64,000 nucleotides of DNA, taken from NCBI RefSeq assembly GCF_030499515.1, contig NZ_JASTWJ010000001.1, positions 1,116,001-1,180,000 of the forward strand. Reading direction: 5' to 3'. Source of the DNA: Streptomyces sp. DT2A-34 (GTDB taxonomy: Bacteria > Actinomycetota > Actinomycetes > Streptomycetales > Streptomycetaceae). Below the pieces are notes generated by a model. It ran no database searches, was not told the origin of the DNA, and saw only the letters and a list, made by a program, of their open reading frames with translations. Position 1 is the stretch's first letter, and each line of letters starts with the position of its first letter. The position numbers and the translations under genes were made by a program. Shown piece by piece: positions 1 through 64,000 of this stretch.

Positions 1-1
1 C

Positions 2-919
2 CGCTGTGTGCACCGCCGCTACCCGCTGTCCGAGGCGCCGACCCGCCTCGACGGCGACCGGATCGTGTGCGGGTACCACGGGTTCACGTACGACACGACC
101 GGTGCGTGCGTGTACGTGCCGGGGCAGAAACGCATCCCGCGGACGGCGCGCGTGGCCTCGTACCCCGTCGTCGAGCAGGACTCCCTGATCTGGGTGTGGA
201 TCGGTGACCCCGCGCTCGCCGACCCGCAGAGCATTCCGCGGGCCAGGCACCTCGACTCCCCCGGCTGGGTCACCGTGCGCGGCATGGAGCCCATCGACTG
301 CGACTACGGCCTCCTCGTCGACAACCTCCTCGACCTCTCCCACGAGACGTACCTCCACGGCGGCTACATCGGCACCCCCGAGGTCGCCGAGACGCCGATC
401 ACCACCGAGGTCGACGAGGGCGCCGGCATCGTCCGGGTCAGCCGGCACATGGACGACGCCGAGTGTCCGCCGTTCTACGCCAAGTCCACCGGCATCGAGG
501 GCCGCATCACCCGCTGGCAGGACATCGAGTACCACGCCCCCTGCCTGTACCTGCTGCACAGCCGTATCGCCCCGGTGGGCGTGCTGCCCGAGGCGGACGG
601 CAGCGACCCGAACGGCTTCCACACCGAGATCACGTACGCCATCACGCCGTCCGGCGACGGCAAGGTGTACGACTTCTGGGCGGTCTCCCGGGACTGGGCG
701 ACGGACGACGCCGAGGTCACCGAGTTCCTGCGCGGCAACAACCACACCGTCGTCATGCAGGACGTCACCGCCCTCAACCTGCTGCAGCGGACCCTCGGCA
801 CCGAGCGCACCGGCTACCAGGAGCTGAGCATCAACATCGACACCGGCGGCCTGGCCGCCCGCCGCATCCTCGCCCGGCTGGTCGAGGAGGGCGACAAGCC
901 CGTGGAGAAGGTCCTGTGA
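2..919 (+). CDS. vanA: Vanillate O-demethylase-type Rieske oxygenase, 5'-partial
   Basis: This is the oxygenase subunit of a two-component Rieske non-haem iron monooxygenase, most like VanA, which demethylates vanillate to protocatechuate plus formaldehyde. The reading frame is open to the left edge, so the true start lies outside the window. The first Rieske ligands, C-x-H, are read at bases 5-13, and the second pair, CGYH, near base 68. The mononuclear iron motif D-x2-H-x4-H lies near bases 329-358 (LSHETYLHGG), and an Asp near base 757 (MQDVTA) fits the third ligand. The stop codon overlaps the next gene (GTGA), and the cognate reductase follows 200 bases on. The substrate is inferred from family and context; another methoxylated or hydroxylated aromatic acid is possible. 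Confidence 0.85.
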   Translation, partial: RCVHRRYPLSEAPTRLDGDRIVCGYHGFTYDTTGACVYVPGQKRIPRTARVASYPVVEQDSLIWVWIGDPALADPQSIPRARHLDSPGWVTVRGMEPIDCDYGLLVDNLLDLSHETYLHGGYIGTPEVAETPITTEVDEGAGIVRVSRHMDDAECPPFYAKSTGIEGRITRWQDIEYHAPCLYLLHSRIAPVGVLPEADGSDPNGFHTEITYAITPSGDGKVYDFWAVSRDWATDDAEVTEFLRGNNHTVVMQDVTALNLLQRTLGTERTGYQELSINIDTGGLAARRILARLVEEGDKPVEKVL

Positions 920-1119
920 GCGGCAGCCCCACCGGGGAGATCTACCGCATCGACTGGCTGCCGGGCACCGACGTCCTGCACGGCACCTGTCACTGCGGGC
1001 GCGAGCACACCTCGCAGGACCCGATCGAGATGTGGGAGTGGATGCTCGCCCACCCCCAGGGACACCAGCCGCAGGGCGAGCAGTCGCCGGTCCGCGAGCC
1101 GCAAGGAAACAGCTCATGA
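916..1119 (+). CDS. 67-aa coupled small protein with CxCGxxH motif
   Basis: This short gene has a GTG start inside the stop of the oxygenase gene (GTGA) and a stop inside the start of the reductase gene (ATGA), so all three should be translationally coupled. The product of 67 residues has an N-terminal IYRIDWLPGTD stretch, a Cys/His cluster CHCGREH (about residues 30-36), a helix-like WEWMLAHPQGH segment and a polar tail. The Cys/His cluster could bind a metal ion, but this is only inferred. I recognise no characterised family. The double overlap and normal codon use argue that it is real. It may be an accessory of the oxygenase, for example in iron-sulfur assembly or docking of the reductase. 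Confidence 0.75.
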   Translation: MSGSPTGEIYRIDWLPGTDVLHGTCHCGREHTSQDPIEMWEWMLAHPQGHQPQGEQSPVREPQGNSS

Positions 1120-2051
1120 CCGTGTGGGAAGCCGAACTGGTCGTCGACCGCAAGGAGTTCGCCGCCGACGGCGTGCTCGCCCTCACCCTGCGCCACCCAC
1201 TGGGCGAGGAACTCCCGGCGTGGGAGCCGGGCGCCCACATCGATGTCGTGCTCGGTCCGGAGCTGGAGCGGCAGTACTCGCTGTGCGGCGATCCGGCGGA
1301 CCGGGACGCCTGGCGGATCGCCGTGCTCCGGGAGCCGGACGGGCGGGGCGGATCGGCCCATGTGCACGAGCAGTTGGGGCAGGGCGACAAGGTCCGGGTG
1401 CGCGGACCGCGCAACCACTTCGCCCTGCGGACCGCGCCCCGCTACCGCTTCATCGCCGGCGGCATCGGCATCACGCCGATCCTGCCGATGCTGGCGGCGG
1501 CGGAGGCCGAGGGGGCGGAGTGGACCCTGCTGTACGGCGGACGGACCCGCCGGTCCATGGCGTTCACCGAGGAGTTGAGTCGTTACGGCGACCGCGTCAC
1601 CGTCGCCCCCCAGGACGAGACCGGCCTTCTGGACCTCGCCCCGGTGCTCGACGACGTCCCCGCGGACGCCCTCGTCTACTGCTGCGGGCCCGGTCCCCTG
1701 CTCGACGCGGTGGAGGCGCGGTGCCCGGCCGGGCTGCTGCACGTGGAGCGGTTCGCACCGAAGGAACAGGAGGACGGCGAGAACACGGAGTTCGAGGTCG
1801 AGCTGGCGCAGAGCGGCAGGACGGTCACCGTGTCCCCGGACGTCTCGGTGCTCGACGCCGTGCGCGCCGCCGGTGTCGAGGTGCTGTTCTCCTGCACCGA
1901 GGGCACCTGTGGGACCTGCGAGACCGACGTCCTCGACGGCACCCCGGAGCACCGGGACTCCGTGCTCACGCAGGAGGAGCAGGAGAGCGGCGAGACGATG
2001 ATGATCTGTGTGTCCCGGTGCCGTGGGAAGCGGCTCGTGCTGGACCTGTGA
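1116..2051 (+). CDS. vanB: Vanillate demethylase-type ferredoxin reductase
   Basis: This is the class IA phthalate dioxygenase reductase-type partner of the Rieske oxygenase, passing electrons from NAD(P)H through a flavin to a [2Fe-2S] centre. The 311-residue protein has the flavin motif RQYSLCG near residue 52, a nucleotide-binding GGIGITPILPM near 115, and a C-terminal plant-type ferredoxin domain with C-x4-C-x2-C near 260-268 and the fourth Cys near 298 (MMIC). The ATG start overlaps the upstream stop. The 3' end runs 86 bases into the convergent IclR gene on the opposite strand. Confidence 0.88.
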   Translation: MTVWEAELVVDRKEFAADGVLALTLRHPLGEELPAWEPGAHIDVVLGPELERQYSLCGDPADRDAWRIAVLREPDGRGGSAHVHEQLGQGDKVRVRGPRNHFALRTAPRYRFIAGGIGITPILPMLAAAEAEGAEWTLLYGGRTRRSMAFTEELSRYGDRVTVAPQDETGLLDLAPVLDDVPADALVYCCGPGPLLDAVEARCPAGLLHVERFAPKEQEDGENTEFEVELAQSGRTVTVSPDVSVLDAVRAAGVEVLFSCTEGTCGTCETDVLDGTPEHRDSVLTQEEQESGETMMICVSRCRGKRLVLDL

Positions 2052-2817
2052 TCCTCAGGTCGGCCTCGATGCGGGCCACCGCCGCGAGCAGATGCGGCAG
2101 CAGGTCCTGTCGGATCGAGTCCACCGAGGTGCGGCCGGCGGGCACCGCGATGTTCACGCCGGCCACCACCGCGCCGTCCCGTTCCCGTACCGGGGCGGCG
2201 ACCGACCTCAGCCCCTCCTCCAACTCCTGGTCGACGATGGCGTACCCCTGCCGCCTCACGCGCCGCAGTTCCGCCCGCAGGGTGTCCGGCGCGGTGATCG
2301 TGCGAGTGGTCAGGGGCTTCAACTCCGCGTGCGTCAGCCGGAGTTCGGCCTCCTCCTCCGGCAGATGGGCGAGGAGCACCCGGCCCACCGACGTCACATA
2401 CGCCGGGAAGCGGGTACCGACCGTGAGGGACGCCGTCATGATGCGCCGGGTCGGGACCCGCGCCACGTACACGATGTCGTCGCCGTCGAGGACGCACAGC
2501 GACGACGACTCCCCTACCCGCGTGACGAGTTGCTCCAGATGCGGCTCGGCGATCTGGGGCAGCGTGTAGCCGGCGAGGTAGGAGTAGCCGAGTTCCAGCA
2601 CGCGCGGGGTGAGGCGGAAGAGCCGTCCGTCCTGGTGGACGTAGCCGAGGTCGGCGAGGGTCAGCAGCAGTCGGCGGGCGGCGGCGCGGGTCAGGTCGCA
2701 GGTGTGGGCGACCTCGCTGAGCGTGCGGGCGGGGTGCTCGGCGTCGAAGGAGCGGATCACGGCGAGGCCGCGCTCGAAGGACCTCACGAAGTGTGGTGCG
2801 CGGTCTCCCGGAAGCAT
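1966..2817 (-). CDS. IclR-family transcriptional regulator
   Basis: This 283-residue regulator has a winged helix-turn-helix in roughly residues 10-70 (RTLSEVAHTCDLTRAAARRL) followed by an IclR effector-binding domain (about 85-255, with SSSLCVLDGDDIVYVARVP). The sequence style is that of PcaR/PobR-like aromatic-acid regulators. The ATG at 2817 is preferred over an upstream in-frame start because GGAGGTG lies seven bases before it. The gene is divergent from the ABC importer and convergent with, and partly antisense to, vanB. It probably controls the importer, the van genes or both. The effector is unknown; vanillate or a related aromatic acid is a reasonable guess. Confidence 0.88.
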   Translation of the reverse strand: MLPGDRAPHFVRSFERGLAVIRSFDAEHPARTLSEVAHTCDLTRAAARRLLLTLADLGYVHQDGRLFRLTPRVLELGYSYLAGYTLPQIAEPHLEQLVTRVGESSSLCVLDGDDIVYVARVPTRRIMTASLTVGTRFPAYVTSVGRVLLAHLPEEEAELRLTHAELKPLTTRTITAPDTLRAELRRVRRQGYAIVDQELEEGLRSVAAPVRERDGAVVAGVNIAVPAGRTSVDSIRQDLLPHLLAAVARIEADLRITGPARAASHGTGTHRSSSSRRSPAPPA

Positions 2818-2835
2818 CGCCACCTCCAATAGTGT

Positions 2836-2846
2836 CAACAATGTTG
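2836..2846. promoter_or_regulatory. Candidate operator CAACAATGTTG
   Basis: A perfect 11-base palindrome (CAACA-A-TGTTG) lies 18 bases upstream of the IclR start, in the divergent region between the regulator and the importer. It is AT-rich compared with its surroundings. An autoregulatory site is inferred from position only. Confidence 0.4.
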
Positions 2847-2914
2847 TCGGCGAGCCCAATGACCTTGGTTCTGTTGAGACTTCTACCTTCCCGCAGGGCA
2901 TCTCCGCGCACTAC

Positions 2915-2931
2915 TGTGCGCCTTGCGCACA
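2915..2931. promoter_or_regulatory. Candidate operator TGTGCGC-CTT-GCGCACA
   Basis: A perfect inverted repeat with seven-base arms and a three-base centre lies 46 bases before the start of the substrate-binding protein gene. Its size and location fit an operator for the divergent IclR regulator, although a short hairpin in the leader is also possible. Confidence 0.45.
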
Positions 2932-2976
2932 ACCTGTCGGAACCCCGCTGCACCGTTGTCTGTTACAGGAGGAGCC

Positions 2977-3945
2977 ATGCGTCGTCTGTCGGCCGGTCTC
3001 ACCGCCGGCGCCCTGCTGCTCGTCGCGACGGCCTGCGGCTCGTCCGACGACGGTCCGTCGGACGCGGGCGCGTCCTCCGGCGGTGTCACCACCGTCAAGC
3101 TCGGACTCATCCCGATCGTGGATGTCGCGCCGCTGTATCTCGGCCAGAAGAAGGGGTTCTTCGAAAAGCACGGCCTCAAGCTGGAGTTCACCACCGCTCA
3201 GGGCGGTGCGGCGATCGTGCCCGGCGTGGCCAGCGGGCAGTTCCAGTTCGGCTTCAGCAATGTGACGTCCCTGATGGTCGCCCAGACCAACGGCGTCCCC
3301 GTGAAGGCCGTCGCCAACGGCATCGCCTCGACCGGCGTGGAGGGCAAGGACTTCAACGGCCTGATGGTCAAGAAGGACAGCACCATCAAGTCGCCGAAGC
3401 AGTTGGAGGGCAAGAAGGTCGCCATCAACACCCTGAAGAACATCAACGAGACCGCGGTCCGCCAGGCCGTGCGCAAGGCGGGCGGCGACCCGGACAAGGT
3501 GGACCTCGTCGAGATGCCCTTCGACCAGATGCCCGCCGCCCTCGACAACGGCCAGATCGACGCGGCGTGCGTGGTCGAGCCGGCGACCGCCACCATCCGG
3601 AGCCAGGGCGGCCGGGAGATCGCCTCGCCTTTGGTCGACGTCGCGCCGGAAGTCACCGTCGCGATGTACTTCACCTCGACGCAGTACGCGCAGCAACACC
3701 CGGACGTGGTCAAGAAGTTCCAGGAGGCCACCGCCGAGTCCCTCGCGTACGCCGAGGCCCACCCGGACGAGGCCCGGCAGATCGTCACGACGTACACCAA
3801 GATCCCGGCGTCGGTGCTGGACCAGGTGATCCTGCCGAAGTGGCCGAGCGAGCCGAACCGCTCCTCCATCGAGGCCCTCATGAAGCTCGGCGCGGAGGAC
3901 GGCCTGTTCAAGAAGACGCCCGACCTGGACGCGCTGCTGCCGTGA
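2977..3945 (+). CDS. NMT1/SsuA-like ABC substrate-binding lipoprotein
   Basis: This is the extracellular ligand-binding subunit of an importer of the nitrate/sulfonate/pyrimidine-precursor (NMT1/THI5-like) class. The 322-residue protein begins with a lipoprotein signal peptide ending at LVATACGS, which would be lipidated on Cys. The mature part shows the class-typical start VKLGLIPIVDVAPLYLG, and a region near residues 140-150 (KKVAINTLKNINETAVRQA) fits the hinge. The ATG at 2977 is chosen for its AGGAGGAG ribosome site and signal peptide. It is the first gene of a four-gene importer operon. The location beside van genes suggests an aromatic acid as cargo; sulfonates and thiamine precursors are alternatives. 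Confidence 0.85.
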   Translation: MRRLSAGLTAGALLLVATACGSSDDGPSDAGASSGGVTTVKLGLIPIVDVAPLYLGQKKGFFEKHGLKLEFTTAQGGAAIVPGVASGQFQFGFSNVTSLMVAQTNGVPVKAVANGIASTGVEGKDFNGLMVKKDSTIKSPKQLEGKKVAINTLKNINETAVRQAVRKAGGDPDKVDLVEMPFDQMPAALDNGQIDAACVVEPATATIRSQGGREIASPLVDVAPEVTVAMYFTSTQYAQQHPDVVKKFQEATAESLAYAEAHPDEARQIVTTYTKIPASVLDQVILPKWPSEPNRSSIEALMKLGAEDGLFKKTPDLDALLP

Positions 3946-3975
3946 GGGACGGGGACGTATGAGGGGCATGAACGC

Positions 3976-4749
3976 ATGAGGGGCGGGAACTTCGCACTCG
4001 GCGCCGCCGGGCTCGCCGCCGTCCTCGCCCTGGGCGAGGCGGTGCCGCGACTCGGCCTGGTCGACGAGGCGTACTTCCCGCCGACGAGCCGTATCGCCGA
4101 AGCCCTCGCGGACGAGGCCGGCGACTTTGCCTTCTGGAGCGCGCTCGGCGACACGCTCACCGGCTGGGCGCTGGGCCTGGCCATCGCGGTCTGCGCCGGA
4201 GTCGTCGCGGGCGTGGTCGTCTCCGTCGTGCCGTACCTGCGCGAGGCGACGGCCTCCACCATCGAGTTCCTGCGCCCGATCCCGTCGGTGGCGCTGATCC
4301 CGCTGGCGGTGCTGCTCTACGGCACCGAACTGAAGTCGGTGCTCCTGCTGGTGGTGTACGCCTCCTTCTGGCAGGTGCTGATCCAGACCCTGTACGGCGT
4401 CCAGGACATCGACCCGGTCGCCGAGGAGACGGCGCGCAGTTACGGCCTCGGCACCTGGGCGCGCGTCCGCCATGTGCTGTGGCCGACCGCCCTGCCGTAC
4501 GTCATGACCGGGGTGCGGCTCGCCGCCGCGGTGGCGCTGATCCTCGCGATCACCGCCGAACTCGTCATCGGCGCACCGGGGTTGGGCCAGAGAATCGCGG
4601 TGGCGCAGACCTCGCAGGCGGTGCCGGAGATGTACGCGCTCATCGTCGTCGCGGGGCTTTTGGGGCTGCTCATCAACGTCGGCGCGCGTACGGTGGAGCG
4701 GCGGGCGCTGGCCTGGCACCAGTCGGTGCGCGGGGAGGTGGCGGTGTGA
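3976..4749 (+). CDS. SsuC-type ABC transporter permease
   Basis: This is an integral membrane permease of the BPD_transp_1 fold, 257 residues, with about six hydrophobic segments. The ATPase-docking EAA loop is visible around residues 150-165 (AEETARSYGLGTWARVRHVLWP). It partners the second permease, whose GTG start at 4746 overlaps this stop codon. The heteromeric pair would form the channel for the cargo delivered by the binding protein at 2977. Confidence 0.87.
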   Translation: MRGGNFALGAAGLAAVLALGEAVPRLGLVDEAYFPPTSRIAEALADEAGDFAFWSALGDTLTGWALGLAIAVCAGVVAGVVVSVVPYLREATASTIEFLRPIPSVALIPLAVLLYGTELKSVLLLVVYASFWQVLIQTLYGVQDIDPVAEETARSYGLGTWARVRHVLWPTALPYVMTGVRLAAAVALILAITAELVIGAPGLGQRIAVAQTSQAVPEMYALIVVAGLLGLLINVGARTVERRALAWHQSVRGEVAV

Positions 4750-5525
4750 TCGGGCGCTTGCTGACGCGCGTGTTCTTCGTCGTCGCGCTGCCCGTGGTGC
4801 TGGTCGCCGTGTGGTGGGCGGCGACGGACGGGAGCAAGGATCCCTTCTGGCCGCCGCTGCGGACGATCCTCGACACCTTCCCGGACGTGTGGACGGCCGA
4901 CCGGCTGCGCACGGATGTCGTGCCGAGCCTTCTGCGACTCCTGGGCGGCTATGCGACGGCCGCCGTGGTCGGCGTGGCGCTCGGCACGGTCATCGGCTCC
5001 TACCGCGGGGTGCGCGCGGTGTGCGAGCCGGTCCTGGAGTTCCTGCGGGCCGTGCCGCCGCCCGTGCTGGTCCCGGTCATCATGCTGTTCGCGGGCATCG
5101 GCGACACCATGAAGATCGTCGTGATCGCGAGCGGCTGCGTCTGGCCCATCCTGCTCAACACCGTGGAGGGCGTGCGCGCGGTCGACTCGGTGATGCTGGA
5201 GACGGCCCGCTCCTACGGCGTCACGGGGATGGCCCGCCTGCGCCATCTGGTGCTGCGCTCGGCGAGCCCGCAGATCTTCGCCGGGCTGCGCCAGGCGCTG
5301 TCCATCGGCATCATCCTCATGGTCATCAGCGAGATGTTCGCCGCCGACAACGGCATCGGCTTCACCGTCGTCCAGTTCCAGCGCAGCTTCGCGATCCCCG
5401 ACATGTGGACCGGGATCCTCGTCCTCGGTCTGCTCGGCTTCCTGCTCTCCGTCGTCTTCCAACTGGTCGAGCGCCGGGTGCTCGGCTGGTACCACGGTCT
5501 GCGCGCGACCACCCGGCGGTCCTGA
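4746..5525 (+). CDS. SsuC-type ABC transporter permease
   Basis: This is the second permease subunit, 259 residues, with a similar fold and its own EAA loop (LETARSYGVTGMARLRHLVL, about residues 152-171). The GTG start overlaps the previous stop by four bases, so the two permeases should be made in equal amounts. It begins with a hydrophobic segment (VFFVVALPVVLVAVWW). The ATPase gene begins 24 bases after its stop. Confidence 0.87.
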   Translation: MIGRLLTRVFFVVALPVVLVAVWWAATDGSKDPFWPPLRTILDTFPDVWTADRLRTDVVPSLLRLLGGYATAAVVGVALGTVIGSYRGVRAVCEPVLEFLRAVPPPVLVPVIMLFAGIGDTMKIVVIASGCVWPILLNTVEGVRAVDSVMLETARSYGVTGMARLRHLVLRSASPQIFAGLRQALSIGIILMVISEMFAADNGIGFTVVQFQRSFAIPDMWTGILVLGLLGFLLSVVFQLVERRVLGWYHGLRATTRRS

Positions 5526-5549
5526 GTGAACATCGTGAAGGGGCGGTCC

Positions 5550-6350
5550 ATGCTCGACGTACGCGGCCTGAAGAAGGTCTACGAGGGTTCCGGACGCCGT
5601 GTGGAGGCGGTGCGCGACCTCACCTTCACCGTCGACGCGGGCGAACTGGTCTGTCTCGTCGGCCCGTCGGGCTGCGGCAAGACGACGCTGCTGAAGTGCA
5701 TGGGCGGTCTGCTCGCGCCGACCAGCGGTGAAGTCCTGCTGGAGGGGCGGAAGGTGAGCGGCCCGCCGCCCGGGATGGCGTTCGTCTTCCAGGAGTACGG
5801 GCGCAGCCTGTTCCCCTGGATGCGGGTCGGCGAGAACGTCGAACTGCCTTTGAAGCAGAAGGACTTGAGCAAGACGCGACGCCGCGAACTGGTCCGCGAC
5901 GCGCTGGAGTCGGTGGGGCTGGCGGACGCTGCCGGGGCGTATCCGTGGCAGCTGTCGGGCGGCATGCAGCAGCGGGTCGCCATCGCCCGGGCGCTGGCGT
6001 ACGAGCCCCGTGTACTGCTGATGGACGAGCCGTTCGCGGCCGTGGACGCGCAGACCCGGGCCGATCTGGAGGACCTGGTCCGGGGGCTGTGGCGGGAGCG
6101 TGGCATCACGATCCTGTTCGTCACCCATGACATCGACGAGGCGGTCTATCTCGGCGAACGGGTCATCGTGCTGTCCGCCTCCCCCACCGTCGTCCGGAAG
6201 CAGCTGAAGGTCGATCTGCCCGCGGAGCGCGACCAGTTGCACACGCGGGTGGATCCGCGCTTCGCCGAGCTTCGGACCCATGTGTACGAGCAGATCCAGG
6301 CGGCGAAGCGGGGTCCAGAGCCGCGGGGTCCCAAGAGCTCGGTCCAGTAG
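5550..6350 (+). CDS. SsuB/TauB-type ABC transporter ATPase
   Basis: This is the ATP-binding subunit of the importer, about 266 residues. Walker A (GPSGCGKTT), Q-loop (FQEYGRSLFPW), signature (LSGGMQQRV), Walker B (VLLMDEPF) and H-loop (FVTHD) are all present and in order, so it should be an active ATPase. The ATG at 5550, behind AAGGGG, is preferred to the GTG at 5526. The gene ends just before a terminator shared with the convergent GntR gene. Confidence 0.9.
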   Translation: MLDVRGLKKVYEGSGRRVEAVRDLTFTVDAGELVCLVGPSGCGKTTLLKCMGGLLAPTSGEVLLEGRKVSGPPPGMAFVFQEYGRSLFPWMRVGENVELPLKQKDLSKTRRRELVRDALESVGLADAAGAYPWQLSGGMQQRVAIARALAYEPRVLLMDEPFAAVDAQTRADLEDLVRGLWRERGITILFVTHDIDEAVYLGERVIVLSASPTVVRKQLKVDLPAERDQLHTRVDPRFAELRTHVYEQIQAAKRGPEPRGPKSSVQ

Positions 6351-6421
6351 GCCGTCTGGAGGCTGCGGGTCGTGGGGGCTTGTCGCGCCCACGCGGCGGA
6401 GCCGCATATCGATACCGCCCC

Positions 6422-6439
6422 GCGCCCCTTACGGGGCGC
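6422..6439. terminator. Bidirectional terminator hairpin
   Basis: The stem GCGCCCC / GGGGCGC with loop TTAC lies between the convergent importer ATPase and GntR genes and includes the GntR stop codon. With the preceding segment from about 6,380 (GTCGCGCCCACGCGGCGGAGCCGC) it resembles a sequence that recurs between genes in many Streptomyces genomes; this last point is from memory. Confidence 0.6.
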
Positions 6440-7139
6440 TGCCCTTACCCCCGGCCCACAGGCTCCGGACGTGGCCGAGGTGGCGGGTCATGACCTCGTG
6501 TACGGCCTGCTCGTCGCGGGCGATCAGCGCGTCGAGGAGTTCGAGGTGCTCCTCGGCGGAGGCCAGCAGGCGGCCCGCCTCGACGAGTGCGGTGAGGCCG
6601 TAGAGGCGGGAGCGCTTGCGGAGGTCGCCGACGACCTCGACGAGGTGGGCGTTGCCGGCGAGGGCGAGCAGGCCGAGGTGGAAGCGGGTGTCGGCCTCGA
6701 CGTACGCGATGAGGTCGCCGGAGACGGCCGCCTGGACGATCTCCCGGGCGGCGGGGCGCAGCGCCTCCAGGGAGACCTTGTCGGCGGCCCTGGCCAGCTC
6801 CACCACCGTGGGGATCTCGATGAGCGCGCGGATGTGCTTGTACTCGTCGAGCTGCTTCTCGGAGACAGCGGTGACCCGGAAGCCCTTGTTGGGGACGGTG
6901 TCGACCAGGCCCTCCTTGACCAGGTCCAGCATGGCCTCGCGCACCGGTGTCGCCGAGACGCCGAAGCGGGCGGCGAGCGCCGGCGCTGAGTACACCTCGC
7001 CGGGGAGCAGCTCCCCGGCGATCAGCGCGGCCCGCAGGGCGTCGGCGACCCGCTCCCGGTAGCTGCTCTTCTTGCCGCCCAGGGTGGGCAGCGCCGGGGC
7101 GGCTGCGGTGGACGAGGCACCGGTGCGCTGGGCGGCCAT
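6429..7139 (-). CDS. GntR/FCD-family regulator
   Basis: This 236-residue regulator has a GntR winged helix (about 28-95, with SAPALAARFGVSATPVREAM) and a C-terminal FCD ligand domain (about 105-225). The FCD metal-site residues are consistent with D and H in EADTRFHLGL and the later H positions (EEHLELLDAL, MTRHLGHVRSL). It is the last gene in the hydroxyproline cluster, 75 bases after the epimerase gene, with AGGAG before its ATG. It most likely represses the upstream operon and responds to hydroxyproline or a pathway intermediate. Confidence 0.88.
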   Translation of the reverse strand: MAAQRTGASSTAAAPALPTLGGKKSSYRERVADALRAALIAGELLPGEVYSAPALAARFGVSATPVREAMLDLVKEGLVDTVPNKGFRVTAVSEKQLDEYKHIRALIEIPTVVELARAADKVSLEALRPAAREIVQAAVSGDLIAYVEADTRFHLGLLALAGNAHLVEVVGDLRKRSRLYGLTALVEAGRLLASAEEHLELLDALIARDEQAVHEVMTRHLGHVRSLWAGGKGSAP

Positions 7140-7214
7140 GGGTCTCCTAGCTGTGCAATGTCACGCGTTACGCGCCTCATTATCCTCGACGTTCAGCGCA
7201 CCGATCCTCGGTGT

Positions 7215-8216
7215 TCAGAGCACGAACCCGGCCGGGAACGGGTCCGACGGATCGAGCAGGTACTGCGCGGTGCCGGTGATCCACGCGCGGCCGGTGAAGC
7301 TGGGCAGGACGGCCGGCCGTCCCGCGACCTCGGTGGTGCCGAGGAGGCGGCCGGTGAACCGCGTGCCGATGAAGGACTCGTTCACGAACTCGGTGTGCAG
7401 GGGCAGTTCACCGCGGGCGTGCAACTGCGCCATCCGCGCGCTGGTGCCGGTGCCGCAGGGCGAGCGGTCGAACCAGCCGGGGTGGATCGCCATGGCGTGC
7501 CGGGAGTGGCGGGCGGTGGCGCCGGGGGCGATCAGGTGGACGTGGTGGCAGCCGCGGATGGACGGGTCCTCGGGGTGCACGGGCTCCTCCTCGGCGTTGA
7601 TCGCCGCCATGAGGGAGAGTCCCGCCTCGAGGATGTCGTCCTTGCGGGAACGGTCGAAGGGCAGCCCGAACTGGTCCAGCGGCAGGATGGCGTAGAAGTT
7701 GCCGCCGTATGCCATGTCGTATGTCACCGTGCGCCCGTCGGCCAGTGAGATCTTGCGATCGAGGGCGACGGAGAAGGACGGCACGTTCTGGAGAGTGACC
7801 GCCGTCGCGGCCCCGTCCTCCACCGCGACCTCGGCGACGACCAGGCCCGCGGGGGTGTCGAGCCGGATCGTGGTGACCGGCTCGACGACCTCGACCATGC
7901 CGGTCTCGACCAGCACGGTCGCCACGCCGATCGTGCCGTGCCCGCACATCGGCAGATAGCCGGAGACCTCGATGTAGATCACGCCCCAGTCGCAGTCGGG
8001 GCGGGTGGGCGGCTGGAGGATCGCGCCGCTCATCGCCGAGTGGCCGCGCGGCTCGTTCATCAGGAGCTGCTTGATGTGGTCGCGGTGCTCTCGGAAGTAC
8101 AGCCGCCGCTCGTTCATGGTCGCGCCCGGGATCGTGCCGATGCCGCCGGTGACGACGCGGGTGGGCATGCCCTCGGTGTGCGAGTCGACGGCGTGCAGGA
8201 CGAGTTTGCTGCGCAC
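7215..8216 (-). CDS. 4-hydroxyproline 2-epimerase / proline racemase family
   Basis: This 333-residue enzyme belongs to the proline racemase family. Both catalytic cysteines are present: Cys91 in MCGHGTIG and Cys254 in SPCGTGTSA. That separates it from trans-3-hydroxyproline dehydratases, in which the second Cys is replaced. With the dehydrogenase and deaminase genes upstream, the expected reaction is trans-4-hydroxy-L-proline to cis-4-hydroxy-D-proline. The GTG at 8216 is chosen because AAAGGAGG lies seven bases before it, and the protein then starts with the family-typical SKLVLHAVDSHTEGMPTRVV. It lies 19 bases downstream of the deaminase gene. Confidence 0.9.
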   Translation of the reverse strand: MRSKLVLHAVDSHTEGMPTRVVTGGIGTIPGATMNERRLYFREHRDHIKQLLMNEPRGHSAMSGAILQPPTRPDCDWGVIYIEVSGYLPMCGHGTIGVATVLVETGMVEVVEPVTTIRLDTPAGLVVAEVAVEDGAATAVTLQNVPSFSVALDRKISLADGRTVTYDMAYGGNFYAILPLDQFGLPFDRSRKDDILEAGLSLMAAINAEEEPVHPEDPSIRGCHHVHLIAPGATARHSRHAMAIHPGWFDRSPCGTGTSARMAQLHARGELPLHTEFVNESFIGTRFTGRLLGTTEVAGRPAVLPSFTGRAWITGTAQYLLDPSDPFPAGFVL

Positions 8217-8235
8217 GGTCCAGCCTCCTTTGCGG

Positions 8236-9141
8236 TCAGCGCGAGTGCGGTTCGGCGAGCCCTTCGGCGACGGCCTTCTCGGTGGCGGCGCGGATCGCGG
8301 CCTCCTGCTCGGGCAGCAGGGGCACCCGTGGTGGACGACAGCGTCCCCCGTGGCGGCCGACGATGTCCATGGACAGCTTGATCGCCTGCACGAACTCGAC
8401 CTTGGAGTCCCAGCGCAGCAGCGGGTGCAGCTGTTCGTAGAGCTTCTTGGCGGTGCCCAGGTCGCCGCCGACGGCCGCGTGGTACAGCTCGACGCAGGCC
8501 TTCGGCAGCGCGTTCGGGTAGCCGGCGACCCAGCCCTTGGCGCCGGCGATCGCGAGCTCCAGCAGGACGTCGTCGGCACCGATCAACAGGTCGAGTTCCG
8601 GGGCGAGTTCGGCTAGCTGGTAGGCGCGGCGGACATCGCCGGAGAACTCCTTCACCGCGTGGATGTACCCCTCGCGGTGCAACTCGGCGAGCAGTTCGGG
8701 GACGAGGTCGACCTTGGTGTCGATGGGGTTGTTGTACGCCACGACCGGGATGCCCACCTCGGCGACTTCCGCGTAGTGCAACAGCACCGAGCGCTCGTCG
8801 GCGCGGTAGGCGTTGGGTGGCAGCAGCATCACGGACTCGCAGCCCGCGTCGCGCGCCTGCTCGGCCCAGCGGCGGGACTCGGCCGAGCCGTAGGCGGCCA
8901 CTCCGGGCATCACCCGCGAGCCGCCGATCGCGGCGACGGCGGTCTCCACGGCCTTCGCCCGCTCCTCGGGGGTGAGGACCTGGTACTCGCCGAGGGAGCC
9001 GTTCGGTACGACGCCGTCACAGCCGTTCTCGACGAGCCAGGCGCAGTGCTCGGCGTACTGGTCGTAGTCGACGCGAAGGTCGTCGTCGAGCGGGAGCGCG
9101 GTGGCGACGAGGACGCCGCGCCAGGGGCGGTGGTCGGTCAT
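8236..9141 (-). CDS. DapA-family pyrroline-4-hydroxy-2-carboxylate deaminase
   Basis: This 301-residue TIM-barrel protein belongs to the dihydrodipicolinate synthase/N-acetylneuraminate lyase family. The Schiff-base lysine is Lys164 (HAVKEFSGD) and the catalytic Tyr is in VVAYNNP (Tyr136). Family members in hydroxyproline operons convert delta1-pyrroline-4-hydroxy-2-carboxylate to 2-oxoglutarate semialdehyde and ammonia, and the gene order supports that role. The ATG overlaps the stop of the upstream FAD subunit gene (ATGA). The final semialdehyde dehydrogenase is not in this window. Confidence 0.85.
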   Translation of the reverse strand: MTDHRPWRGVLVATALPLDDDLRVDYDQYAEHCAWLVENGCDGVVPNGSLGEYQVLTPEERAKAVETAVAAIGGSRVMPGVAAYGSAESRRWAEQARDAGCESVMLLPPNAYRADERSVLLHYAEVAEVGIPVVAYNNPIDTKVDLVPELLAELHREGYIHAVKEFSGDVRRAYQLAELAPELDLLIGADDVLLELAIAGAKGWVAGYPNALPKACVELYHAAVGGDLGTAKKLYEQLHPLLRWDSKVEFVQAIKLSMDIVGRHGGRCRPPRVPLLPEQEAAIRAATEKAVAEGLAEPHSR

Positions 9142-10517
9142 GAGGTTCCTCTCCGAGTGGCGATGTCGTGTTGCCGGGCGAGCACACCGAGCGGTACGGG
9201 TCGCGCGAACGGCTGCCGGGACGGGGCGAGTTCACATCCGGCGAGTCCGGCGACCGCGGGCCCGCACACACGTCCCTGGCACCAGCCCATTCCGGCCCGG
9301 GTCAGCAGCTTCACGGTGCGCACGTCGCCCGCGCCGAGCTCGTCCACGGCCTCGCGGACGGCCCCGGCGGTGACCTCCTCGCAACGGCAGACGAGGGTGT
9401 CGTCGGTGACCTGGTCGCTCCAGTGCGCGGGCGCCGGGTACGCGGCGTCGAGGGCGGCGGCCGACTTCCGCAGTTTCATACGGGACTTGGCGGCCGCCGC
9501 CCACTGCGCGGGGTCGGGTTCGGTGCCCTTCAGGCGCGCGGCGACCGAACGTCCGGCGATGTGCCCTTCCGCCAGGGCGAGGGCCGCGCCGCCGATGCCG
9601 GTGGACTCGCCGGCCGCCCATACGCCGGGCACGTCCGTGCGCTGCTCGTCGTCGACGGCGACCGTGAGGCCGTCCAGGCGGCAGCCGAGGGTCTCGGCGA
9701 GGTCGGTGTGCGGGAGCATCCCGTGTCCGACGGCGAGGGTGTCGCACGGCAAGTGCCGCTCGGTGCCGGGGCGGACGCGCCCGTCGGTGCCGAGCGCGGC
9801 GACGGTGACGCCGGTGAGCCGCTCGTCGCCGTGGGCGCGTACGACCGTGTGGCGGGAGAGGATGCGGACGCGGTGGCGCAGGAGGCGGGCCGCGTATCCG
9901 GCGCCTTCGGGAAGCTTGCCGGCCAGGGCCCAGCCGTGCCGGACGAGGTCCTTGGGGCCTGCCGCTTCGACGAGCGCCGCGATCTCGACGCCGGCCGCCG
10001 CGAGCCCGGTCGCCACGGGCAGCAGCAACGGCCCGGTCCCGGCGACGACCGCCCTGCGCCCCGGCACCACGAGCCCGCCCTTGAGCATCGCCTGCGCACC
10101 ACCGGCGGTGACGACACCGGGAAGGGTCCAGCCGGGGAAGGGCAGCACGCGCTCGTAGCCGCCGGTGGCGAGGAGTACGGCGTCGGCGTGCACGGCGACC
10201 GGCTCCCGCTGCTCGGGGCCGAGCAGGGCGTGCACGGTGAAACCGCCGGACTCCCGTTCCACGGACCAGACATGATGGTCCGTCAGCAACTGGACGTCGC
10301 TCCCGGCCAGACCGTCCCTCAGCCGTTCCCAGGTCCGCCACTGGTGGTGCAGGGCCCCCGGCCGCTGTGCGCGGAGACCGGACGCGGGCCGGCGGTAGAA
10401 CTGCCCGCCCGCTTCCGTCGCCGAGTCGACGATCGCGACCGTCACGCCCTGTGCGGCGGCCGCCAGTGCCGCGGCGAGACCCGCGGGACCCGCGCCGATC
10501 ACCACGAGGTCAGCCAT
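9138..10517 (-). CDS. FAD/[2Fe-2S] oxidoreductase subunit (hydroxyproline dehydrogenase)
   Basis: This 459-residue protein has an N-terminal FAD dinucleotide fold (VVIGAGPAGLAAALA), a second nucleotide fold near residues 150-165 (RRAVVAGTGPLLLPVA), and a C-terminal BFD-like domain with CRCEE and CQGRVC cysteine pairs. This arrangement is that of the alpha subunit of heteromeric opine, octopine and D-hydroxyproline dehydrogenases. It overlaps the [2Fe-2S] subunit gene by eight bases and the deaminase gene by four. It would pass electrons from the catalytic subunit (gene at 10809-11963) to the respiratory chain. Confidence 0.85.
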   Translation of the reverse strand: MADLVVIGAGPAGLAAALAAAAQGVTVAIVDSATEAGGQFYRRPASGLRAQRPGALHHQWRTWERLRDGLAGSDVQLLTDHHVWSVERESGGFTVHALLGPEQREPVAVHADAVLLATGGYERVLPFPGWTLPGVVTAGGAQAMLKGGLVVPGRRAVVAGTGPLLLPVATGLAAAGVEIAALVEAAGPKDLVRHGWALAGKLPEGAGYAARLLRHRVRILSRHTVVRAHGDERLTGVTVAALGTDGRVRPGTERHLPCDTLAVGHGMLPHTDLAETLGCRLDGLTVAVDDEQRTDVPGVWAAGESTGIGGAALALAEGHIAGRSVAARLKGTEPDPAQWAAAAKSRMKLRKSAAALDAAYPAPAHWSDQVTDDTLVCRCEEVTAGAVREAVDELGAGDVRTVKLLTRAGMGWCQGRVCGPAVAGLAGCELAPSRQPFARPVPLGVLARQHDIATRRGTS

Positions 10518-10812
10518 CGTGCCCCGTCCCCTGCTGCGTCCGGATGGCATCGCCCGGGTGCAATGGCACCAGGCAAGCACGCTGGTTCGGGCGGTCGTTG
10601 ACGGTCACGAGACAGTCGAAGCAGACGCCGATGCCGCAGAAGACACCGCGCGGTCGGCCCTCGCCCCGAGTGCTGCGCCACGAGGTGACACCGGCCGCCC
10701 AGAGCGCGGCGGCGACCGTCTGGCCGGGCAGTGCCTCGATCTCGCGGCCGTCCAGGGTGACCGTGAAGGCCGGGCCCGGGTGGGCGTCGGCAAGCTCCAG
10801 AGGGGTTCTCAT
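10510..10812 (-). CDS. [2Fe-2S] ferredoxin-like subunit (hydroxyproline dehydrogenase)
   Basis: This is a 100-residue protein with a ferredoxin fold. Its cluster ligands are C-x4-C-x2-C (FCGIGVCFDC, about residues 59-67) plus Cys80 (RACLVPL). It matches the small gamma subunit of heteromeric amino-acid dehydrogenases. It sits between the two FAD subunit genes, with overlaps at both ends, so the three subunits should be co-translated as one complex. Confidence 0.87.
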   Translation of the reverse strand: MRTPLELADAHPGPAFTVTLDGREIEALPGQTVAAALWAAGVTSWRSTRGEGRPRGVFCGIGVCFDCLVTVNDRPNQRACLVPLHPGDAIRTQQGTGHDG

Positions 10813-11963
10813 ACGGCCTCCTCGGCGGCGAAGCGGTCGGGGCGGAACGGCGTCAGGTCCAGATCGGGGGCCGTCGCGGTCAGTGCCTGTGCGATCAAGT
10901 GACCCGTGCCGGTGGCGAGTCCGATGCCGGCGCCCTCGTGACCGCAGGCGTGGTGGAGCCCGGGGACGCGGGAGTCGGGGCCGATGGCGGGGAGGTGGTC
11001 CGGCAGATACGGGCGGAAGCCCAGGTAGGCGCGCATCGCATGCACGTCCGACAGGCACGGGAACAGCCGGGTGGCGCCCGCCGCGAGCGCCCGTACGACG
11101 GGCAGGGAGAAGGTCCGGTCGAAGCCGACCCGCTCGCGGCTCGCCCCGATCAGGATCGGCCCCGCCGCAGTGCCCTCGACGACCGGTGAGGTCTGCAACG
11201 CCGCCGAGTCGCTGGCCACGTCGGCCACATAGTCGGCGGCGTACACCTTGTGGCGGACCAGGCGCGGCAGCGGCTCGGTGACGAGGACGAAGCCGCGCCG
11301 CGGAAGGACGGGGAGGCGGACACCGGCCAGCGCGGCGAGCTCTCCGCCCCAGGTGCCGGCCGCGTTGACGATCGCCGGGGCGTGGATGTCGCCCTGGTCC
11401 GTACGGACCCCGCGCACCGCACCGTCCGGCGCGCGCAGGACATCCGTCACCGTCCGGCCGGTGCGCAGGCGGGCGCCCGAGGCGCGGGTGAGGTGGGCGG
11501 CGGCCAGGGCGGGCATGACCTGGCGGTCCTGGGGGTAGTGGAGGGCACCGGGCAGGCCGGGGGCGAGGTGGGGTTCGAGGTCGTACAGCGCGTCACCCGC
11601 GACCGGTTCCGCGACGACCCCCGCGGCGCGCTGCCCGTCGGCGAACCGCTCCAGCGCCGCGAGCCCGGCCGGGGACGAGGCCACGACGACACCGCCCTTC
11701 GCCTCGTACTCGACGGCCGCCCCGAACTCCTGCGCCAGTTCGCCCCACAGGCGGCCGGACAGCAGCGCGAGGTCGAGTTCCGGGCCCGGTTCCTTGTCGG
11801 AGACGAGGATGTTGCCCTCGCCGGCCCCGGTCGTGCCGCCGGCCACGGGGCCGCGGTCGACGAGGATGACATCGAGGCCCGCCCGAGCCGCGTACAGGGC
11901 GCAGGCCGCGCCCACCATCCCGGCTCCGACGACCACGACGTCGCAGGTCAGTCGCTCGGTCAC
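10809..11963 (-). CDS. DAO-family FAD catalytic subunit (D-hydroxyproline dehydrogenase)
   Basis: This 384-residue flavoprotein of the D-amino-acid oxidase/sarcosine oxidase beta family opens with the FAD motif VVVVGAGMVGAACALYAA and ends with CGHEGAGIGLATGTGHLIA, the conserved C-terminal flavin-binding stretch. It should oxidise cis-4-hydroxy-D-proline to the pyrroline carboxylate. It is the first gene of the operon, and the order beta-gamma-alpha-deaminase-epimerase is consistent with Pseudomonas lhp-type clusters. Glycine, sarcosine or another imino acid cannot be excluded as substrate, but the epimerase and deaminase make hydroxyproline the best choice. Confidence 0.87.
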   Translation of the reverse strand: MTERLTCDVVVVGAGMVGAACALYAARAGLDVILVDRGPVAGGTTGAGEGNILVSDKEPGPELDLALLSGRLWGELAQEFGAAVEYEAKGGVVVASSPAGLAALERFADGQRAAGVVAEPVAGDALYDLEPHLAPGLPGALHYPQDRQVMPALAAAHLTRASGARLRTGRTVTDVLRAPDGAVRGVRTDQGDIHAPAIVNAAGTWGGELAALAGVRLPVLPRRGFVLVTEPLPRLVRHKVYAADYVADVASDSAALQTSPVVEGTAAGPILIGASRERVGFDRTFSLPVVRALAAGATRLFPCLSDVHAMRAYLGFRPYLPDHLPAIGPDSRVPGLHHACGHEGAGIGLATGTGHLIAQALTATAPDLDLTPFRPDRFAAEEAV

Positions 11964-12056
11964 GTCAGTACTATGTCACACACCACACTGGGAGAGAACA
12001 GTCCCGCGCAGCCTTCTCACAACAATCGGACGCCCCCTGAAATCGGAGACCCCCTG

Positions 12057-12097
12057 ACGGGGCGCCGTCGGCGACCTGAACGCCGACGGTGCCCCGT
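12057..12097 (-). terminator. Strong hairpin terminator
   Basis: Two 17-base arms (ACGGGGCGCCGTCGGCG and its near-perfect complement) flank a seven-base loop, immediately after the stop of the MmyB-like gene. It separates that gene from the hydroxyproline operon promoter region (11,964-12,056), in which I see no other clear element. Confidence 0.75.
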
Positions 12098-12760
12098 TCA
12101 GTCCTCGGGGGCCGGCACCACGCGCAGGTGAGCCGCGGTGCGGCGTGCCCCGCGCGCCCGGGGCCGGTCGCGGCGTACCTCGCGCAACACGAACGTCAGC
12201 CGGGTGTAGCCCATCTCCTGAAGGCTCCTGGGCGTCTCGTCGACGACCCGGCATTCGGTGGCGCCCCAGCGCGGATCGGGGTGCACCAACGGACGTACGG
12301 CGCCGTCCTGGGCGACGGCCCGCTCGCCGACCGCGCGGATCCAGTGCGGCAGGCCCTGCCGGTAGGCCGCCTCCATGATCGGGTCCTGGGCGATGTCCCG
12401 GCGGATGGCCTGCAGGCCGTGGTCGTGGCCGTGCCGTTCCACGGCGGCCGCGAAGTGGGCCAGCATCGGCAGGCACCAGCTGGACTCGTGCTCACCGAGG
12501 ACCGTGCTCGCGTCCGGGTGGAAGAGCACGAACCGGAGGAAGTTGTCGTCCGGCATGGCCGTGGGATGGGGGCCCACGCCTTGGAAAAGTGACGCGAAAG
12601 CGGTGTTCGCCAGAACGACGTCCCAGCGGTGGTCGAGGATGACGGACGGGAAGGGCACGGCCTCCAGGAGGGTGGCGTAATCCCGTAGATACGCCTGGGC
12701 CTCGGGACTCTCGGGGGCGGGCCGCGGTACGGACCGCTGCCCACCTGCCTGATATGCCAT
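12098..12760 (-). CDS. MmyB-like ligand-binding domain protein without HTH
   Basis: This 220-residue protein resembles the PAS-like sensor domain found at the C-terminus of many Streptomyces XRE regulators (MmyB-type). Telling segments are PSVILDHRWDVVLANTAFAS, NFLRFVLFHPDAS and the RLTFVLREV end, which fit the family order. The usual N-terminal XRE DNA-binding domain is absent, and no helix-turn-helix is visible. The residues before the domain (MAYQAGGQRSVPRPAPES) look like a linker. It is divergent from an XRE/metallopeptidase pair. It may sense a small molecule and act through a partner protein. Confidence 0.75.
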   Translation of the reverse strand: MAYQAGGQRSVPRPAPESPEAQAYLRDYATLLEAVPFPSVILDHRWDVVLANTAFASLFQGVGPHPTAMPDDNFLRFVLFHPDASTVLGEHESSWCLPMLAHFAAAVERHGHDHGLQAIRRDIAQDPIMEAAYRQGLPHWIRAVGERAVAQDGAVRPLVHPDPRWGATECRVVDETPRSLQEMGYTRLTFVLREVRRDRPRARGARRTAAHLRVVPAPED

Positions 12761-12831
12761 CGGGAGGTCACCCCTCTTGCCTATGCGGCCTTCACGCGGC
12801 GCCTTGATCCTGCTGCCCCGGTCCGAGGCGT

Positions 12832-12863
12832 GTCAACTATCGTGGCATTTCGTGCCTGTTGAC
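12832..12863. promoter_or_regulatory. Nested inverted repeats in divergent region
   Basis: GTCAAC and GTTGAC arms enclose a second pair, GGCA-TTTCG-TGCC, between the divergent MmyB-like and XRE genes. This could be an operator for the XRE protein. The two pairs are not exactly co-centred, so confidence is modest. Confidence 0.35.
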
Positions 12864-12983
12864 GGCTGAAATTGGCCACAGTTGTGGCGAGACCTGGATG
12901 TGAGTTCGAACCACCCGGTAATGTCCGTCGAGTTCACGGCAACCGTTTGTGAGAAGCCTGTGAGAGACGTAGGAGTTCTGTCG

Positions 12984-13634
12984 GTGACGGATGGCTTCGA
13001 GGGTTCGGGCGCCACGCCGACGGCCGTACTGCCGGCCGTCGTCGCTCGTGTCACCGCGCTCGCCGACCGGCTCGGCGTGCCGCACGCGGAGGTCTTCGAC
13101 ACCGCCCGCCTGTCCGTCGCCTCCGGCGTCCCGGAGCCCGTGGTCAAGGCCCTGCTGAGCGGCCGCCCGGCGGGCGAGCCGGACGTACAGTCCCGGTTCC
13201 TGCAGCGACTGGACCTCCTGCGCCGCACCCGCGTCAAGCCGAACGGCCGCAAGTACACCCAGCAGGAGATCGCCGACGGCGCGGGCATGTCGCGACAGCA
13301 GGCGGGCGCTCTCATCAACGGCGACCGGCGCCCCACCATGGAGCACTGCGACGCCATCCAGCGCTTCTTCCGCGTGCACGCCGGATTCCTCACGGCCGAG
13401 GACCCCGAGGCGCTCGCGAGCGCCCTCCAGCGCACCGAGCAGGACCTGCTGCAGAAGCTCGCGGAGCGCGAGGCGGCCCAGGCCGCCGAGGATCCGCTGG
13501 AGAAGCTCCTGCAGGACCACGGCGTGCGCGGCATCGCCTGGCGGGCCGCCCAACTGCCCACCGACCAGCACCGCGACAAGGTCGCGGAGTGGCTGGACAT
13601 GCTCTTGGAAAGCGTCAAGCGGCCCGAGTCGTGA
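12984..13634 (+). CDS. XRE-family DNA-binding regulator
   Basis: This protein of about 216 residues has a helix-turn-helix in its middle (YTQQEIADGAGMSRQQAGALI, roughly residues 88-108) followed by a charged, helical C-terminal part rich in Glu, Ala and Lys. The GTG at 12984 is preferred because GTAGGAG sits eight bases upstream; in-frame starts at 12882 (TTG) and 12921 (ATG) are alternatives. The next gene, 36 bases on, encodes an ImmA/IrrE-type metallopeptidase. Such pairs often work as a repressor and the protease that inactivates it. Confidence 0.8.
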   Translation: MTDGFEGSGATPTAVLPAVVARVTALADRLGVPHAEVFDTARLSVASGVPEPVVKALLSGRPAGEPDVQSRFLQRLDLLRRTRVKPNGRKYTQQEIADGAGMSRQQAGALINGDRRPTMEHCDAIQRFFRVHAGFLTAEDPEALASALQRTEQDLLQKLAEREAAQAAEDPLEKLLQDHGVRGIAWRAAQLPTDQHRDKVAEWLDMLLESVKRPES

Positions 13635-13670
13635 TCCGGAGGGGAAAAACCGGGGGAGAACGGGAGAACT

Positions 13671-14213
13671 GTGGGCATCGGTAAGGAAATGCGCCGCCTG
13701 TGCGGCGAGTTGGTCGCGGAGCTGACGCTTCCCGCGCCCGCGGCGCCCGAGAAGCTGTACGGCGCCCTGTGCGACGCGATGAGCAGACGCCGCGGCCGGC
13801 CCGTCCACTTCCGTACGGCCGCCTTCCCGCCCGGCACGGCAAGCGGGCTGTGGCTCGACATGGCCCACCAGGACCTCGTCGTGATCGAGGAACGCACCGC
13901 TCCCGAGCATCAGTTGGTGATCCTCGGCCACGAGCTGTGGCATATGAAGGCCGGCCACCGCAGCCACAGCATCGAGGGCGCCACCGTGGCGGCCCGGCTC
14001 CTCAGCGACGACGCCGACCTGCGATCGACGGTCCTGAAGGTCGCCGCCCGCAGCCACTTCGACCAGGCCGAGGAGAAGGAGGCCGAGACCTTCGGCCTGC
14101 TGCTGGCCAGCAAGTGCCGTCCGTGGCTGGCGGTTTCGTCGGTACGAGGGCAGCGGGACCACCTGGCGGGGCGGATCGAGGCGTCACTGGGTTACCTCGG
14201 GCCACAGGGCTGA
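13671..14213 (+). CDS. ImmA/IrrE-type zinc metallopeptidase
   Basis: This 180-residue protein has a zincin motif H-E-L-W-H at residues 87-91 (VILGHELWHMKAGH) and a downstream EEKEAETFG segment near residue 143 that fits the third zinc ligand. ImmA/IrrE members cleave a cognate XRE repressor, as in ICEBs1 or the DdrO stress response, and its likely partner is encoded just upstream. It starts with GTG behind GGGAGAA-type ribosome sites. No integrase or conjugation genes are near, so it looks like a stand-alone regulatory pair. Confidence 0.83.
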   Translation: MGIGKEMRRLCGELVAELTLPAPAAPEKLYGALCDAMSRRRGRPVHFRTAAFPPGTASGLWLDMAHQDLVVIEERTAPEHQLVILGHELWHMKAGHRSHSIEGATVAARLLSDDADLRSTVLKVAARSHFDQAEEKEAETFGLLLASKCRPWLAVSSVRGQRDHLAGRIEASLGYLGPQG

Positions 14214-14544
14214 TCAAGGGCACGTCGGGCCAGGGACAACGCCCCGGGTCAGGTCGCGCTGCGCTCGTTCGCCGCCCGCAGGTCCCGTTCCACGGCGCGC
14301 ACGGGCCGTGTCCGGCTGACCCGCCCGCAGCAGCTCGCGCCGGTTCTCGCGGCTCCGGTCCGCGCCACTCCCCCGCTGACCCTCGCCGGCCATCCGGTAG
14401 GCGCGCCGAGCGCCGTCTCGCCTCCGCTAAGCGGGCGAACCGAAGCGTGGGCGGACCCGATTGTCAGTGGTGGACGGCAAGCTGGTGATGCGCCCTCCTA
14501 TGCGGGGCGTGACGCGACGACGCCGACTTGGGGAGAGCCGACCG
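14214..14544. other. Non-coding gap after the metallopeptidase gene
   Basis: In this 331-base stretch I find no reading frame with a credible start and family resemblance, no tRNA-like structure and no clear promoter except what must precede the small gene at 14545. The open frames seen here lack ribosome sites. Confidence 0.5.
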
Positions 14545-14775
14545 ATGCCCACCGCCGTACTGACCGACCGCGAGCGCACCGCCGTCCAGGCCTATCTGCG
14601 GCTGTTGCACACCGTACGAGCCGCGTTCGACGGTCCCCCCGGCTCCCGCCGACCACCCGTCGTCCCGCCCTCCGTCCTCGCCGAGGCGGAACAGGCGCTG
14701 GCGGACGCGGGACTGAGCGGCAACGAGGAGGAGTTCTTCCGGCTGCTGCAGAGTTGGTGCCCCGCGGAGCCCTAG
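14545..14775 (+). CDS. 76-aa conserved-looking small protein
   Basis: This small acidic, helix-rich protein (starts MPTAVLTDRERTAVQAYLRL, ends NEEEFFRLLQSWCPAEP) is not assigned to a known function. The ATG at 14545 is supported by GGGGAGAG about ten bases upstream; an in-frame start at 14461 lacks this. It is convergent with the phosphopantetheinyl transferase gene, with 11 bases between the stops. Confidence 0.65.
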   Translation: MPTAVLTDRERTAVQAYLRLLHTVRAAFDGPPGSRRPPVVPPSVLAEAEQALADAGLSGNEEEFFRLLQSWCPAEP

Positions 14776-14786
14776 CGGGTCGGGGC

Positions 14787-15467
14787 TCAGGTGTGCGGCA
14801 CGCTCACCGCGGTCGCCACCAGCCCCCGTTGGACCGTCCACCGGCCCTCGAAGAGGTCGATCCGGCGGTCGCCCACCACCGGGCCCGGCACCAGGAGCCG
14901 GGCCCGGAAGCCGCCGCTGTGCCGGTCGCCGGGGTCGGCGAAGACGTCGATGTCGGCCTCGGTGAAGTCCAGCCACTTCCCGGTGAGGGGGAACCATGCC
15001 TTGTAGACGGACTCCTTGGCGCTGAACAGGAGCCGGTCCCAGTGGATGCCGGGGTCGTCACCGGTCAGGCGGCGCAGCCGGTCCGCCTCGGCGGGCAGGG
15101 CTACGGCCGCAAGGACGCCCTCCGGGAGCGTCTGGTGGGGCTCGGCGTCGATGCCGAGGGAGGCCAGGTCGGCGGCGCGGACCAGCGCGGCGGCGCCGTA
15201 GCCGTCGCAGTGGGTCATGCTGCCGGCCAGCCCGGCCGGCCAGCCCGGGGCGCCGCGGTCACCGGGCAGGATCGGCTGCGGCGGCACGCCGAGCTTCTCC
15301 ATGGCGCGGCGCGCACAGGAGCGTACGACGGCGAACTCCCGGCGGCGCTTGCCGACCGCCTTGGCGACGACCGCCTCCTCCTCGGGGTACAGGGCCGTGT
15401 TCGGGGGCTCCTCGTCGCCGTACGCCTCGACGGTGACGACCGTGTCCGGCAGCAGTTCCTCGATCAA
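14787..15467 (-). CDS. Sfp-type 4'-phosphopantetheinyl transferase
   Basis: This 226-residue enzyme transfers the phosphopantetheine arm of coenzyme A to carrier proteins of polyketide, peptide or fatty acid synthases. The magnesium-binding GIDAEP motif (about residue 108) and the FSAKESVYKAW motif (about 146) are both present. It uses a TTG start that overlaps the stop of the upstream metallophosphoesterase gene (TTGA). No carrier-protein genes are in the window, so it probably serves clusters elsewhere. I recall the same coupled pair in S. coelicolor (SCO6672/SCO6673), where the transferase activates several pathways. Confidence 0.9.
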   Translation of the reverse strand: MIEELLPDTVVTVEAYGDEEPPNTALYPEEEAVVAKAVGKRRREFAVVRSCARRAMEKLGVPPQPILPGDRGAPGWPAGLAGSMTHCDGYGAAALVRAADLASLGIDAEPHQTLPEGVLAAVALPAEADRLRRLTGDDPGIHWDRLLFSAKESVYKAWFPLTGKWLDFTEADIDVFADPGDRHSGGFRARLLVPGPVVGDRRIDLFEGRWTVQRGLVATAVSVPHT

Positions 15468-16324
15468 CGGTCCCCGTCCTCCCTGGGCAGAATCCGGCGC
15501 AGCCGTCCCGGCGGATCCGGTCGCTTGCGCCACTCGCGGGGGTATCCGACCGACACCTCCTCGAAGCGGACGCCCTCGTGCCAGGTGGTCCGCGGGATGT
15601 GGAGGTGGCCGTAGACCATGGTTTCGACGCGGAACCTGCGGTGCCAGTCGGCGGTCAGCCGGGTGCCGCACCACATGGCGAACTCGGGGTACCACAGAAC
15701 GTCCGTCGGGTGCCGGTCCAGCGGGTAGTGGTTGACGAGGACGGTGGGCAGGTCGTCGGGCAGTGCGGCGAGCCGGTGCTCGGTCTCGGCGACCCGGGCC
15801 TCGCACCAGGCCTCGCGGGACGGGTACGGGTCGGGGTGCAGCAGGTACTCGTCGTTGCACACGATCCCGGTCCCGTGCGCGTACTTCAGCCCCTCCTCCT
15901 TGGTGGTGCAGCCGGAGGGCAGGAAGGAGTAGTCGTACAGCAGGAACAGCGGCGCCACGGCCACCGGGCCGCCGGGGCCGTCCCAGACGGGGTAGGGGTC
16001 CTCGGGGGTGGTCACGCCGAGTTCCCGGCACATGTCGACCAGGTGCTGGTAGCGGGCGGCGCCGCGCAGGGTGACGGAGTCCTTCGGGTGGGTCCACAGC
16101 TCGTGGTTGCCCGGCGCCCAGACGACCTTGCGGAAGCGGCCGGCGAGTGTCTCGAGGGCCCAGCGGATGTCGGCCACGGTCTCCGCCACGTCACCGGCGA
16201 CGAGCAGCCAGTCGTCGTCCGAGTCGGGGCGCATCTTCTCGACGAGGGCGCGGTTCTCCTCGTAGCCGATGTGCAGGTCACTAATGGCCAGCAGCTGTCC
16301 GGCACCGCCGGCCGTCGACGTCAC
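15464..16324 (-). CDS. Calcineurin-like metallophosphoesterase
   Basis: This 286-residue protein is a two-metal phosphoesterase. The expected motif series is visible: SDLHIG (about 15), GDVAE (about 44), GNHELW (about 72), VNHYPLD and GHLHIPR near the C-terminal third. No signal peptide is seen, so it is cytoplasmic. Its tight coupling to the phosphopantetheinyl transferase suggests a linked role, for example acting on 3',5'-ADP, coenzyme A derivatives or phosphopantetheine, but this is inference. It begins at a GTG behind AAAGGGGCGAGG. Confidence 0.85.
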   Translation of the reverse strand: MTSTAGGAGQLLAISDLHIGYEENRALVEKMRPDSDDDWLLVAGDVAETVADIRWALETLAGRFRKVVWAPGNHELWTHPKDSVTLRGAARYQHLVDMCRELGVTTPEDPYPVWDGPGGPVAVAPLFLLYDYSFLPSGCTTKEEGLKYAHGTGIVCNDEYLLHPDPYPSREAWCEARVAETEHRLAALPDDLPTVLVNHYPLDRHPTDVLWYPEFAMWCGTRLTADWHRRFRVETMVYGHLHIPRTTWHEGVRFEEVSVGYPREWRKRPDPPGRLRRILPREDGDR

Positions 16325-16626
16325 CCTCGCCCCTTTCGATCACACGAATGACACCACGAGAACACAGAGTGCCGCGCCGGTACAAGGCGGGATCTCGTCG
16401 GCGGTCCGACAGGGCGGTGTCGGGGTGGGCGGCCGGGGCGGTCAGGAATGATCCGCAATTCCGTAACACGTACGTTGCACGCGGCACCCTTTGATAGCCG
16501 TATGATCGCCCCAACACCACCGCCATGAACGTCCCTTCGCACGGGGCGGTTTGGTGTCCCTCCAACCACCCTGCCCGGGCACGGGCCTGCTTTGCCCTGC
16601 CCGCGAACCCGAAAGGACGGCCCTGC
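16325..16626 (+). promoter_or_regulatory. Divergent promoter region and leader of the ATP-grasp gene
   Basis: This 302-base region has no credible gene. A good -10 hexamer TATGAT lies at 16501-16506, with TTGCAC 20 bases before it, a little far for a -35. The inferred leader of about 110 bases contains possible short hairpins (GGTTTGG with CCAACC; the TGCCCGGGCA palindrome) before the AAAGGA ribosome site. A cis-acting RNA is possible but not shown. Confidence 0.4.
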
Positions 16627-17760
16627 ATGGTCTCTCGCGTACGCGTCTGGCTCAACCGCACGTACGCGGAGAACGTGTTCTTCATGGATCAGCTGCGGAG
16701 AAATCCCAGCGATCGGGCCGTCGAGATCCACGCGACGCACGGGGACGCCGACTCACCCGTGCTGGCCGCCGCCGACACCGCCGATCTGGAGCCGGAGGGC
16801 CTGTCCCCGGCCGCGTATGTCGAGTACGCGCTCGACCAGTGCCGGCGCCGTGGCATCGACGTCTTCGTGCCGCGGCTGCACCAGTCGGCGATCGTGGCGC
16901 ACCGCGCGGAGTTCGAGGCGGCCGGTACGGCGCTGCTGGCGCCGCCGCCGGAGGCGGTGGCGGTCTTCCAGGACAAGGTGATCGCGTACGAGGCCGTACA
17001 GGCGATCGGGGTGCCGGTACCGCCGTGGTGGCGAGTGCGTACCGCCGACGAACTCGTCGCCGCCGTCGAGGAGTTGGAGGCGGGAGGCTACAGGGCCTGC
17101 TTCAAGCCGGCGTCCGGTGCGGGCGGGGTGGGCTTCCGTGTCATCACGCGCGCCCCCTTCTCGCTCACGCACCTCAGCGGGTTCCCGACTCCGTATGTGC
17201 AGCTGGATCTTGTGCTGGACGCGCTGCGGCGGGCCGACGAGCCGGTCGACTGGCTGGTCATGCCCCGGCTGGAGCAGCCCGAGGTGTCGGTGGACTGCCT
17301 CACCGGCCCCGACAACCGGGTCCGGCTGGCGATCGGCCGGGTCAAGAACGGTCGTCGTCGCGGGTTCACACTGCAGGAGCAGTGGCTGGAGCCGGCGCGG
17401 CTGATCGCGGAGGGGTTCGGGCTGCACTATCTGTCCAACATCCAGTTCCGGATGTTCGGGGAGACGCCGGTGCTGATGGATGTGAACACGCGGCCTGCGG
17501 GCGGGTTGCATCAGCTGTCGCTGTGCGGGGTCAACGTCCCTTGGCTGGCTGTGCAGTTGGCGCTCGGGGAGGATCCGGGGGTGGTGGCTCCGCCGTTCCT
17601 GGGGCAGGACTACACGGTGGTCTCGGGGCCGCGGCCGCTGCGGCCGGTGTCCATTCCGCAGCAGCGGGCCGAGGTCGAAGAGCCGTTGCTGCCGGCGATG
17701 CCCGCTCCGACATCGGTCGACTCGGTGGAGAGTGGGGCGGCTCAGGTGCTGCCGCTCTAG
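16627..17760 (+). CDS. ATP-grasp domain protein of unknown substrate
   Basis: This 377-residue protein has an ATP-grasp fold. A preliminary domain (1-95) is followed by FQDKVIAYEAVQAIGVPVPP (about 117-136), an ATP-binding lysine region (YRACFKPASGAGGVGF, about 155-170) and the metal-binding PVLMDVNTRPAGGLHQ (about 280-295). It resembles carbamoyl-phosphate-synthase-like and D-Ala-D-Ala-ligase-like members that join a carboxylate to an amine through an acylphosphate. No biosynthetic partner is adjacent. The ATG at 16627 is preferred to an upstream in-frame start for its ribosome site and because the fold begins there. Confidence 0.75.
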   Translation: MVSRVRVWLNRTYAENVFFMDQLRRNPSDRAVEIHATHGDADSPVLAAADTADLEPEGLSPAAYVEYALDQCRRRGIDVFVPRLHQSAIVAHRAEFEAAGTALLAPPPEAVAVFQDKVIAYEAVQAIGVPVPPWWRVRTADELVAAVEELEAGGYRACFKPASGAGGVGFRVITRAPFSLTHLSGFPTPYVQLDLVLDALRRADEPVDWLVMPRLEQPEVSVDCLTGPDNRVRLAIGRVKNGRRRGFTLQEQWLEPARLIAEGFGLHYLSNIQFRMFGETPVLMDVNTRPAGGLHQLSLCGVNVPWLAVQLALGEDPGVVAPPFLGQDYTVVSGPRPLRPVSIPQQRAEVEEPLLPAMPAPTSVDSVESGAAQVLPL

Positions 17761-17859
17761 CGTTATCGGCCCGTATGGACCAATCTCGGCGTCATGCCCG
17801 AACTACTGGGTCAACTGGCTCATCGAGCAGGCCAAGTCGCCGACATGTACGGCAACACC

Positions 17860-17897
17860 TTGAGTCCTCCCCTCCCCGAGGGGAGGGGATTCCTGGC
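17860..17897 (-). repeat. Right end of an IS605-type TnpB element
   Basis: Immediately after the tnpB stop (reading the minus strand) comes a perfect hairpin with nine-base arms (CCCCTCCCC / GGGGAGGGG, 17869-17888), followed by GGACTCAA. IS200/IS605 elements end with a subterminal palindrome and a short cleavage tetranucleotide, and TCAA at 17860-17863 matches the right end known for IS608. The element boundary is therefore placed between 17859 and 17860. The same segment would form the 3' scaffold of the omega RNA. Confidence 0.6.
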
Positions 17898-18061
17898 TCA
17901 GGCCGCCTGACGGAGCAGCGCCCCGTCAGGTCTTACGCCCTCGACACCAGCCGGGTTGAGACCAGCCCCGACGAGCATCACACGCGCGGAGTTCTTGTCC
18001 CTCGGGGAGACGGCTCCGCACGCCGTGCAGGTATAGGTACGTTCCGACAGCGGCTGGCCCC
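17898..18061 (-). pseudogene. tnpB (OrfB) 3' remnant
   Basis: About 54 codons of the C-terminus of an IS1341/IS605-type TnpB remain. Reading from the break, QPLSERTYTCTACGAVSPRD holds the second cysteine pair of the zinc ribbon and the final catalytic Asp, followed by the family-typical tail ending GVRPDGALLRQAA. The RuvC core and the first zinc-ribbon half are missing. Homology stops at about 18059-18062, where IS110-type non-coding sequence begins, and the rest of the gene is not found on the other side of IS110, so a deletion accompanied or followed insertion. Confidence 0.75.
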
Positions 18062-18298
18062 CCCCATTACCTTTTTGGTAGCCCCGCAATGGGGCGCCCG
18101 GCCTTCGGAGTTGGCATGACTTTCTCCCCCTGTCGATCGCATGTCTTGGGGGGTGGTGTCACCGGCTCCGGAGGCATCGACAGACCGCTGATTAGGGGCA
18201 TGACCACCGGCTTCTTCGCAGGTCGGGAGGCTCTTCGTAATGTGGATGTGGCGATCGGTGCCGTGGGACGGCCGGGCGAGGACGACCGAAGGACGCAC
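18062..18298 (+). ncRNA. Candidate bridge RNA region of IS110
   Basis: IS110-group elements encode a structured bridge RNA in the long non-coding end upstream of the transposase gene. The region here has the right length and position, and it contains stem-loop candidates: TTACC-TTTTT-GGTAG and GCCCC-GCAA-TGGGGC near 18067-18095. I did not fold it or identify target and donor loops. Confidence 0.35.
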
Positions 18299-19501
18299 GT
18301 GATCGACGTCAGTGACATCGGCGCTTTCCTCGGCCTGGACGTCGGCAAGGGCGAACACCACGCCACCGCCGTCACCCCGGCCGGGAAGAAGGCCTTCGAC
18401 AAGCGGCTGCCCAACAGCGAGCCGAAGCTCCGCGAAGTGTTCGGCAAACTGCAGGCCAAGCACGGGACCGTGCTCGTGGTGGTCGACCAGCCGGCCTCGA
18501 TCGGGGCTCTGCCGCTGGCGGTGGCCCGGGACATGGGCTGCCCGGTCGCCTATCTGCCCGGCCTGACGATGCGGCGGATCGCCGACCTCTATCCCGGCGA
18601 GGCCAAGACAGATGCCCGCGACGCGTTCGTCATCGCAGACGCGGCCCGCGTCATGCCTCACACGCTCCGCTCGGTCGACCTCGAGGACGAGACCATCGCC
18701 GAGCTGGAGATGATCGTCGGCTTCGACGACGACCTGGCCGGCGAAGCAACCCGCATCAGCAACCGCCTGCGGGGCCTGCTCACCCAGATCCACCCGTCGC
18801 TGGAACGGATCCTGGGCCCACGCGTCCAACACCCGGCCGTGCTCAAGCTCCTCGACCAGTTCGGCTCCCCGGCCCAGATCCGCAAAGCCGGACGCCGACG
18901 GCTCATTGCGTTGATACGCCCGAAGGCACCGCGGATGGCCGAGCGGCTCGTCGAGGACATCTTCACCGCACTGGACGAACAGACCGTCGTCGTCCCGGGC
19001 ACCGACGCGGCCGCTCTGATCGTCCCCAGCCTCGCCAACTCGCTCCGAGCGGTGCTTGACCAGCGGAAACTCTTGGCCACCCGGATCGAGGAACTGCTGG
19101 AGAACCACCCTCTTTCCAAGGTCCTGACGTCCATGCCGGGGATCGGCGTCAGGACCGGAGCCCGCATCCTCATCGACGTCGGCGACGGCCGTTCGTTCCC
19201 GACCGCCGCCCACCTCGCCGCCTACGCCGGCCTCGCCCCCACAACCCGCAGTTCTGGCTCCTCGATCCGCGGCGAACAACCATCCCGCCGCGGAAACAAG
19301 CAGCTCAAACGGGCCTTCTTCCTGTCCGCGTTCGCGGCTCTGGCCGACCCGGCCTCCCGGACCTACTACGACAAGAAGATCAGCCAGGGAAAACACCACA
19401 CCCAAGCCCTCCTCTGCCTCGCGAGACGACGAGCCGACGTGCTCTTCGCGATGCTCCGCGACGGCACCTTCTACGACCCCCAACCCGCCCCATCAGCTTG
19501 A
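18299..19501 (+). CDS. IS110-family transposase (recombinase)
   Basis: This 400-residue protein has an N-terminal RuvC-like DEDD domain: Asp14 in FLGLDVGKGEHHA, VVVDQPAS near residue 63, and DARDAF near 106. A coiled middle part is followed by the C-terminal Tnp_20 domain (MPGIGVRTGARILIDVGD, then AAYAGLAPTTRSSGSSIRG), which carries the catalytic serine region. The GTG at 18299 is chosen for the GAAGGA ribosome site and because it puts the first catalytic Asp at the usual place. No frameshift or internal stop is present, so it may be active. Confidence 0.92.
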   Translation: MIDVSDIGAFLGLDVGKGEHHATAVTPAGKKAFDKRLPNSEPKLREVFGKLQAKHGTVLVVVDQPASIGALPLAVARDMGCPVAYLPGLTMRRIADLYPGEAKTDARDAFVIADAARVMPHTLRSVDLEDETIAELEMIVGFDDDLAGEATRISNRLRGLLTQIHPSLERILGPRVQHPAVLKLLDQFGSPAQIRKAGRRRLIALIRPKAPRMAERLVEDIFTALDEQTVVVPGTDAAALIVPSLANSLRAVLDQRKLLATRIEELLENHPLSKVLTSMPGIGVRTGARILIDVGDGRSFPTAAHLAAYAGLAPTTRSSGSSIRGEQPSRRGNKQLKRAFFLSAFAALADPASRTYYDKKISQGKHHTQALLCLARRRADVLFAMLRDGTFYDPQPAPSA

Positions 19502-19591
19502 CGAAACCCATAGGGGCACCCCCCCGGGAAACTTTTTTCCGGGAGGGTGTATCAGGGCGCGGACAGCGCGCTCATAAGAGTGAAAGGCAAC

Positions 19592-19645
19592 GGGGGAACA
19601 CGGGGAACCACGGGGGATCGCACCACAACGGGGGAAGCACGGGGG
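19592..19645 (+). repeat. Five G-runs, possible quadruplex
   Basis: Five runs of four or five G (19592, 19602, 19612, 19630, 19641) occur in degenerate repeats of ACGGGGGAA type, within 54 bases. They lie between the IS110 right end and the terminator of the GH29 gene. The rest of the gap from 19513 to 19715 holds a CCCGGGAAAC/TTCCGGG hairpin-like stretch near 19530 and no gene. Confidence 0.5.
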
Positions 19646-19695
19646 CTTCGGGTCGGCCGGCGCTGTCACGGGGGCGGCGGCCGGCCGGCCCGAAG
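19646..19695 (-). terminator. Terminator of the GH38-GH29 transcript
   Basis: Two 16-base arms (CTTCGGGTCGGCCGGC and its near-perfect complement) enclose an 18-base loop, 20 bases beyond the stop of the fucosidase gene. This is suitable to end the leftward transcript. Confidence 0.7.
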
Positions 19696-19715
19696 GTGCT
19701 TCTCGGGGTCCGGAG

Positions 19716-20966
19716 TCAGAAGCGGCCCGAACCCCGGTACAGCTCCAGCTCCCCGTCCAGTTCTACGGCGAGCACCGTGGCGTGCGGGTCGAGGTCCGCC
19801 CCGGTGGGCGGTTCGATCCAGAGCACGCCCGGCGTTTCGTGCAGGCCGCCGGTGACCCGGTGGGCCAGTTCCGTGCCGCTGCCGAGGACCGTGACCCGGC
19901 GTACCGCACCGAGCAGCCCACGTACGTTGATCTCGGCGCGCGGGGCGTCGAAGAGGATCAGGTACAGGGTGCGGCGGTCCTTGGAGAGGGTGCTCGGGCC
20001 GTAGTGGTGACCGGGCGGGAGGCCGCGTTCGGTGCCGTACACCGCCTCCGCGTGCTTGGCGATCCAGTCGCCGAGCCCCTCCAGGCGTTCGACCTGCTCC
20101 GCCGGGATCGTGCCGTCCTCGCGCGGTCCGACGCTGAGCAGCAGGTTGCCCCCGCCGCCGATCGTCTCCGCGAAGTAGCGGATCAGCTGGTCGACGGACT
20201 TGTGGTTGTGGTCGTGGTGCTGGTGGCCCCAGGAGTCGTTGATCGTCAGGCACAGCTCCCAGGGGCCCTCGGGCGGGACGACCGGGGCGCCCTGTTCGGG
20301 CGTCGCGTAGTCGCCCTCGCTGAGCATGCGGGCGTTGAAGACGACATGCGGTACGTACGACCGGATGAGCGCGGCGAGTTCGGGAATGCGCCACTGCTCC
20401 TCGCTGCGGTCCCACTCGCCGTCGAACCACATCAGGTCCGGCCGGTAGCGGGAGGCGAGCTCGCGGATCTGGCCGTCCCGGTAGGCGATGAACCGTTCCC
20501 AGGCGTCCAGGTCCTCGAATTCCGCCGCGACTTCGGAGTACCGGTTGTCCTCCAGCTCCGGCGGACGGCCCGGCTTGCGCGTGGAGGCGTAGTCGGGATG
20601 ACTCCAGTCCGAGTGCGAGTAGTAGAGGCCGACCTTGAGGCCCTGCTCGCGCAGGGCGTCCGCGTAGCCGCCGATCAGGTCGCGGCCCACGTTCAGGTCG
20701 CCGTGGGCGGTGTCCCACAGGGCCACGCCGTCGTGGTGGCGGCTGGTCAGGACGGCGTACCGGGCGCCGGCCCGCGCGAAGAGCCTCGCCCACTCGCGCG
20801 GGTCGTAACGGGACGCCGTGAAGCGGTCGAACTGGGACATGTACTCGTCGTACGGGACGATGTCGTCGTAGAACGACCAGGACTCCTGGACGCCGTCGAC
20901 GGCGTAGATGCCCCAGTGGATGAAGATCCCCAACTTGGCGTCGGTGAACCAGGGTTGTATGGGCAC
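19716..20966 (-). CDS. Alpha-L-fucosidase, GH29 family
   Basis: This 416-residue glycosidase has the GH29 opening (QPWFTDAKLGIFIHWGIYAV), a substrate-binding TSRHHDGVALWD segment and the catalytic nucleophile Asp182 in LMWFDGEW. No signal peptide is present, so it would act inside the cell on imported oligosaccharides. The N-terminal barrel is followed by a small beta-sandwich (about residues 330-416). It lies six bases after the alpha-mannosidase gene and ends the leftward operon. It starts with GTG. Confidence 0.92.
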   Translation of the reverse strand: MPIQPWFTDAKLGIFIHWGIYAVDGVQESWSFYDDIVPYDEYMSQFDRFTASRYDPREWARLFARAGARYAVLTSRHHDGVALWDTAHGDLNVGRDLIGGYADALREQGLKVGLYYSHSDWSHPDYASTRKPGRPPELEDNRYSEVAAEFEDLDAWERFIAYRDGQIRELASRYRPDLMWFDGEWDRSEEQWRIPELAALIRSYVPHVVFNARMLSEGDYATPEQGAPVVPPEGPWELCLTINDSWGHQHHDHNHKSVDQLIRYFAETIGGGGNLLLSVGPREDGTIPAEQVERLEGLGDWIAKHAEAVYGTERGLPPGHHYGPSTLSKDRRTLYLILFDAPRAEINVRGLLGAVRRVTVLGSGTELAHRVTGGLHETPGVLWIEPPTGADLDPHATVLAVELDGELELYRGSGRF

Positions 20967-20972
20967 CCGCGC

Positions 20973-23900
20973 TCAGCTCCCTTCCGCGCGGCGCAGGCGG
21001 AGCGTGAGGACCTGGAAGGGGCGCAGGGCGACCGCGACGCCGCCGTCACCGGTGACGTCCGCGTCCTGAAGCGGGCGCTCCAGCAGGTCGGTCACCTGGG
21101 CGCCCGCCAGCGGGAAGCCGGTACGCAGGACGCCGGTCGCACGGCCGCCGCCGGACTCGTAGAGGCGTACGACGACGTCACCGGAGCGGTCGTCGGCCAG
21201 CTTGACCGCCTCGACGGTCACGCCGTCGCCGTCCACGGAGACGACCGGTTCGGGCGCGCCCGCCGCATCCGCCACCCGCAGGGGGAGGTTGAGGGAGTAG
21301 CCCTCGGCGACGGCGTCCTCGATGCTCGCGCCGGGGAGCAGGGAGTAGGTGAAGCGGTGCCTGCCCTGGTCGGCCTCGGGGTCCGGGATGCGCGGGGCGC
21401 GGACCAGGCTGAGGCTGACCCGGGTCGTCGTACCGCCGTCCTCGCGGACCGTGCGGGAGACGTCGTGGCCGTACGTCGAGTCGTTGATGACCGCGACGCC
21501 GTAGCCGGGCTCGGCGATGTGCACCCAGCGGTGGCCGGAGACCTCGAAGCGGGCCGCCTCCCAGCTGGTGTTGGTGTGGGTGGGCCGCTGGATGTGGCCG
21601 AACTGGATCTCGGCGGAGGAGTGCGGGGCACGGATGTCCACCGGGAAACCGGCCTTGAGGATCTTCTCGGCCTCGTGCCAGTCGATCTCGGTCTCGAAGT
21701 CGATGCGGGGGCTGCCGGCGCGCAGGGTGATCGTCTGGGTGACCTGCGAGCCCTTGCCGAAGGAACGCGTGACGCGGATCGCGCCGCGCAGGGGGTCCTC
21801 TTCGACGACGGCCACCGCGTCGGCGTCCAGCAGATCCGTATAGCGGTTCTTGTAGTGCTTGTCGATGTCCCAGGCGTCCCAGTAGTTCGGGAGGTCGGTG
21901 TGCAGGCGCAGGAGGTTGCCCTTGTCGGCGAGCACCTCGCGGTTCGCCCGCAGATCGAACACGGAGGACAGGGTGCCGTCCTGCGCCACCTCGACCCGCA
22001 CCAGGCCGTTGTCGAGGACCCGGCCCGCCACCTTCACCGACTGTGCGGGCTGGGCGTCGGTCAGCGGCGCGCTGCCGCTCGCGGGCACCTCGACGTAGGC
22101 CGGTGCGCCCTCGGAGGTGCGGACGACCTCGGCCCGGTCGAAGGGGCTGGTGTTGAACACCCGCGTGCCGCCGGCGCCCAGCGCGGCCACGGCCTCGGCG
22201 GTCAGCGCCTCCAACTCCTCGGCCACGCGGGCGTATTCGGCCTCCGCCTCGCGGTGCACCCAGGCGATCGAGGACCCCGGCAGGATGTCGTGGAACTGGT
22301 GCAGCAGGACGGTCTTCCAGAGCCGGTCCAGCTTCTCGTACGGGTACACGTACCCCGGCGCGTGCAGCGCCGCCGTCGTGGCCCACAACTCGGCCTCGCG
22401 GAGCCGGTGTTCGCTGCGCCGGTTGCCCTGCTTGGTGCGGGCCTGCGAGGTGTAGGTGGCGCGGTGCAGCTCCAGGTAGAGCTCACCGACCCACACGGGG
22501 GCGTCCGGGTACTCCTCGCGGGCCTTGGCGAAGAAGTCGTCGGGGTGCTCGACGACGACCTTCGGAGAACCCTCCAGGTCGGCGAGGCGGCGCGCCCGTT
22601 CCATGATCTCGCGGGTGGGGCCGCCACCGCCGTCGCCCCAGCCGAACGGCGCGAGGGAGCGCGTGCCGCCGCCCTTCTCGGAGTAGTTGCGGACCGCGCG
22701 GTCCATCTCCTCGCCGCTGAAGCGGGCGTTGTAGGTGTCGACCGGCGGGAAGTGGGTGAAGATGCGGGTGCCGTCGATGCCCTCCCACCAGAAGGTGTGG
22801 TGGGGGAACTTGTTCGTCTGGTTCCAGGAGATCTTCTGGGTCAGGAACCACTCGTTGCCGGCGAGCTTGGCGAGCTGCGGGTAGGCGGCGGTGTAGCCGA
22901 AGGAGTCCGGCAGCCAGACGCCCTTGGTCTCGACGCCGAAGTGCTCGATGAAGAACCGCTTGCCGTGGATGAGCTGGCGGGCGATCGCCTCGCCGCCGGG
23001 CAGGTTGCCGTCGGCCTCGACCCACATGCCGCCGACCGGCGCCCACTGGCCCTTCTTCACCGACTCCTGGATACGGGCCCACACGTGCGGGTAGTTGTCG
23101 CGGACCCACTCGTACTGCTGGGCCTGCGAGCAGGCGAAGATGAAGTCGTCGTACTCGTCGGCCAGGGACGTGACGTTGGAGAAGGTGCGGGACGTCTTGC
23201 GCTTCGTCTCCCGGATCGGCCACAGCCACGCCGAGTCGATGTGGGCGTGGCCGACACCGGAGACCGTGTGCGCGCTGGCGTGGGCCGGCCTGGCGAGCGC
23301 CGGGGCGAGCACCTCGCGGACTGCGGCGGCGCTGCCCGAGATGTCGTCGAGGTCCAGGGCGTCCATGGCCCGGTCCAGGGCGTGCATGATCTCGTGGCGG
23401 CGCGGCTCGTGCTCGCCGAGGTGGACCATGAGCTCGCGCAGCACCTGGATGTCCAGGTCGAGGTGCCAGACCTCCTCGTCCAGGACGGCGATGTCGGCGC
23501 GCTGGAAGGTGTACAGCGGCTTGTCGCCTGCCGTGAGGACGTCGCCGAGCCGGGTCGTCCTCGAGAAGTTGTCGGCCAGGATGTCCGGGTTGGAGGCGGC
23601 CTCGACCAGGTAGTCGATCTCCTCGCCGCCCGAGACCGGGTTGCCGATCGGCACGTACTGGTTGAGCGGGTTGACCGCCTTCAGGGGCCGGCCATCGGGC
23701 AGGTGGACCAGGGCCTCGGCCTGGTTGCCGGGCCAGTCGCCCACGAAGCCGAGGTCGATGACCGCCTCGACGCGCCGTCCGGCCCACTCGGCGGGGACGC
23801 GCCCGCGCATACGGAACCAGGTCGTGCCCCAGGGCGGACCCCACGGGGTGTCCATCGCGAAGGGTTGGTACCGGGCGGCCGCGGCCTCCTCGAAGGAGAC

Positions 23901-24026
23901 GGGCTCTCCCGGCGCCTGCCAGGCCTCGACCTCGAGGGGGACGGTGGCCGAGTAGATCGCGGGCCTGATGCGCTGGTTGTGGACGCGCTCGACGCGTTCC
24001 TCGATCCGGCGGCGTTCGTCGTGCAT
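20973..24026 (-). CDS. Alpha-mannosidase, GH38 family
   Basis: This 1,017-residue enzyme has the GH38 catalytic domain after a beta-sandwich N-terminal part. The zinc-binding GHAHIDSAWLWP is near residue 260, and the nucleophile Asp is in GVWLPDSFGY near 373. The remaining half is the usual beta-sandwich domains. No export signal is seen, so it is cytoplasmic and would trim alpha-mannosides from imported glycans. The ATG is preceded by GGAGACC. It is co-transcribed with GH29 and probably with GH4, with a LacI-type palindrome in the gap before it. Confidence 0.93.
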   Translation of the reverse strand: MHDERRRIEERVERVHNQRIRPAIYSATVPLEVEAWQAPGEPVSFEEAAAARYQPFAMDTPWGPPWGTTWFRMRGRVPAEWAGRRVEAVIDLGFVGDWPGNQAEALVHLPDGRPLKAVNPLNQYVPIGNPVSGGEEIDYLVEAASNPDILADNFSRTTRLGDVLTAGDKPLYTFQRADIAVLDEEVWHLDLDIQVLRELMVHLGEHEPRRHEIMHALDRAMDALDLDDISGSAAAVREVLAPALARPAHASAHTVSGVGHAHIDSAWLWPIRETKRKTSRTFSNVTSLADEYDDFIFACSQAQQYEWVRDNYPHVWARIQESVKKGQWAPVGGMWVEADGNLPGGEAIARQLIHGKRFFIEHFGVETKGVWLPDSFGYTAAYPQLAKLAGNEWFLTQKISWNQTNKFPHHTFWWEGIDGTRIFTHFPPVDTYNARFSGEEMDRAVRNYSEKGGGTRSLAPFGWGDGGGGPTREIMERARRLADLEGSPKVVVEHPDDFFAKAREEYPDAPVWVGELYLELHRATYTSQARTKQGNRRSEHRLREAELWATTAALHAPGYVYPYEKLDRLWKTVLLHQFHDILPGSSIAWVHREAEAEYARVAEELEALTAEAVAALGAGGTRVFNTSPFDRAEVVRTSEGAPAYVEVPASGSAPLTDAQPAQSVKVAGRVLDNGLVRVEVAQDGTLSSVFDLRANREVLADKGNLLRLHTDLPNYWDAWDIDKHYKNRYTDLLDADAVAVVEEDPLRGAIRVTRSFGKGSQVTQTITLRAGSPRIDFETEIDWHEAEKILKAGFPVDIRAPHSSAEIQFGHIQRPTHTNTSWEAARFEVSGHRWVHIAEPGYGVAVINDSTYGHDVSRTVREDGGTTTRVSLSLVRAPRIPDPEADQGRHRFTYSLLPGASIEDAVAEGYSLNLPLRVADAAGAPEPVVSVDGDGVTVEAVKLADDRSGDVVVRLYESGGGRATGVLRTGFPLAGAQVTDLLERPLQDADVTGDGGVAVALRPFQVLTLRLRRAEGS

Positions 24027-24071
24027 GAGAGGTCTCCAGGGAGGGAGAGAACGGAGGGGGAAGCGGGGGAC

Positions 24072-24084
24072 GGAAGCGCTTTCC
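24072..24084 (-). promoter_or_regulatory. LacI-type operator GGAAGCGCTTTCC
   Basis: This near-perfect palindrome centred on GCGC lies in the 67-base gap between the GH4 and GH38 genes. It has the layout of LacI-family sites that control glycosidases in Streptomyces (for example the CebR-type TGGGAGCGCTCCCA). No LacI-family gene is in the window. Confidence 0.5.
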
Positions 24085-24093
24085 GGGCGAGCG

Positions 24094-25434
24094 CTACCTA
24101 AGGTACGCGAGGCCGGGATGCACCCCGGCGTACCCCTCGACCAGCCTGCGGGCGACGTTGACCGAGTCGACCAGCGGGTGCAGCGCGAACGCCTTCACCG
24201 CCGTCGTGCGCGAACCGGACTCGGCGGCGGCCAGCACCTCCCGCTCGACCGCCTTGACCGAGCAGACGAGGCCGGTGGCGTGATCGGGCAGGGGGGCGAC
24301 GGCGACCGGGTGGGCACCGTTGGCGTCGACCAGGCAGGGCACCTCGATGACGGCCTCGGAGTCGAGCACCGAGAGCGTGCCTTGGTTGCGGACATTGAGG
24401 ATCAGGGTCGTGCGCTCGTCGCGGGCGATGGCTCGCATCAGCGCGAGCGCCACTTTCTCGTAGCCGCCGGAGAGGTCGTCGGCGTCGCGCTCGCCGGCGC
24501 CGGCCGTCTCCCGGTTCTCGGACATGTAGGTGGCCTCGCGCTCGGCGCGGGTGCGGTCCCAGATCTCCAGGGCGGAGGCGTCCGACCGCTCGACCTCCCG
24601 GTAGAAGTGCGCCTGCTGGTCGGCGAGGAAGGCGCCGCGGGTCTTGTCGGCCTGCTGGTAGGCGCGGACCGCTTCCCGGTTGAAGTAGTAGTAGTGCAGG
24701 TACTCGTTCGGGATCGCGCCCAGCGACCGGAGCCAGTCGACGCCGAAGAGCTTGCCCTCCTCGAAGGAGCCCAGCAGGTCGGGGTCGGCGAGCAGGCGGG
24801 GGAGTTCGTCGCGGCCGGCGACGCGCAGGCCGCGCACCCAGCCGAGGTGGTTGAGGCCGACGTAGTCGATCCATGCCTCGCCCGGGTTCTTCACGCCGAG
24901 CACGCGGGCGATACGGCGGCCGAGGCCGACCGGCGAGTCGCAGATGCCGATGACGCGGTCGCCGAGGTGGCGGGACATGGCCTCGGTGACCAGGCCCGCA
25001 GGGTTGGTGAAGTTGATGACCCAGGCGTCCGGCGCGAGGCGGGCCACGCGCTGGGCGATGTCGATGGCGACGGGCACGGTCCGCAGGCCGTAGGCGATGC
25101 CGCCCGCGCCGACCGTCTCCTGGCCCAGGACGCCCTCGGCGAGCGCGACCCGCTCGTCGTTCGCCCTGCCCTCCAGGCCGCCGACGCGGATCGCCGAGAA
25201 GACGAAGTCGGCGCCGCGCAGGGCCTCGTCCAGGTCGGTCGTGGCGGTCACCTCGGGCGCGTCCGGCACCCCGGCCGCCTGCTCGGCGAGCACGCGGGTC
25301 ACCGCGGAGAGCCGCTGCGCGTCCAGGTCGTGCAGCACGACCTGGGTGACCCGGCCTTCGGCGCGGTCCGTCAGGAGCGCCCCGTACACGAGCGGTACGC
25401 GGAATCCTCCGCCGCCCAGAATCGTCAGTTTCAC
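24094..25434 (-). CDS. GH4-family NAD-dependent glycosidase
   Basis: This 446-residue enzyme of glycoside hydrolase family 4 cleaves by an NAD+ and divalent metal-dependent redox mechanism. It shows the dinucleotide start KLTILGGGGFRVPLVYGAL, INFTNPAGLVTEA (about 125-137), the metal-ligand cysteine in GICDSPVGLG (about 149-158) and GLNHLGWVRGL (about 180-190). It is closest in style to 6-phospho-beta-glucosidases. The GTG at 25434 is set by GGGAGGA upstream. Together with the divergent PfkB kinase it suggests that one sugar is handled in phosphorylated form, but GH4 substrates vary widely. Confidence 0.88.
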   Translation of the reverse strand: MKLTILGGGGFRVPLVYGALLTDRAEGRVTQVVLHDLDAQRLSAVTRVLAEQAAGVPDAPEVTATTDLDEALRGADFVFSAIRVGGLEGRANDERVALAEGVLGQETVGAGGIAYGLRTVPVAIDIAQRVARLAPDAWVINFTNPAGLVTEAMSRHLGDRVIGICDSPVGLGRRIARVLGVKNPGEAWIDYVGLNHLGWVRGLRVAGRDELPRLLADPDLLGSFEEGKLFGVDWLRSLGAIPNEYLHYYYFNREAVRAYQQADKTRGAFLADQQAHFYREVERSDASALEIWDRTRAEREATYMSENRETAGAGERDADDLSGGYEKVALALMRAIARDERTTLILNVRNQGTLSVLDSEAVIEVPCLVDANGAHPVAVAPLPDHATGLVCSVKAVEREVLAAAESGSRTTAVKAFALHPLVDSVNVARRLVEGYAGVHPGLAYLR

Positions 25435-25624
25435 CGGGTTCCTCCCATCGGGCAGGCGGCGCGCAACGCGTGGTGAGAACTGAGCACGCGCCACCTCCTT
25501 GACCTTGCTTCAAGACCCCGGGCTGGTTCCGACCCGGCTGGTGTCGAGGGCGTGAGACCTCGCTGTTCGCTGAGCGGTGGGGCGTCCTGGGCCAGAAGTT
25601 GCCTCGCGTCAGCCGCGGGAGGGC

Positions 25625-26410
25625 TCACGTCTGCACCATTCCCGCCACGACGACCTCGACGCCGGCCTCCTGCAAGGAGGCCCGCGTCACCGCATCGACC
25701 GGCGCGTTCGTCACCACCACGTCCAGGTCGTCCGGACCGCACACCCTCGCCATACCCGTGCCGGGGAACTTCGCCGCGTCGGCGAGCAGCACGACCTTCT
25801 CACCGGCCTTGATCATGGCCCGCTTGACCGGCACCTCGACGACCGTCGTGTCCATCACCTGCCCGCCCGGCCGCACCCCGCTGGTCCCCAGGAACAGCCA
25901 GTCGGCATGCAGCTGGCGCAGGTTGTCCTCGGTGAGGAAGCCGACCAGGGAGCGGTACTCGCGGCGGAGCATGCCGCCGAGCACCACCAGCTCGATGCCC
26001 TCGTCATCGGCGAGCTCCTCGTAGACCACCAGATTGCTGGTGATCACCGTGAGGCGGCGGCCGTGCAGCTGGCGGGCCAGCCGGAAGGCGGTCGTGCCGA
26101 TGTCGAGCAGCACCGACTGACCATCTTCGATCATCGAGGCGGCGCGCGCGGCTATGGCGTCCTTCTCGGCCACGCGCATCTCGGCGACCTCGGCGAAGGG
26201 CTGATCGCCCTCCTCCACGACCGCGCCGCCGTGCACCCGCGTAAGGAGGCCGTCCTCCTCGAGTTTGACCAGGTCACGCCGGATCGTGGCGGGGCTCACA
26301 CCCAGTTGCTCGGAGAGATCGGTCACGGCCGCGGGGCCACCGGAGCGCAGGGCCCGCAGGATGAGTTGGTGTCGTCGTTCTGCCAGCACGATGCGAACAC
26401 TACTCGTCAT
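25625..26410 (-). CDS. DeoR-family sugar regulator
   Basis: This 261-residue repressor has an N-terminal winged helix (AVTDLSEQLGVSPATIRRDL, about residues 28-48) and a C-terminal DeoR sensor domain. The latter holds LLDIGTTAFRLARQL, ITSNLVVYEEL and VVLLADAAKF, the last being near the usual phosphosugar site. Such proteins respond to phosphorylated sugars. It lies between the two arms of the glycan locus and is divergent from the PfkB kinase gene, the probable source of its effector. The ATG at 26410 lacks a strong ribosome site; a GTG at 26398 is an alternative. Confidence 0.88.
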   Translation of the reverse strand: MTSSVRIVLAERRHQLILRALRSGGPAAVTDLSEQLGVSPATIRRDLVKLEEDGLLTRVHGGAVVEEGDQPFAEVAEMRVAEKDAIAARAASMIEDGQSVLLDIGTTAFRLARQLHGRRLTVITSNLVVYEELADDEGIELVVLGGMLRREYRSLVGFLTEDNLRQLHADWLFLGTSGVRPGGQVMDTTVVEVPVKRAMIKAGEKVVLLADAAKFPGTGMARVCGPDDLDVVVTNAPVDAVTRASLQEAGVEVVVAGMVQT

Positions 26411-26445
26411 CTTCAATCATCGCCATGCTCATTTCTGCTCGGGTA

Positions 26446-26475
26446 TTGACCAATCTCTCTGAGCAGCGCACGATT
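26446..26475 (+). promoter_or_regulatory. Candidate sigma-70-type promoter for the rightward operon
   Basis: TTGACC (26446-26451) and ACGATT (26470-26475) are 18 bases apart, in the AT-richer divergent region between the DeoR and PfkB genes. This would give a leader of about 60 bases to the kinase gene. Confidence 0.45.
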
Positions 26476-26544
26476 CCGGTCACCGAAATGAAGAGTTTTG
26501 ACGAGCTCTCCCCAGCGGGAGTCCCGAACGAGAGGACGCGATCC

Positions 26545-27597
26545 GTGGACGACGACCGGCCCGATGTGCTGCTGACCGGGCTGCTCTTCTACGACCTCGT
26601 CCTCACGGGGCTCGGGAAGCCGCCGACCCCGGGCGAGGAGATCTGGACGGGCGGCATGGGCTGCGGCCCGGGCGGCATCGCCAACCTGGCGGTGGCCGCC
26701 GCCCGCTTCGGCCTCAGGACCTCGCTGGCCACGGTGTTCGGCGACGACCTGTACGGCGAGTGGTGCCGGGACATCCTGTGCGACCAGGAGGACATCGACC
26801 TCTCGCTGTCGCGCACGGCGGACGGCTGGCCCACCCCGGTCACCGTCTCCCTCGCCTACGGCCACGACCGGGCCCTCGTCACCCACGGCCAGGAGCCCCC
26901 GTACTCGCAGGACGCGCTGATGGGCGACCCGCCCGAGGCGCGCACGGCCCTCGTGCACATCGAGGCCGAATCCCGCGAGTGGCTGGCCAAGGCCGCCGCG
27001 AACGGCACGCGGATCTACGCCGACGTCGGCTGGGACCCCACCCAGCAGTGGTCGACCGACCTGCTCGACCAGCTCTCCCTGTGCCACGCCTTCCTCCCCA
27101 ACGAGACCGAGGCGATGGCCTACACCCGCACCGACAGCGCGGTCGCGGCCCTCGGCACGCTCAGCGAGCTGGTGCCGGTGGCCGTGGTGACGCGGGGCGG
27201 CGACGGGGCCGTGGCCGTCGACCAGATCACCGGCGAGTACGCGGAGGTCCCGGCCCTGGACGTCGACCTCCTCGACGCGACGGGCGCCGGCGACGTGTTC
27301 GGGGCGAGTTTCGTCGCGGCCTCGCTGGGCGGCTGGCCGCTGGAGGAACGGCTGCGGTTCGCCGTGCTCGCCGCCGGCCTGTCCGTACGGCACCACGGCG
27401 GGGCGCTGGCGGCCCCCGGCTGGTACGGCGTCGACCACTGGTGGCGGTCGGCGAAGGACCCCGACCTGCGACGCGCGTACGGCTTCCTCGCGCACCGCAT
27501 CCCGGCCGACGTCGGCCCGCCCGTGCGCCACGCCCCCGTCACCCCGCCGGCCGGTCCCACGCCGGTGGGCCCACGCGCCTCCGACCGGCGGCACTGA
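26545..27597 (+). CDS. PfkB-family carbohydrate kinase
   Basis: This kinase of about 350 residues belongs to the ribokinase/PfkB family. The signatures are GGMGCGPGGIANLAVAAARFG near the N-terminus and DATGAGDVFGASF (catalytic Asp near 250) in the C-terminal part. The GTG at 26545, behind GAGAGGA, is preferred; ATG at 26488 is possible. As first gene of the rightward operon, before an ABC importer, it would phosphorylate a sugar released from the imported glycan. The sugar cannot be told from the sequence. Confidence 0.87.
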   Translation: MDDDRPDVLLTGLLFYDLVLTGLGKPPTPGEEIWTGGMGCGPGGIANLAVAAARFGLRTSLATVFGDDLYGEWCRDILCDQEDIDLSLSRTADGWPTPVTVSLAYGHDRALVTHGQEPPYSQDALMGDPPEARTALVHIEAESREWLAKAAANGTRIYADVGWDPTQQWSTDLLDQLSLCHAFLPNETEAMAYTRTDSAVAALGTLSELVPVAVVTRGGDGAVAVDQITGEYAEVPALDVDLLDATGAGDVFGASFVAASLGGWPLEERLRFAVLAAGLSVRHHGGALAAPGWYGVDHWWRSAKDPDLRRAYGFLAHRIPADVGPPVRHAPVTPPAGPTPVGPRASDRRH

Positions 27598-27644
27598 CCC
27601 TCACACCCCCTCTCCACGTCGTACAGGAACAACAGGAGTGACCC

Positions 27645-28925
27645 GTGGACCTTTCTCGTAGAGGCTTCCTCCAGGCCGCCGTGCTCACCGCGGCCGCCTC
27701 CGGCCTGACCGCCGCCTGCGGCAGCGGCTCGGAATCGACCGGCACCAAGAACGGCAAGGACCTCACCCTGTGGTACTGGGGTGGCGCCCTCAGCGACAAG
27801 GTGGTCGCCGAGGCCAAGACGCACTTCGGCAGCCAGGTCAAGCTGACCGCCGCCTCCATCGGCGGCGACTTCAAGCAGAAGCTCACCACCACCCTCGCGG
27901 CGGGCGGCTCCTCCGTGCCCGACATCACCGGCATCAAGGGCGAGGACATCGCCTCCTTCCTGCCCAACGCCGACCGCTTCCTCGACCTGAACGACCTGGG
28001 CTTCAAGAAGATCTCGTCCCAGTACCTGGAGTGGAAGACCAAGCTCGCCCAGACCAAGGACGGCAAGCAGATCGGGTTCCCGATCGACATCGGTCCCACC
28101 GCGCTCTTCTACCGCGCGGACCTGTTCGACAAGGCCGGGCTGCCCACCGACCCCGACAAGGTCGCAGCCGAGGCCAAGACCTGGGACGACTACTTCGCCC
28201 TCGGCTCCGAGCTGAAGAAGGCGCAGCCCGGCACCTTCCTGATCAACAACATCAGCTCCGTGTTCAATATCGCGGTCGGCCAGGGCACCAAGCGGTTCAT
28301 CGACGAGGACAACCACTTCATCGGCGACCAGGACCACATCCGCGCCGCGTGGGAAACAGCGATCCGCCCCTACACGCTCGGCATCGACGCCAAGATCAAC
28401 GACCAGACCTGGAACGCCGCCATCGGCAAGAACCTGGCCACCGAACTCGGCGCCGCCTGGCACGCGCTGGACATCGAGTCGGCGGCCCCCGGCACCAAGG
28501 GCAAGTGGCGGGTCTGCGCAACCCCGGCCGGACCGGCGAACCAGGGCGGCTCCTATCTCGCCCTGCCCTCGCAGTGCCGGAACCCCGAAGAGGCGTTCAA
28601 GATCATCAGCTGGATCCTCAGCCCGGACAACAACGCCAAGAGCTACACCGACGCCACCATCTTCCCCGCCTCTCCGGCGACGTACTCGATGGAGGCCATG
28701 ACGGGCCCCGACGCCTTCTTCGGCGGACAGAAGATCATCGAGGTCTTCGGCCCGGCCGCCGAGGCCATCCCGGTGAGCTACGAGGCACCCGCCGACTCCG
28801 CCGTCATGGCGCCCTTCATGGCCGAGCTGAGCAGCATCGAGGCCAAGGGCAAGAAGCCCGACGACGCCTGGAACGACGCGGTCGGCCAGGCCAAGCAGAT
28901 CGCCCGGCGACAGGGGGTGAACTAA
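27645..28925 (+). CDS. ABC sugar-binding lipoprotein (family 1, Tat signal)
   Basis: This 426-residue solute-binding protein starts with a twin-arginine signal (LSRRGFLQAAVL) running into a lipobox (LTAACGSG), so it should be exported folded and lipidated. The mature part begins DLTLWYWGGALSD, typical of family 1 carbohydrate-binding proteins. The GTG start has AACAGGAG upstream. It is followed by two sugar-type permeases; no ATPase gene is present, as is usual in Streptomyces, where the shared MsiK serves many sugar importers. Confidence 0.9.
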   Translation: MDLSRRGFLQAAVLTAAASGLTAACGSGSESTGTKNGKDLTLWYWGGALSDKVVAEAKTHFGSQVKLTAASIGGDFKQKLTTTLAAGGSSVPDITGIKGEDIASFLPNADRFLDLNDLGFKKISSQYLEWKTKLAQTKDGKQIGFPIDIGPTALFYRADLFDKAGLPTDPDKVAAEAKTWDDYFALGSELKKAQPGTFLINNISSVFNIAVGQGTKRFIDEDNHFIGDQDHIRAAWETAIRPYTLGIDAKINDQTWNAAIGKNLATELGAAWHALDIESAAPGTKGKWRVCATPAGPANQGGSYLALPSQCRNPEEAFKIISWILSPDNNAKSYTDATIFPASPATYSMEAMTGPDAFFGGQKIIEVFGPAAEAIPVSYEAPADSAVMAPFMAELSSIEAKGKKPDDAWNDAVGQAKQIARRQGVN

Positions 28926-28926
28926 G

Positions 28927-29934
28927 GTGTCGTCCCCTCCGGTCACCGGCCCCGCCACGGTGCGCGAGCGCCGTGGCGGGCCGGGCCCGGCCCGTTTCCG
29001 CCCGCGGCGCACCCCGCCCGCGGGCGCCGTTCGGCCCAGGCGTCGCGGAGTGCTGTCGTACTGGCGGCAGTACCTGGCGATCTCGCCCTTCTACCTGATC
29101 TTCGCCGCGTTCTCCTTCGTCCCCGTCTTCTATTCGCTGTATCTGTCCTTCCAGCGCTACGACGGCCTGGGCACCAAGCAGTTCGTGGGTCTGCAGCAGT
29201 ACGAGTTCCTCTGGAACGACCCGGTCTTCTGGCTGTCGATCCGCAACACCCTGGCGATCTGGGTGCTGTCGACCGTGCCCACGCTGTTCGGCGCCCTGGT
29301 GCTGGCGACGCTGCTGCACTCGGTGCGCCGCTTCAAGGGCTTCTACCGCATCGCGCTCTACGTACCGAACGTCACGTCGATCGTCGCCGTGGCGATCTTC
29401 TTCGGCGCGGTGTTCAGCAACAACTTCGGTCTGGTCAACGCGATCCTGGGCACGGTCGGCATCGAGCCCGTCCCGTGGCTGAGCAATCCTTGGCTGATCA
29501 AGGTCGTGATCGCCGCGCTCATGACCTGGATGTGGACCGGCTACAACATGATCATCTATCTGGCCGGCCTCCAGGCCATCCCGCAGTCGATCTATGAAGC
29601 GGCCAAGATGGACGGCGCCGGACCCATCCGCACCTTCTTCCAGATCACCATTCCGATCATGCGGCCGATCATCCTGTTCACCGTCGTCATCTCGACGATC
29701 AACGGTCTGCAGAGCTTCAGCGAACCCCAGGTGCTCTTCGCCAGCAACGCCGCCAACGCGAACCTCGGTGGTCCCGGCCAGGCGGGCCTGACCACGCTGC
29801 TGTACTTCTACCAGTCGGCCTTCCTCGACAACGACTACGGCTATGGCGCGGCCATCGTGTGGGCCTTCTTCGTACTGATCATCGTGCTCGTCGTCATCAA
29901 CTGGCGCATCGTGCAACGAGGGAGGAAGTCATGA
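28927..29934 (+). CDS. ABC sugar permease (MalF/UgpA type)
   Basis: This 335-residue membrane protein has a long basic N-terminal tail (to about residue 45), six hydrophobic segments and the EAA loop YEAAKMDGAGPIRTFFQITI (about 220-239) that docks the ATPase. It starts one base after the binding-protein gene and overlaps the second permease by four bases (ATGA). Confidence 0.9.
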   Translation: MSSPPVTGPATVRERRGGPGPARFRPRRTPPAGAVRPRRRGVLSYWRQYLAISPFYLIFAAFSFVPVFYSLYLSFQRYDGLGTKQFVGLQQYEFLWNDPVFWLSIRNTLAIWVLSTVPTLFGALVLATLLHSVRRFKGFYRIALYVPNVTSIVAVAIFFGAVFSNNFGLVNAILGTVGIEPVPWLSNPWLIKVVIAALMTWMWTGYNMIIYLAGLQAIPQSIYEAAKMDGAGPIRTFFQITIPIMRPIILFTVVISTINGLQSFSEPQVLFASNAANANLGGPGQAGLTTLLYFYQSAFLDNDYGYGAAIVWAFFVLIIVLVVINWRIVQRGRKS

Positions 29935-30803
29935 CGACAGCCGCCACCACATCGCCGGCCACGGGCGCGAAGCGGCGGCTACGGCGCCCCAAGGGCCTGA
30001 CTGCGCACATCCTCCTCGCCCTGGCCGTCCTGATCTCGGTCTTCCCGTTCCTGTGGACGATCGTGATGGCGACCAACACCACCAAGGACATCTACCAGAG
30101 CCCGCCGAAGCTGACGTTCGGCTCGCATCTGCTGGAGAACATCCGGAACGTCCTCAACACCATCGACTTCTTCGGGTCGATGCTCAACACGATCATCGTC
30201 GCGAGCGTCACCACGGTCCTGGTGCTGTTCATCGACTCCCTGGCGGCCTTCGCCTTCGCCAAGTTCGACTTCCCCGGGCGCAAGGTGCTCTTCGGCACGC
30301 TGCTGGTGTTCATGATGCTGCCGCTCCAGCTGGCCGTCCTGCCGCAGTTCATCCTGATGTCCGAGCTCGGCTGGGTCGGCATGCTCAAGGCGCTGGTCTG
30401 GCCCGCCCTCTCCAACGCCTTCGGCATCTTCTGGCTGCGCCAGTACATCGAGAACGGTGTTCCCGACGAACTGCTCGACGCGGCACGCATCGACGGCGCC
30501 GGGTTCTTCCGTCAGTACTGGAACGTCGCCCTGCCGATGATCAAGCCCGCGCTGTCCTTCCTCGCCATCTACGCCTTCGTCAACGCCTGGAACGACTACG
30601 TCTGGCCGCTCATCGTGCTCACCAACCCCGACCACGTCACGCTCCAGGTGGAGCTTGCCCAGCTCAACCTCGGCCACAACACCGACTACAGCATGGTCAT
30701 GGCCGGTGTGCTGATGGCAGCCCTGCCCCTGGTCATCGTCTTCAGCATCTTCGCGCGCGGGTTCATCGCGGGCGCCACCGAAGGTGCGGTACAGGGCAGC
30801 TGA
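29931..30803 (+). CDS. ABC sugar permease (MalG/UgpE type)
   Basis: This 290-residue permease has the EAA-type loop LLDAARIDGAGFFRQYWNVA (about 182-201) and six membrane segments. The ATG lies within the stop region of the first permease gene. With the upstream gene it forms the channel of the carbohydrate importer. Confidence 0.9.
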   Translation: MTTAATTSPATGAKRRLRRPKGLTAHILLALAVLISVFPFLWTIVMATNTTKDIYQSPPKLTFGSHLLENIRNVLNTIDFFGSMLNTIIVASVTTVLVLFIDSLAAFAFAKFDFPGRKVLFGTLLVFMMLPLQLAVLPQFILMSELGWVGMLKALVWPALSNAFGIFWLRQYIENGVPDELLDAARIDGAGFFRQYWNVALPMIKPALSFLAIYAFVNAWNDYVWPLIVLTNPDHVTLQVELAQLNLGHNTDYSMVMAGVLMAALPLVIVFSIFARGFIAGATEGAVQGS

Positions 30804-30828
30804 ACCGGTGTCGAGAAGGAGGTGCACA

Positions 30829-31763
30829 GTGGTGGAGGTCGCCGGCGGGGAACGGCCGCGGCGCGGCAAGGTGCTCGTGGTGGGTATGGACGGGTTGCGC
30901 TTCGACCGGCTGATCCGTTCGCCGTCCACGGCACCCGTGCTGCACGGACTGATGGCCTCGGGCGCCCACGGCACCAGCCTGCTGCCGTACGGCGAGGCGG
31001 ACGGCCAGGCCGACGGCGGGCCGTCCACCAGCATGGCCTACACCGACTCCGGCCCCGGCTGGTCGAGCGTGCTGACCGGAGTGTGGCCCGACCGCCACGG
31101 GGTGACCGGCAACGACTTCACCGGCGCCGACTATGCCCGCTACCCCGACTTCCTGACGCGTGCCGTCACCGCCCGGCCCGGCCTGCGCACCGCGGCCGCG
31201 GTGTCCTGGCCGCAACTGATCCGCCGCGGCACCCTCGGCCGCGCCATCGGCCGGCGCGTGCGCTACAACGGCGAGTCCCGCGGCTACGAGACCGCCGACC
31301 GCCGCGTCGCCCGCACCGTCACACGCTGGCTCACCAAGGGCGACCCGGACGCCGTGTTCGTGTACTTCGGCGCCACCGACGAGGCCGGCCACGCCACGGG
31401 CCCCCTCTCCCCCGCCTACGACGACGCTCTCCGTGCCCAGGACACCCACCTCGGGCGGCTGTTGGAGGCGATGGAAGAACGGCGCCGTGACCCCCGGCGC
31501 ATCGACGAGCACTGGACCGTGCTGGTCACCACGGACCACGGTCACCTCGACACCGGCGGCCACGGCGGCGACACGCGTGCCGAGCGGGAAGTCTTCGTCA
31601 TCCTCGCCGGGCCCGGCGTGCCCGAGAGCACCCGGCTCGACACGCCCCGCCTCATCGACATCGCCCCCACCGTCCTGGACCGTCTCGGCATCCCCGTCGA
31701 CCCTGCCTGGGGCCTGCAAGGCCACCCCCTGCCCCGGCCCACCGCACCGACTTCGGAATGGTC

Positions 31764-31767
<4 letters not shown>
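30829..31767 (+). CDS. AlkP-superfamily phosphodiesterase/nucleotide pyrophosphatase
   Basis: This 312-residue enzyme resembles type I phosphodiesterase/nucleotide pyrophosphatases. The metal-binding VVGMDGLRFDRL starts the fold, the nucleophile Thr is in GWSSVLTGVWPDRHGV (about 80-95), and TDEAGHATG and TTDHGHLDTGGHG supply further metal ligands. No signal peptide is seen, so it is probably cytoplasmic. It is placed between importer and beta-galactosidase genes, with AGAAGGAGG before a GTG start, and it overlaps the next gene (ATGA). It suggests that the imported glycan carries a phosphodiester or nucleotide-like group. Confidence 0.82.
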
Positions 31768-34694
<2,927 letters not shown>

Positions 34695-34739
34695 ACTCCC
34701 CCACGCCTCCCCTCCCCTGTCACCCTTCACGGAGCACAC

Positions 34740-36572
34740 GTGTGTACTTCGCATGACCATCTCCCGGGCGGCGAGGCCGCGCAGGCCGGCGCCGGACGTC
34801 GCGGTTTCCTGCGGGCCACCGCACTGCTCGGTGCCGCCGCCACGGCCTCGGTCGCCGTCCCGGCGGTCGCCGAGGCCGCGCCCGCCGGCGACTGGCGGCC
34901 CGATCCCGACAGCCGGCGCTTCACGCTGGCCGTGATGCCCGACACCCAGTACCTCTTCGACGGGCCGAGCATCGACAAGGCGCCGGTCGAGGCGTCCCTG
35001 CGCTATCTGCTGGAGTACGGCCGGGAGGAGAACATCGTCTTCCTGTCCCACCTCGGCGACCTCACCCAGAACGGCAGCCGGCCCGAAGTCGCCGCGATCA
35101 GCGAGGCGTTCCGGCTCCTGGACCGGCGGGGCGTGGGCTACAGCGTCCTCGCCGGCAACCACGACGTGAAGTCGTCGACGGACGACCAGCGCGGGGCGAC
35201 GCCGTATCTGGACGCCTTCGGGCCCAAGCGGTTCCAGGGGAAGAAGACGTTCGGGGGTGCCTCCCCCGACGGCTACAACAGCTTCCACCTCTTCCAGGCC
35301 GCCGGCCGCGCGTGGATGGTGCTCGCGCTGGACTGGCGGCTGTCGGAGAAGGGCTACGCGTGGGCCAAGGACGTCCTCGCCCGGCACCCGAAAACCCCCG
35401 TCGTCCTCACCACCCACGAGCTGGTCGTCGAGGACGACTCCCTGTCGGCGTACGGGCAGCAGCTGTGGGACCGGCTGGTCGAGGACCACGACCAGATCTT
35501 CCTCACCCTCAACGGGCACTACTGGCCCGCCGGCCGGGCGACCCGCAAGAACGCGGCCGGAAACGACGTACATCTGCATCTGACGAACTACCAGAACCGC
35601 TACTTCGGCGGCGCCGCGATGATCCGCCTGTACCGCTTCGACCTCGACCGGAACGTCATCGACGTGGAGACGGTCTCGCCGTGGATCCTCGGCCGGGCCG
35701 CGAAGGGGCTCAACGAGCTGGAGCGGCAGGAGATCGAACTCAGCGGTGACACAGACCGGTTCAGCGTCGAGATCGACTTCGCCGACCGCTTCTCCGGTTT
35801 CGATCCGGTTCCCGCCCGCCCGGCACGCCCCGCCTCGCGGATGCTGATACCGGGCACGGTGGCGTACTGGCGGTTCGAGCAGCCGGTGGAGGGCACCACG
35901 GTGCGTGATCTGTCCGGGCGCGGCAACGACCTCACGCTCGTCACGGTCGGCGGCGGCAAGCTGGGCTGGTCCGCCGACCACCACCCCGACCAGCCCGGTC
36001 ACGGCAGCCTGGAGTTCCAGGGCTTCAAGTCCCCGCTGAAGGGGGCGTATCTGCGCACGGTCGACGGGGCTCCGCTCAACTCGGCCACGTTCGGGGACGG
36101 TTACACCATCGAGGCGTTCTACCGGCTCCCGGCCGACTGGGACCCCTCGCACAACGCCTGGTCGGGCCTGGTCGGCCGCACGGGCACGGGCGGCGCCGCC
36201 GGCAAGACCGCCGACGACCCGGACGAGCCGCTCGCCACGCTCTCCCTGTCGAACGACCGGGAGCCGCAGTGGGCGATGCGCCCGCTCAACCAGGAGGGCA
36301 TCGCCACCAACTGGGCCCAGGAGACCCCGCTGGAGACCTGGTGGCACCTCGCGGTCGTCAACGACGGCGAGCACACCACGATGTACGTCGAGGGCTGCCC
36401 GGTGGTCCGCAACCCGAGGGCATCCGCGGTCGGCATCACCTCGGTCGGCCTGCCCTGGCTGCTCGGCGGCTACGAGTACGGCGGCGAGATCGACCAGATC
36501 CTGTACGGCCGCCTCGGCGACGTCCGGATCGTCGCGCGGGCGCTGCCTGTCAAGTCCTTCATGAACCACTGA
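34740..36572 (+). CDS. Tat-exported metallophosphoesterase with LamG domain
   Basis: This 610-residue secreted protein starts with a twin-arginine signal (GRRGFLRATALLG). The calcineurin-like domain follows with VMPDTQY (about 66), HLGDLTQNG (about 105), AGNHDVKSS (about 139), TTHELV and LNGHYWP. A C-terminal LamG/concanavalin-like domain (about 375-600, from TVAYWRFEQP) could bind a glycan. It starts with GTG after GGAG. It joins a phosphodiesterase and glycosidases in the rightward operon, which points to an extracellular phosphorylated substrate. The exact phosphoester is unknown. Confidence 0.83.
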   Translation: MCTSHDHLPGGEAAQAGAGRRGFLRATALLGAAATASVAVPAVAEAAPAGDWRPDPDSRRFTLAVMPDTQYLFDGPSIDKAPVEASLRYLLEYGREENIVFLSHLGDLTQNGSRPEVAAISEAFRLLDRRGVGYSVLAGNHDVKSSTDDQRGATPYLDAFGPKRFQGKKTFGGASPDGYNSFHLFQAAGRAWMVLALDWRLSEKGYAWAKDVLARHPKTPVVLTTHELVVEDDSLSAYGQQLWDRLVEDHDQIFLTLNGHYWPAGRATRKNAAGNDVHLHLTNYQNRYFGGAAMIRLYRFDLDRNVIDVETVSPWILGRAAKGLNELERQEIELSGDTDRFSVEIDFADRFSGFDPVPARPARPASRMLIPGTVAYWRFEQPVEGTTVRDLSGRGNDLTLVTVGGGKLGWSADHHPDQPGHGSLEFQGFKSPLKGAYLRTVDGAPLNSATFGDGYTIEAFYRLPADWDPSHNAWSGLVGRTGTGGAAGKTADDPDEPLATLSLSNDREPQWAMRPLNQEGIATNWAQETPLETWWHLAVVNDGEHTTMYVEGCPVVRNPRASAVGITSVGLPWLLGGYEYGGEIDQILYGRLGDVRIVARALPVKSFMNH

Positions 36573-36588
36573 CCTTCAGGGGACCACC

Positions 36589-38256
36589 ATGACCGAGCAG
36601 CAGCTCCCCACCTGGGCCGACCCGTCCGTCGCCGCCGCCTTCCTGGACGCCCAGGGCGTCTCCAGACGCGGACTCCTACGCCGCGCGGGCCTGTTCGGCG
36701 CCGCGTTCGCCCTCGGCTCCGCGACCCCGGCACTCGCCGCCGACGACCGGCGTCTCGGCGGCGACGACCCCCGCCTCGCCTACCTGGTCGGCGACCACCA
36801 CATCCACTCCGTCTACAGCCACGACGCCAAGTACACGTTCTCCCAACTGGCCGCCGCAGGCGCCAAGTACGGCCTGGACTGGATGGTGTTCACCGAGCAC
36901 TCCAACTTCGGGCACGCCAAGTACGGCGCCCCGCTGGAGCACGAGGAGATCCTCAAGGCGCGCGCCGAGAACCCGCGCCAGCTCATCTTCCAGGGCCTGG
37001 AGTGGTACATCCCGGCCGCCGAGCACTGCACGGTCTTCGCGGCGCCCGGCGCGCACGAGGTCGACCTGCTCACCCGGTTCGAGAGCGCCTACGACGGCAA
37101 GCTGCTCGGCTACGACAAGGGCGGCGCCGCCGACGCGGACACCGCCCGCAACGAGGCCCACGCCGTCAAGGCCATCCAGTGGCTGGCCGAACAGCGCCGC
37201 ACCGGCTACGTCGACGACGTACTCGTCCTCGCCAACCACCCGATGCGCCTCGGCATCGACTCCCCGCACGAGATGCGCAACTGGCGGGACGCGGCCCCCG
37301 AGATCATGATCGGCATGGAGGGCGCACCCGGCGCCCAGGGCGCGGCGATCCCCGGCTGGCGCGGTGCGACCTCGATCCGCGGCGAGTACGAGAACAAGCC
37401 GTCGGCCCAGTCCTGGGCGGGCTACCCGGCGGACGCCTACCTGACGTACGGCGGTTTCGACTGGGCGACCGCGACGGTCGGCGGCCTGTGGGACTCGATG
37501 CTGGCGGAAGGCAGCCTGTTCTCGATCACCACGAACTCCGACGCCCACCGCATCGTCTTCGACACTTGGAAGAACGGCGACTGGCCGGCGGGGCAGAACT
37601 TCGACACCACCGGCAAGCTCCCCGACCCGGTCGACACCACCACCCCGCAGCCGGGCAGCGACTTCTGGCCGGGCCAGTTCAGCCGCACCCACGTCGGTGT
37701 GACCCGCTACGGCTACCGCGCGGTGATGGCGGGCCTGCGCGCCGGCCGGATCTGGCTCGACCACGGACATCTCCTCGACGGCCTCGACGTGCGCCTCAAG
37801 CGGGACTGCGACTCCGGCCGGGGTGTCACGCTGGGCGGCCGGCTGCGCGTGCGCAAGGGCGAGAAGCTCACGCTCACCATCACCGTGACGACCGCCTCCC
37901 GCCCCAACCCGCAGGGAATCGTGCCCGAGTTGGCGCACGTGGACGTCATCCGGGGCGCGGTGCGCGGCCCGGTGACCGACCGGGACACCTGGAAGGCACC
38001 GGACACCAAGGTCGTCCGCGCCTTGGACGTGACGGGCCGGAAGGGGACGTACACCCTGTGCGTCCCGCTGACCGCCGGGGACGAGTCCTTCTACGTCCGC
38101 CTGCGCGGCAGCGACGGCAACCGCCACGGCGCGGGCTACCTCGGGGCGTCGGTCGACCCGCACGGGCCGATCCCGCACGAGCCCGGAAACGGTGACCCGT
38201 GGGCGGATACGTGGTTCTATTCGAACCCCGTGTTCGTCGACGTGACAGGAGCCTGA
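36589..38256 (+). CDS. Tat-exported PHP-domain putative phosphoesterase
   Basis: This 555-residue protein has a Tat signal (VSRRGLLRRAGLFGAAFALG, about residues 24-43) and a PHP domain. Metal-binding residues are visible in GDHHIHSVYSHD (about 68-79), FTEHSNFGH (about 103-111), LANHPMRL and TTNSDAHRIVF. PHP enzymes hydrolyse phosphoesters using two or three metals. The C-terminal 150 residues form a separate beta-rich part. It lies 16 bases after the metallophosphoesterase gene, and its stop overlaps the next start. Activity is inferred from the fold only. Confidence 0.8.
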   Translation: MTEQQLPTWADPSVAAAFLDAQGVSRRGLLRRAGLFGAAFALGSATPALAADDRRLGGDDPRLAYLVGDHHIHSVYSHDAKYTFSQLAAAGAKYGLDWMVFTEHSNFGHAKYGAPLEHEEILKARAENPRQLIFQGLEWYIPAAEHCTVFAAPGAHEVDLLTRFESAYDGKLLGYDKGGAADADTARNEAHAVKAIQWLAEQRRTGYVDDVLVLANHPMRLGIDSPHEMRNWRDAAPEIMIGMEGAPGAQGAAIPGWRGATSIRGEYENKPSAQSWAGYPADAYLTYGGFDWATATVGGLWDSMLAEGSLFSITTNSDAHRIVFDTWKNGDWPAGQNFDTTGKLPDPVDTTTPQPGSDFWPGQFSRTHVGVTRYGYRAVMAGLRAGRIWLDHGHLLDGLDVRLKRDCDSGRGVTLGGRLRVRKGEKLTLTITVTTASRPNPQGIVPELAHVDVIRGAVRGPVTDRDTWKAPDTKVVRALDVTGRKGTYTLCVPLTAGDESFYVRLRGSDGNRHGAGYLGASVDPHGPIPHEPGNGDPWADTWFYSNPVFVDVTGA

Positions 38257-39104
38257 TGAAGCGTCATCTCCTCACTCCCGTTTACTTATTGGGGGCTCTC
38301 GCACTGGGCGCCGGGACGGCGTCCGCCGCCGGCGATCCGCGCTGGGCCGAGACCGGCACCGCCTACACGGACACGCTGGGCGGCGGACAGGGCCTGGCGA
38401 GTCGCGCGGACGGCTCACTGCTGTACCGCGGGCTCGCCTCCATCCCCCTGGGCCTGCGGATCAAGGGCTGGAACCACGTCGGCGACCCGGACATCGCACT
38501 CGGCCACACCTTCGACGCCTACCAGGGCCCGGACACGGCCACGTCCAAGATGTTCGCGGTGACGACCCCGGCCGGGAAGCGCTACGAGTACGTGCACCGG
38601 CTCAACCCGGGCGAGAAGCCGAACAACTCCTTCGCCACCGTCTCACCCGACGGGCAGTGGCTGGTGTCGGGCGAGTGGGGGGAGCAGAGAAGACTCCAGG
38701 TCTTCCCCGCTCCCCTGCTGAACCCGGCCACGCCCCGGGCCGGCGGCGAGCTGGCGGAGGCCGGGCAGATCACCCTGGACAAGCCGGTACGCGACATCCA
38801 GGGCTGCGACTTCGTGACGGACACCCGCCTGCTGTGCGCCTCGAACGACGCCACGGGGACGCTCTTCCCCGAGATCCGCCCGCTGCTCCAGGTGGATCTG
38901 CCGCGCAAGGTGGACGGCCGGCCGGTCACCGGCACGGTGAAGAACCTGTTCGCGCCGCCACAGCGCAGCGTGTGCGCGGGCACCTTCGAGGCGGAGGGCG
39001 TCGACTACGACGTGCACAGCGGCACCCTGCGCACACAGATGATCCCGCCCGGCGTGTGCGCGGTGGCGACGGCCGTCTCCTCGTACAAGCAGGTCACGGG
39101 CTGA
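38256..39104 (+). CDS. Secreted protein of unknown function
   Basis: This 282-residue protein has a Sec signal (LLTPVYLLGALALGAGTASAAG) and a beta-rich mature part with two Cys pairs (IQGCDF/RLLCAS; RSVCAG/GVCAVA) that may form disulfides. Segments such as FATVSPDGQWLVSGEWG resemble a propeller blade. I do not recognise the family. The ATG overlaps the stop of the PHP gene (TGATG), so it is probably made together with it and may be its partner. Confidence 0.75.
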   Translation: MKRHLLTPVYLLGALALGAGTASAAGDPRWAETGTAYTDTLGGGQGLASRADGSLLYRGLASIPLGLRIKGWNHVGDPDIALGHTFDAYQGPDTATSKMFAVTTPAGKRYEYVHRLNPGEKPNNSFATVSPDGQWLVSGEWGEQRRLQVFPAPLLNPATPRAGGELAEAGQITLDKPVRDIQGCDFVTDTRLLCASNDATGTLFPEIRPLLQVDLPRKVDGRPVTGTVKNLFAPPQRSVCAGTFEAEGVDYDVHSGTLRTQMIPPGVCAVATAVSSYKQVTG

Positions 39105-39128
39105 TCGACGGGAAGTACGAGAGGTACC

Positions 39129-40007
39129 GTGGGCCGCGTGACCGGTGAAGAGGCGCTGCGGCCCCAGTCCCTCATGCTGACGTTCCTGGCCGACCAGGTG
39201 CTCGGGCGGGACGTCTGTGTGTACTCGGGCAGTGTCATCGACGTCTTCGCGCGCGTGGGCGTCGGTGAGCAGGCGACCCGCTCGACGCTGACCCGGATGG
39301 TGAACCGCGGTCTGCTGCGCCGCCAGCGCGAGGGCCGCCGGATGTACTTCGGGCTGACCGAGCGTTCGGCGGCCGTCCTGCGCGACGGCGACCACCGCAT
39401 CTGGCAGACCGGCGCCGTCAACCGGCACTGGGACGGCAGCTGGACTTTGCTCGGCTTCTCCCTCCCGGAGTCCTGGCAGCGCCAGCGCCACGACCTGCGC
39501 TCCCAGCTGACCTGGAGCGGCTTCGGGCCGCTGTTCAGCGGCCTGTGGATCGCGCCGGGCGAGGTCGACGTGTCGTCGCTGGTGGCCGAGCTGGGCCTGT
39601 CCGCCCATGTGAAGGTGTTCCGCGCGCACGCCGACGCCGGCATGGACATCGGCGCGATGATCGAGGAGACCTGGGAACTGGCCGAACTGGCGGCGCGCTA
39701 CGAGTCGTTCGTACGGCGCTGGCAACCGTGGCAGACGCGGCTCCCGGACGCCGACGACGCCCTCGCGCTGAGACTCCGGCTCCAGGCGGAGTGGCTGCGG
39801 GTCATCCGCCAGGATCCGCGGCTGCCGGTCGAGCACCTGCCGGACGACTGGCCCGCGGAAGGAGCCGAGAAGACCTTCCGGGCGGTGCACACCCGGCTCA
39901 CACCGCTGGCGGACGAGGCCGCGGGGCGCCTGCTCGACCTGGTCGGGGTGCGGCACCAGAACGACGAGTCCGCGACGCCCCTGGGTAATCGACCTGCCCG
40001 GTACTGA
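39129..40007 (+). CDS. PaaX-family transcriptional regulator
   Basis: This 292-residue regulator has a PaaX-type winged helix at the start (PQSLMLTFLADQVLG; GEQATRSTLTRMVNRGLLRR) and the PaaX middle and C-terminal domains (WTLLGFSLPESWQRQRHDLR; RRWQPWQ). The family type member represses phenylacetate genes in response to phenylacetyl-CoA. Here no paa genes are present; the gene follows the glycan operon by 24 bases and is convergent with the cou-type genes, so its target may be on either side or elsewhere. It starts with GTG; another GTG lies nine bases on. Confidence 0.85.
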   Translation: MGRVTGEEALRPQSLMLTFLADQVLGRDVCVYSGSVIDVFARVGVGEQATRSTLTRMVNRGLLRRQREGRRMYFGLTERSAAVLRDGDHRIWQTGAVNRHWDGSWTLLGFSLPESWQRQRHDLRSQLTWSGFGPLFSGLWIAPGEVDVSSLVAELGLSAHVKVFRAHADAGMDIGAMIEETWELAELAARYESFVRRWQPWQTRLPDADDALALRLRLQAEWLRVIRQDPRLPVEHLPDDWPAEGAEKTFRAVHTRLTPLADEAAGRLLDLVGVRHQNDESATPLGNRPARY

Positions 40008-40065
40008 CCGCACCGCCTCGCACACTCGCAGGGCGCGCAGGCTGACGGCGCGGCCTCCGGAAGAG

Positions 40066-40103
40066 GCTCGCCTCCATGCGGGACGACCTGCACGGAGGCG
40101 AGC
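40066..40103. terminator. Bidirectional terminator
   Basis: Ten-base arms (GCTCGCCTCC / GGAGGCGAGC) with an 18-base loop lie between the convergent paaX-like and MaoC-hydratase genes. Confidence 0.7.
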
Positions 40104-40121
40104 TCATGATGCTTGCGTTGC

Positions 40122-40577
40122 TCAGGCGTAGAACCGCGACACGCTCTGCAGCACCGCCGCCGGCTTCGCCCCGCCCTCGATCTCGATCGTGCCGTCGACG
40201 GTGATCTGCGCCCCGCCGGGCACCTCCTCCACCTCGGCCAGCCTGCCGACCAGCCGTATGCGCGAGCCGACCTTGACCGGCGAGGGGAAACGCACCTTGT
40301 TCAGGCCGTAGTTGACCTTCGTGGTGACGCCCTGGACGTCCAGCAGCTCGGTGAAGAGGGGGATGAAGAGGGAGAGGGTGAGATAGCCGTGGGCGATGGG
40401 GGCGCCGAACGGCCCCTCGGCCGCCTTCTGCGGGTCCACGTGGATCCACTGGTGGTCGCCGGTGGCGTCGGCGAACGTGTTGATGCGCTCCTGGGTGATC
40501 TCGATCCACTCGCTGGTGCCGAGGTCGCTGCCCGCCAGCTTCTTCAGTTCGTCGAGGCCGTTCACGGTGATGCTCAT
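40122..40577 (-). CDS. couM: MaoC-type hydratase of hydroxycinnamate pathway
   Basis: This 151-residue hot-dog fold protein has the hydratase-2 motif with catalytic Asp and His (FADATGDHQWIHVDPQKA, about 36-53) and the AHGYLTLSLFIPL helix. The ATG at 40577 follows the CoA ligase gene by nine bases. In the actinobacterial cou/phd pathway a MaoC-like protein adds water to p-hydroxycinnamoyl-CoA. The adjacent ligase, amidohydrolase and SDR genes make the same role likely here. Confidence 0.83.
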   Translation of the reverse strand: MSITVNGLDELKKLAGSDLGTSEWIEITQERINTFADATGDHQWIHVDPQKAAEGPFGAPIAHGYLTLSLFIPLFTELLDVQGVTTKVNYGLNKVRFPSPVKVGSRIRLVGRLAEVEEVPGGAQITVDGTIEIEGGAKPAAVLQSVSRFYA

Positions 40578-40585
40578 GGGGTTCC

Positions 40586-42088
40586 TTAACTGTTGCCGTA
40601 CCGGGTACGGACGCGGGACTTGAGGAGTTTTCCCGAGGCGGTGCGCGGGAGTTCGTCCGCGAGCACCACCGATTTCGGGATCTTGTACTTGGCGAGGCGG
40701 CCGGCGAGGGACGCGAGGATCTCGTCCGGATCGGGCGTGGCGCCCTCGCGGGGCACGACGACCGCGCGCGGCACCTCGCCCCACTTGTCGTCCGGCACGC
40801 CGATCACCGCGCACTCGACGATGTCCGGGTGGGCGAGGAGCAGGTCCTCGATCTCGGCGGGGTAGATGTTCTCGCCGCCGCTGATGATCATGTCCTTGAT
40901 GCGGTCGACGATGAAGACGTACCCGTCCTCGTCGACCCGGGCCGCGTCCCCGCTGCGGAACCAGCCGTCGGCGAAGGAGGCGGCCGTCTCCTCGGGCAGG
41001 CCCCAGTAGCCGGGCATGACATGGGGACCGCGGACCACGACCTCGCCCGTCTCGCCGACCTGCACCGGCGCGAGGTCCGGGCCCACGACGCGTACGTCGC
41101 TGAAGAAGTGCGGTACGCCCGCCGAACCCGCCTTGCTCACCGCGTGCTCGGCGTCCAGGAACAGCGTCCCCGGGGCCGCCTCCGTCATGCCGTAGCCCTG
41201 GAGGAAGGTGAGCCCCCGCGCCTGGTACGCGGCGATCATCGGCGTCGGGACCGGGGAGCCGCCGCAGGTGAGGATCCGCAGCGAGGACAGGTCCGCGTCC
41301 GGCCAGCGCGGGTGCCGGGCGACCTGCTCGAACATCGTCGGCACCCCGAACATGAAGGTGATGCGGTGCCGTTCGATCAGGTCGAAGGTCGCGTTCGGGT
41401 CGAAGGCCTCGACCAGGACGCAGGTGCCGCCCTTGAGGAGGACCGGCAGCGTCAGCATGTTCAGGCCCGCCGTGTGGAACAACGGGGCGGAGACCAGGGC
41501 GCGTTCGTCGGCGATCAGGTCGGTGTCGACGAGGACGTTGAGCGCGTTCCAGGTGATGTTGCCGTGGGTGAGCATCGCGCCCTTGGGGCGGCCCGTCGTC
41601 CCCGAGGTGTACATGATGATGCAGGTGTCGTCGGCGGTGACGGGCGTGTCGATGGGCTCGTCGGGCGCCGCCGCCAGCGCCTCCTCGTATTCGGCGCCCA
41701 CTTCGACGTATGTACGGACGTCGGTGTGGCCGGGCAGTCCGGCGACGAGGCCGGCATGGGAGGGACCGTAGACGAGGGCCTTGGCGCCGGAGTCGGCCAG
41801 CTGGTAGGCGATCTCGGGGCCCGCGAGGCGGGTGTTGAGGGGGACGAAGACCGCGCCCAGCGTGCCGGCGGCGAACAGGGTCTCCAGGTAGGAGGGGTGG
41901 TTCGGGCCAAGGTAGGCGATGCGGTCGCCGCGGCGTACGCCCCGCTCGCGCAGGGCGTGGGCGAGGCGGGTCGTGCGGTCGTACAGCGCGGCATAGTCGG
42001 CGGACGTCTCGCCGTGGATCAGGGCGGTGCGGTGCGGGGTCTTGCGGGCCCGGCGTGCGGGCCACGACCCCAGTCCCTCGTTGCGCAT
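40586..42088 (-). CDS. couL: Hydroxycinnamoyl-CoA synthetase-like acyl-CoA ligase
   Basis: This 500-residue ANL-family enzyme activates a carboxylic acid to its CoA thioester through an acyl-adenylate. It contains the ATP loop MYTSGTTGRPKGAMLTH (about 158-174), QGYGMTEAAPG (about 300) and the hinge and lysine region DRIKDMIISGGENIYPAE with PRTASGKLLK at the end. The N-terminus (MRNEGLGSWPARRARKTPH) resembles, from memory, actinobacterial feruloyl-CoA synthetases. The gene order places it in a p-coumarate/ferulate pathway. Confidence 0.87.
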   Translation of the reverse strand: MRNEGLGSWPARRARKTPHRTALIHGETSADYAALYDRTTRLAHALRERGVRRGDRIAYLGPNHPSYLETLFAAGTLGAVFVPLNTRLAGPEIAYQLADSGAKALVYGPSHAGLVAGLPGHTDVRTYVEVGAEYEEALAAAPDEPIDTPVTADDTCIIMYTSGTTGRPKGAMLTHGNITWNALNVLVDTDLIADERALVSAPLFHTAGLNMLTLPVLLKGGTCVLVEAFDPNATFDLIERHRITFMFGVPTMFEQVARHPRWPDADLSSLRILTCGGSPVPTPMIAAYQARGLTFLQGYGMTEAAPGTLFLDAEHAVSKAGSAGVPHFFSDVRVVGPDLAPVQVGETGEVVVRGPHVMPGYWGLPEETAASFADGWFRSGDAARVDEDGYVFIVDRIKDMIISGGENIYPAEIEDLLLAHPDIVECAVIGVPDDKWGEVPRAVVVPREGATPDPDEILASLAGRLAKYKIPKSVVLADELPRTASGKLLKSRVRTRYGNS

Positions 42089-42098
42089 GTCACGCCCC

Positions 42099-42986
42099 TT
42101 ACGGTTTCGTCAGCCCGAGCAGGCGGGCGGCGTTCTCCTTGAGGATCTTCGGCTTGACCTCGTCCTTGATCGACAGCTTCTCGAAGTCGGCGAGCCAGCG
42201 GTCCGGGGTGAGGACGGGGAAGTCGGAGCCGAAGAGCACCTTGTCCTTCAGCAGCGTGTTGGCGTACTGCACGAGCTGCGGCGGGAAGTACTTGGGCGAC
42301 CAGCCGGACAGGTCGATGTGCACGCCGGGCTTGTGCGTGGCGACGGCGAGGGCCTCGTCCTGCCAGGGGAAGGACGGGTGCGCCAGGATGATCTTCAGGT
42401 GCGGGAAGTCGGCCGCGACGTCGTCCACGTGGAGGGGGTTGGAGTACTTCAGGCGGATGCCGCCCCCGCCCGGGACTCCGGCGCCGATGCCCGTCTGACC
42501 CGTGTGGAACAGGGCGATGGTGCCCGTCTCCTCGATCACCTCGTAGAGGTCGTAGGCCACCGAGCGGTCGTTGGGGAAGAAGCCCTGGATGCTGGGGTGG
42601 AACTTGAAGCCCTTCACCCCGTACTCCTCGACCAGGCGCCGGGCCTGCCGCACGCCCGCCTTCCCCCGGAAGGGGTCGATGGAGGCGAAGGGGATGAGGA
42701 CGTCGGAGTTGGCGGCCGCGGCCTCGGCGACCTCCTCGTTCGGGACCGGCGGTGTGCCGGTCGCGGACTCGGCGTCGACCGTGAAGATCACGGCGGCCAT
42801 CTTCCGCTCGCGGTAGTAGGCGGCGGTCTCCTCGATGGTCGGCTTGCGTTTGCCCTCGACCTTGAAGTAGGCGGAGGAGGCGTCGTGCAGGTCGTCGTCC
42901 AGGGAGGAGTGGCCCTTGGAGGACACCTCCGCGTGGGTGTGGACGTCGATCGCGACGAGGTCGTCGGGGTTCATGGACGGGGCCAT
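42099..42986 (-). CDS. couO: Amidohydrolase, probable beta-ketoacyl-CoA hydrolase
   Basis: This 295-residue TIM-barrel protein of the amidohydrolase-2 family has metal-binding DVHTH (about 14-18), FKFHPSIQG, ILAHPSFPW and the late Asp in FGSDFPVLTPDRW. In Rhodococcus jostii, CouO of this family splits 4-hydroxyphenyl-beta-ketoacyl-CoA into the benzoate and acetyl-CoA. The neighbours here match that pathway. The start is probably the ATG at 42986, overlapping the SDR stop and preceded by GGAGG; an ATG 12 bases later is possible. Confidence 0.82.
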   Translation of the reverse strand: MAPSMNPDDLVAIDVHTHAEVSSKGHSSLDDDLHDASSAYFKVEGKRKPTIEETAAYYRERKMAAVIFTVDAESATGTPPVPNEEVAEAAAANSDVLIPFASIDPFRGKAGVRQARRLVEEYGVKGFKFHPSIQGFFPNDRSVAYDLYEVIEETGTIALFHTGQTGIGAGVPGGGGIRLKYSNPLHVDDVAADFPHLKIILAHPSFPWQDEALAVATHKPGVHIDLSGWSPKYFPPQLVQYANTLLKDKVLFGSDFPVLTPDRWLADFEKLSIKDEVKPKILKENAARLLGLTKP

Positions 42987-43903
42987 CACGCCTCCGGGAA
43001 CTTGGGCGCCGGAATGCCGACCGACTGGAGCTCGGCGCCGACCGAGGTGGGCCAGACGCCGGCCAGGGTGTCGGGGGTCCAGCCGCTGTCGGCATAGGCC
43101 GCCGCGATCTCCTGCGGATGCGACCAGAGTGCCACCTTGTCGCCGCCGATGCCGATGCACTGGCCGGTCACCGACCGGGCCGCCTTGGAGGCGAGGAAGG
43201 GGACGAGGGCCGCGCAGTCCTCGGGGGTGCCGAAGCCCTCGCCCTTGCGGAGGAAGTCCGGGAGCGGCTCGCCGTTCTTCATGGCCTCGATGTACGGGGC
43301 GAAGGCGGGGATGGTCTCGGTCATCGCGGTCGCGGCGACCGGCACGATGGCGTTGACGGTGATGTTCGCGCGGCCCAGCTCCATCGACCACGTGCGAGCC
43401 ATGGCGGCGATGCCGGCCTTGGCGGCGGCGTAGTTCGTCTGGCCGAAGTTGCCGCGCTGGCCGGCCGGGGAGCCGACCAGGATCAGGCTGCCGCCCTCGC
43501 CCTGCTCGCGCATGCGGACGGCGGCGGCGCGGGCGCAGGTGAAGGTGCCCTTGAGGTGGGTGGTGATCACCGCGTCGAAGTCGTCGTCGGTCATCTTCCA
43601 CAGGACCTTGTCGCGCAGGATGCCCGCGTTGGTCACCAGGATGTCGAGCCGCCCGAACTCCTCGACGGCACGGTTCACCAGCCGCTCCGCGGCCTCGGTC
43701 GTGCCGACCGGGACGACCTCGGCGACGGCGGTGCCGCCGGCCTCGGTGATGGACTTCACGGCCGTCTCGGCCACGGCCTCGTCGACGTCGTTGACGACCA
43801 CAGAGGCGCCGTGGGCGGCCAGGGCGTGGGCGTAGGCGAGGCCGAGGCCCCGGCCGCTGCCGGTGACGACGGCGGCCTTGCCGGTGAGATCGATGCTGGG
43901 CAC
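42986..43903 (-). CDS. couN: SDR-family beta-hydroxyacyl-CoA dehydrogenase
   Basis: This 305-residue short-chain dehydrogenase has the NAD-binding TGSGRGLGLAYAHALAAHG (about 15-33), NDVDE acidic turn, NAG and the catalytic Ser plus YAAAK (NYAAAKAGIAAMA). It is like the peroxisomal multifunctional-type hydroxyacyl-CoA dehydrogenases. By gene order it should oxidise the 3-hydroxy-3-arylpropionyl-CoA made by the hydratase. It starts at GTG and is the first gene of the leftward operon. Confidence 0.87.
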   Translation of the reverse strand: MPSIDLTGKAAVVTGSGRGLGLAYAHALAAHGASVVVNDVDEAVAETAVKSITEAGGTAVAEVVPVGTTEAAERLVNRAVEEFGRLDILVTNAGILRDKVLWKMTDDDFDAVITTHLKGTFTCARAAAVRMREQGEGGSLILVGSPAGQRGNFGQTNYAAAKAGIAAMARTWSMELGRANITVNAIVPVAATAMTETIPAFAPYIEAMKNGEPLPDFLRKGEGFGTPEDCAALVPFLASKAARSVTGQCIGIGGDKVALWSHPQEIAAAYADSGWTPDTLAGVWPTSVGAELQSVGIPAPKFPEA

Positions 43904-43926
43904 GGGAGGGTCCCTTCGACGTGGGG

Positions 43927-43967
43927 TGCTTCGACGCGGCTGCTTCGACGCGGCTGCTCGACGCGGC
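43927..43967. repeat. 14-bp tandem repeat, three copies
   Basis: TGCTTCGACGCGGC occurs at 43927 and 43941, with a third copy one base shorter at 43955. It lies in the leader of the couN-like gene between the operator-like sequences and the start codon. Confidence 0.7.
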
Positions 43968-43994
43968 GTGCGGCTACGCGATCGAAGTTAAGAG

Positions 43995-44019
43995 CAATAA
44001 TTGTCGTCGTCAATAGTTG
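43995..44019. promoter_or_regulatory. Twin MarR-type operator motifs
   Basis: CAATAATTG (43995) and CAATAGTTG (44011) are spaced 16 bases start to start in the divergent region between the SDR and MarR genes. They are AT-rich, and a related motif recurs before the transporter gene. They are likely binding sites of the divergent MarR regulator. Confidence 0.55.
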
Positions 44020-44040
44020 TTGGTGACCTTCGGGTGCGTC

Positions 44041-44580
44041 ATGCTGGAATCCGCCCAGAGAAACCCCCGCCATCACGGGGCCGAGACCAGGGAGCCCGCC
44101 ATCGCCCGCCAGCACGCCACGAACCCGGCACCCATCGACGCGAACGAACCGTGGATGCGCGGACTGCACGCGGACACGGGTTACCTGCTGTACCGCCTGG
44201 GCCTGCGCTCGGGTCAGTTGTTCAACACGTTCCTGCAGGAGTCGGGACTGCGCCTGCGCCACTACGCGGTGCTGCGCTTCCTCGTGACGTCCGACGGGGC
44301 GCTCCAGCGCGAGCTGAGCGCGCGGCTCGGCTACGACCCGAGTGCGATCGTCGGCCTGGTCGACGACCTGGAGAAGCTGGGCTTCGCCGAGCGCCGCCCC
44401 TCCCCCGACGACCGCCGCAGCCGGATCGTCGTTCTCACCGCCGAGGGGCGCACCTTCCTGCGGGACACCGACGAGGCGGGGCGGCGGGTGACGAATGACC
44501 TCGTGGACCCACTGGGCCCGGCCGAACGGGAGATCCTGCACGGTCTGCTCCTGCGGATCGTGGAGGACCGGCCGAGCTGA
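44041..44580 (+). CDS. couR: MarR-family regulator of hydroxycinnamate genes
   Basis: This regulator of about 179 residues has the MarR winged helix (LQRELSARLGYDPSAIVGLV, then the wing RRPSPDDRRSRIVVLT) and flanking dimerisation helices. In R. jostii CouR and C. glutamicum PhdR, MarR proteins repress these catabolic genes until the CoA thioester appears. Its place between the catabolic operon and the transporter fits. The ATG at 44041 is chosen; a TTG at 44017 would extend it but overlaps the operator region. Confidence 0.85.
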   Translation: MLESAQRNPRHHGAETREPAIARQHATNPAPIDANEPWMRGLHADTGYLLYRLGLRSGQLFNTFLQESGLRLRHYAVLRFLVTSDGALQRELSARLGYDPSAIVGLVDDLEKLGFAERRPSPDDRRSRIVVLTAEGRTFLRDTDEAGRRVTNDLVDPLGPAEREILHGLLLRIVEDRPS

Positions 44581-44581
44581 T

Positions 44582-44599
44582 GTTGTGCAACTTATTGAC
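44582..44599. promoter_or_regulatory. Third MarR-type motif, before transporter gene
   Basis: The minus strand reads GTCAATAAGTTG here, close to GTCAATAGTTG at 44009-44019. It overlaps GTTGTGCAAC, an imperfect palindrome. It lies directly after the MarR stop and 61 bases before the transporter start. Confidence 0.5.
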
Positions 44600-44659
44600 G
44601 GCCGCACGATGACTGCCTAACTTCACCGAGGCATCGGCACCTTCCCCAGGGAGCTCAAC

Positions 44660-46021
44660 GTGCAGCCATCCCCTCCGTCCGCCCGTCAACCGTCCCCCGA
44701 CACCCGCCAGTTACGCCGCGTCGCCCTGTCCGGGCTGCTCGGCACCGCGGTCGAGTTCTACGACTTCCTCGTGTACGGCACGGTCGCCGCGCTCGTCTTC
44801 GGCGATCTGTTCTTCCCCCGGGCCGACCCCGCGGTCGGCACCATCGCGGCCTTCGGCACCTTCGCCGCGGGCTACGTGGCCCGCCCGCTGGGCGGCATCG
44901 TCTTCGGCCACTTCGGCGACCGGATCGGCCGTAAGTCGATGATGCTGCTGACCATGGTCCTGATGGGCTGCGGCAGCTTCCTCATCGGCCTGCTGCCCAC
45001 CTACGACGCGATCGGCGTGTGGGCGCCCGTCCTCCTCGTGACCCTGCGGGTGGTGCAGGGCCTCGCGATCGGCGGCGAGTGGGGCGGCGCGACCCTCATG
45101 GTCGTCGAGCACGCCGAACGCACCCAGGGCGCCCGGCGCGGCCTGTGGTCCAGCTTCACCCAACTCGGCGCCCCGCTCGGCTCGGTGCTGTCGGCCGGCG
45201 TGGTCACGCTCGTCTCCACCCTGCCGGACGACGAGTTCCGCGCCTGGGGCTGGCGAGTGCCGTTCCTGCTGAGCATCCTGCTGCTGGGCGTCGGCCTGTT
45301 CGTGCGCCTCAAGGTCGCCGAGAGCCCGCTGTTCGCGCAGGCCAAGACACAGCCCAAGCCCGACCGGCCGCCGGTCGTGGAGGTGCTGCGGCGGCCGAAA
45401 CCGGTGCTGCTCGCCGCCTGTGTCGGCATCGGCGCGTTCACCGCCCAGTCGCTGCTGACCGGATTCATGATCTCGTACGCGGTCGACCACGGGTACACCC
45501 GTCCGCAGGTGCTCACCGCCGTGACCATCGCCTCCTGTGTGGCCCTGGTGGTCCTACCCGCCGCGTCCGCACTCTCCGACCGGGTCGGCCGGCGCCCGGT
45601 CGTCCTGGCCGGCGCCGTCGCCTCGGCCGCGCTCGCCTTCCCCGTACTGGCGCTGGTGAACTCCGGCTCCCCCGGCCTGCTGATCCTCGCCCTCGCCCTC
45701 GGGCACGGCGTCGCCCAGTCCACGATGTACGGCCCGCTCGGCGCGCTGCTCAGCGAGATGTTCGGCACCCGGGTCCGCTACACCGGCGCCTCGCTCGGCT
45801 ACCAGGCGGCCACCCTGCTCGGCGCCGGGTTCTCGCCCCTGATCGCCAGCAGCCTGCTCGCCTCGTCCGGCGGCAGCAGCACGCCCGTCTCCCTGCTGCT
45901 GTGCGGCGGCGCGGCGATCACCGCGCTCACCGTGTGGCGGCTGCGCGAGACGCACACCGACACGCTCGACGCCCCCGGCTCCCCCGCCGACACCCCCACC
46001 CCGGAAGGGACGCTCCGTTGA
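44660..46021 (+). CDS. MHS-type MFS transporter, probable aromatic acid uptake
   Basis: This 453-residue transporter has twelve hydrophobic segments and metabolite:H+ symporter features: TAVEFYDFLVYGTVAALVF in segment 1, the GRRIGRK-like loop (FGDRIGRKSMM), and RVVQGLAIGGEWGGATLM. It is in the position of couT/phdT, so uptake of hydroxycinnamates is the best guess. The family also takes up shikimate, citrate and other acids. It begins with GTG and overlaps the downstream secreted hydrolase gene (TTGA). Confidence 0.82.
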   Translation: MQPSPPSARQPSPDTRQLRRVALSGLLGTAVEFYDFLVYGTVAALVFGDLFFPRADPAVGTIAAFGTFAAGYVARPLGGIVFGHFGDRIGRKSMMLLTMVLMGCGSFLIGLLPTYDAIGVWAPVLLVTLRVVQGLAIGGEWGGATLMVVEHAERTQGARRGLWSSFTQLGAPLGSVLSAGVVTLVSTLPDDEFRAWGWRVPFLLSILLLGVGLFVRLKVAESPLFAQAKTQPKPDRPPVVEVLRRPKPVLLAACVGIGAFTAQSLLTGFMISYAVDHGYTRPQVLTAVTIASCVALVVLPAASALSDRVGRRPVVLAGAVASAALAFPVLALVNSGSPGLLILALALGHGVAQSTMYGPLGALLSEMFGTRVRYTGASLGYQAATLLGAGFSPLIASSLLASSGGSSTPVSLLLCGGAAITALTVWRLRETHTDTLDAPGSPADTPTPEGTLR

Positions 46022-47397
46022 AATTCCGCACCCGTATCGCCTTACTGACCGTGGCTGCCGTGTGCGCCGCCACCGCGACCGCGCTCCCCGCACAGGCGGC
46101 GACCGACACCCACCTGGAGGGCAAACTCCCTTCCGGCGCCGCGTACTTGATGGACGTACCCGCCGACTGGAACGGCACCGTGCTCCTCTTCAGCCACGGC
46201 TACCGCCCCGCAGGCTCGCCCAGCCCCGGCGAGGACGCCCCCGACTCCACCACCCGCGACAAACTCCTGGCCGAGGGATACGCACTCATCGGCTCCTCGT
46301 ACGCCACGAACGGCTGGGCGGTGACGGATGCCGTGCCCGACCAGCTCGCCACCCTCGACCTGTTCACGCAGAAGTTCGGCACGGCCGGGCGGACGCTCGC
46401 CTGGGGCCGGTCGTACGGCGGCCTCGTCACGACGGCCCTCGCCGAGCGGCACCCCGACCGCTTCGACGGATCGCTGTCGATGTGCGGGCTGGTGCAGGGC
46501 GGGGTGGCCAACTGGAACAGCACCCTGGACCCGGTCTTCGCCCTGAAGACCCTGCTCGCGCCGGGCGCGGACATCCCGCTCACCGGGTTCGCCGACCAGG
46601 CGGCCGCGGTCGCCGCAGCGAACACGCTCGCCTCGAAGACCAGCGCGGCCCAGCAGACCCCCGAGGGCCGCGCCCGCATCGCCCTCGCCGCCGCGCTGCA
46701 CAACATCCCGGGCTACAACGACGCCAGGCAGACCAAGCCGGGCCCGACCGACTGGCAGACCCAGCAGGCCAACCAGTACACGGCCGTCACCGGGCTCATC
46801 CAGAGGCCCGCGTTCAGCTGGCGGCAGGAGGCGGAGAGCCGGGCCGGTGGCAACATGTCCTGGAACACCGGGGTCGACTACACCGCGATGCTCGCCCGCT
46901 CCCCGCTGTACAAAGAGGTGACCGAGCTCTACAAGGAGGCGGGACTGTCCTTGCGTACCGACCTCACCGCCCTGAACCGTGCACCCCGGATCTCGGCCGA
47001 CCCCGCGGCCGTAGGGTGGATGCGGCACACCAGCGTCTTCTCGGGCCGGCTCGCCGACCCCCAGCTCAACATCCACACGACCGGCGACGCCCTGATCCCC
47101 GTCCAGGCCGAGAGCGCCTACCGGCGGGCCGCCACCGCGGCGGGCTCCGGCGCCCTGCTCAGCCAGGCCTACGTCGACGCCCCCGGCCACTGCACCTTCA
47201 CCCCGGGCGAGATGCTCGGCGCCCTGCACACCCTGGAGCACCGGCTGGACACGGGCCGCTGGGACGCCTCGCCGGAGAGCCTCAACTCCCGTGCCCAGCA
47301 GGCTGATTCGACGACCGAGGCGCGTTATGTGACCTACCGGCCCACCACCTACCCCCGCCCCTACGACCTGGCCCATCCGGGAGACGCCCGGCCATGA
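46018..47397 (+). CDS. Secreted alpha/beta hydrolase
   Basis: This 459-residue protein starts with a Sec signal (FRTRIALLTVAAVCAATATA, ending near PAQA). The nucleophile elbow is GRSYGG near residue 132, the Asp is likely in TTGDALIPVQ near 360, and the His is in APGHCTFTPGE near 390. Its TTG start overlaps the transporter stop and has GGAAGGGA upstream. The coupling suggests release of a transporter substrate outside the cell, for example a hydroxycinnamoyl ester, but no family-specific feruloyl-esterase signature is evident. Confidence 0.78.
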   Translation: MKFRTRIALLTVAAVCAATATALPAQAATDTHLEGKLPSGAAYLMDVPADWNGTVLLFSHGYRPAGSPSPGEDAPDSTTRDKLLAEGYALIGSSYATNGWAVTDAVPDQLATLDLFTQKFGTAGRTLAWGRSYGGLVTTALAERHPDRFDGSLSMCGLVQGGVANWNSTLDPVFALKTLLAPGADIPLTGFADQAAAVAAANTLASKTSAAQQTPEGRARIALAAALHNIPGYNDARQTKPGPTDWQTQQANQYTAVTGLIQRPAFSWRQEAESRAGGNMSWNTGVDYTAMLARSPLYKEVTELYKEAGLSLRTDLTALNRAPRISADPAAVGWMRHTSVFSGRLADPQLNIHTTGDALIPVQAESAYRRAATAAGSGALLSQAYVDAPGHCTFTPGEMLGALHTLEHRLDTGRWDASPESLNSRAQQADSTTEARYVTYRPTTYPRPYDLAHPGDARP

Positions 47398-48149
47398 CCA
47401 CCCGCTCCGCGCCCGACCGGCTGCTGTCCGTCCTCGGGGCCTTCGACCTCGAACACCCGGCGCTGTCGCTGACGGACATCAGCCGGCGGGCCGGGCTGAG
47501 CCTGACCACCGCGCACCGGCTCGTGGCCGCTCTCACCGAGTGGGGCGCCTTGGAGCGGGACGAGGCCGGGCTCTACCACGTCGGGCTGCGCCTGTGGGAG
47601 GTGGCGGCCCTCGCGCCGCGCGGGCTCGCGCTGCGGCAGATCGCGCTGCCGTACCTGGAGGACCTGTACGAGGCGACACACGAGAACGTGCAGCTGGCGG
47701 TCCGGGACGGGCCCGAGGTCGTCTACATCGAGTGGCTGTCGGGACGGTCGGCGGTCGGCGTGCACATCCGGGTCGGAGCGCGCTGGCCGCTGCACGCCAC
47801 CGGGGTGGGGCTGGCGCTGCTCGCGCACAGTGACCCCGGGTTCCAGGAGGAGTACTGCGCCGGGCCGCTCGCCTCCTTCACGCCGTACACCGTCACCGAG
47901 CCCGCCCGACTGCGCCGCGTGCTGGCCGACGTACGCCGCACGGGGGTGGCGGTGAGCAGCCGCCAGGTCACCGACGACGCGCTGTCGGTGGCCGCTCCGG
48001 TGCGTGGCCCGGGCGGGTCGGTGGTCGCCGCCGTGTCCGTCGTCGTGCCCCAGGCCGAGGCGCAGGTGCCGGTGCTGGTGCCGGCGGTGCGGCTCGCGGC
48101 GCGGGGGATCTCGCGGGGGCTGGGGTGGTGGCCGGAAGGGGAGGCTTAG
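47394..48149 (+). CDS. IclR-family transcriptional regulator
   Basis: This 251-residue regulator has a winged helix (LSLTDISRRAGLSLTTAHRL, about 23-42) and an IclR effector domain (ENVQLAVRDGPEVVYIEWLSG; ATGVGLALLAH). The ATG overlaps the stop of the secreted hydrolase gene. It is thus the third gene of the transporter operon and may adjust transport or link it to downstream aromatic pathways. Confidence 0.87.
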   Translation: MTTRSAPDRLLSVLGAFDLEHPALSLTDISRRAGLSLTTAHRLVAALTEWGALERDEAGLYHVGLRLWEVAALAPRGLALRQIALPYLEDLYEATHENVQLAVRDGPEVVYIEWLSGRSAVGVHIRVGARWPLHATGVGLALLAHSDPGFQEEYCAGPLASFTPYTVTEPARLRRVLADVRRTGVAVSSRQVTDDALSVAAPVRGPGGSVVAAVSVVVPQAEAQVPVLVPAVRLAARGISRGLGWWPEGEA

Positions 48150-48157
48150 GCGCCCCC

Positions 48158-48451
48158 TCACCCCTGGAGGCGGACGGTCATCTCCACGGCAACCTCGTCC
48201 CCGGCCCCGAGCCCCTGCGGCTTGCGTACCGCGTTCTTGAGCGGCAGCAGATAGCCGCCGTCCCTGGGGAAGAGCGACGTCTCGAAGGCGACCTCGCCGA
48301 CCCTGGCCTCGACCGGGATCACGCCCCAGCCGTACGTGGCCATCGCGGCCACCTCCCGGATGTCGGCGGACTCCTCGTCCGGGACCCGGACGAAGTAGTA
48401 GGGCGCCGGACCGCGCCATTCGATCACCGGGCCGGCGAAGGCGAGCTCCAT
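48158..48451 (-). CDS. DUF1905 small protein
   Basis: This 97-residue protein has the DUF1905 pattern (FAGPVIEWRGPAPYYFVRVP; GWGVIPVEARVG; LPLKNAVRKPQGLGAGDEV). It is a small beta-barrel-like cytoplasmic protein of unknown role. It is convergent with the IclR gene, with eight bases between stops. Confidence 0.82.
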   Translation of the reverse strand: MELAFAGPVIEWRGPAPYYFVRVPDEESADIREVAAMATYGWGVIPVEARVGEVAFETSLFPRDGGYLLPLKNAVRKPQGLGAGDEVAVEMTVRLQG

Positions 48452-48585
48452 ACGGTCAGGACCCCTTCTCTGTGCCGAGTCGTCCTCAGAGGAATCTCAG
48501 ACTGCCTTGCCGGGATTCAAAGGATCAACCCAGGAAGAACCTGCACGATGCACGCGTACCGCAACAGATCTCAGGAAGGCGTGCC

Positions 48586-49821
48586 GTGGGCGTCCCGCAC
48601 ATATCGAAGCCGTCGGAGCAGCAGCCGGGAAGGTGGTCACGGCGCGGGGTGCTCGCCGTGCTCGGGGTGGTGCCCGCCGCGGTGCTGACCGGGTGCGGCG
48701 GGTCGGCGGACGCGTCCGAGGGCGCGAAGTCGGCAGCGTCCGCGCAGGCCTCCGCGAAGCAGCCGACGATCACGGTCACGCCGGCCGACGGCACCGAGAA
48801 GGCGGACTTCACCAGCCCCGTCGAGATCACCGTGGCCGACGGCACGCTCGCGTCCGTGAAGGTCACCGGTGACGACGGCTCCGCACTGAAGGGGTCCTTC
48901 GACGAGGCCCGCACGAAGTGGACCTCGGACGGGCATCCGCACTCGGGCACCGAGTACACCGTCACGGCCACGGCGGCGGGGGTATCGGCGGCCACGACCA
49001 CGACCTTCACCACGAAGTCCCCGGGCGAGACCTTCGTCGGCTACTTCACGCCCGAGGCAGGCTCCACCTCCGGCGTCGGCATGCCCGTGTCGATCGACTT
49101 CACGCACGCCGTCGCCGACAAGGCCGCGGTCCAGAAGGCGATCACGGTGACCGCCGAGCCCGCCGTGGACGTCGTCGGCCACTGGTTCAGCGACACCCGG
49201 CTGGACTTCCGGCCGAAGACGTACTGGGCGGCGGGGACGACGATCACGCTCAGCCTCCGGCTGAAGGACGTCGAGGGCGCGGACGGGGTCTACGGCACGC
49301 AGTCCAAGGACGTCACCTTCCACATCGGCCGCGAGCAGATCAGCACGGTCGACCTCGCCACCAAGCGGATGACGGTCGTCCGGGACGGCGAGACCGTCGC
49401 CACCTACCCGGTCAGCGGCGGCGACCCCGACCACACCACCTGGTCCGGGATCATGGTGATCAGCGAGCGGTTCGAGCAGACGCGGATGGAGTCCTCGACG
49501 GTCGGGCTCGGCGACGAGTACGACATCCCCGACGTCCCGCACGCCCAGCGGCTGACGACGTCCGGCACGTTCGTCCACGGCAACTACTGGGCGTCCACGT
49601 CGGTGTTCGGCAAGGAGAACACCAGCCACGGGTGCATCGGTCTGCACGACGCGAAGGGCGCGAGCGACAGCTCCGTGGCCGGTTACCAGTTCTACGAGAG
49701 CTCGAAGCTCGGGGACGTGGTGATCGTGCAGAACTCGGGCGAGAAGACCGTGGAAGCGTCGAACGGACTCAACGGCTGGAACCTGTCGTGGGCGGACTGG
49801 AAGGCGGGGAGTGCGCTTTAG
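48586..49821 (+). CDS. L,D-transpeptidase lipoprotein with Ig-like domains
   Basis: This protein of about 411 residues has a Tat-like and lipobox signal (RWSRRGVLAVLG to VLTGCGG), two immunoglobulin-like domains (about 60-255) and a C-terminal YkuD domain. The catalytic HGNYWA...TSHGCIGL motif (His, then Ser-His-Gly-Cys) is intact. It makes 3-3 cross-links in peptidoglycan, as LdtMt2-type enzymes do. The GTG at 48586, after AGGAAGG, is preferred over in-frame upstream codons without ribosome sites. Confidence 0.9.
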   Translation: MGVPHISKPSEQQPGRWSRRGVLAVLGVVPAAVLTGCGGSADASEGAKSAASAQASAKQPTITVTPADGTEKADFTSPVEITVADGTLASVKVTGDDGSALKGSFDEARTKWTSDGHPHSGTEYTVTATAAGVSAATTTTFTTKSPGETFVGYFTPEAGSTSGVGMPVSIDFTHAVADKAAVQKAITVTAEPAVDVVGHWFSDTRLDFRPKTYWAAGTTITLSLRLKDVEGADGVYGTQSKDVTFHIGREQISTVDLATKRMTVVRDGETVATYPVSGGDPDHTTWSGIMVISERFEQTRMESSTVGLGDEYDIPDVPHAQRLTTSGTFVHGNYWASTSVFGKENTSHGCIGLHDAKGASDSSVAGYQFYESSKLGDVVIVQNSGEKTVEASNGLNGWNLSWADWKAGSAL

Positions 49822-49923
49822 CACGTATACCCCGTTCATGGCATGAACTTCCCCGCCCCCGAAGGACTTTCCCTGCTTTAACTCTTGACGGCCCCGGTTG
49901 CGGAGAGCACATTGGGCCCACTT

Positions 49924-49937
49924 TGAGAGCGCTCTCA
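49924..49937. promoter_or_regulatory. LacI-type operator TGAGAGCGCTCTCA
   Basis: A perfect 14-base palindrome lies 49 bases before the start of the secreted glucanase gene, a little after a possible -35 TTGACG at 49886. It has the form of CebR/BglR-type boxes that repress glucanase and cellulase genes in Streptomyces. Confidence 0.65.
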
Positions 49938-49986
49938 GATGTATCTGACACCCGCGCACATCACTCCGTACCGGGAGGCACCCCCC

Positions 49987-51372
49987 ATGAGTGCAACCTC
50001 CGGCATACCCAGACGGCGACGCGCGCTCATCGCCGTACTCAGCACGCTCGGTCTGGCGGCCGCGGTCGCCACGGCCGCGACCCTGCCCGCGAACGCCTCC
50101 GCCCCCACGCCCCCGTCGGGCTGGACGCAGGTCTTCCTCGACGACTTCAACGGCACCGCCGGCACCGGTGTCAACACCTCCAACTGGCAGTACGCGACCG
50201 GTACTTCGTATCCGGGCGGCCCCGCCAACTGGGGCACCGGCGAGGTCGAGACGATGACGAACAGCACCAGCAACGTCGCGCTCGACGGCAACGGCAACCT
50301 CCGCATCACCCCGCTGCGCGACTCCGCCGGCCGCTGGACGTCGGGCCGCATCGAGACCAACCGCACCGACTTCCAGCCCCCGTCCGGCGGCAAGCTGCGC
50401 GTCGAGGGCCGCATCCAGATGCCGAACGTCACCGGCACCGCCGCCGAGGGCTACTGGCCGGCGTTCTGGATGCTGGGCGCGCCGTACCGCGGCAACTACC
50501 AGAACTGGCCGAGCGTCGGCGAGCTGGACATCATGGAGAACGTCCAGGGCCGCAACACCGTGTGGGCCACGATGCACTGCGGGACCAACCCGGGCGGCCC
50601 GTGCAACGAGACCACCGGCCTCGGCAACTCCACGGCATGTCCCGGCTCGACGTGCCAGTCGGCCTTCCACACCTACACCATGGAGTGGGACCGCTCGGTG
50701 AGCCCCGAGACGATCCGGTTCTACGTCGACGGCACCCAGTTCCACTCGGTCAACGCGAGCCAGGTGGACGCGACGACCTGGTCCAACGCCACCAACCACG
50801 GCTTCTTCATCATCCTGAACGTGGCGATGGGCGGCGCCTTCCCGGACGCCTTCGGCGGCGGCCTGGACGGCGACACGCGGTCCGGCGTGCCGATGGTCGT
50901 CGACTACGTCCAGGTGCTGTCGGCCAGTGGGAGCGGTACCACACCTCCGCCGACGGGCAACCGTGACGCCTACAGCGCCATCCAGGCCGAGTCGTACGAC
51001 GGCCAGGGCGGCGCGAGCACCGAGTCCACGTCGGATGCGGGCGGCGGACAGAACATCGGCTCCCTCGCGAACGGCGACTGGGCGCTGTACAAGGGCGTCA
51101 ACTTCGGCTCGTCGGCGGCCACTCAGTTCGTGGGCCGGGTGGCGAGCGGTGCGGCGGGCGGCGTCAGCGGGCTCGTCGAGGTGCGCCTGGACAGCCGCGG
51201 CAACGCGCCCGTGGGCAGCTTCTCGGTGGCCAACACCGGTGGGTGGCAGTCGTGGCGGACCGTCCCGGCGAACATCAGCGGGATCACCGGCACGCATGAC
51301 GTGTATCTCACCTTCACCAGCGGTCAGCCGTCGGACTTCGTGAACGTGAACTGGTTCAACTTCGCCCGCTGA
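49987..51372 (+). CDS. Secreted endo-beta-1,3-glucanase, GH16 with CBM6-like domain
   Basis: This 461-residue protein has a Sec signal (RRRRALIAVLSTLGLAAAVA, cleavage near ANASA), a GH16 catalytic domain (about 40-310) with the catalytic GELDIMENV, and, after a short TTPPPTG linker, a carbohydrate-binding domain of CBM6/35 type (AIQAESYDGQGG to VNVNWFNFAR). It would degrade laminarin or fungal cell-wall glucan outside the cell. The ATG at 49987 has GGGAGG upstream. Confidence 0.92.
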   Translation: MSATSGIPRRRRALIAVLSTLGLAAAVATAATLPANASAPTPPSGWTQVFLDDFNGTAGTGVNTSNWQYATGTSYPGGPANWGTGEVETMTNSTSNVALDGNGNLRITPLRDSAGRWTSGRIETNRTDFQPPSGGKLRVEGRIQMPNVTGTAAEGYWPAFWMLGAPYRGNYQNWPSVGELDIMENVQGRNTVWATMHCGTNPGGPCNETTGLGNSTACPGSTCQSAFHTYTMEWDRSVSPETIRFYVDGTQFHSVNASQVDATTWSNATNHGFFIILNVAMGGAFPDAFGGGLDGDTRSGVPMVVDYVQVLSASGSGTTPPPTGNRDAYSAIQAESYDGQGGASTESTSDAGGGQNIGSLANGDWALYKGVNFGSSAATQFVGRVASGAAGGVSGLVEVRLDSRGNAPVGSFSVANTGGWQSWRTVPANISGITGTHDVYLTFTSGQPSDFVNVNWFNFAR

Positions 51373-51384
51373 CAGGCGTGTTGA

Positions 51385-51422
51385 GATGCCCCGCGAGAGC
51401 TCGACCGCCCTCGCGGGGCATC
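51385..51422. terminator. Perfect 13-bp stem terminator
   Basis: GATGCCCCGCGAG pairs perfectly with CTCGCGGGGCATC around a 12-base loop, between the convergent GH16 and AraC genes. It can serve both. Confidence 0.8.
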
Positions 51423-51449
51423 GGCGCACCCGGCTCCGCCGGCACTGCC

Positions 51450-52346
51450 CTAACGCAACTCCGCCCGAAACGCCGCCGGCGTCATCTCCGTGTGCTGGTG
51501 GAAGAACTTGGAGAAGTTGGCGGCGTCGGGAAAGCCGACCGCCGCACCCACACGCCCGATCGGCAGGTCCGTGTGGGCCAGGAGCCGCTTGGCCTCCAGG
51601 ATCACGCGTCGGTCGATGAAGCCCTTGGGCGTCTGACCCGTGGCGGCGCGGACCGCGCGGACGAGGGTCCGGCGGGAGTAGCCGAGCTGGTCGGCGTAGG
51701 CGCTGACGCTGTGGTTGGTGGCGAAGCCCTGCTCCACCGCGTCCCGGAAGAGGGTGAAGGTCGTGTCGGCCTGCTCGCGCGCCGCTTTCGCCGAGCTCGC
51801 GGCGAGGTGGGCCAGGCGCAGCAGGAACGCGGTCAGCGAGTGGCGCAGAACCGCGGTGTGCGGGCTCAGGGGGAGGGTCGCCGTGTCCTCGTACTCGCGT
51901 TGGAGTTGGGCGAGGGACGAGCGCAGAGCGGTGAGCCGGCCTTCGTCGGGGTGGAGCAGGGGCGGGAGGTCGTAGCGGTAGAGGCCGGTGGCCTCCACCG
52001 TGGCGCGCGGCAGGAAGCCCGGCTGCATGGCGAGGACGATCCCCCGGTACTCGCTCGTCCGTGAGAAACGATGGACCTGTCCGGGGCGGATCCACAGCAG
52101 ATCGCCCGCGCCCGCCTCGTACTCCGTGAAGTCGATCATGTGGCGCACGGGTCCGCGGCTGAAGAGCATCACGACGTGGAAGTCGATGCGGTGCACGCGC
52201 TCCAGCGGCGCCTCGTCGGCGTGCCAGGTGTGGTCGGTGCCGCCCATCGGGCCGATCCGCATGCCGACGCCGCCGACGCTCAGCTCGACGGGGAAGGGGA
52301 ACGTTCTGATCCCTCCGTCGCCGCCTTCGCCCCTTGTGTCCACCAT
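51450..52346 (-). CDS. AraC-family transcriptional regulator
   Basis: This regulator of about 298 residues has an N-terminal cupin sensor part (DLLWIRPGQVHRFSR) and a C-terminal double helix-turn-helix (VSAYADQLGYSRRTLVRAVR; IGRVGAAVGFPDAANFSKFF). It is divergent from the pentose phosphate operon. The start is uncertain: ATG at 52346 or 52382, neither with a strong ribosome site. Its target could be the tkt operon or itself. Confidence 0.83.
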   Translation of the reverse strand: MVDTRGEGGDGGIRTFPFPVELSVGGVGMRIGPMGGTDHTWHADEAPLERVHRIDFHVVMLFSRGPVRHMIDFTEYEAGAGDLLWIRPGQVHRFSRTSEYRGIVLAMQPGFLPRATVEATGLYRYDLPPLLHPDEGRLTALRSSLAQLQREYEDTATLPLSPHTAVLRHSLTAFLLRLAHLAASSAKAAREQADTTFTLFRDAVEQGFATNHSVSAYADQLGYSRRTLVRAVRAATGQTPKGFIDRRVILEAKRLLAHTDLPIGRVGAAVGFPDAANFSKFFHQHTEMTPAAFRAELR

Positions 52347-52453
52347 GTCCGTCTCGTGCCGCCTCAGTTGCGCGCCGCCCATGCTCAGCCGTGCGCTGCG
52401 CCGGCGACGCTGTCCCACTTTCACCACAGCCTGACACACGCCGACCTTCCCTC

Positions 52454-52472
52454 GTAAAAGTCAGACTTTTAC
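52454..52472. promoter_or_regulatory. Perfect 19-bp palindrome before tkt
   Basis: GTAAAAGTCAGACTTTTAC is perfectly symmetric about its central A and is strikingly AT-rich in this genome. It lies 51 bases before the tkt start in the divergent gap with the AraC gene. A further ACTTTT follows at once. It is a strong operator candidate. Confidence 0.65.
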
Positions 52473-52523
52473 TTTTGAAGGCGTTGGACCAGCCACTTCG
52501 CTCCGATCGAGGACTTTTTGAAG

Positions 52524-54599
52524 ATGAGCACGCAGACACCGGACAGCTTCGAATGGACCGAACTCGACCGGCGTGCCGTCGACACGGCCCGCCTCCTGGC
52601 GGCAGATGCCGTTCAAAAGGTCGGGAACGGTCATCCGGGCACCGCGATGAGCCTCGCCCCGGCCGCGTACACGATCTTTCAGAAGGTGATGCGGCACGAT
52701 CCGGCCGACCCCGAGTGGACCGGGCGTGACCGTTTCGTCCTCTCCCCCGGCCACACCTCGCTGACCCTCTACACCCAGCTGTTCCTCGCCGGATACGAGC
52801 TGGAGCTCGACGACCTCAAGTCCTTCCGGACGCACGGTTCGAAGACGCCGGGTCACCCCGAGTACGGGCACACGGCAGGGGTCGAGACGACGACCGGCCC
52901 GCTGGGTCAGGGCGTCGCCAACGCCGTCGGCATGGCGATGGCCGCCCGTTACGAGCGCGGCCTGTTCGACCCCGAGGCCCCGCAGGGCGAGTCGCCGTTC
53001 GACCACACCATCTGGGCGATCGTCTCCGACGGCGACCTCCAGGAGGGCGTCTCCGCCGAGGCCTCCTCCCTCGCCGGACACCAGAAGCTCGGCAACCTGG
53101 TCTTCCTCTACGACGACAACCACATCTCCATCGAGGGCGACACCGCGACCGCGTTCTCCGAGGACGTGCTGGGGCGCTACGAGGCGTACGGCTGGCATGT
53201 GCAGCGGATCGAGCCCGCCGACAACGGCGACATCGACGTCCACGCGCTGTACGCGGCGCTCAAGGCGGCGCAGGCCGAGACCGAGCGCCCCTCGATCATC
53301 GCGATGCGCACGATCATCGCCTGGCCGGCCCCCAACGCCCAGAACACCGAGGCCTCCCACGGCTCCGCCCTCGGCACCGACGAGATCGCCGCCACCAAGC
53401 GCGTCCTCGGCTTCGACCCCGAGCGGTCCTTCGAGGTCGCCGACGAGGTCCTCGCCCACACCCGCCGCGCCCTCGACCGGGGTGCCGAGGCGCACGCAGC
53501 CTGGGACAAGCGGATCGACAAGTGGCGCGGCGCCGACGCGGAGCGGGCCCGGCTGTTCGACCGGATCGTCGCCGGGCAGCTGCCCGAGGGCTGGGAGGAC
53601 GCCCTTCCGGTGTTCGAGGAGGGCAAGTCGGTCGCGACCCGCGCCGCGTCCGGCAAGGTGCTCCAGGCGCTCGGCGGGGTCGTCCCGGAGCTGTGGGGCG
53701 GCTCGGCCGACCTGGCCGGCTCCAACAACACCACCATCGACAAGGCGAGTTCGTTCCTGCCGAAGGGCAACCCGCTGCCGGAGGCCGACCCGTACGGCCG
53801 CACGATCCACTTCGGCATCCGCGAGTTCTCGATGGCCGCGGCGATGAACGGCATCGCCCTGCACGGCAACACCCGTGTCTACGGCGGCACGTTCCTGGTG
53901 TTCTCCGACTACATGCGCAACGCGGTCCGCATGTCCGCGCTGATGCAGCTGCCGGTGACGTACGTCTGGACGCACGACTCCGTCGGCCTCGGCGAGGACG
54001 GCCCGACCCACCAGCCGGTCGAGCACCTGGCCTCGCTGCGTGCCATCCCGGGCCTGAACATCGTCCGCCCCGCCGACGCCAACGAGACCGCGGTCGCCTG
54101 GGCCGAGATCCTCAGGCGGCACTCCACCGACCCGGCCCCGCACGGCCTCGCGCTCACCCGGCAGGGTGTGCCGACGCTCCCGGTCAACTCCGATGCGGCG
54201 AAGGGCGGTTACGTCCTCCACGAGTCCTCCGGCGAGACGCCCGAGGTGATCCTCATCGCCACCGGCTCCGAGGTCCAGCTCGCCGTCGCCGCGCGGGAGC
54301 GGTTGGAGGCCGAGGGGATCGGTACCCGGGTGGTGTCGATGCCGTCCGTGGAGTGGTTCGAGGAGCAGCCGCGCGAGTACCGCGAGAGCGTCCTGCCGCC
54401 GGCCGTGAAGGCGCGGGTCGCCGTCGAGGCCGGTATCGGGCTCACCTGGTACCGGTTCGTGGGCGACGCCGGACGCATCGTCTCCCTGGAGCACTTCGGT
54501 GCCTCCGCCGACGCCAAGACGCTGTTCGCCGAGTACGGCTTCACCCCTGAGAACGTCGCCGCCGCAGCCCGCGAGTCCGTCGCCGCCGCCCGCGGTTGA
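52524..54599 (+). CDS. tkt: Transketolase
   Basis: This 691-residue thiamine diphosphate enzyme moves two-carbon ketol units in the pentose phosphate pathway. It contains [29 protein letters not shown], the cofactor-binding GDGDLQEG-like [12 protein letters not shown] region, and the C-terminal [20 protein letters not shown]. Length and motif order are standard. It heads an operon of seven genes. The ATG at 52524 is used, although its ribosome site (GAGGA) is rather far. Confidence 0.95.
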
Positions 54600-54627
54600 T
54601 CCGAACGCCAGAAGGAAGTTGATCACT

Positions 54628-55791
54628 GTGACCACCGAAGCAACCGCGACCACGGGGACGTTGAAGCGCCTGACCGACGAGGGCGTCTCGATCTGGCTGG
54701 ACGACTTGTCGCGCAAGCGCATCGAGTCGGGCAACCTCGCCGAGCTGATCGCGAACAGGAACGTCGTCGGTGTCACCACCAACCCGTCCATCTTCCAGGC
54801 CGCCATCGGCTCCGGCGAGGGCTACGAGGAGCAGCTCGCCGACCTCGCGGTGCGGGGTGTCACGGTCGACGAGGCCGTGCGCATGATGACGACCGCGGAT
54901 GTGCGTGCCGCCGCCGATATTCTGCATTCCGTATACGCCGCTACGGACGGCCGCGACGGCCGGGTCTCCATCGAGGTCGACCCGCGCCTCGCCCACAACA
55001 CGGCCGCCACCATCGCCGAGGCCAGGCAGCTGGCCTGGCTCGTCGACCGCCCCAACGTGATGATCAAGATCCCGGCGACCAAGGCCGGCCTGCCCGCCAT
55101 CACCGAGGTCATCGCCCAGGGCATCAGCGTCAACGTCACGCTGATCTTCTCCCTGGAGCGCTACCGCGAGGTGATGGACGCCTACCTGGCCGGTCTGGAG
55201 AAGGCCGCCGCGAAGGGCCTGGACCTCTCCGCCATCCACTCCGTGGCCTCCTTCTTCGTCTCCCGCGTCGACAGCGAGATCGACAAGCGGCTGACGGCGA
55301 TCGGCACGGACGAGGCCCTCGCTCTGAAGGGCAGGGCCGCGCTGGCCAACGCCCGTCTCGCCTACGAGGCCTACGAGGATGGGTTCGGCTCTGCCGACAA
55401 TTCGACACGCGGCGCCGACCGCTGGACCGCCCTCGCCGGCGCCAAGGCCAACAAGCAGCGCCCGCTGTGGGCCTCGACCGGCGTCAAGGACCCGGCGTAC
55501 AAGTCCACCCTGTACGTGGACGAACTGGTCGCGCCGGGCACCGTCAACACGATGCCCGAGGCCACCCTGAACGCCACCGCCGACCACGGCGAGATCACCG
55601 GCGACACGGTCACCGGCGGCTACGCACAGGCCCGCGCCGACCTGGCCGCCGTAGAGGCGCTCGGGATCTCGTACGACGACGTCGTCACCCTCTTGGAGGG
55701 CGAGGGCGTCGCCAAGTTCGAGGTGGCGTGGCAGGACCTGTTGGACGCCGTGAAGAAGTCGCTCGGCAGCAAGGGAGCTGACGCGGAATGA
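54628..55791 (+). CDS. tal: Transaldolase
   Basis: This 387-residue enzyme transfers a dihydroxyacetone unit between sugar phosphates. The Schiff-base lysine is in [12 protein letters not shown], and [11 protein letters not shown] near residue 50 is diagnostic of the long actinobacterial Tal. The GTG start follows GAAGGAAG. The stop overlaps the zwf start (ATGA). Confidence 0.95.
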
Positions 55792-57335
55792 CCTCCGACA
55801 CCACTGACACCCCCGACTGGGACAACCCCCTGCGCGATGCGCGCGACCGCCGTCTGCCCCGGATCGCGGGCCCGTCCGGCCTCGTCATCTTCGGCGTCAC
55901 CGGCGACCTGTCCCGCAAGAAGCTGATGCCGGCCGTGTACGACCTCGCCAACCGCGGGATGCTGCCGCCGGGCTTCTCCCTCGTCGGGTTCGCCCGCCGG
56001 GACTGGGAGGACCAGGACTTCGCCCAGGTCGTGCACGACTCGGTGCGCGAGCACGCCCGTACGGAGTTCCGCGAGGAGGTCTGGCAGCAGCTCGCCGAGG
56101 GCATGCGGTTCATCCCGGGTGACTTCGACGACGACGAGGCGTTCAAGCAGCTGCGCCAGACGGTCGACGAGCTCGACGCGGCGCGCGGTACGAGCGGCAA
56201 CTACGCCTTCTACCTCTCCGTACCGCCGAAGTTCTTCCCGAAGGTCGTGCGGCAGCTGAAGAAGCACGGTCTGGCGGACGCTCCCGAGGGGTCCTGGCGG
56301 CGGGCGGTCATCGAGAAGCCGTTCGGCCGCGACCTCGCGAGCGCCCGGGAGCTCAACGCGATCGTGCACGACGTGTTCGACCCGGAGCAGGTCTTCCGCA
56401 TCGACCACTACCTGGGCAAGGAGACCGTCCAGAACATCCTGGCGCTGCGGTTCGCGAACCAGATGTTCGAGCCGATCTGGAACCGGTCATATGTCGACCA
56501 CGTACAGATCACCATGGCCGAGGACATCGGCATCGGCGGCCGGGCGGGCTACTACGACGGCATCGGCTCGGCCCGTGACGTCATCCAGAACCACCTGCTC
56601 CAGCTGATGGCGCTGACCGCCATGGAGGAGCCGGCCGCCTTCGACGCCGGGTCGCTGCTCACCGAGAAGCTGAAGGTGCTCAAGGCGGTGAAGCTGCCGG
56701 AGGACCTGGGCAAGCACACCGTGCGCGGGCAGTACGCGGCGAGCTGGCAGGGCGGCGAGCAGGTCTTCGGGTACCTCCAGGAGGACGGTATCGACGCGCG
56801 GTCGAAGACCGACACGTACGCCGCGATCAAGCTGAACGTCGACAACCGTCGCTGGGCGGGCGTGCCGTTCTATCTGCGCACCGGCAAGCGGCTCGGGCGG
56901 CGGGTCACCGAGATCGCGGTGGTCTTCCAGCGGGCGCCGCACTCCCCCTTCGACTCCACGGCCACCGAGGAGCTCGGCCAGAACGCCATCGTCATCCGCG
57001 TCCAGCCGGACGAGGGCGTGACGGTGCGGTTCGGCTCCAAGGTGCCGGGCACCTCGATGGAGATCCGGGACGTGACGATGGACTTCGCCTACGGCGAGTC
57101 GTTCACCGAGTCCAGCCCGGAGGCGTACGAGCGGCTCATCCTGGACGTCCTCCTCGGGGACGCCAATTTGTTCCCCCGCCACCAGGAAGTGGAAGAGTCC
57201 TGGAAGATCCTCGACCCGATCGAGGAGTACTGGGACACCCACGGCAAGCCGGCGCAGTACGCGTCCGGCAGCTGGGGACCCGAGGAAGCCGACGAGATGC
57301 TCGCACGAGACGGACGGAGCTGGCGCAGGCCATGA
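55788..57335 (+). CDS. zwf: Glucose-6-phosphate dehydrogenase
   Basis: This 515-residue enzyme oxidises glucose 6-phosphate, making NADPH. It has the nucleotide-binding [26 protein letters not shown] and the catalytic [14 protein letters not shown]. The full length is normal. It is coupled by four-base overlaps to tal and opcA. Confidence 0.96.
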
Positions 57336-58267
57336 AGATCGACCTGACCGACACCACGGCAAGCAAGATCAACAAGGCGCTGGTGCAGGGCCGCCGCGCG
57401 ATCGGCACGCCGGCCGTGGGCATGGTCCTGACGATGGTGATCGTCACGGACGAGGAGAACGCGTACGACTCGATCAAGGCTGCCGAGGAGGCCTCGCACG
57501 AGCACCCCGCGCGCACCCTGGTCGTCATCAAGCGGCACGCGCGCACCCCGCGCGACCGCACCCGCTCGCACCTGGACGCCGAGGTCCGGGTGGGCGCCGA
57601 CGCCGGCACCGGCGAGACGGTGATCCTGCGGATGTACGGCGAGGTGTCCGAGCACGCCGACTCGGTGGTGCTGCCGCTGCTGCTGCCGGACGCGCCGGTC
57701 GTGGTGTGGTGGCCGGTGGAAGCGCCGGACAACCCGGCGAAGGACCCGCTGGGCGCGCTGGCCCAGCGCCGGATCACCGATCTGTACACCACCGAGACCC
57801 CGCTGGCGGACCTGGAGCTGCGCGCCCGCTCCTACGCGCCCGGCGACACCGACCTCGCCTGGACCCGGCTCACCCCGTGGCGCTCGATGCTCGCCGCGGC
57901 CCTGGACCAGGCCCGGGTCCCGATCGTCTCGGCAGCCGTGGAGGCCGAGGCCGACAACCCGGCGGCCGAGCTGCTGGCCCGCTGGCTGGAGGCCCGCCTG
58001 CACGTCACCGCCGAGCGGGTCGTCACCGCCGGACCGGTCGTCACGGGCGTACGGCTCGGCACCGAGAACGGCGAGATCGTCATCGACCGTCCCGAGGGCC
58101 CGCTGGCCACGCTGACCCTGCCGGACCAGCCGTCGCGCACCCTCGCGCTGAAGGTCCGCACCACCTCCGAACTCATCGCCGAGGAGCTCAGGCGCCTCGA
58201 CGCGGACGAGATGTACGCCGTCGCCCTGCGGGGCGAGGCCACCAAGGAGACCCCCGACCATGTCTGA
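57332..58267 (+). CDS. opcA: OpcA, glucose-6-phosphate dehydrogenase assembly protein
   Basis: This 311-residue protein is of the OpcA family, which activates and helps assemble Zwf in cyanobacteria and actinobacteria. Typical stretches are [18 protein letters not shown] and [10 protein letters not shown]. The ATG lies in the zwf stop region, and the end overlaps pgi by eight bases, so Zwf and OpcA are co-translated. Confidence 0.94.
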
Positions 58268-59924
58268 CCCCCTGTCCGACTCCACCCGGCTCACCCGGCG
58301 CCCCGAGTGGGTGGCCCTGGAGGACCACCGCGCGGACACGCTGCAGCGCCCGCGGCTGCGTGAGCTGTTCGCGGCCGACCCCTCGCGCGCGCAGCGGTAC
58401 GTGGTGCGCGTCGGCGATCTGCGCATCGACTACTCCAAGCACCTGATCAACGACGAGACGCTCGCGCTGCTGCAGGAACTGGCCGCCGCCACCGACGTGT
58501 TCGGGCTGCGGGACGCGATGTTCCGGGGCGCGAAGATCAACGTCACCGAGGACCGGGCGGTGCTCCACACCGCCCTGCGCGCCGCGGCCGACGCGGTGAT
58601 CGAGGTCGACGGCGAGAACGTCGTGCCCGAGGTGCACGCGGTGCTCGACAAGATGAGCGCGTTCGCGGACCGCGTCCGCTCCGGCGAGTGGACCGGCCAC
58701 ACGGGCCGCCGTATCCGCAACGTCGTCAACATCGGCATCGGCGGCTCCGATCTCGGTCCGGCCATGGCGTACGAGGCCCTTCGCCCGTTCACGGCACGGG
58801 AGTTGACGTTCCGGTTCGTGTCCAACGTCGACGGCGCCGACCTCCACGAGGCGGTCCGGGACCTGGACCCGGCGGAGACCCTGTTCATCGTCGCGTCCAA
58901 GACGTTCACCACGATCGAGACGATCACCAACGCCACCTCGGCCCGTTCCTGGCTGCTGGCCGGGCTCGGCGGCGAGGACAAGGCGGTCGCCAAGCACTTC
59001 GTCGCGCTGTCGACGAATGCCGAGAAGGTGGCGGACTTCGGCATCGACCCGGACAACATGTTCGAGTTCTGGGACTGGGTCGGCGGGCGGTATTCGTACG
59101 ACTCCGCCATCGGCCTCTCGCTGATGATCGCCATCGGTCCGGACCGATTCCGGGAGATGCTCGACGGCTTCCGCATCGTCGACGAGCACTTCAAGAGCGC
59201 GCCCGCCGAGACCAACGCCCCGCTGATCATGGGCCTGTTGGGCATCTGGTACGGCAATTTCTTCGGCGCCGAGTCGCATGCGGTGCTGCCGTACTCGCAC
59301 TACCTGTCGAAGTTCACGGCGTATCTCCAGCAGCTGGACATGGAGTCCAACGGCAAGTCGGTCGACCGCGACGGCCATGTCGTGGGCTGGGAGACCGGTC
59401 CGGTGGTGTGGGGCACGCCCGGGACCAACGGGCAGCACGCCTACTACCAGCTGATCCACCAGGGCACCCGGCTCATCCCGGCCGACCTGATCGGCTTCGC
59501 CCGACCGGTCGCCGAGCTGAGTGACGACCTCAAGGCGCAGCACGACCTGTTGATGGCGAACCTCTTCGCCCAGGGCCAGGCGCTCGCCTTCGGCAAGACC
59601 GCTGACGAAGTGCGCGCGGAGGGTGTGCCCGAGGAGCAGGTCCCGCACCGCACCTTCCTCGGCAACCACCCCACCACCACGATCCTCGCCCCCGAGCTGA
59701 CCCCGTCGGTCCTCGGCCAGCTGGTCGCCCTCTACGAGCACAAGGTGTTCGTCCAGGGCGCCGTCTGGAACATCGACTCCTTCGACCAGTGGGGGGTGGA
59801 GCTGGGCAAGGTCCTCGCCAAGCGGGTCGAGCCCGCGCTGACGGAGGGCGCGGACGTCCCCGGTCTCGACGCCTCCACCGCCGCCCTCGTGGCCGCCTAC
59901 CGCGAACTCAAGGAAGTGAACTGA
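58260..59924 (+). CDS. pgi: Glucose-6-phosphate isomerase
   Basis: This 554-residue enzyme interconverts glucose 6-phosphate and fructose 6-phosphate. The two family signatures are present: [16 protein letters not shown] with [11 protein letters not shown], and the C-terminal [16 protein letters not shown]. The catalytic [12 protein letters not shown] region is also visible. Confidence 0.96.
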
Positions 59925-59925
59925 C

Positions 59926-60804
59926 ATGCAGCTCGGTCTCATCGGTCTCGGCAAGATGGGCGGCAACATGCGCGAGCGGATCCGCCGCGCCGGCCACACC
60001 GTCATCGGCTACGACCGCAACCCCGAGGTCTCCGACGTCGAGAGCCTCGAAGAGCTGGTCGGGCAGCTCGACGCGCCGCGCACGGTGTGGGTGATGGTCC
60101 CGGCCGGCACCGCCACCCAGACCGTCATCGACGAGCTCAAGGACCTGCTCTCCCCCGGCGACACGGTGGTCGACGGCGGCAACTCCCGCTGGACGGACGA
60201 CGAGAAGCACGCCGCGGAACTCGGCGTCAAAGGCATCGGCTTCGTCGACGCGGGCGTCTCCGGCGGCGTATGGGGCCTGCAGAACGGCTACGCGCTGATG
60301 GTCGGCGGCGACAAGGGGCACGTGGAGCGCCTGAAGCCGATCTTCGAGGCACTCAAGCCGGAGGGACCGTACGGCTATGTCCACGCCGGCCGGGTCGGCG
60401 CGGGGCACTTCTCGAAGATGGTCCACAACGGCATCGAGTACGCCATGATGCAGGCCTACGCCGAGGGCTGGGAGCTGCTGGAGAAGGTCGACTCGGTGGA
60501 CAACGTCCGCGAGGTGTTCCGCTCCTGGCAGGAGGGCACGGTCATCCGCTCCTGGCTGCTGGACCTCGCGGTGAACGCCCTCGACGAGGACGAGCACCTG
60601 GGCAAGCTGCGCGGCTACGCGGAGGACTCCGGTGAGGGCCGGTGGACCGTCGAGGCGGCCATCGACAACGCCGTACCGCTGCCCGCGATCACCGCCTCGC
60701 TCTTCGCCCGGTTCGCGTCCCGTCAGGACGACTCCCCGCAGATGAAGATGATCGCGGCGCTGCGCAACCAGTTCGGCGGGCACGCCGTCGAGTCGAAGGA
60801 GTAG
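59926..60804 (+). CDS. gnd: 6-phosphogluconate dehydrogenase, short (YqeC/GntZ) type
   Basis: This 292-residue decarboxylating dehydrogenase has LGLIGLGKMGGNMRERI, GDTVVDGGNSRW, DAGVSGGVWGLQNGYALMVGG and GHFSKMVHNGIEYAMMQ. The short form lacks the long C-terminal helix domain of GndA and often prefers NAD+, so it may yield NADH rather than NADPH; this is inference. It starts one base after the pgi stop. Confidence 0.94.
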   Translation: MQLGLIGLGKMGGNMRERIRRAGHTVIGYDRNPEVSDVESLEELVGQLDAPRTVWVMVPAGTATQTVIDELKDLLSPGDTVVDGGNSRWTDDEKHAAELGVKGIGFVDAGVSGGVWGLQNGYALMVGGDKGHVERLKPIFEALKPEGPYGYVHAGRVGAGHFSKMVHNGIEYAMMQAYAEGWELLEKVDSVDNVREVFRSWQEGTVIRSWLLDLAVNALDEDEHLGKLRGYAEDSGEGRWTVEAAIDNAVPLPAITASLFARFASRQDDSPQMKMIAALRNQFGGHAVESKE

Positions 60805-60810
60805 CGGGCC

Positions 60811-61398
60811 GTGGGGGATCTCCTGCTGGTCCGCCACGGTGAGACGGAGTGGAGCAGATCGGGACAGCACACCAGCTGGACCGACCTGCCCCTCACCCGG
60901 GCCGGCGAGGAACAGGCCAAGTCCCTGGCCCCGCTCCTCGCCGGCCGGGTCTTCTCCCTGGCGCTCACCAGCCCGCTGAGCCGCGCCGCCCGCACCGCCG
61001 AACTGGCGGGCGTGACCGGGGCCGTACCGGAACCGGACCTGCGCGAGTGGGACTACGGCGGCTACGAGGGTGTCACCACCGTCGACATCCACCGCTCCCG
61101 CCCCGACTGGGACCTGTGGACCGACGGGGTCCCGCCGGGACCGGACGGTCACCCCGGCGAGTCGCCGGCCGAGGTGGGGGCACGTGCCGACCGGGTGCTC
61201 GCCCGCGTGGAGGTGGCGCTGCTCGACGGCGACGTCGTCCTCGTGGCGCACGGCCACTTCCTGCGCGTCGTGACGGCCCGCCGACTGGGGCTGACCCCGG
61301 CGGACGGGCGGTTGTTCCAGCTGGCGACGGGCACGGTGGGCCGGCTGTCGACGGAGCACGGGCGACCGGTGATCGCGGAGTGGAACACCCGGCCGTAA
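60811..61398 (+). CDS. Histidine phosphatase family protein
   Basis: This 195-residue protein of the phosphoglycerate mutase-like superfamily has the phosphohistidine motif LLLVRHGETEWS at its start and the second His in LVAHGHFLRVV (about 148-158). It starts with GTG six bases after gnd. Its coupling to the operon suggests a sugar-phosphate phosphatase, for example acting on a bisphosphate or an excess intermediate. Confidence 0.87.
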   Translation: MGDLLLVRHGETEWSRSGQHTSWTDLPLTRAGEEQAKSLAPLLAGRVFSLALTSPLSRAARTAELAGVTGAVPEPDLREWDYGGYEGVTTVDIHRSRPDWDLWTDGVPPGPDGHPGESPAEVGARADRVLARVEVALLDGDVVLVAHGHFLRVVTARRLGLTPADGRLFQLATGTVGRLSTEHGRPVIAEWNTRP

Positions 61399-61450
61399 CT
61401 CCCTCGGCGGAGTTGACAGGTTCGGCAGGCCGGCGTCAGAGTCCCGGCTG

Positions 61451-62917
61451 ATGGAGATCAACGATCTGACGCCGGCCGAACTGCGGGTGTGGCAGGCCTT
61501 TCCCAGGGGCGAGGCCGTGGAATTCCGCGCGGCGCAGGACGAGGGCGCGGCCGAGGGCGCCGACTGGGGTTCCCAACGGACCGTCCGGGCCACGGTGTTG
61601 AGGGCTCTGCTGCTCGACGGCCCGGTGGAGAGCGGGGAGGTGGCCGCCCTCAAAGTGGCGGGCGCGCGCATCACCGGCGTACTGGACCTGCGGTACGCGA
61701 CGGTCGACAGCGTCGTACGCCTGAGTCACTGCCGGTTCGACGACGTCCCGGACCTCTCCGGCGCCCAGTTGAAGTACCTCAATCTGACCGGGTCCCGGAT
61801 GCCGGGTCTGGCGTCCGCGCGGGTCCGGGTCGACGGCGGACTGCGGCTGACGGGCTGCCGGTTCGACGGGCCGGTGCGGCTCGGTGGGGCGCAGGTCGCC
61901 GGGGCGCTGTATCTGGAGGGCGCGGAGGTGACCGCGCCGGAGGGAAACGAGCGTCCGGTCCTCCAGCTCCACCAGGTGACCGTCGGAGAGGACCTGTGCG
62001 CGTCCCGGCTGCGCACGCGCGGGGAGATCCGCCTCAACGGCGCCACGGTCAGCGGCTCGCTCCGGCTGGAGGACGCCGAGCTCCGTCATCCCGGCGGCTT
62101 CGTCCTCAACGCCGAGGCCCTCGACGTGGGCGCCAACGTCCTCGGCCGGCGGCTGAGCGCACACGGCCGTATCGACCTGCGCGGCGCCCGCATACCCGGT
62201 CGGCTCGACCTGCTGTACAGCCGGTTGTCCCACCCCGGCGGCACCGCGATGCGGGCGAGCAGCTGTGTCATCGGCGAGGTGTGGCTGCGCAAGGGTCCGC
62301 CGATCGAGGGCATGCTCAACCTGCGCCGCTCCCAGATAGAACACCTCAACCTGGAGCCGGAGATGCTCCCGGACCAGGTCCGCCTGCTCGACCTCACCTA
62401 TGTCTCCCTGACCCCGCACGTGCCGCCCGAGCATCGGCTGCCCATGCTGGAGCGGGACGAGGACACGTTCGACCCGCACGGATACGAGCAGTTGACGGCC
62501 GCCTACCGCCGCACCGGCGACGACCACGCCGCCCGCCTCGTCCAGCTCGCCAAGCAGCGCCACCACCGCACGACCCTGCCCTGGTACGGCCGGCTGTGGG
62601 GCCACGTCCAGGACGCCACCGTCGGCTACGGTTTCCGGCCGATGCGCGCCCTGGGCTGGCTGCTGTCCCTGCTCGCCGTCGGCTCCATCGCCTTCGCGCT
62701 GCACACACCCCCGGCGCTGAAGGCCGACGAGGCTCCGCAGTTCAACCCGGTGTTCTACACCCTCGACCTGCTGCTGCCGGTGATCTCCTTCGGGCAGGAA
62801 CCGGCGTTCGCGCCGCAGGGCGGGCAGCAGTGGCTGTCGTACGTCCTCGTCCTCACCGGCTGGATCCTCGCCACGACGGTCGTCGCCGGCGTGACGCGGA
62901 CCGTCAACCGCCAGTAG
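61451..62917 (+). CDS. Beta-helix-like membrane protein of unknown function
   Basis: This 488-residue protein consists of an N-terminal helical part, a long stretch (about 70-310) of irregular repeats with A/G/L/R periodicity (GARITGVLDLRYATV; GAQVAGALYLEGAEV; GATVSGSLRLEDAEL) like a pentapeptide- or bactofilin-type solenoid, a linker with DPHGYEQLTAAYRRTGDDHAA, and two to three membrane segments at the end (GWLLSLLAVGSIAFAL; WLSYVLVLTGWILATTVVA). The repeats probably lie in the cytoplasm, anchored by the C-terminal segments. No catalytic motif was recognised. Confidence 0.75.
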   Translation: MEINDLTPAELRVWQAFPRGEAVEFRAAQDEGAAEGADWGSQRTVRATVLRALLLDGPVESGEVAALKVAGARITGVLDLRYATVDSVVRLSHCRFDDVPDLSGAQLKYLNLTGSRMPGLASARVRVDGGLRLTGCRFDGPVRLGGAQVAGALYLEGAEVTAPEGNERPVLQLHQVTVGEDLCASRLRTRGEIRLNGATVSGSLRLEDAELRHPGGFVLNAEALDVGANVLGRRLSAHGRIDLRGARIPGRLDLLYSRLSHPGGTAMRASSCVIGEVWLRKGPPIEGMLNLRRSQIEHLNLEPEMLPDQVRLLDLTYVSLTPHVPPEHRLPMLERDEDTFDPHGYEQLTAAYRRTGDDHAARLVQLAKQRHHRTTLPWYGRLWGHVQDATVGYGFRPMRALGWLLSLLAVGSIAFALHTPPALKADEAPQFNPVFYTLDLLLPVISFGQEPAFAPQGGQQWLSYVLVLTGWILATTVVAGVTRTVNRQ

Positions 62918-62923
62918 GCCGGC

Positions 62924-64000
62924 TCAACGGCTGGGCCTGAGAACGTGCTGGGCGGCAAGCCGCACCGGCGCGTTCTGGGCGCCGTAGCCCCGGTAGCCGT
63001 CCCGCTGCACGAGCTCGAAGAAGACGCGGCCGACCGTCACCGTGTAGCAGTGCCGGAACTCGCCGTACGGGTCACGGTCGTAGAGGATGCCCAGCTCGCG
63101 ATACGTCTCCAGCTCGCCGTCCGCGAACTCGTACCGCGCTCCCAGGTCGTCGTAGTAGTTGGCGGGGATGGGCAGCAGACGTCCGCCCGCCTCCCGGTAG
63201 CGCCGGGCCGCGGCGATCACGTCGTCCGTGGCCAGCGCGATGTGCTGGGCGTGCACGGTGTCGTCGGTCGGTGCCGCGCCGACGCTCAGGGCGATACGGA
63301 CGCTGCCGTCGGGGTTGGTGACGGCGCGGCTGCGCATCAGGCCGTACGGGTCGGCGACGTCGACGCTCTCCTGGGCGTGCAGGCCGAGGACGCTGCGGTG
63401 GAAGAGGGTCGCCTCGTCGTAGTGGTGCCAGGGCTGGGTGAGGGCGAGGTGGTCGATGCGGTGCACGCCCGCAGCCGCGGTCTCGTGCTCGATGTCCGTG
63501 AAGTCGGCGCGCCAGTTGGGCAGTTCGGGACGGTCCGTGGCGCAGAAGAAGAGTTCGGTGCCGTCGGGCGCCGCGACCGCGTCCAGTGGGGCGTCCTGCG
63601 GGGCGCGGCGGCGGGGCAGGACGGGGGCGAGGAGGTCCTCGGCGCGGCGGGCCGCTCCGGTGGGGTCCGGTGACTCCAGGCCGATGGCGGCGAGTCCGGT
63701 GCCGTCGCGGCGGGCGGAGCCGGCGGTGTTCACCAGGACGCGGGCCTCGCCCTGCTCCCACAGGTCGACCGGTTTGCTGCGGTGCCGTGCGGTGCGGGCG
63801 AAGCCCAGGGCGCCGAGTACGGCCGAGACCGGTTCGGCGTCGGGGGTGACCAGTTCCGCGAAGGTGACGCCGGTGGGGACGACGGGGGCGGGCGGTGCGG
63901 CCCGGCCGACCGTCTCCTGGAGGACCAGCAGGGAGCGGTGGGCGTCCACGGCCGTCGGGCCGGCCTCGGCCTGGCGGAAGACGTCGTTGAAGACCTCGAG
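62924..64000 (-). CDS. Dehydroshikimate dehydratase/HPPD-like protein, 5'-partial
   Basis: The frame is open to the right edge of the window, so the start lies outside. What remains is the end of an upstream sugar-isomerase-like barrel (SLEVFNDVFRQ-type text) and a complete C-terminal domain resembling 4-hydroxyphenylpyruvate dioxygenase. Iron ligands can be assigned to HRIDHLAL, HAQHIALATDD and FFELVQRDGY. This two-part layout is that of bacterial 3-dehydroshikimate dehydratases of QsuB/AsbF-fusion type, which form protocatechuate. A plain HPPD is less likely because of the N-terminal remnant. It is convergent with the membrane-protein gene. Confidence 0.8.
   Translation of the reverse strand, partial: LEVFNDVFRQAEAGPTAVDAHRSLLVLQETVGRAAPPAPVVPTGVTFAELVTPDAEPVSAVLGALGFARTARHRSKPVDLWEQGEARVLVNTAGSARRDGTGLAAIGLESPDPTGAARRAEDLLAPVLPRRRAPQDAPLDAVAAPDGTELFFCATDRPELPNWRADFTDIEHETAAAGVHRIDHLALTQPWHHYDEATLFHRSVLGLHAQESVDVADPYGLMRSRAVTNPDGSVRIALSVGAAPTDDTVHAQHIALATDDVIAAARRYREAGGRLLPIPANYYDDLGARYEFADGELETYRELGILYDRDPYGEFRHCYTVTVGRVFFELVQRDGYRGYGAQNAPVRLAAQHVLRPSR

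Follow-up and report, generated by a model that had tools for sequence, protein, structure and literature searches.

In Streptomyces, the CsnR-K operon (csnREFGHK) serves the use of chitosan oligosaccharides, according to extracts of two papers (PMC5635096, PMC6097792). Extracts of a third (PMC10154615) describe GH38 enzymes in two other settings: in the yeast alpha-mannan system of Bacteroides thetaiotaomicron, GH38 removes phosphate-linked mannose alongside phosphatases, and in Bifidobacterium longum three GH38 alpha-mannosidases directed at N-glycans are encoded in one operon. The locus considered here lies in Streptomyces sp. DT2A-34, on a stretch of 64,000 nucleotides (the window, meaning the whole of the DNA that was analyzed), and all of the named genes were located there (Table 1). 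An earlier note, made from the letters of the window, had described a divergent, DeoR-linked locus with GH29, GH38, GH4 and GH2 glycosidases, a PfkB kinase and an ABC importer; Pfam matches and conserved gene order confirm that description. The left arm (GH29, GH38, GH4 and DeoR) diverges from a right arm that begins with PfkB and continues through the binding protein, two permeases, NPP, GH2, MPE and PHP. This order is kept in dozens of species, so the locus is not a chance arrangement.

Table 1. Features of the locus, with positions in the window, strand and supporting evidence.
Feature	Position	Strand	Evidence
GH29 alpha-L-fucosidase, intracellular	19716..20966	-	Pfam PF01120, 280 bits
GH38 alpha-mannosidase	20973..24026	-	Pfam PF01074/PF07748, 327/226 bits
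GH4 glycosidase	24094..25494	-	Pfam PF02056/PF11975, 150/170 bits
DeoR-family regulator	25625..26416	-	DeoRC, 155 bits, and HTH_DeoR
Intergenic region, conserved	26417..26544	.	Alignment of 84 loci
PfkB-family kinase	26545..27597	+	Pfam PfkB, 106 bits
Exchangeable cassette: PfkB 3' tail, binding protein, two permeases, NPP	27500..31790	+	
ABC importer solute-binding lipoprotein, type A	27645..28925	+	SBP_bac_8, 74 bits
ABC importer permease 1 (Perm1)	28927..29934	+	BPD_transp_1
ABC importer permease 2 (Perm2)	29931..30803	+	BPD_transp_1
NPP-type phosphoesterase (alkaline phosphatase superfamily)	30784..31767	+	Phosphodiest PF01663, 88 bits
GH2 LacZ-type beta-galactosidase	31758..34694	+	PF02836, 293 bits
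MPE, secreted metallophosphoesterase with LamG	34740..36572	+	Metallophos PF00149, 29.7 bits
PHP-domain/CehA-McbA-like metallohydrolase, secreted	36589..38256	+	PF02811, 31.6 bits
Secreted ORF, no recognised family	38256..39104	+	Directly after PHP

Overlaps join Perm1 to Perm2, Perm2 to NPP and NPP to GH2, and gaps of 45 bp and 16 bp separate GH2 from MPE and MPE from PHP. Because of these overlaps and short gaps, the genes from PfkB to PHP look like a single transcription unit; separate regulation of the phosphoesterases, which the note had named as grounds for giving up its proposal, is not seen as far as gene spacing tells. No ATP-binding subunit was found among the locus genes scanned. 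The PfkB reading frame opens at 26425, and in most relatives homology starts at about residue 34-45. GH29 is missing from two relatives (G197 and G108), and the ORF that follows PHP is present in only part of them. The closest solved relatives of GH38 are PDB 7ufs (827 bits), which we take to be the B. longum enzyme, and the cytosolic Ams1. By eye, the conserved intergenic region carries the inverted motifs CTCGTCA and TGACGAG and a promoter-like TTGACC. The CTCGTCA-like motifs are plain, but the region's likeness to that before the regulator gene (DeoR') of a second, smaller locus is weak by eye, and we set them aside as a candidate DeoR operator.

An orthologue of the operon's PfkB, at 73-100% identity, is found in 48 of 199 Streptomyces genomes, a number that excludes truncated or degenerate remains of the locus in G001, G013, G020 (second contig), G024, G146 and G169. 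The binding proteins of these 48 operons fall into two types, A (16, including the window) and B (32), which are 45.5% identical to each other and 86.6% (A) and 83.8% (B) identical within type (12 rows each). Type B flanking proteins mostly share 77-94% identity with those of the window (68-82% in G055 and G165). NPP is present in 15 of the 16 type A operons and absent from all 32 of type B, hence in 15 of 48, a count in which G139 is cut by a contig end, a remnant in G026 is excluded and G150 is scored from genome-level matches, its locus DNA not having been fetched. MPE adjoins in 14 type A loci, the window among them, the remaining two lying on broken contigs. Of the 32 type B operons, 8 showed no MPE (that of G061 runs off its contig, but nothing in the genome matches MPE; G150 was not fetched). 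MPE thus goes with 40 of the 48 operons, 16/16 of type A (two on broken contigs) against 24/32 of type B, a difference that is uncorrected for kinship and not used as evidence here. MPE and PHP do not occur in every operon, and stand-alone relatives of the two, at 51-73% identity, lie outside such operons (three of the neighborhoods were read by eye). The phosphoesterases and glycosidases are therefore not conserved together as had been proposed, and conservation of the phosphoesterases apart from the glycosidases, which the note held would refute it, is seen in part, with NPP or MPE absent from some operons and relatives of MPE and PHP lying outside them. Seven genomes carry NPP outside the main locus, and in all seven the main locus is of type B (the type was read off the permeases, in S. 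spongiae off part of a single permease). At three NPP loci (L131, L141 and L145) no importer adjoins the gene, and all three genomes have a type B operon.

The breakpoints between types are sharp, at ~27.5 kb, near the end of PfkB, and ~31.8 kb, at the start of GH2. For the trees of the two flanks, the tables omit the distant NPP loci L053-L056, rows with identical binding proteins were dropped (from 92 to 85), and both flanking proteins were needed at >85% coverage, giving 70 rows for MPE plus PHP (47 A, 23 B) and 72 for DeoR plus PfkB. The MPE-PHP tree needs at least 10 changes of importer label, 8 of them forced by well-supported branches; the DeoR-PfkB tree needs at least 7, only 2 of them forced. 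None of 500 shuffles needs as few changes on either tree, so in part the label is passed down as well. A single clade of type B is rejected by an AU test (p 6.5e-85) on 24 rows, chosen after the first tree was seen. On the trees of both flanks, one type A locus (L128) clusters at 100% with G079 and G091, which are of type B, and its binding protein clusters with those of L113 and L143. Comparison of the loci thus shows the importer, with NPP in one of its versions, to be a cassette that has been swapped repeatedly while the surrounding enzymes stay.

The second small locus consists of DeoR', GH4' and an importer, and it too exists in two versions, with importer A or with importer A2. Between versions, identity is 93% for DeoR' and GH4' but 73, 70 and 62% for the binding protein, Perm1 and Perm2. 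Four of these loci carry importer A, all with NPP, and four carry importer A2, all without (GH4' was found in two of the latter four). Wherever an NPP gene was seen next to an importer, as is the case at two loci, that importer is A. Part of the phosphate chemistry therefore looks tied to the importer and not to the whole operon. The note had proposed one phosphorylated glycan for the entire gene set; the compact, conserved divergent operon agrees with this, but the restriction of NPP to 15 operons and to importer A does not. A phosphorylated substrate is possible, most plausibly as the cargo of importer A.

The three phosphoesterase-fold metallohydrolases of the note were recovered, two with secretion signals by eye, and NPP is NPP-like both by sequence and in its predicted model. 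MPE and PHP each bear a twin-arginine signal (by eye); NPP, of ~330 residues, has no signal peptide by eye and is probably cytosolic. In a Foldseek search the NPP model has 7n1s and NPP3 as its top matches, with 2gsn, ENPP7 and ENPP6 within the best 50, at TM scores to the query of mostly ~0.6 (0.49 for ENPP7). By Pfam match and predicted model the protein has an alkaline phosphatase fold, with a two-metal ligand set in a pattern assigned by eye (D36, S89, D199, H203, D251, H252, H260), and the ligand and nucleophile positions are invariant in alignments of 10 and 18 sequences. Fold and ligand pattern are common to the NPP/ENPP phosphodiesterases (Xac NPP, ENPP6, ENPP7). NPPs carry a Thr/Asn pair, which by eye aligns with Ser89/Gly92 in the window's protein, and its length and lack of a visible signal peptide set it further apart. 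Among solved structures, MPE had no relative that could be used (best E 0.076) and PHP had none at E 0.1; the predicted structure of PHP, whose aligned relatives are all close, is unusable (mean pLDDT 40). PHP matches the NCBIfam CehA/McbA model at 58 bits, under the cut-off of 80, so that it is less surely a phosphoester hydrolase. With 30 type A sequences per gene, NPP has a median dN/dS of 0.42, higher than its neighbors GH2 (0.21) and MPE (0.22). G026 retains importer A with an NPP remnant of ~50 residues, so NPP is dispensable there; the NPP frame is open in all four other genomes checked (G144, G182, G084 and G193). A search with a single pattern gave no Pho boxes, which would point to phosphate control, within 19-40 kb of the window.

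Among 394 sampled actinomycetes, this PfkB occurs in 95 and this GH4 in 94, about a quarter. In genera other than Streptomyces, PfkB is found in 56 genomes, GH4 in 54 and both in 53, and in 52 the two genes are adjacent and divergent; GH4 matches of 38-41% identity are omitted from these pair counts, so that G560 and G561 are scored as without. In the Streptomyces of the sample the two are neighbors in only 17 of 40 genomes, and the link there is by co-occurrence. Genome comparison shows the two genes to be paired across the class, and their being neighbors in 52 of the 54 GH4-bearing genomes of other genera suggests a phosphorylate-then-cleave catabolism as in CsnR-K. GH4, with the motifs IRVGG..R..DER and CDSP, is closer to phospho-type enzymes than to alpha-galactosidases or alpha-glucosidases (196 bits to E. 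coli ChbF against 122 to MelA, and 224 bits to PDB 1s6y against 82 to 1obb), which places it in the 6-phospho-glycosidase branch as far as similarity indicates. Its top NCBIfam match is an alpha-galactosidase model, at 192 bits and far under the cut-off of 486, and no phospho-glycosidase model is among its NCBIfam matches.

The explanation that we favor, tentatively and at a little short of an even chance, is that the genes form a DeoR-linked operon for the breakdown of an oligosaccharide of mannose, galactose and often fucose, built for importer exchange. Genome comparison carries the cassette swap, the company of NPP with importer A and the PfkB/GH4 pair; around these we infer the following steps. 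Outside the cell, the secreted MPE and PHP would clip ester groups off the glycan, and the importer would bring the trimmed oligosaccharide in. Importer A may accept molecules on which a phosphodiester is left for the cytosolic NPP to remove, and importer B molecules for which no NPP step is needed. GH29, GH38 and GH2 would then strip fucose, mannose and galactose, while PfkB would phosphorylate one glycoside product for cleavage by the phospho-type GH4, so that a sugar phosphate would arise with no PTS involved. Both arms would be under the control of DeoR, which a product would relieve. Weighed against this account were the NPP remnant in G026, the fast evolution of NPP, the three importer-less NPP genes and the MPE absences, as well as the few GH4/PfkB neighbors in Streptomyces, the alpha-galactosidase match and the two forced changes on the left flank. 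A broader proposal joins two statements and is doubtful as a whole: that in Streptomyces the importer and a matching cytosolic phosphodiesterase may move as a plug-in unit, with recombination exchanging it at two separate glycan loci and strains taking up the same glycan either with its phosphodiester or dephosphorylated, and that the DeoR/PfkB/GH4 core may be a class-wide, PTS-free route in which the kinase acts on an imported glycoside before cleavage by the phospho-type GH4.

The strict form of the earlier proposal, in which the whole set serves one phosphorylated mixed glycan (for instance a fungal phosphomannan, a phosphorylated N-glycan or a glycan of the GPI type) and none of the three phosphoesterases can be spared, is quite unlikely. 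The co-operonic spacing, the adjacency of MPE in 14 of 16 type A loci and the GH38 and phosphatases acting on yeast mannan in B. thetaiotaomicron (extracts of PMC10154615) agree with it, but NPP is missing from 32 of 48 operons, MPE was not seen in 8 of type B, relatives of MPE and PHP occur outside such operons, and GH76, GH99, GH92 and GH125 are absent from the Pfam matches of the locus genes. A phosphate-free substrate has a modest chance of being right: a Man/Gal/Fuc oligosaccharide, such as a piece of mushroom mannofucogalactan or N-glycan. On this view MPE and PHP would be secreted hydrolases of general function, PHP perhaps an esterase as in CehA/McbA, and PfkB would be the only point at which phosphate enters. 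According to an extract of PMC6432100, alpha-Man and alpha-Fuc accompany an alpha-1,6-galactan backbone in one mushroom mannofucogalactan, which would suit GH29 and GH38; the nearest relatives of GH38, the sub-threshold CehA/McbA match and the loose tie of MPE and PHP to the core also fit. Such a substrate leaves unexplained the association of NPP with importer A at two loci, and why the main locus is present in all seven genomes that have NPP elsewhere.

Faster evolution of NPP, its loss in G026 and the three genes without an adjoining importer are what would be expected if NPP simply travelled with importer A, its role unrelated or in decay, and exchange concerned the importer alone; we judge this unlikely, since its metal-ligand and nucleophile positions are invariant, its frames are open in the four genomes checked and the importer-less genes sit in genomes with a type B operon. 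Mushroom glycosyl-inositol-phosphoceramides have the order Fuc-Gal-Man-inositol-P-ceramide. Their headgroup, freed from ceramide by MPE or PHP, with the glycosidases taking the sugars and NPP the phosphate, is a very improbable target. The sugar order would suit GH29, GH2 and GH38 together with a phosphodiester, and PfkB is somewhat similar to the IolC model (78 bits, cut-off 300), but no ceramide or inositol gene is among the locus genes scanned, and extracts of a review (PMC12942302) contain no such structures and no mention of fucose, basidiomycetes or mushrooms.

If the favored account of an importer-exchanging operon is right, the swaps within a constant operon provide a ready-made comparison of two importers, with and without NPP, in related species, and the cargo of each becomes directly testable. 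Soil bacteria might then retune glycan uptake by exchanging the pump and keeping the enzymes, and the PfkB/GH4 pair would help to pin down what two enzymes present in about a quarter of the sampled actinomycetes act on. Among the literature matches listed, there is no recognizable report of such a Streptomyces locus, of importer exchange or of the likely substrates; an S. scabies proteomics paper (PMC11479980) gave no match either.

Set beside the described systems, the locus resembles each in part. The B. thetaiotaomicron alpha-mannan system, in the extracts of its source, combines endo-acting GH76/GH99 with GH92/GH125, of which the locus has none by Pfam, no endo-mannanase of the Bacteroides type included; unlike that system, it has an ABC importer, GH4 and PfkB. 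The GH38 operon of B. longum, as far as the same extracts describe it, has a GH125 not found in the window locus, which adds phosphoesterases and PfkB. CsnR-K is alike in bringing a repressor, ABC importer genes, GH4 and a putative saccharide kinase into one cluster, which is conserved in actinobacteria (extracts of PMC5635096, PMC6097792). Its repressor CsnR is of the ROK family, as given there, whereas that of the window belongs to the DeoR family, and its kinase in S. coelicolor, SCO2662, is treated alongside glucosamine kinases and not as PfkB in an extract of PMC6520443. Mannosidase, fucosidase, galactosidase, phosphoesterases and importer exchange, which these extracts do not mention for CsnR-K, are all found in the window locus or its relatives.

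The earlier note's observation of the locus and its gene set stands, its gene list being borne out when both strands of the window were read between 17 and 42 kb and the frames scanned. Pfam matches are strong for the glycosidases, PfkB, the importer, the NPP-type phosphoesterase (NPP) and DeoR, and modest for the secreted metallophosphoesterase (MPE; 29.7 bits against a cut-off of 21.5) and the secreted PHP-domain protein (PHP; 31.6 bits against 26.4). Signal peptides were assigned by eye, with the twin-arginine type for MPE and PHP. The secreted ORF downstream of PHP is kept in some relatives only. Immediately left of the GH29 end lies an IS110-family transposase gene, a relative of which (69% identical) also adjoins a small locus in another Streptomyces genome, G140.

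Features of the locus, in window positions
Feature	Position	Direction
IS110-family transposase gene	18089-19501	
GH29	19716-20966	leftward
GH38	20973-24026	leftward
GH4	24094-25494	leftward
DeoR	25625-26416	leftward
PfkB	about 26545-27597	rightward
Binding lipoprotein	27645-28925	rightward
Permease	28927-29934	rightward
Permease	29931-30803	rightward
NPP-type phosphoesterase	30784-31767	rightward
GH2	31758-34694	rightward
MPE, with LamG domain	34740-36572	rightward
PHP	36589-38256	rightward
Secreted ORF, no recognised family, 3' of PHP	38256-39104	rightward

To place the locus within the genus, 199 Streptomyces genomes were searched at the protein level. NPP was found at 76% identity or more in 16 of these, the window counted; a 17th, G026, holds only a remnant shortened by most of its length, after which matches drop to 54%. 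Stretches were fetched for the 16 NPP genomes other than the window (the G026 remnant among them), and 13 have near-identical gene order, with an ATP-grasp gene at one end and an AMP-ligase gene at the other, GH29 being absent from two (G197 and G108) and PHP from one (G144); the contigs of G139 and G099 are partial, and G140 has a differing arrangement. MPE and PHP searches of the same genomes uncovered many further loci, whose neighborhoods reveal a second version of the operon (type B) that shares DeoR, PfkB, GH2, MPE and PHP with the window version (type A) and has no NPP. Its binding protein is about 45% and its permeases are 51-59% identical to those of the window. Locus-type PfkB orthologues occur in 48 of the 199 genomes, which split exactly by binding-protein match, 16 being type A and 32 type B; G150, a type B genome outside the fetched stretches, was judged by coordinates, its PfkB adjoining a type B binding protein.

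Sequence comparison indicates that the importer cassette is exchanged recurrently, with one importer bringing its own phosphoesterase. When the DNA of the window is aligned with that of genome G049, identity is 84-98% between 26.4 and about 27.35 kb, has dropped to about 50% by 27.55 kb and is back at 92% at about 31.8 kb; the drop and return are alike in the pairs L128 (a fetched stretch) with G091 and L148 with G068. In the binding-protein tree, A and B form separate groups (support 99/98 and 100/99). The label changes repeatedly in trees of the flanks: at least 10 times for MPE and PHP (70 rows, 47 A and 23 B; 8 changes forced by starred branches) and 7 times for DeoR and PfkB (72 rows, 53 A and 19 B; 2 forced). 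For both flank trees none of 500 label shuffles was as low in changes, and the label is therefore partly inherited as well as exchanged. A 24-row set, picked after the MPE and PHP tree had been seen, gave 7 changes, 6 of them forced, with 116-118 of 500 shuffles equally low, and rejected type B as a single clade (p-AU 6.5e-85). We infer that the cassette is swapped via homologous recombination within the conserved flanks. In eight stretches (L102, L103, L113, L120, L125, L143, L144 and L149) GH2 is just 74-76% identical to that of the window, with MPE and PHP at 80-88%, hinting at another exchange taking in GH2.

A second, smaller locus repeats this pattern. At another conserved site in G140, L112, L116 and L119, a regulator (DeoR') and a GH4 (GH4'), about 70% and 68% identical to their window counterparts, diverge from importer A, that of the window, and NPP. 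The same DeoR' in G125, G062, G091 and G177 accompanies an alternative importer, A2, with no NPP, the A2 binding protein being 70-71% identical to the window's; GH4' was detected in two of these four genomes. DeoR' and GH4' share 93% identity across the two versions, but identity is 73% for the binding proteins and 70 and 62% for the permeases. At both loci, therefore, an importer with NPP next to it is importer A. NPP also occurs without an adjoining importer (L131, L141 and L145, at about 10 kb, 74-81% identity) in genomes that carry a type B operon elsewhere. In seven genomes NPP lies outside the main locus, and in every one of them that main locus is type B (kinship ignored; type called from the permeases, in S. 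spongiae from part of one permease), which argues that NPP still serves the same pathway there.

The earlier note had assigned the whole gene set to one phosphorylated mixed glycan, with three phosphoester-hydrolase folds belonging together. The conserved operon speaks for this, as does the NPP-like fold predicted for the enzyme: residues fitting the superfamily metal-ligand pattern (assigned by eye) are invariant in 10 close and 18 wider NPP sequences, and the predicted model of this putative di- or monoesterase (mean pLDDT 83) best matches Xac NPP and ENPP structures. Against a need for the whole set, however, stand the absence of NPP from type B and the fact that MPE was not detected in 8 of the 32 type B operons: G055, G165, G032, G111 and G020 (L184-L187 and L189), G109 (L190, with a PHP of 78% retained), G061 (L188, where a contig end cuts the locus and MPE has zero matches genome-wide) and G150, the genome outside the fetched stretches. 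PHP is also absent from G144 and G172, relatives of MPE and PHP occur outside such operons, and the evolutionary rate of NPP is about double that of GH2 or MPE. Given the shortened NPP of G026, the fast evolution of NPP, and the gaps and outside relatives of MPE and PHP, the three folds appear to have joined a glycosidase core separately, and PHP may be a CehA/McbA-like esterase instead of a phosphatase. The single-substrate interpretation has partial support, and recurrent cassette exchange is the new result with the better foundation; fungal mannans, mushroom mannofucogalactans and N-glycans are all possible substrates. In G020, contig 10 (L078) carries MPE, together with a remnant of GH2, adjoining the ATP-grasp gene, and contig 24 (L189) a type B operon lacking MPE, as if the operon had been relocated.

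The PfkB-GH4 pair extends beyond the genus. Among 394 genomes of the class, PfkB was found in 56 and GH4 in 54 non-Streptomyces genomes, and the two are adjacent and divergent in 52 of the 53 with both; in the 40 Streptomyces with a match (PfkB in 39, GH4 in 40) they are neighbors in only 17. Eight stretches were fetched around unpaired Streptomyces GH4 genes: in L204 and L205 GH4 adjoins the ATP-grasp gene, L203 has both flanking genes together with GH4, GH38 and a remnant of DeoR, and in the other five GH4 stands alone among the genes searched for. Streptomyces without the operon can retain GH4 at the ATP-grasp gene (L203-L205), suggesting an arrangement that is either ancestral or decayed. 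A distant actinomycete (L199, 7615-16447) groups GH4, DeoR, PfkB, a PHP/CehA-like protein, an ABC importer and a NagB-like deaminase (PHP and NagB by eye); this is a further, independent case of PHP accompanying the GH4/PfkB core. The window genome's 52%-identical PfkB relative (L193, 7157-10705; genome position 6.86 Mb) has neighbors resembling, by eye, 5-dehydro-4-deoxyglucarate dehydratase and glucarate dehydratase. The GH4 sequence is closer to phospho-type enzymes, and in the simplest joint reading PfkB would phosphorylate first and GH4 would then cleave. A GH4 is likewise paired with a putative oligosaccharide kinase in the Csn operon (PMC5635096, PMC6097792 and PMC6520443).
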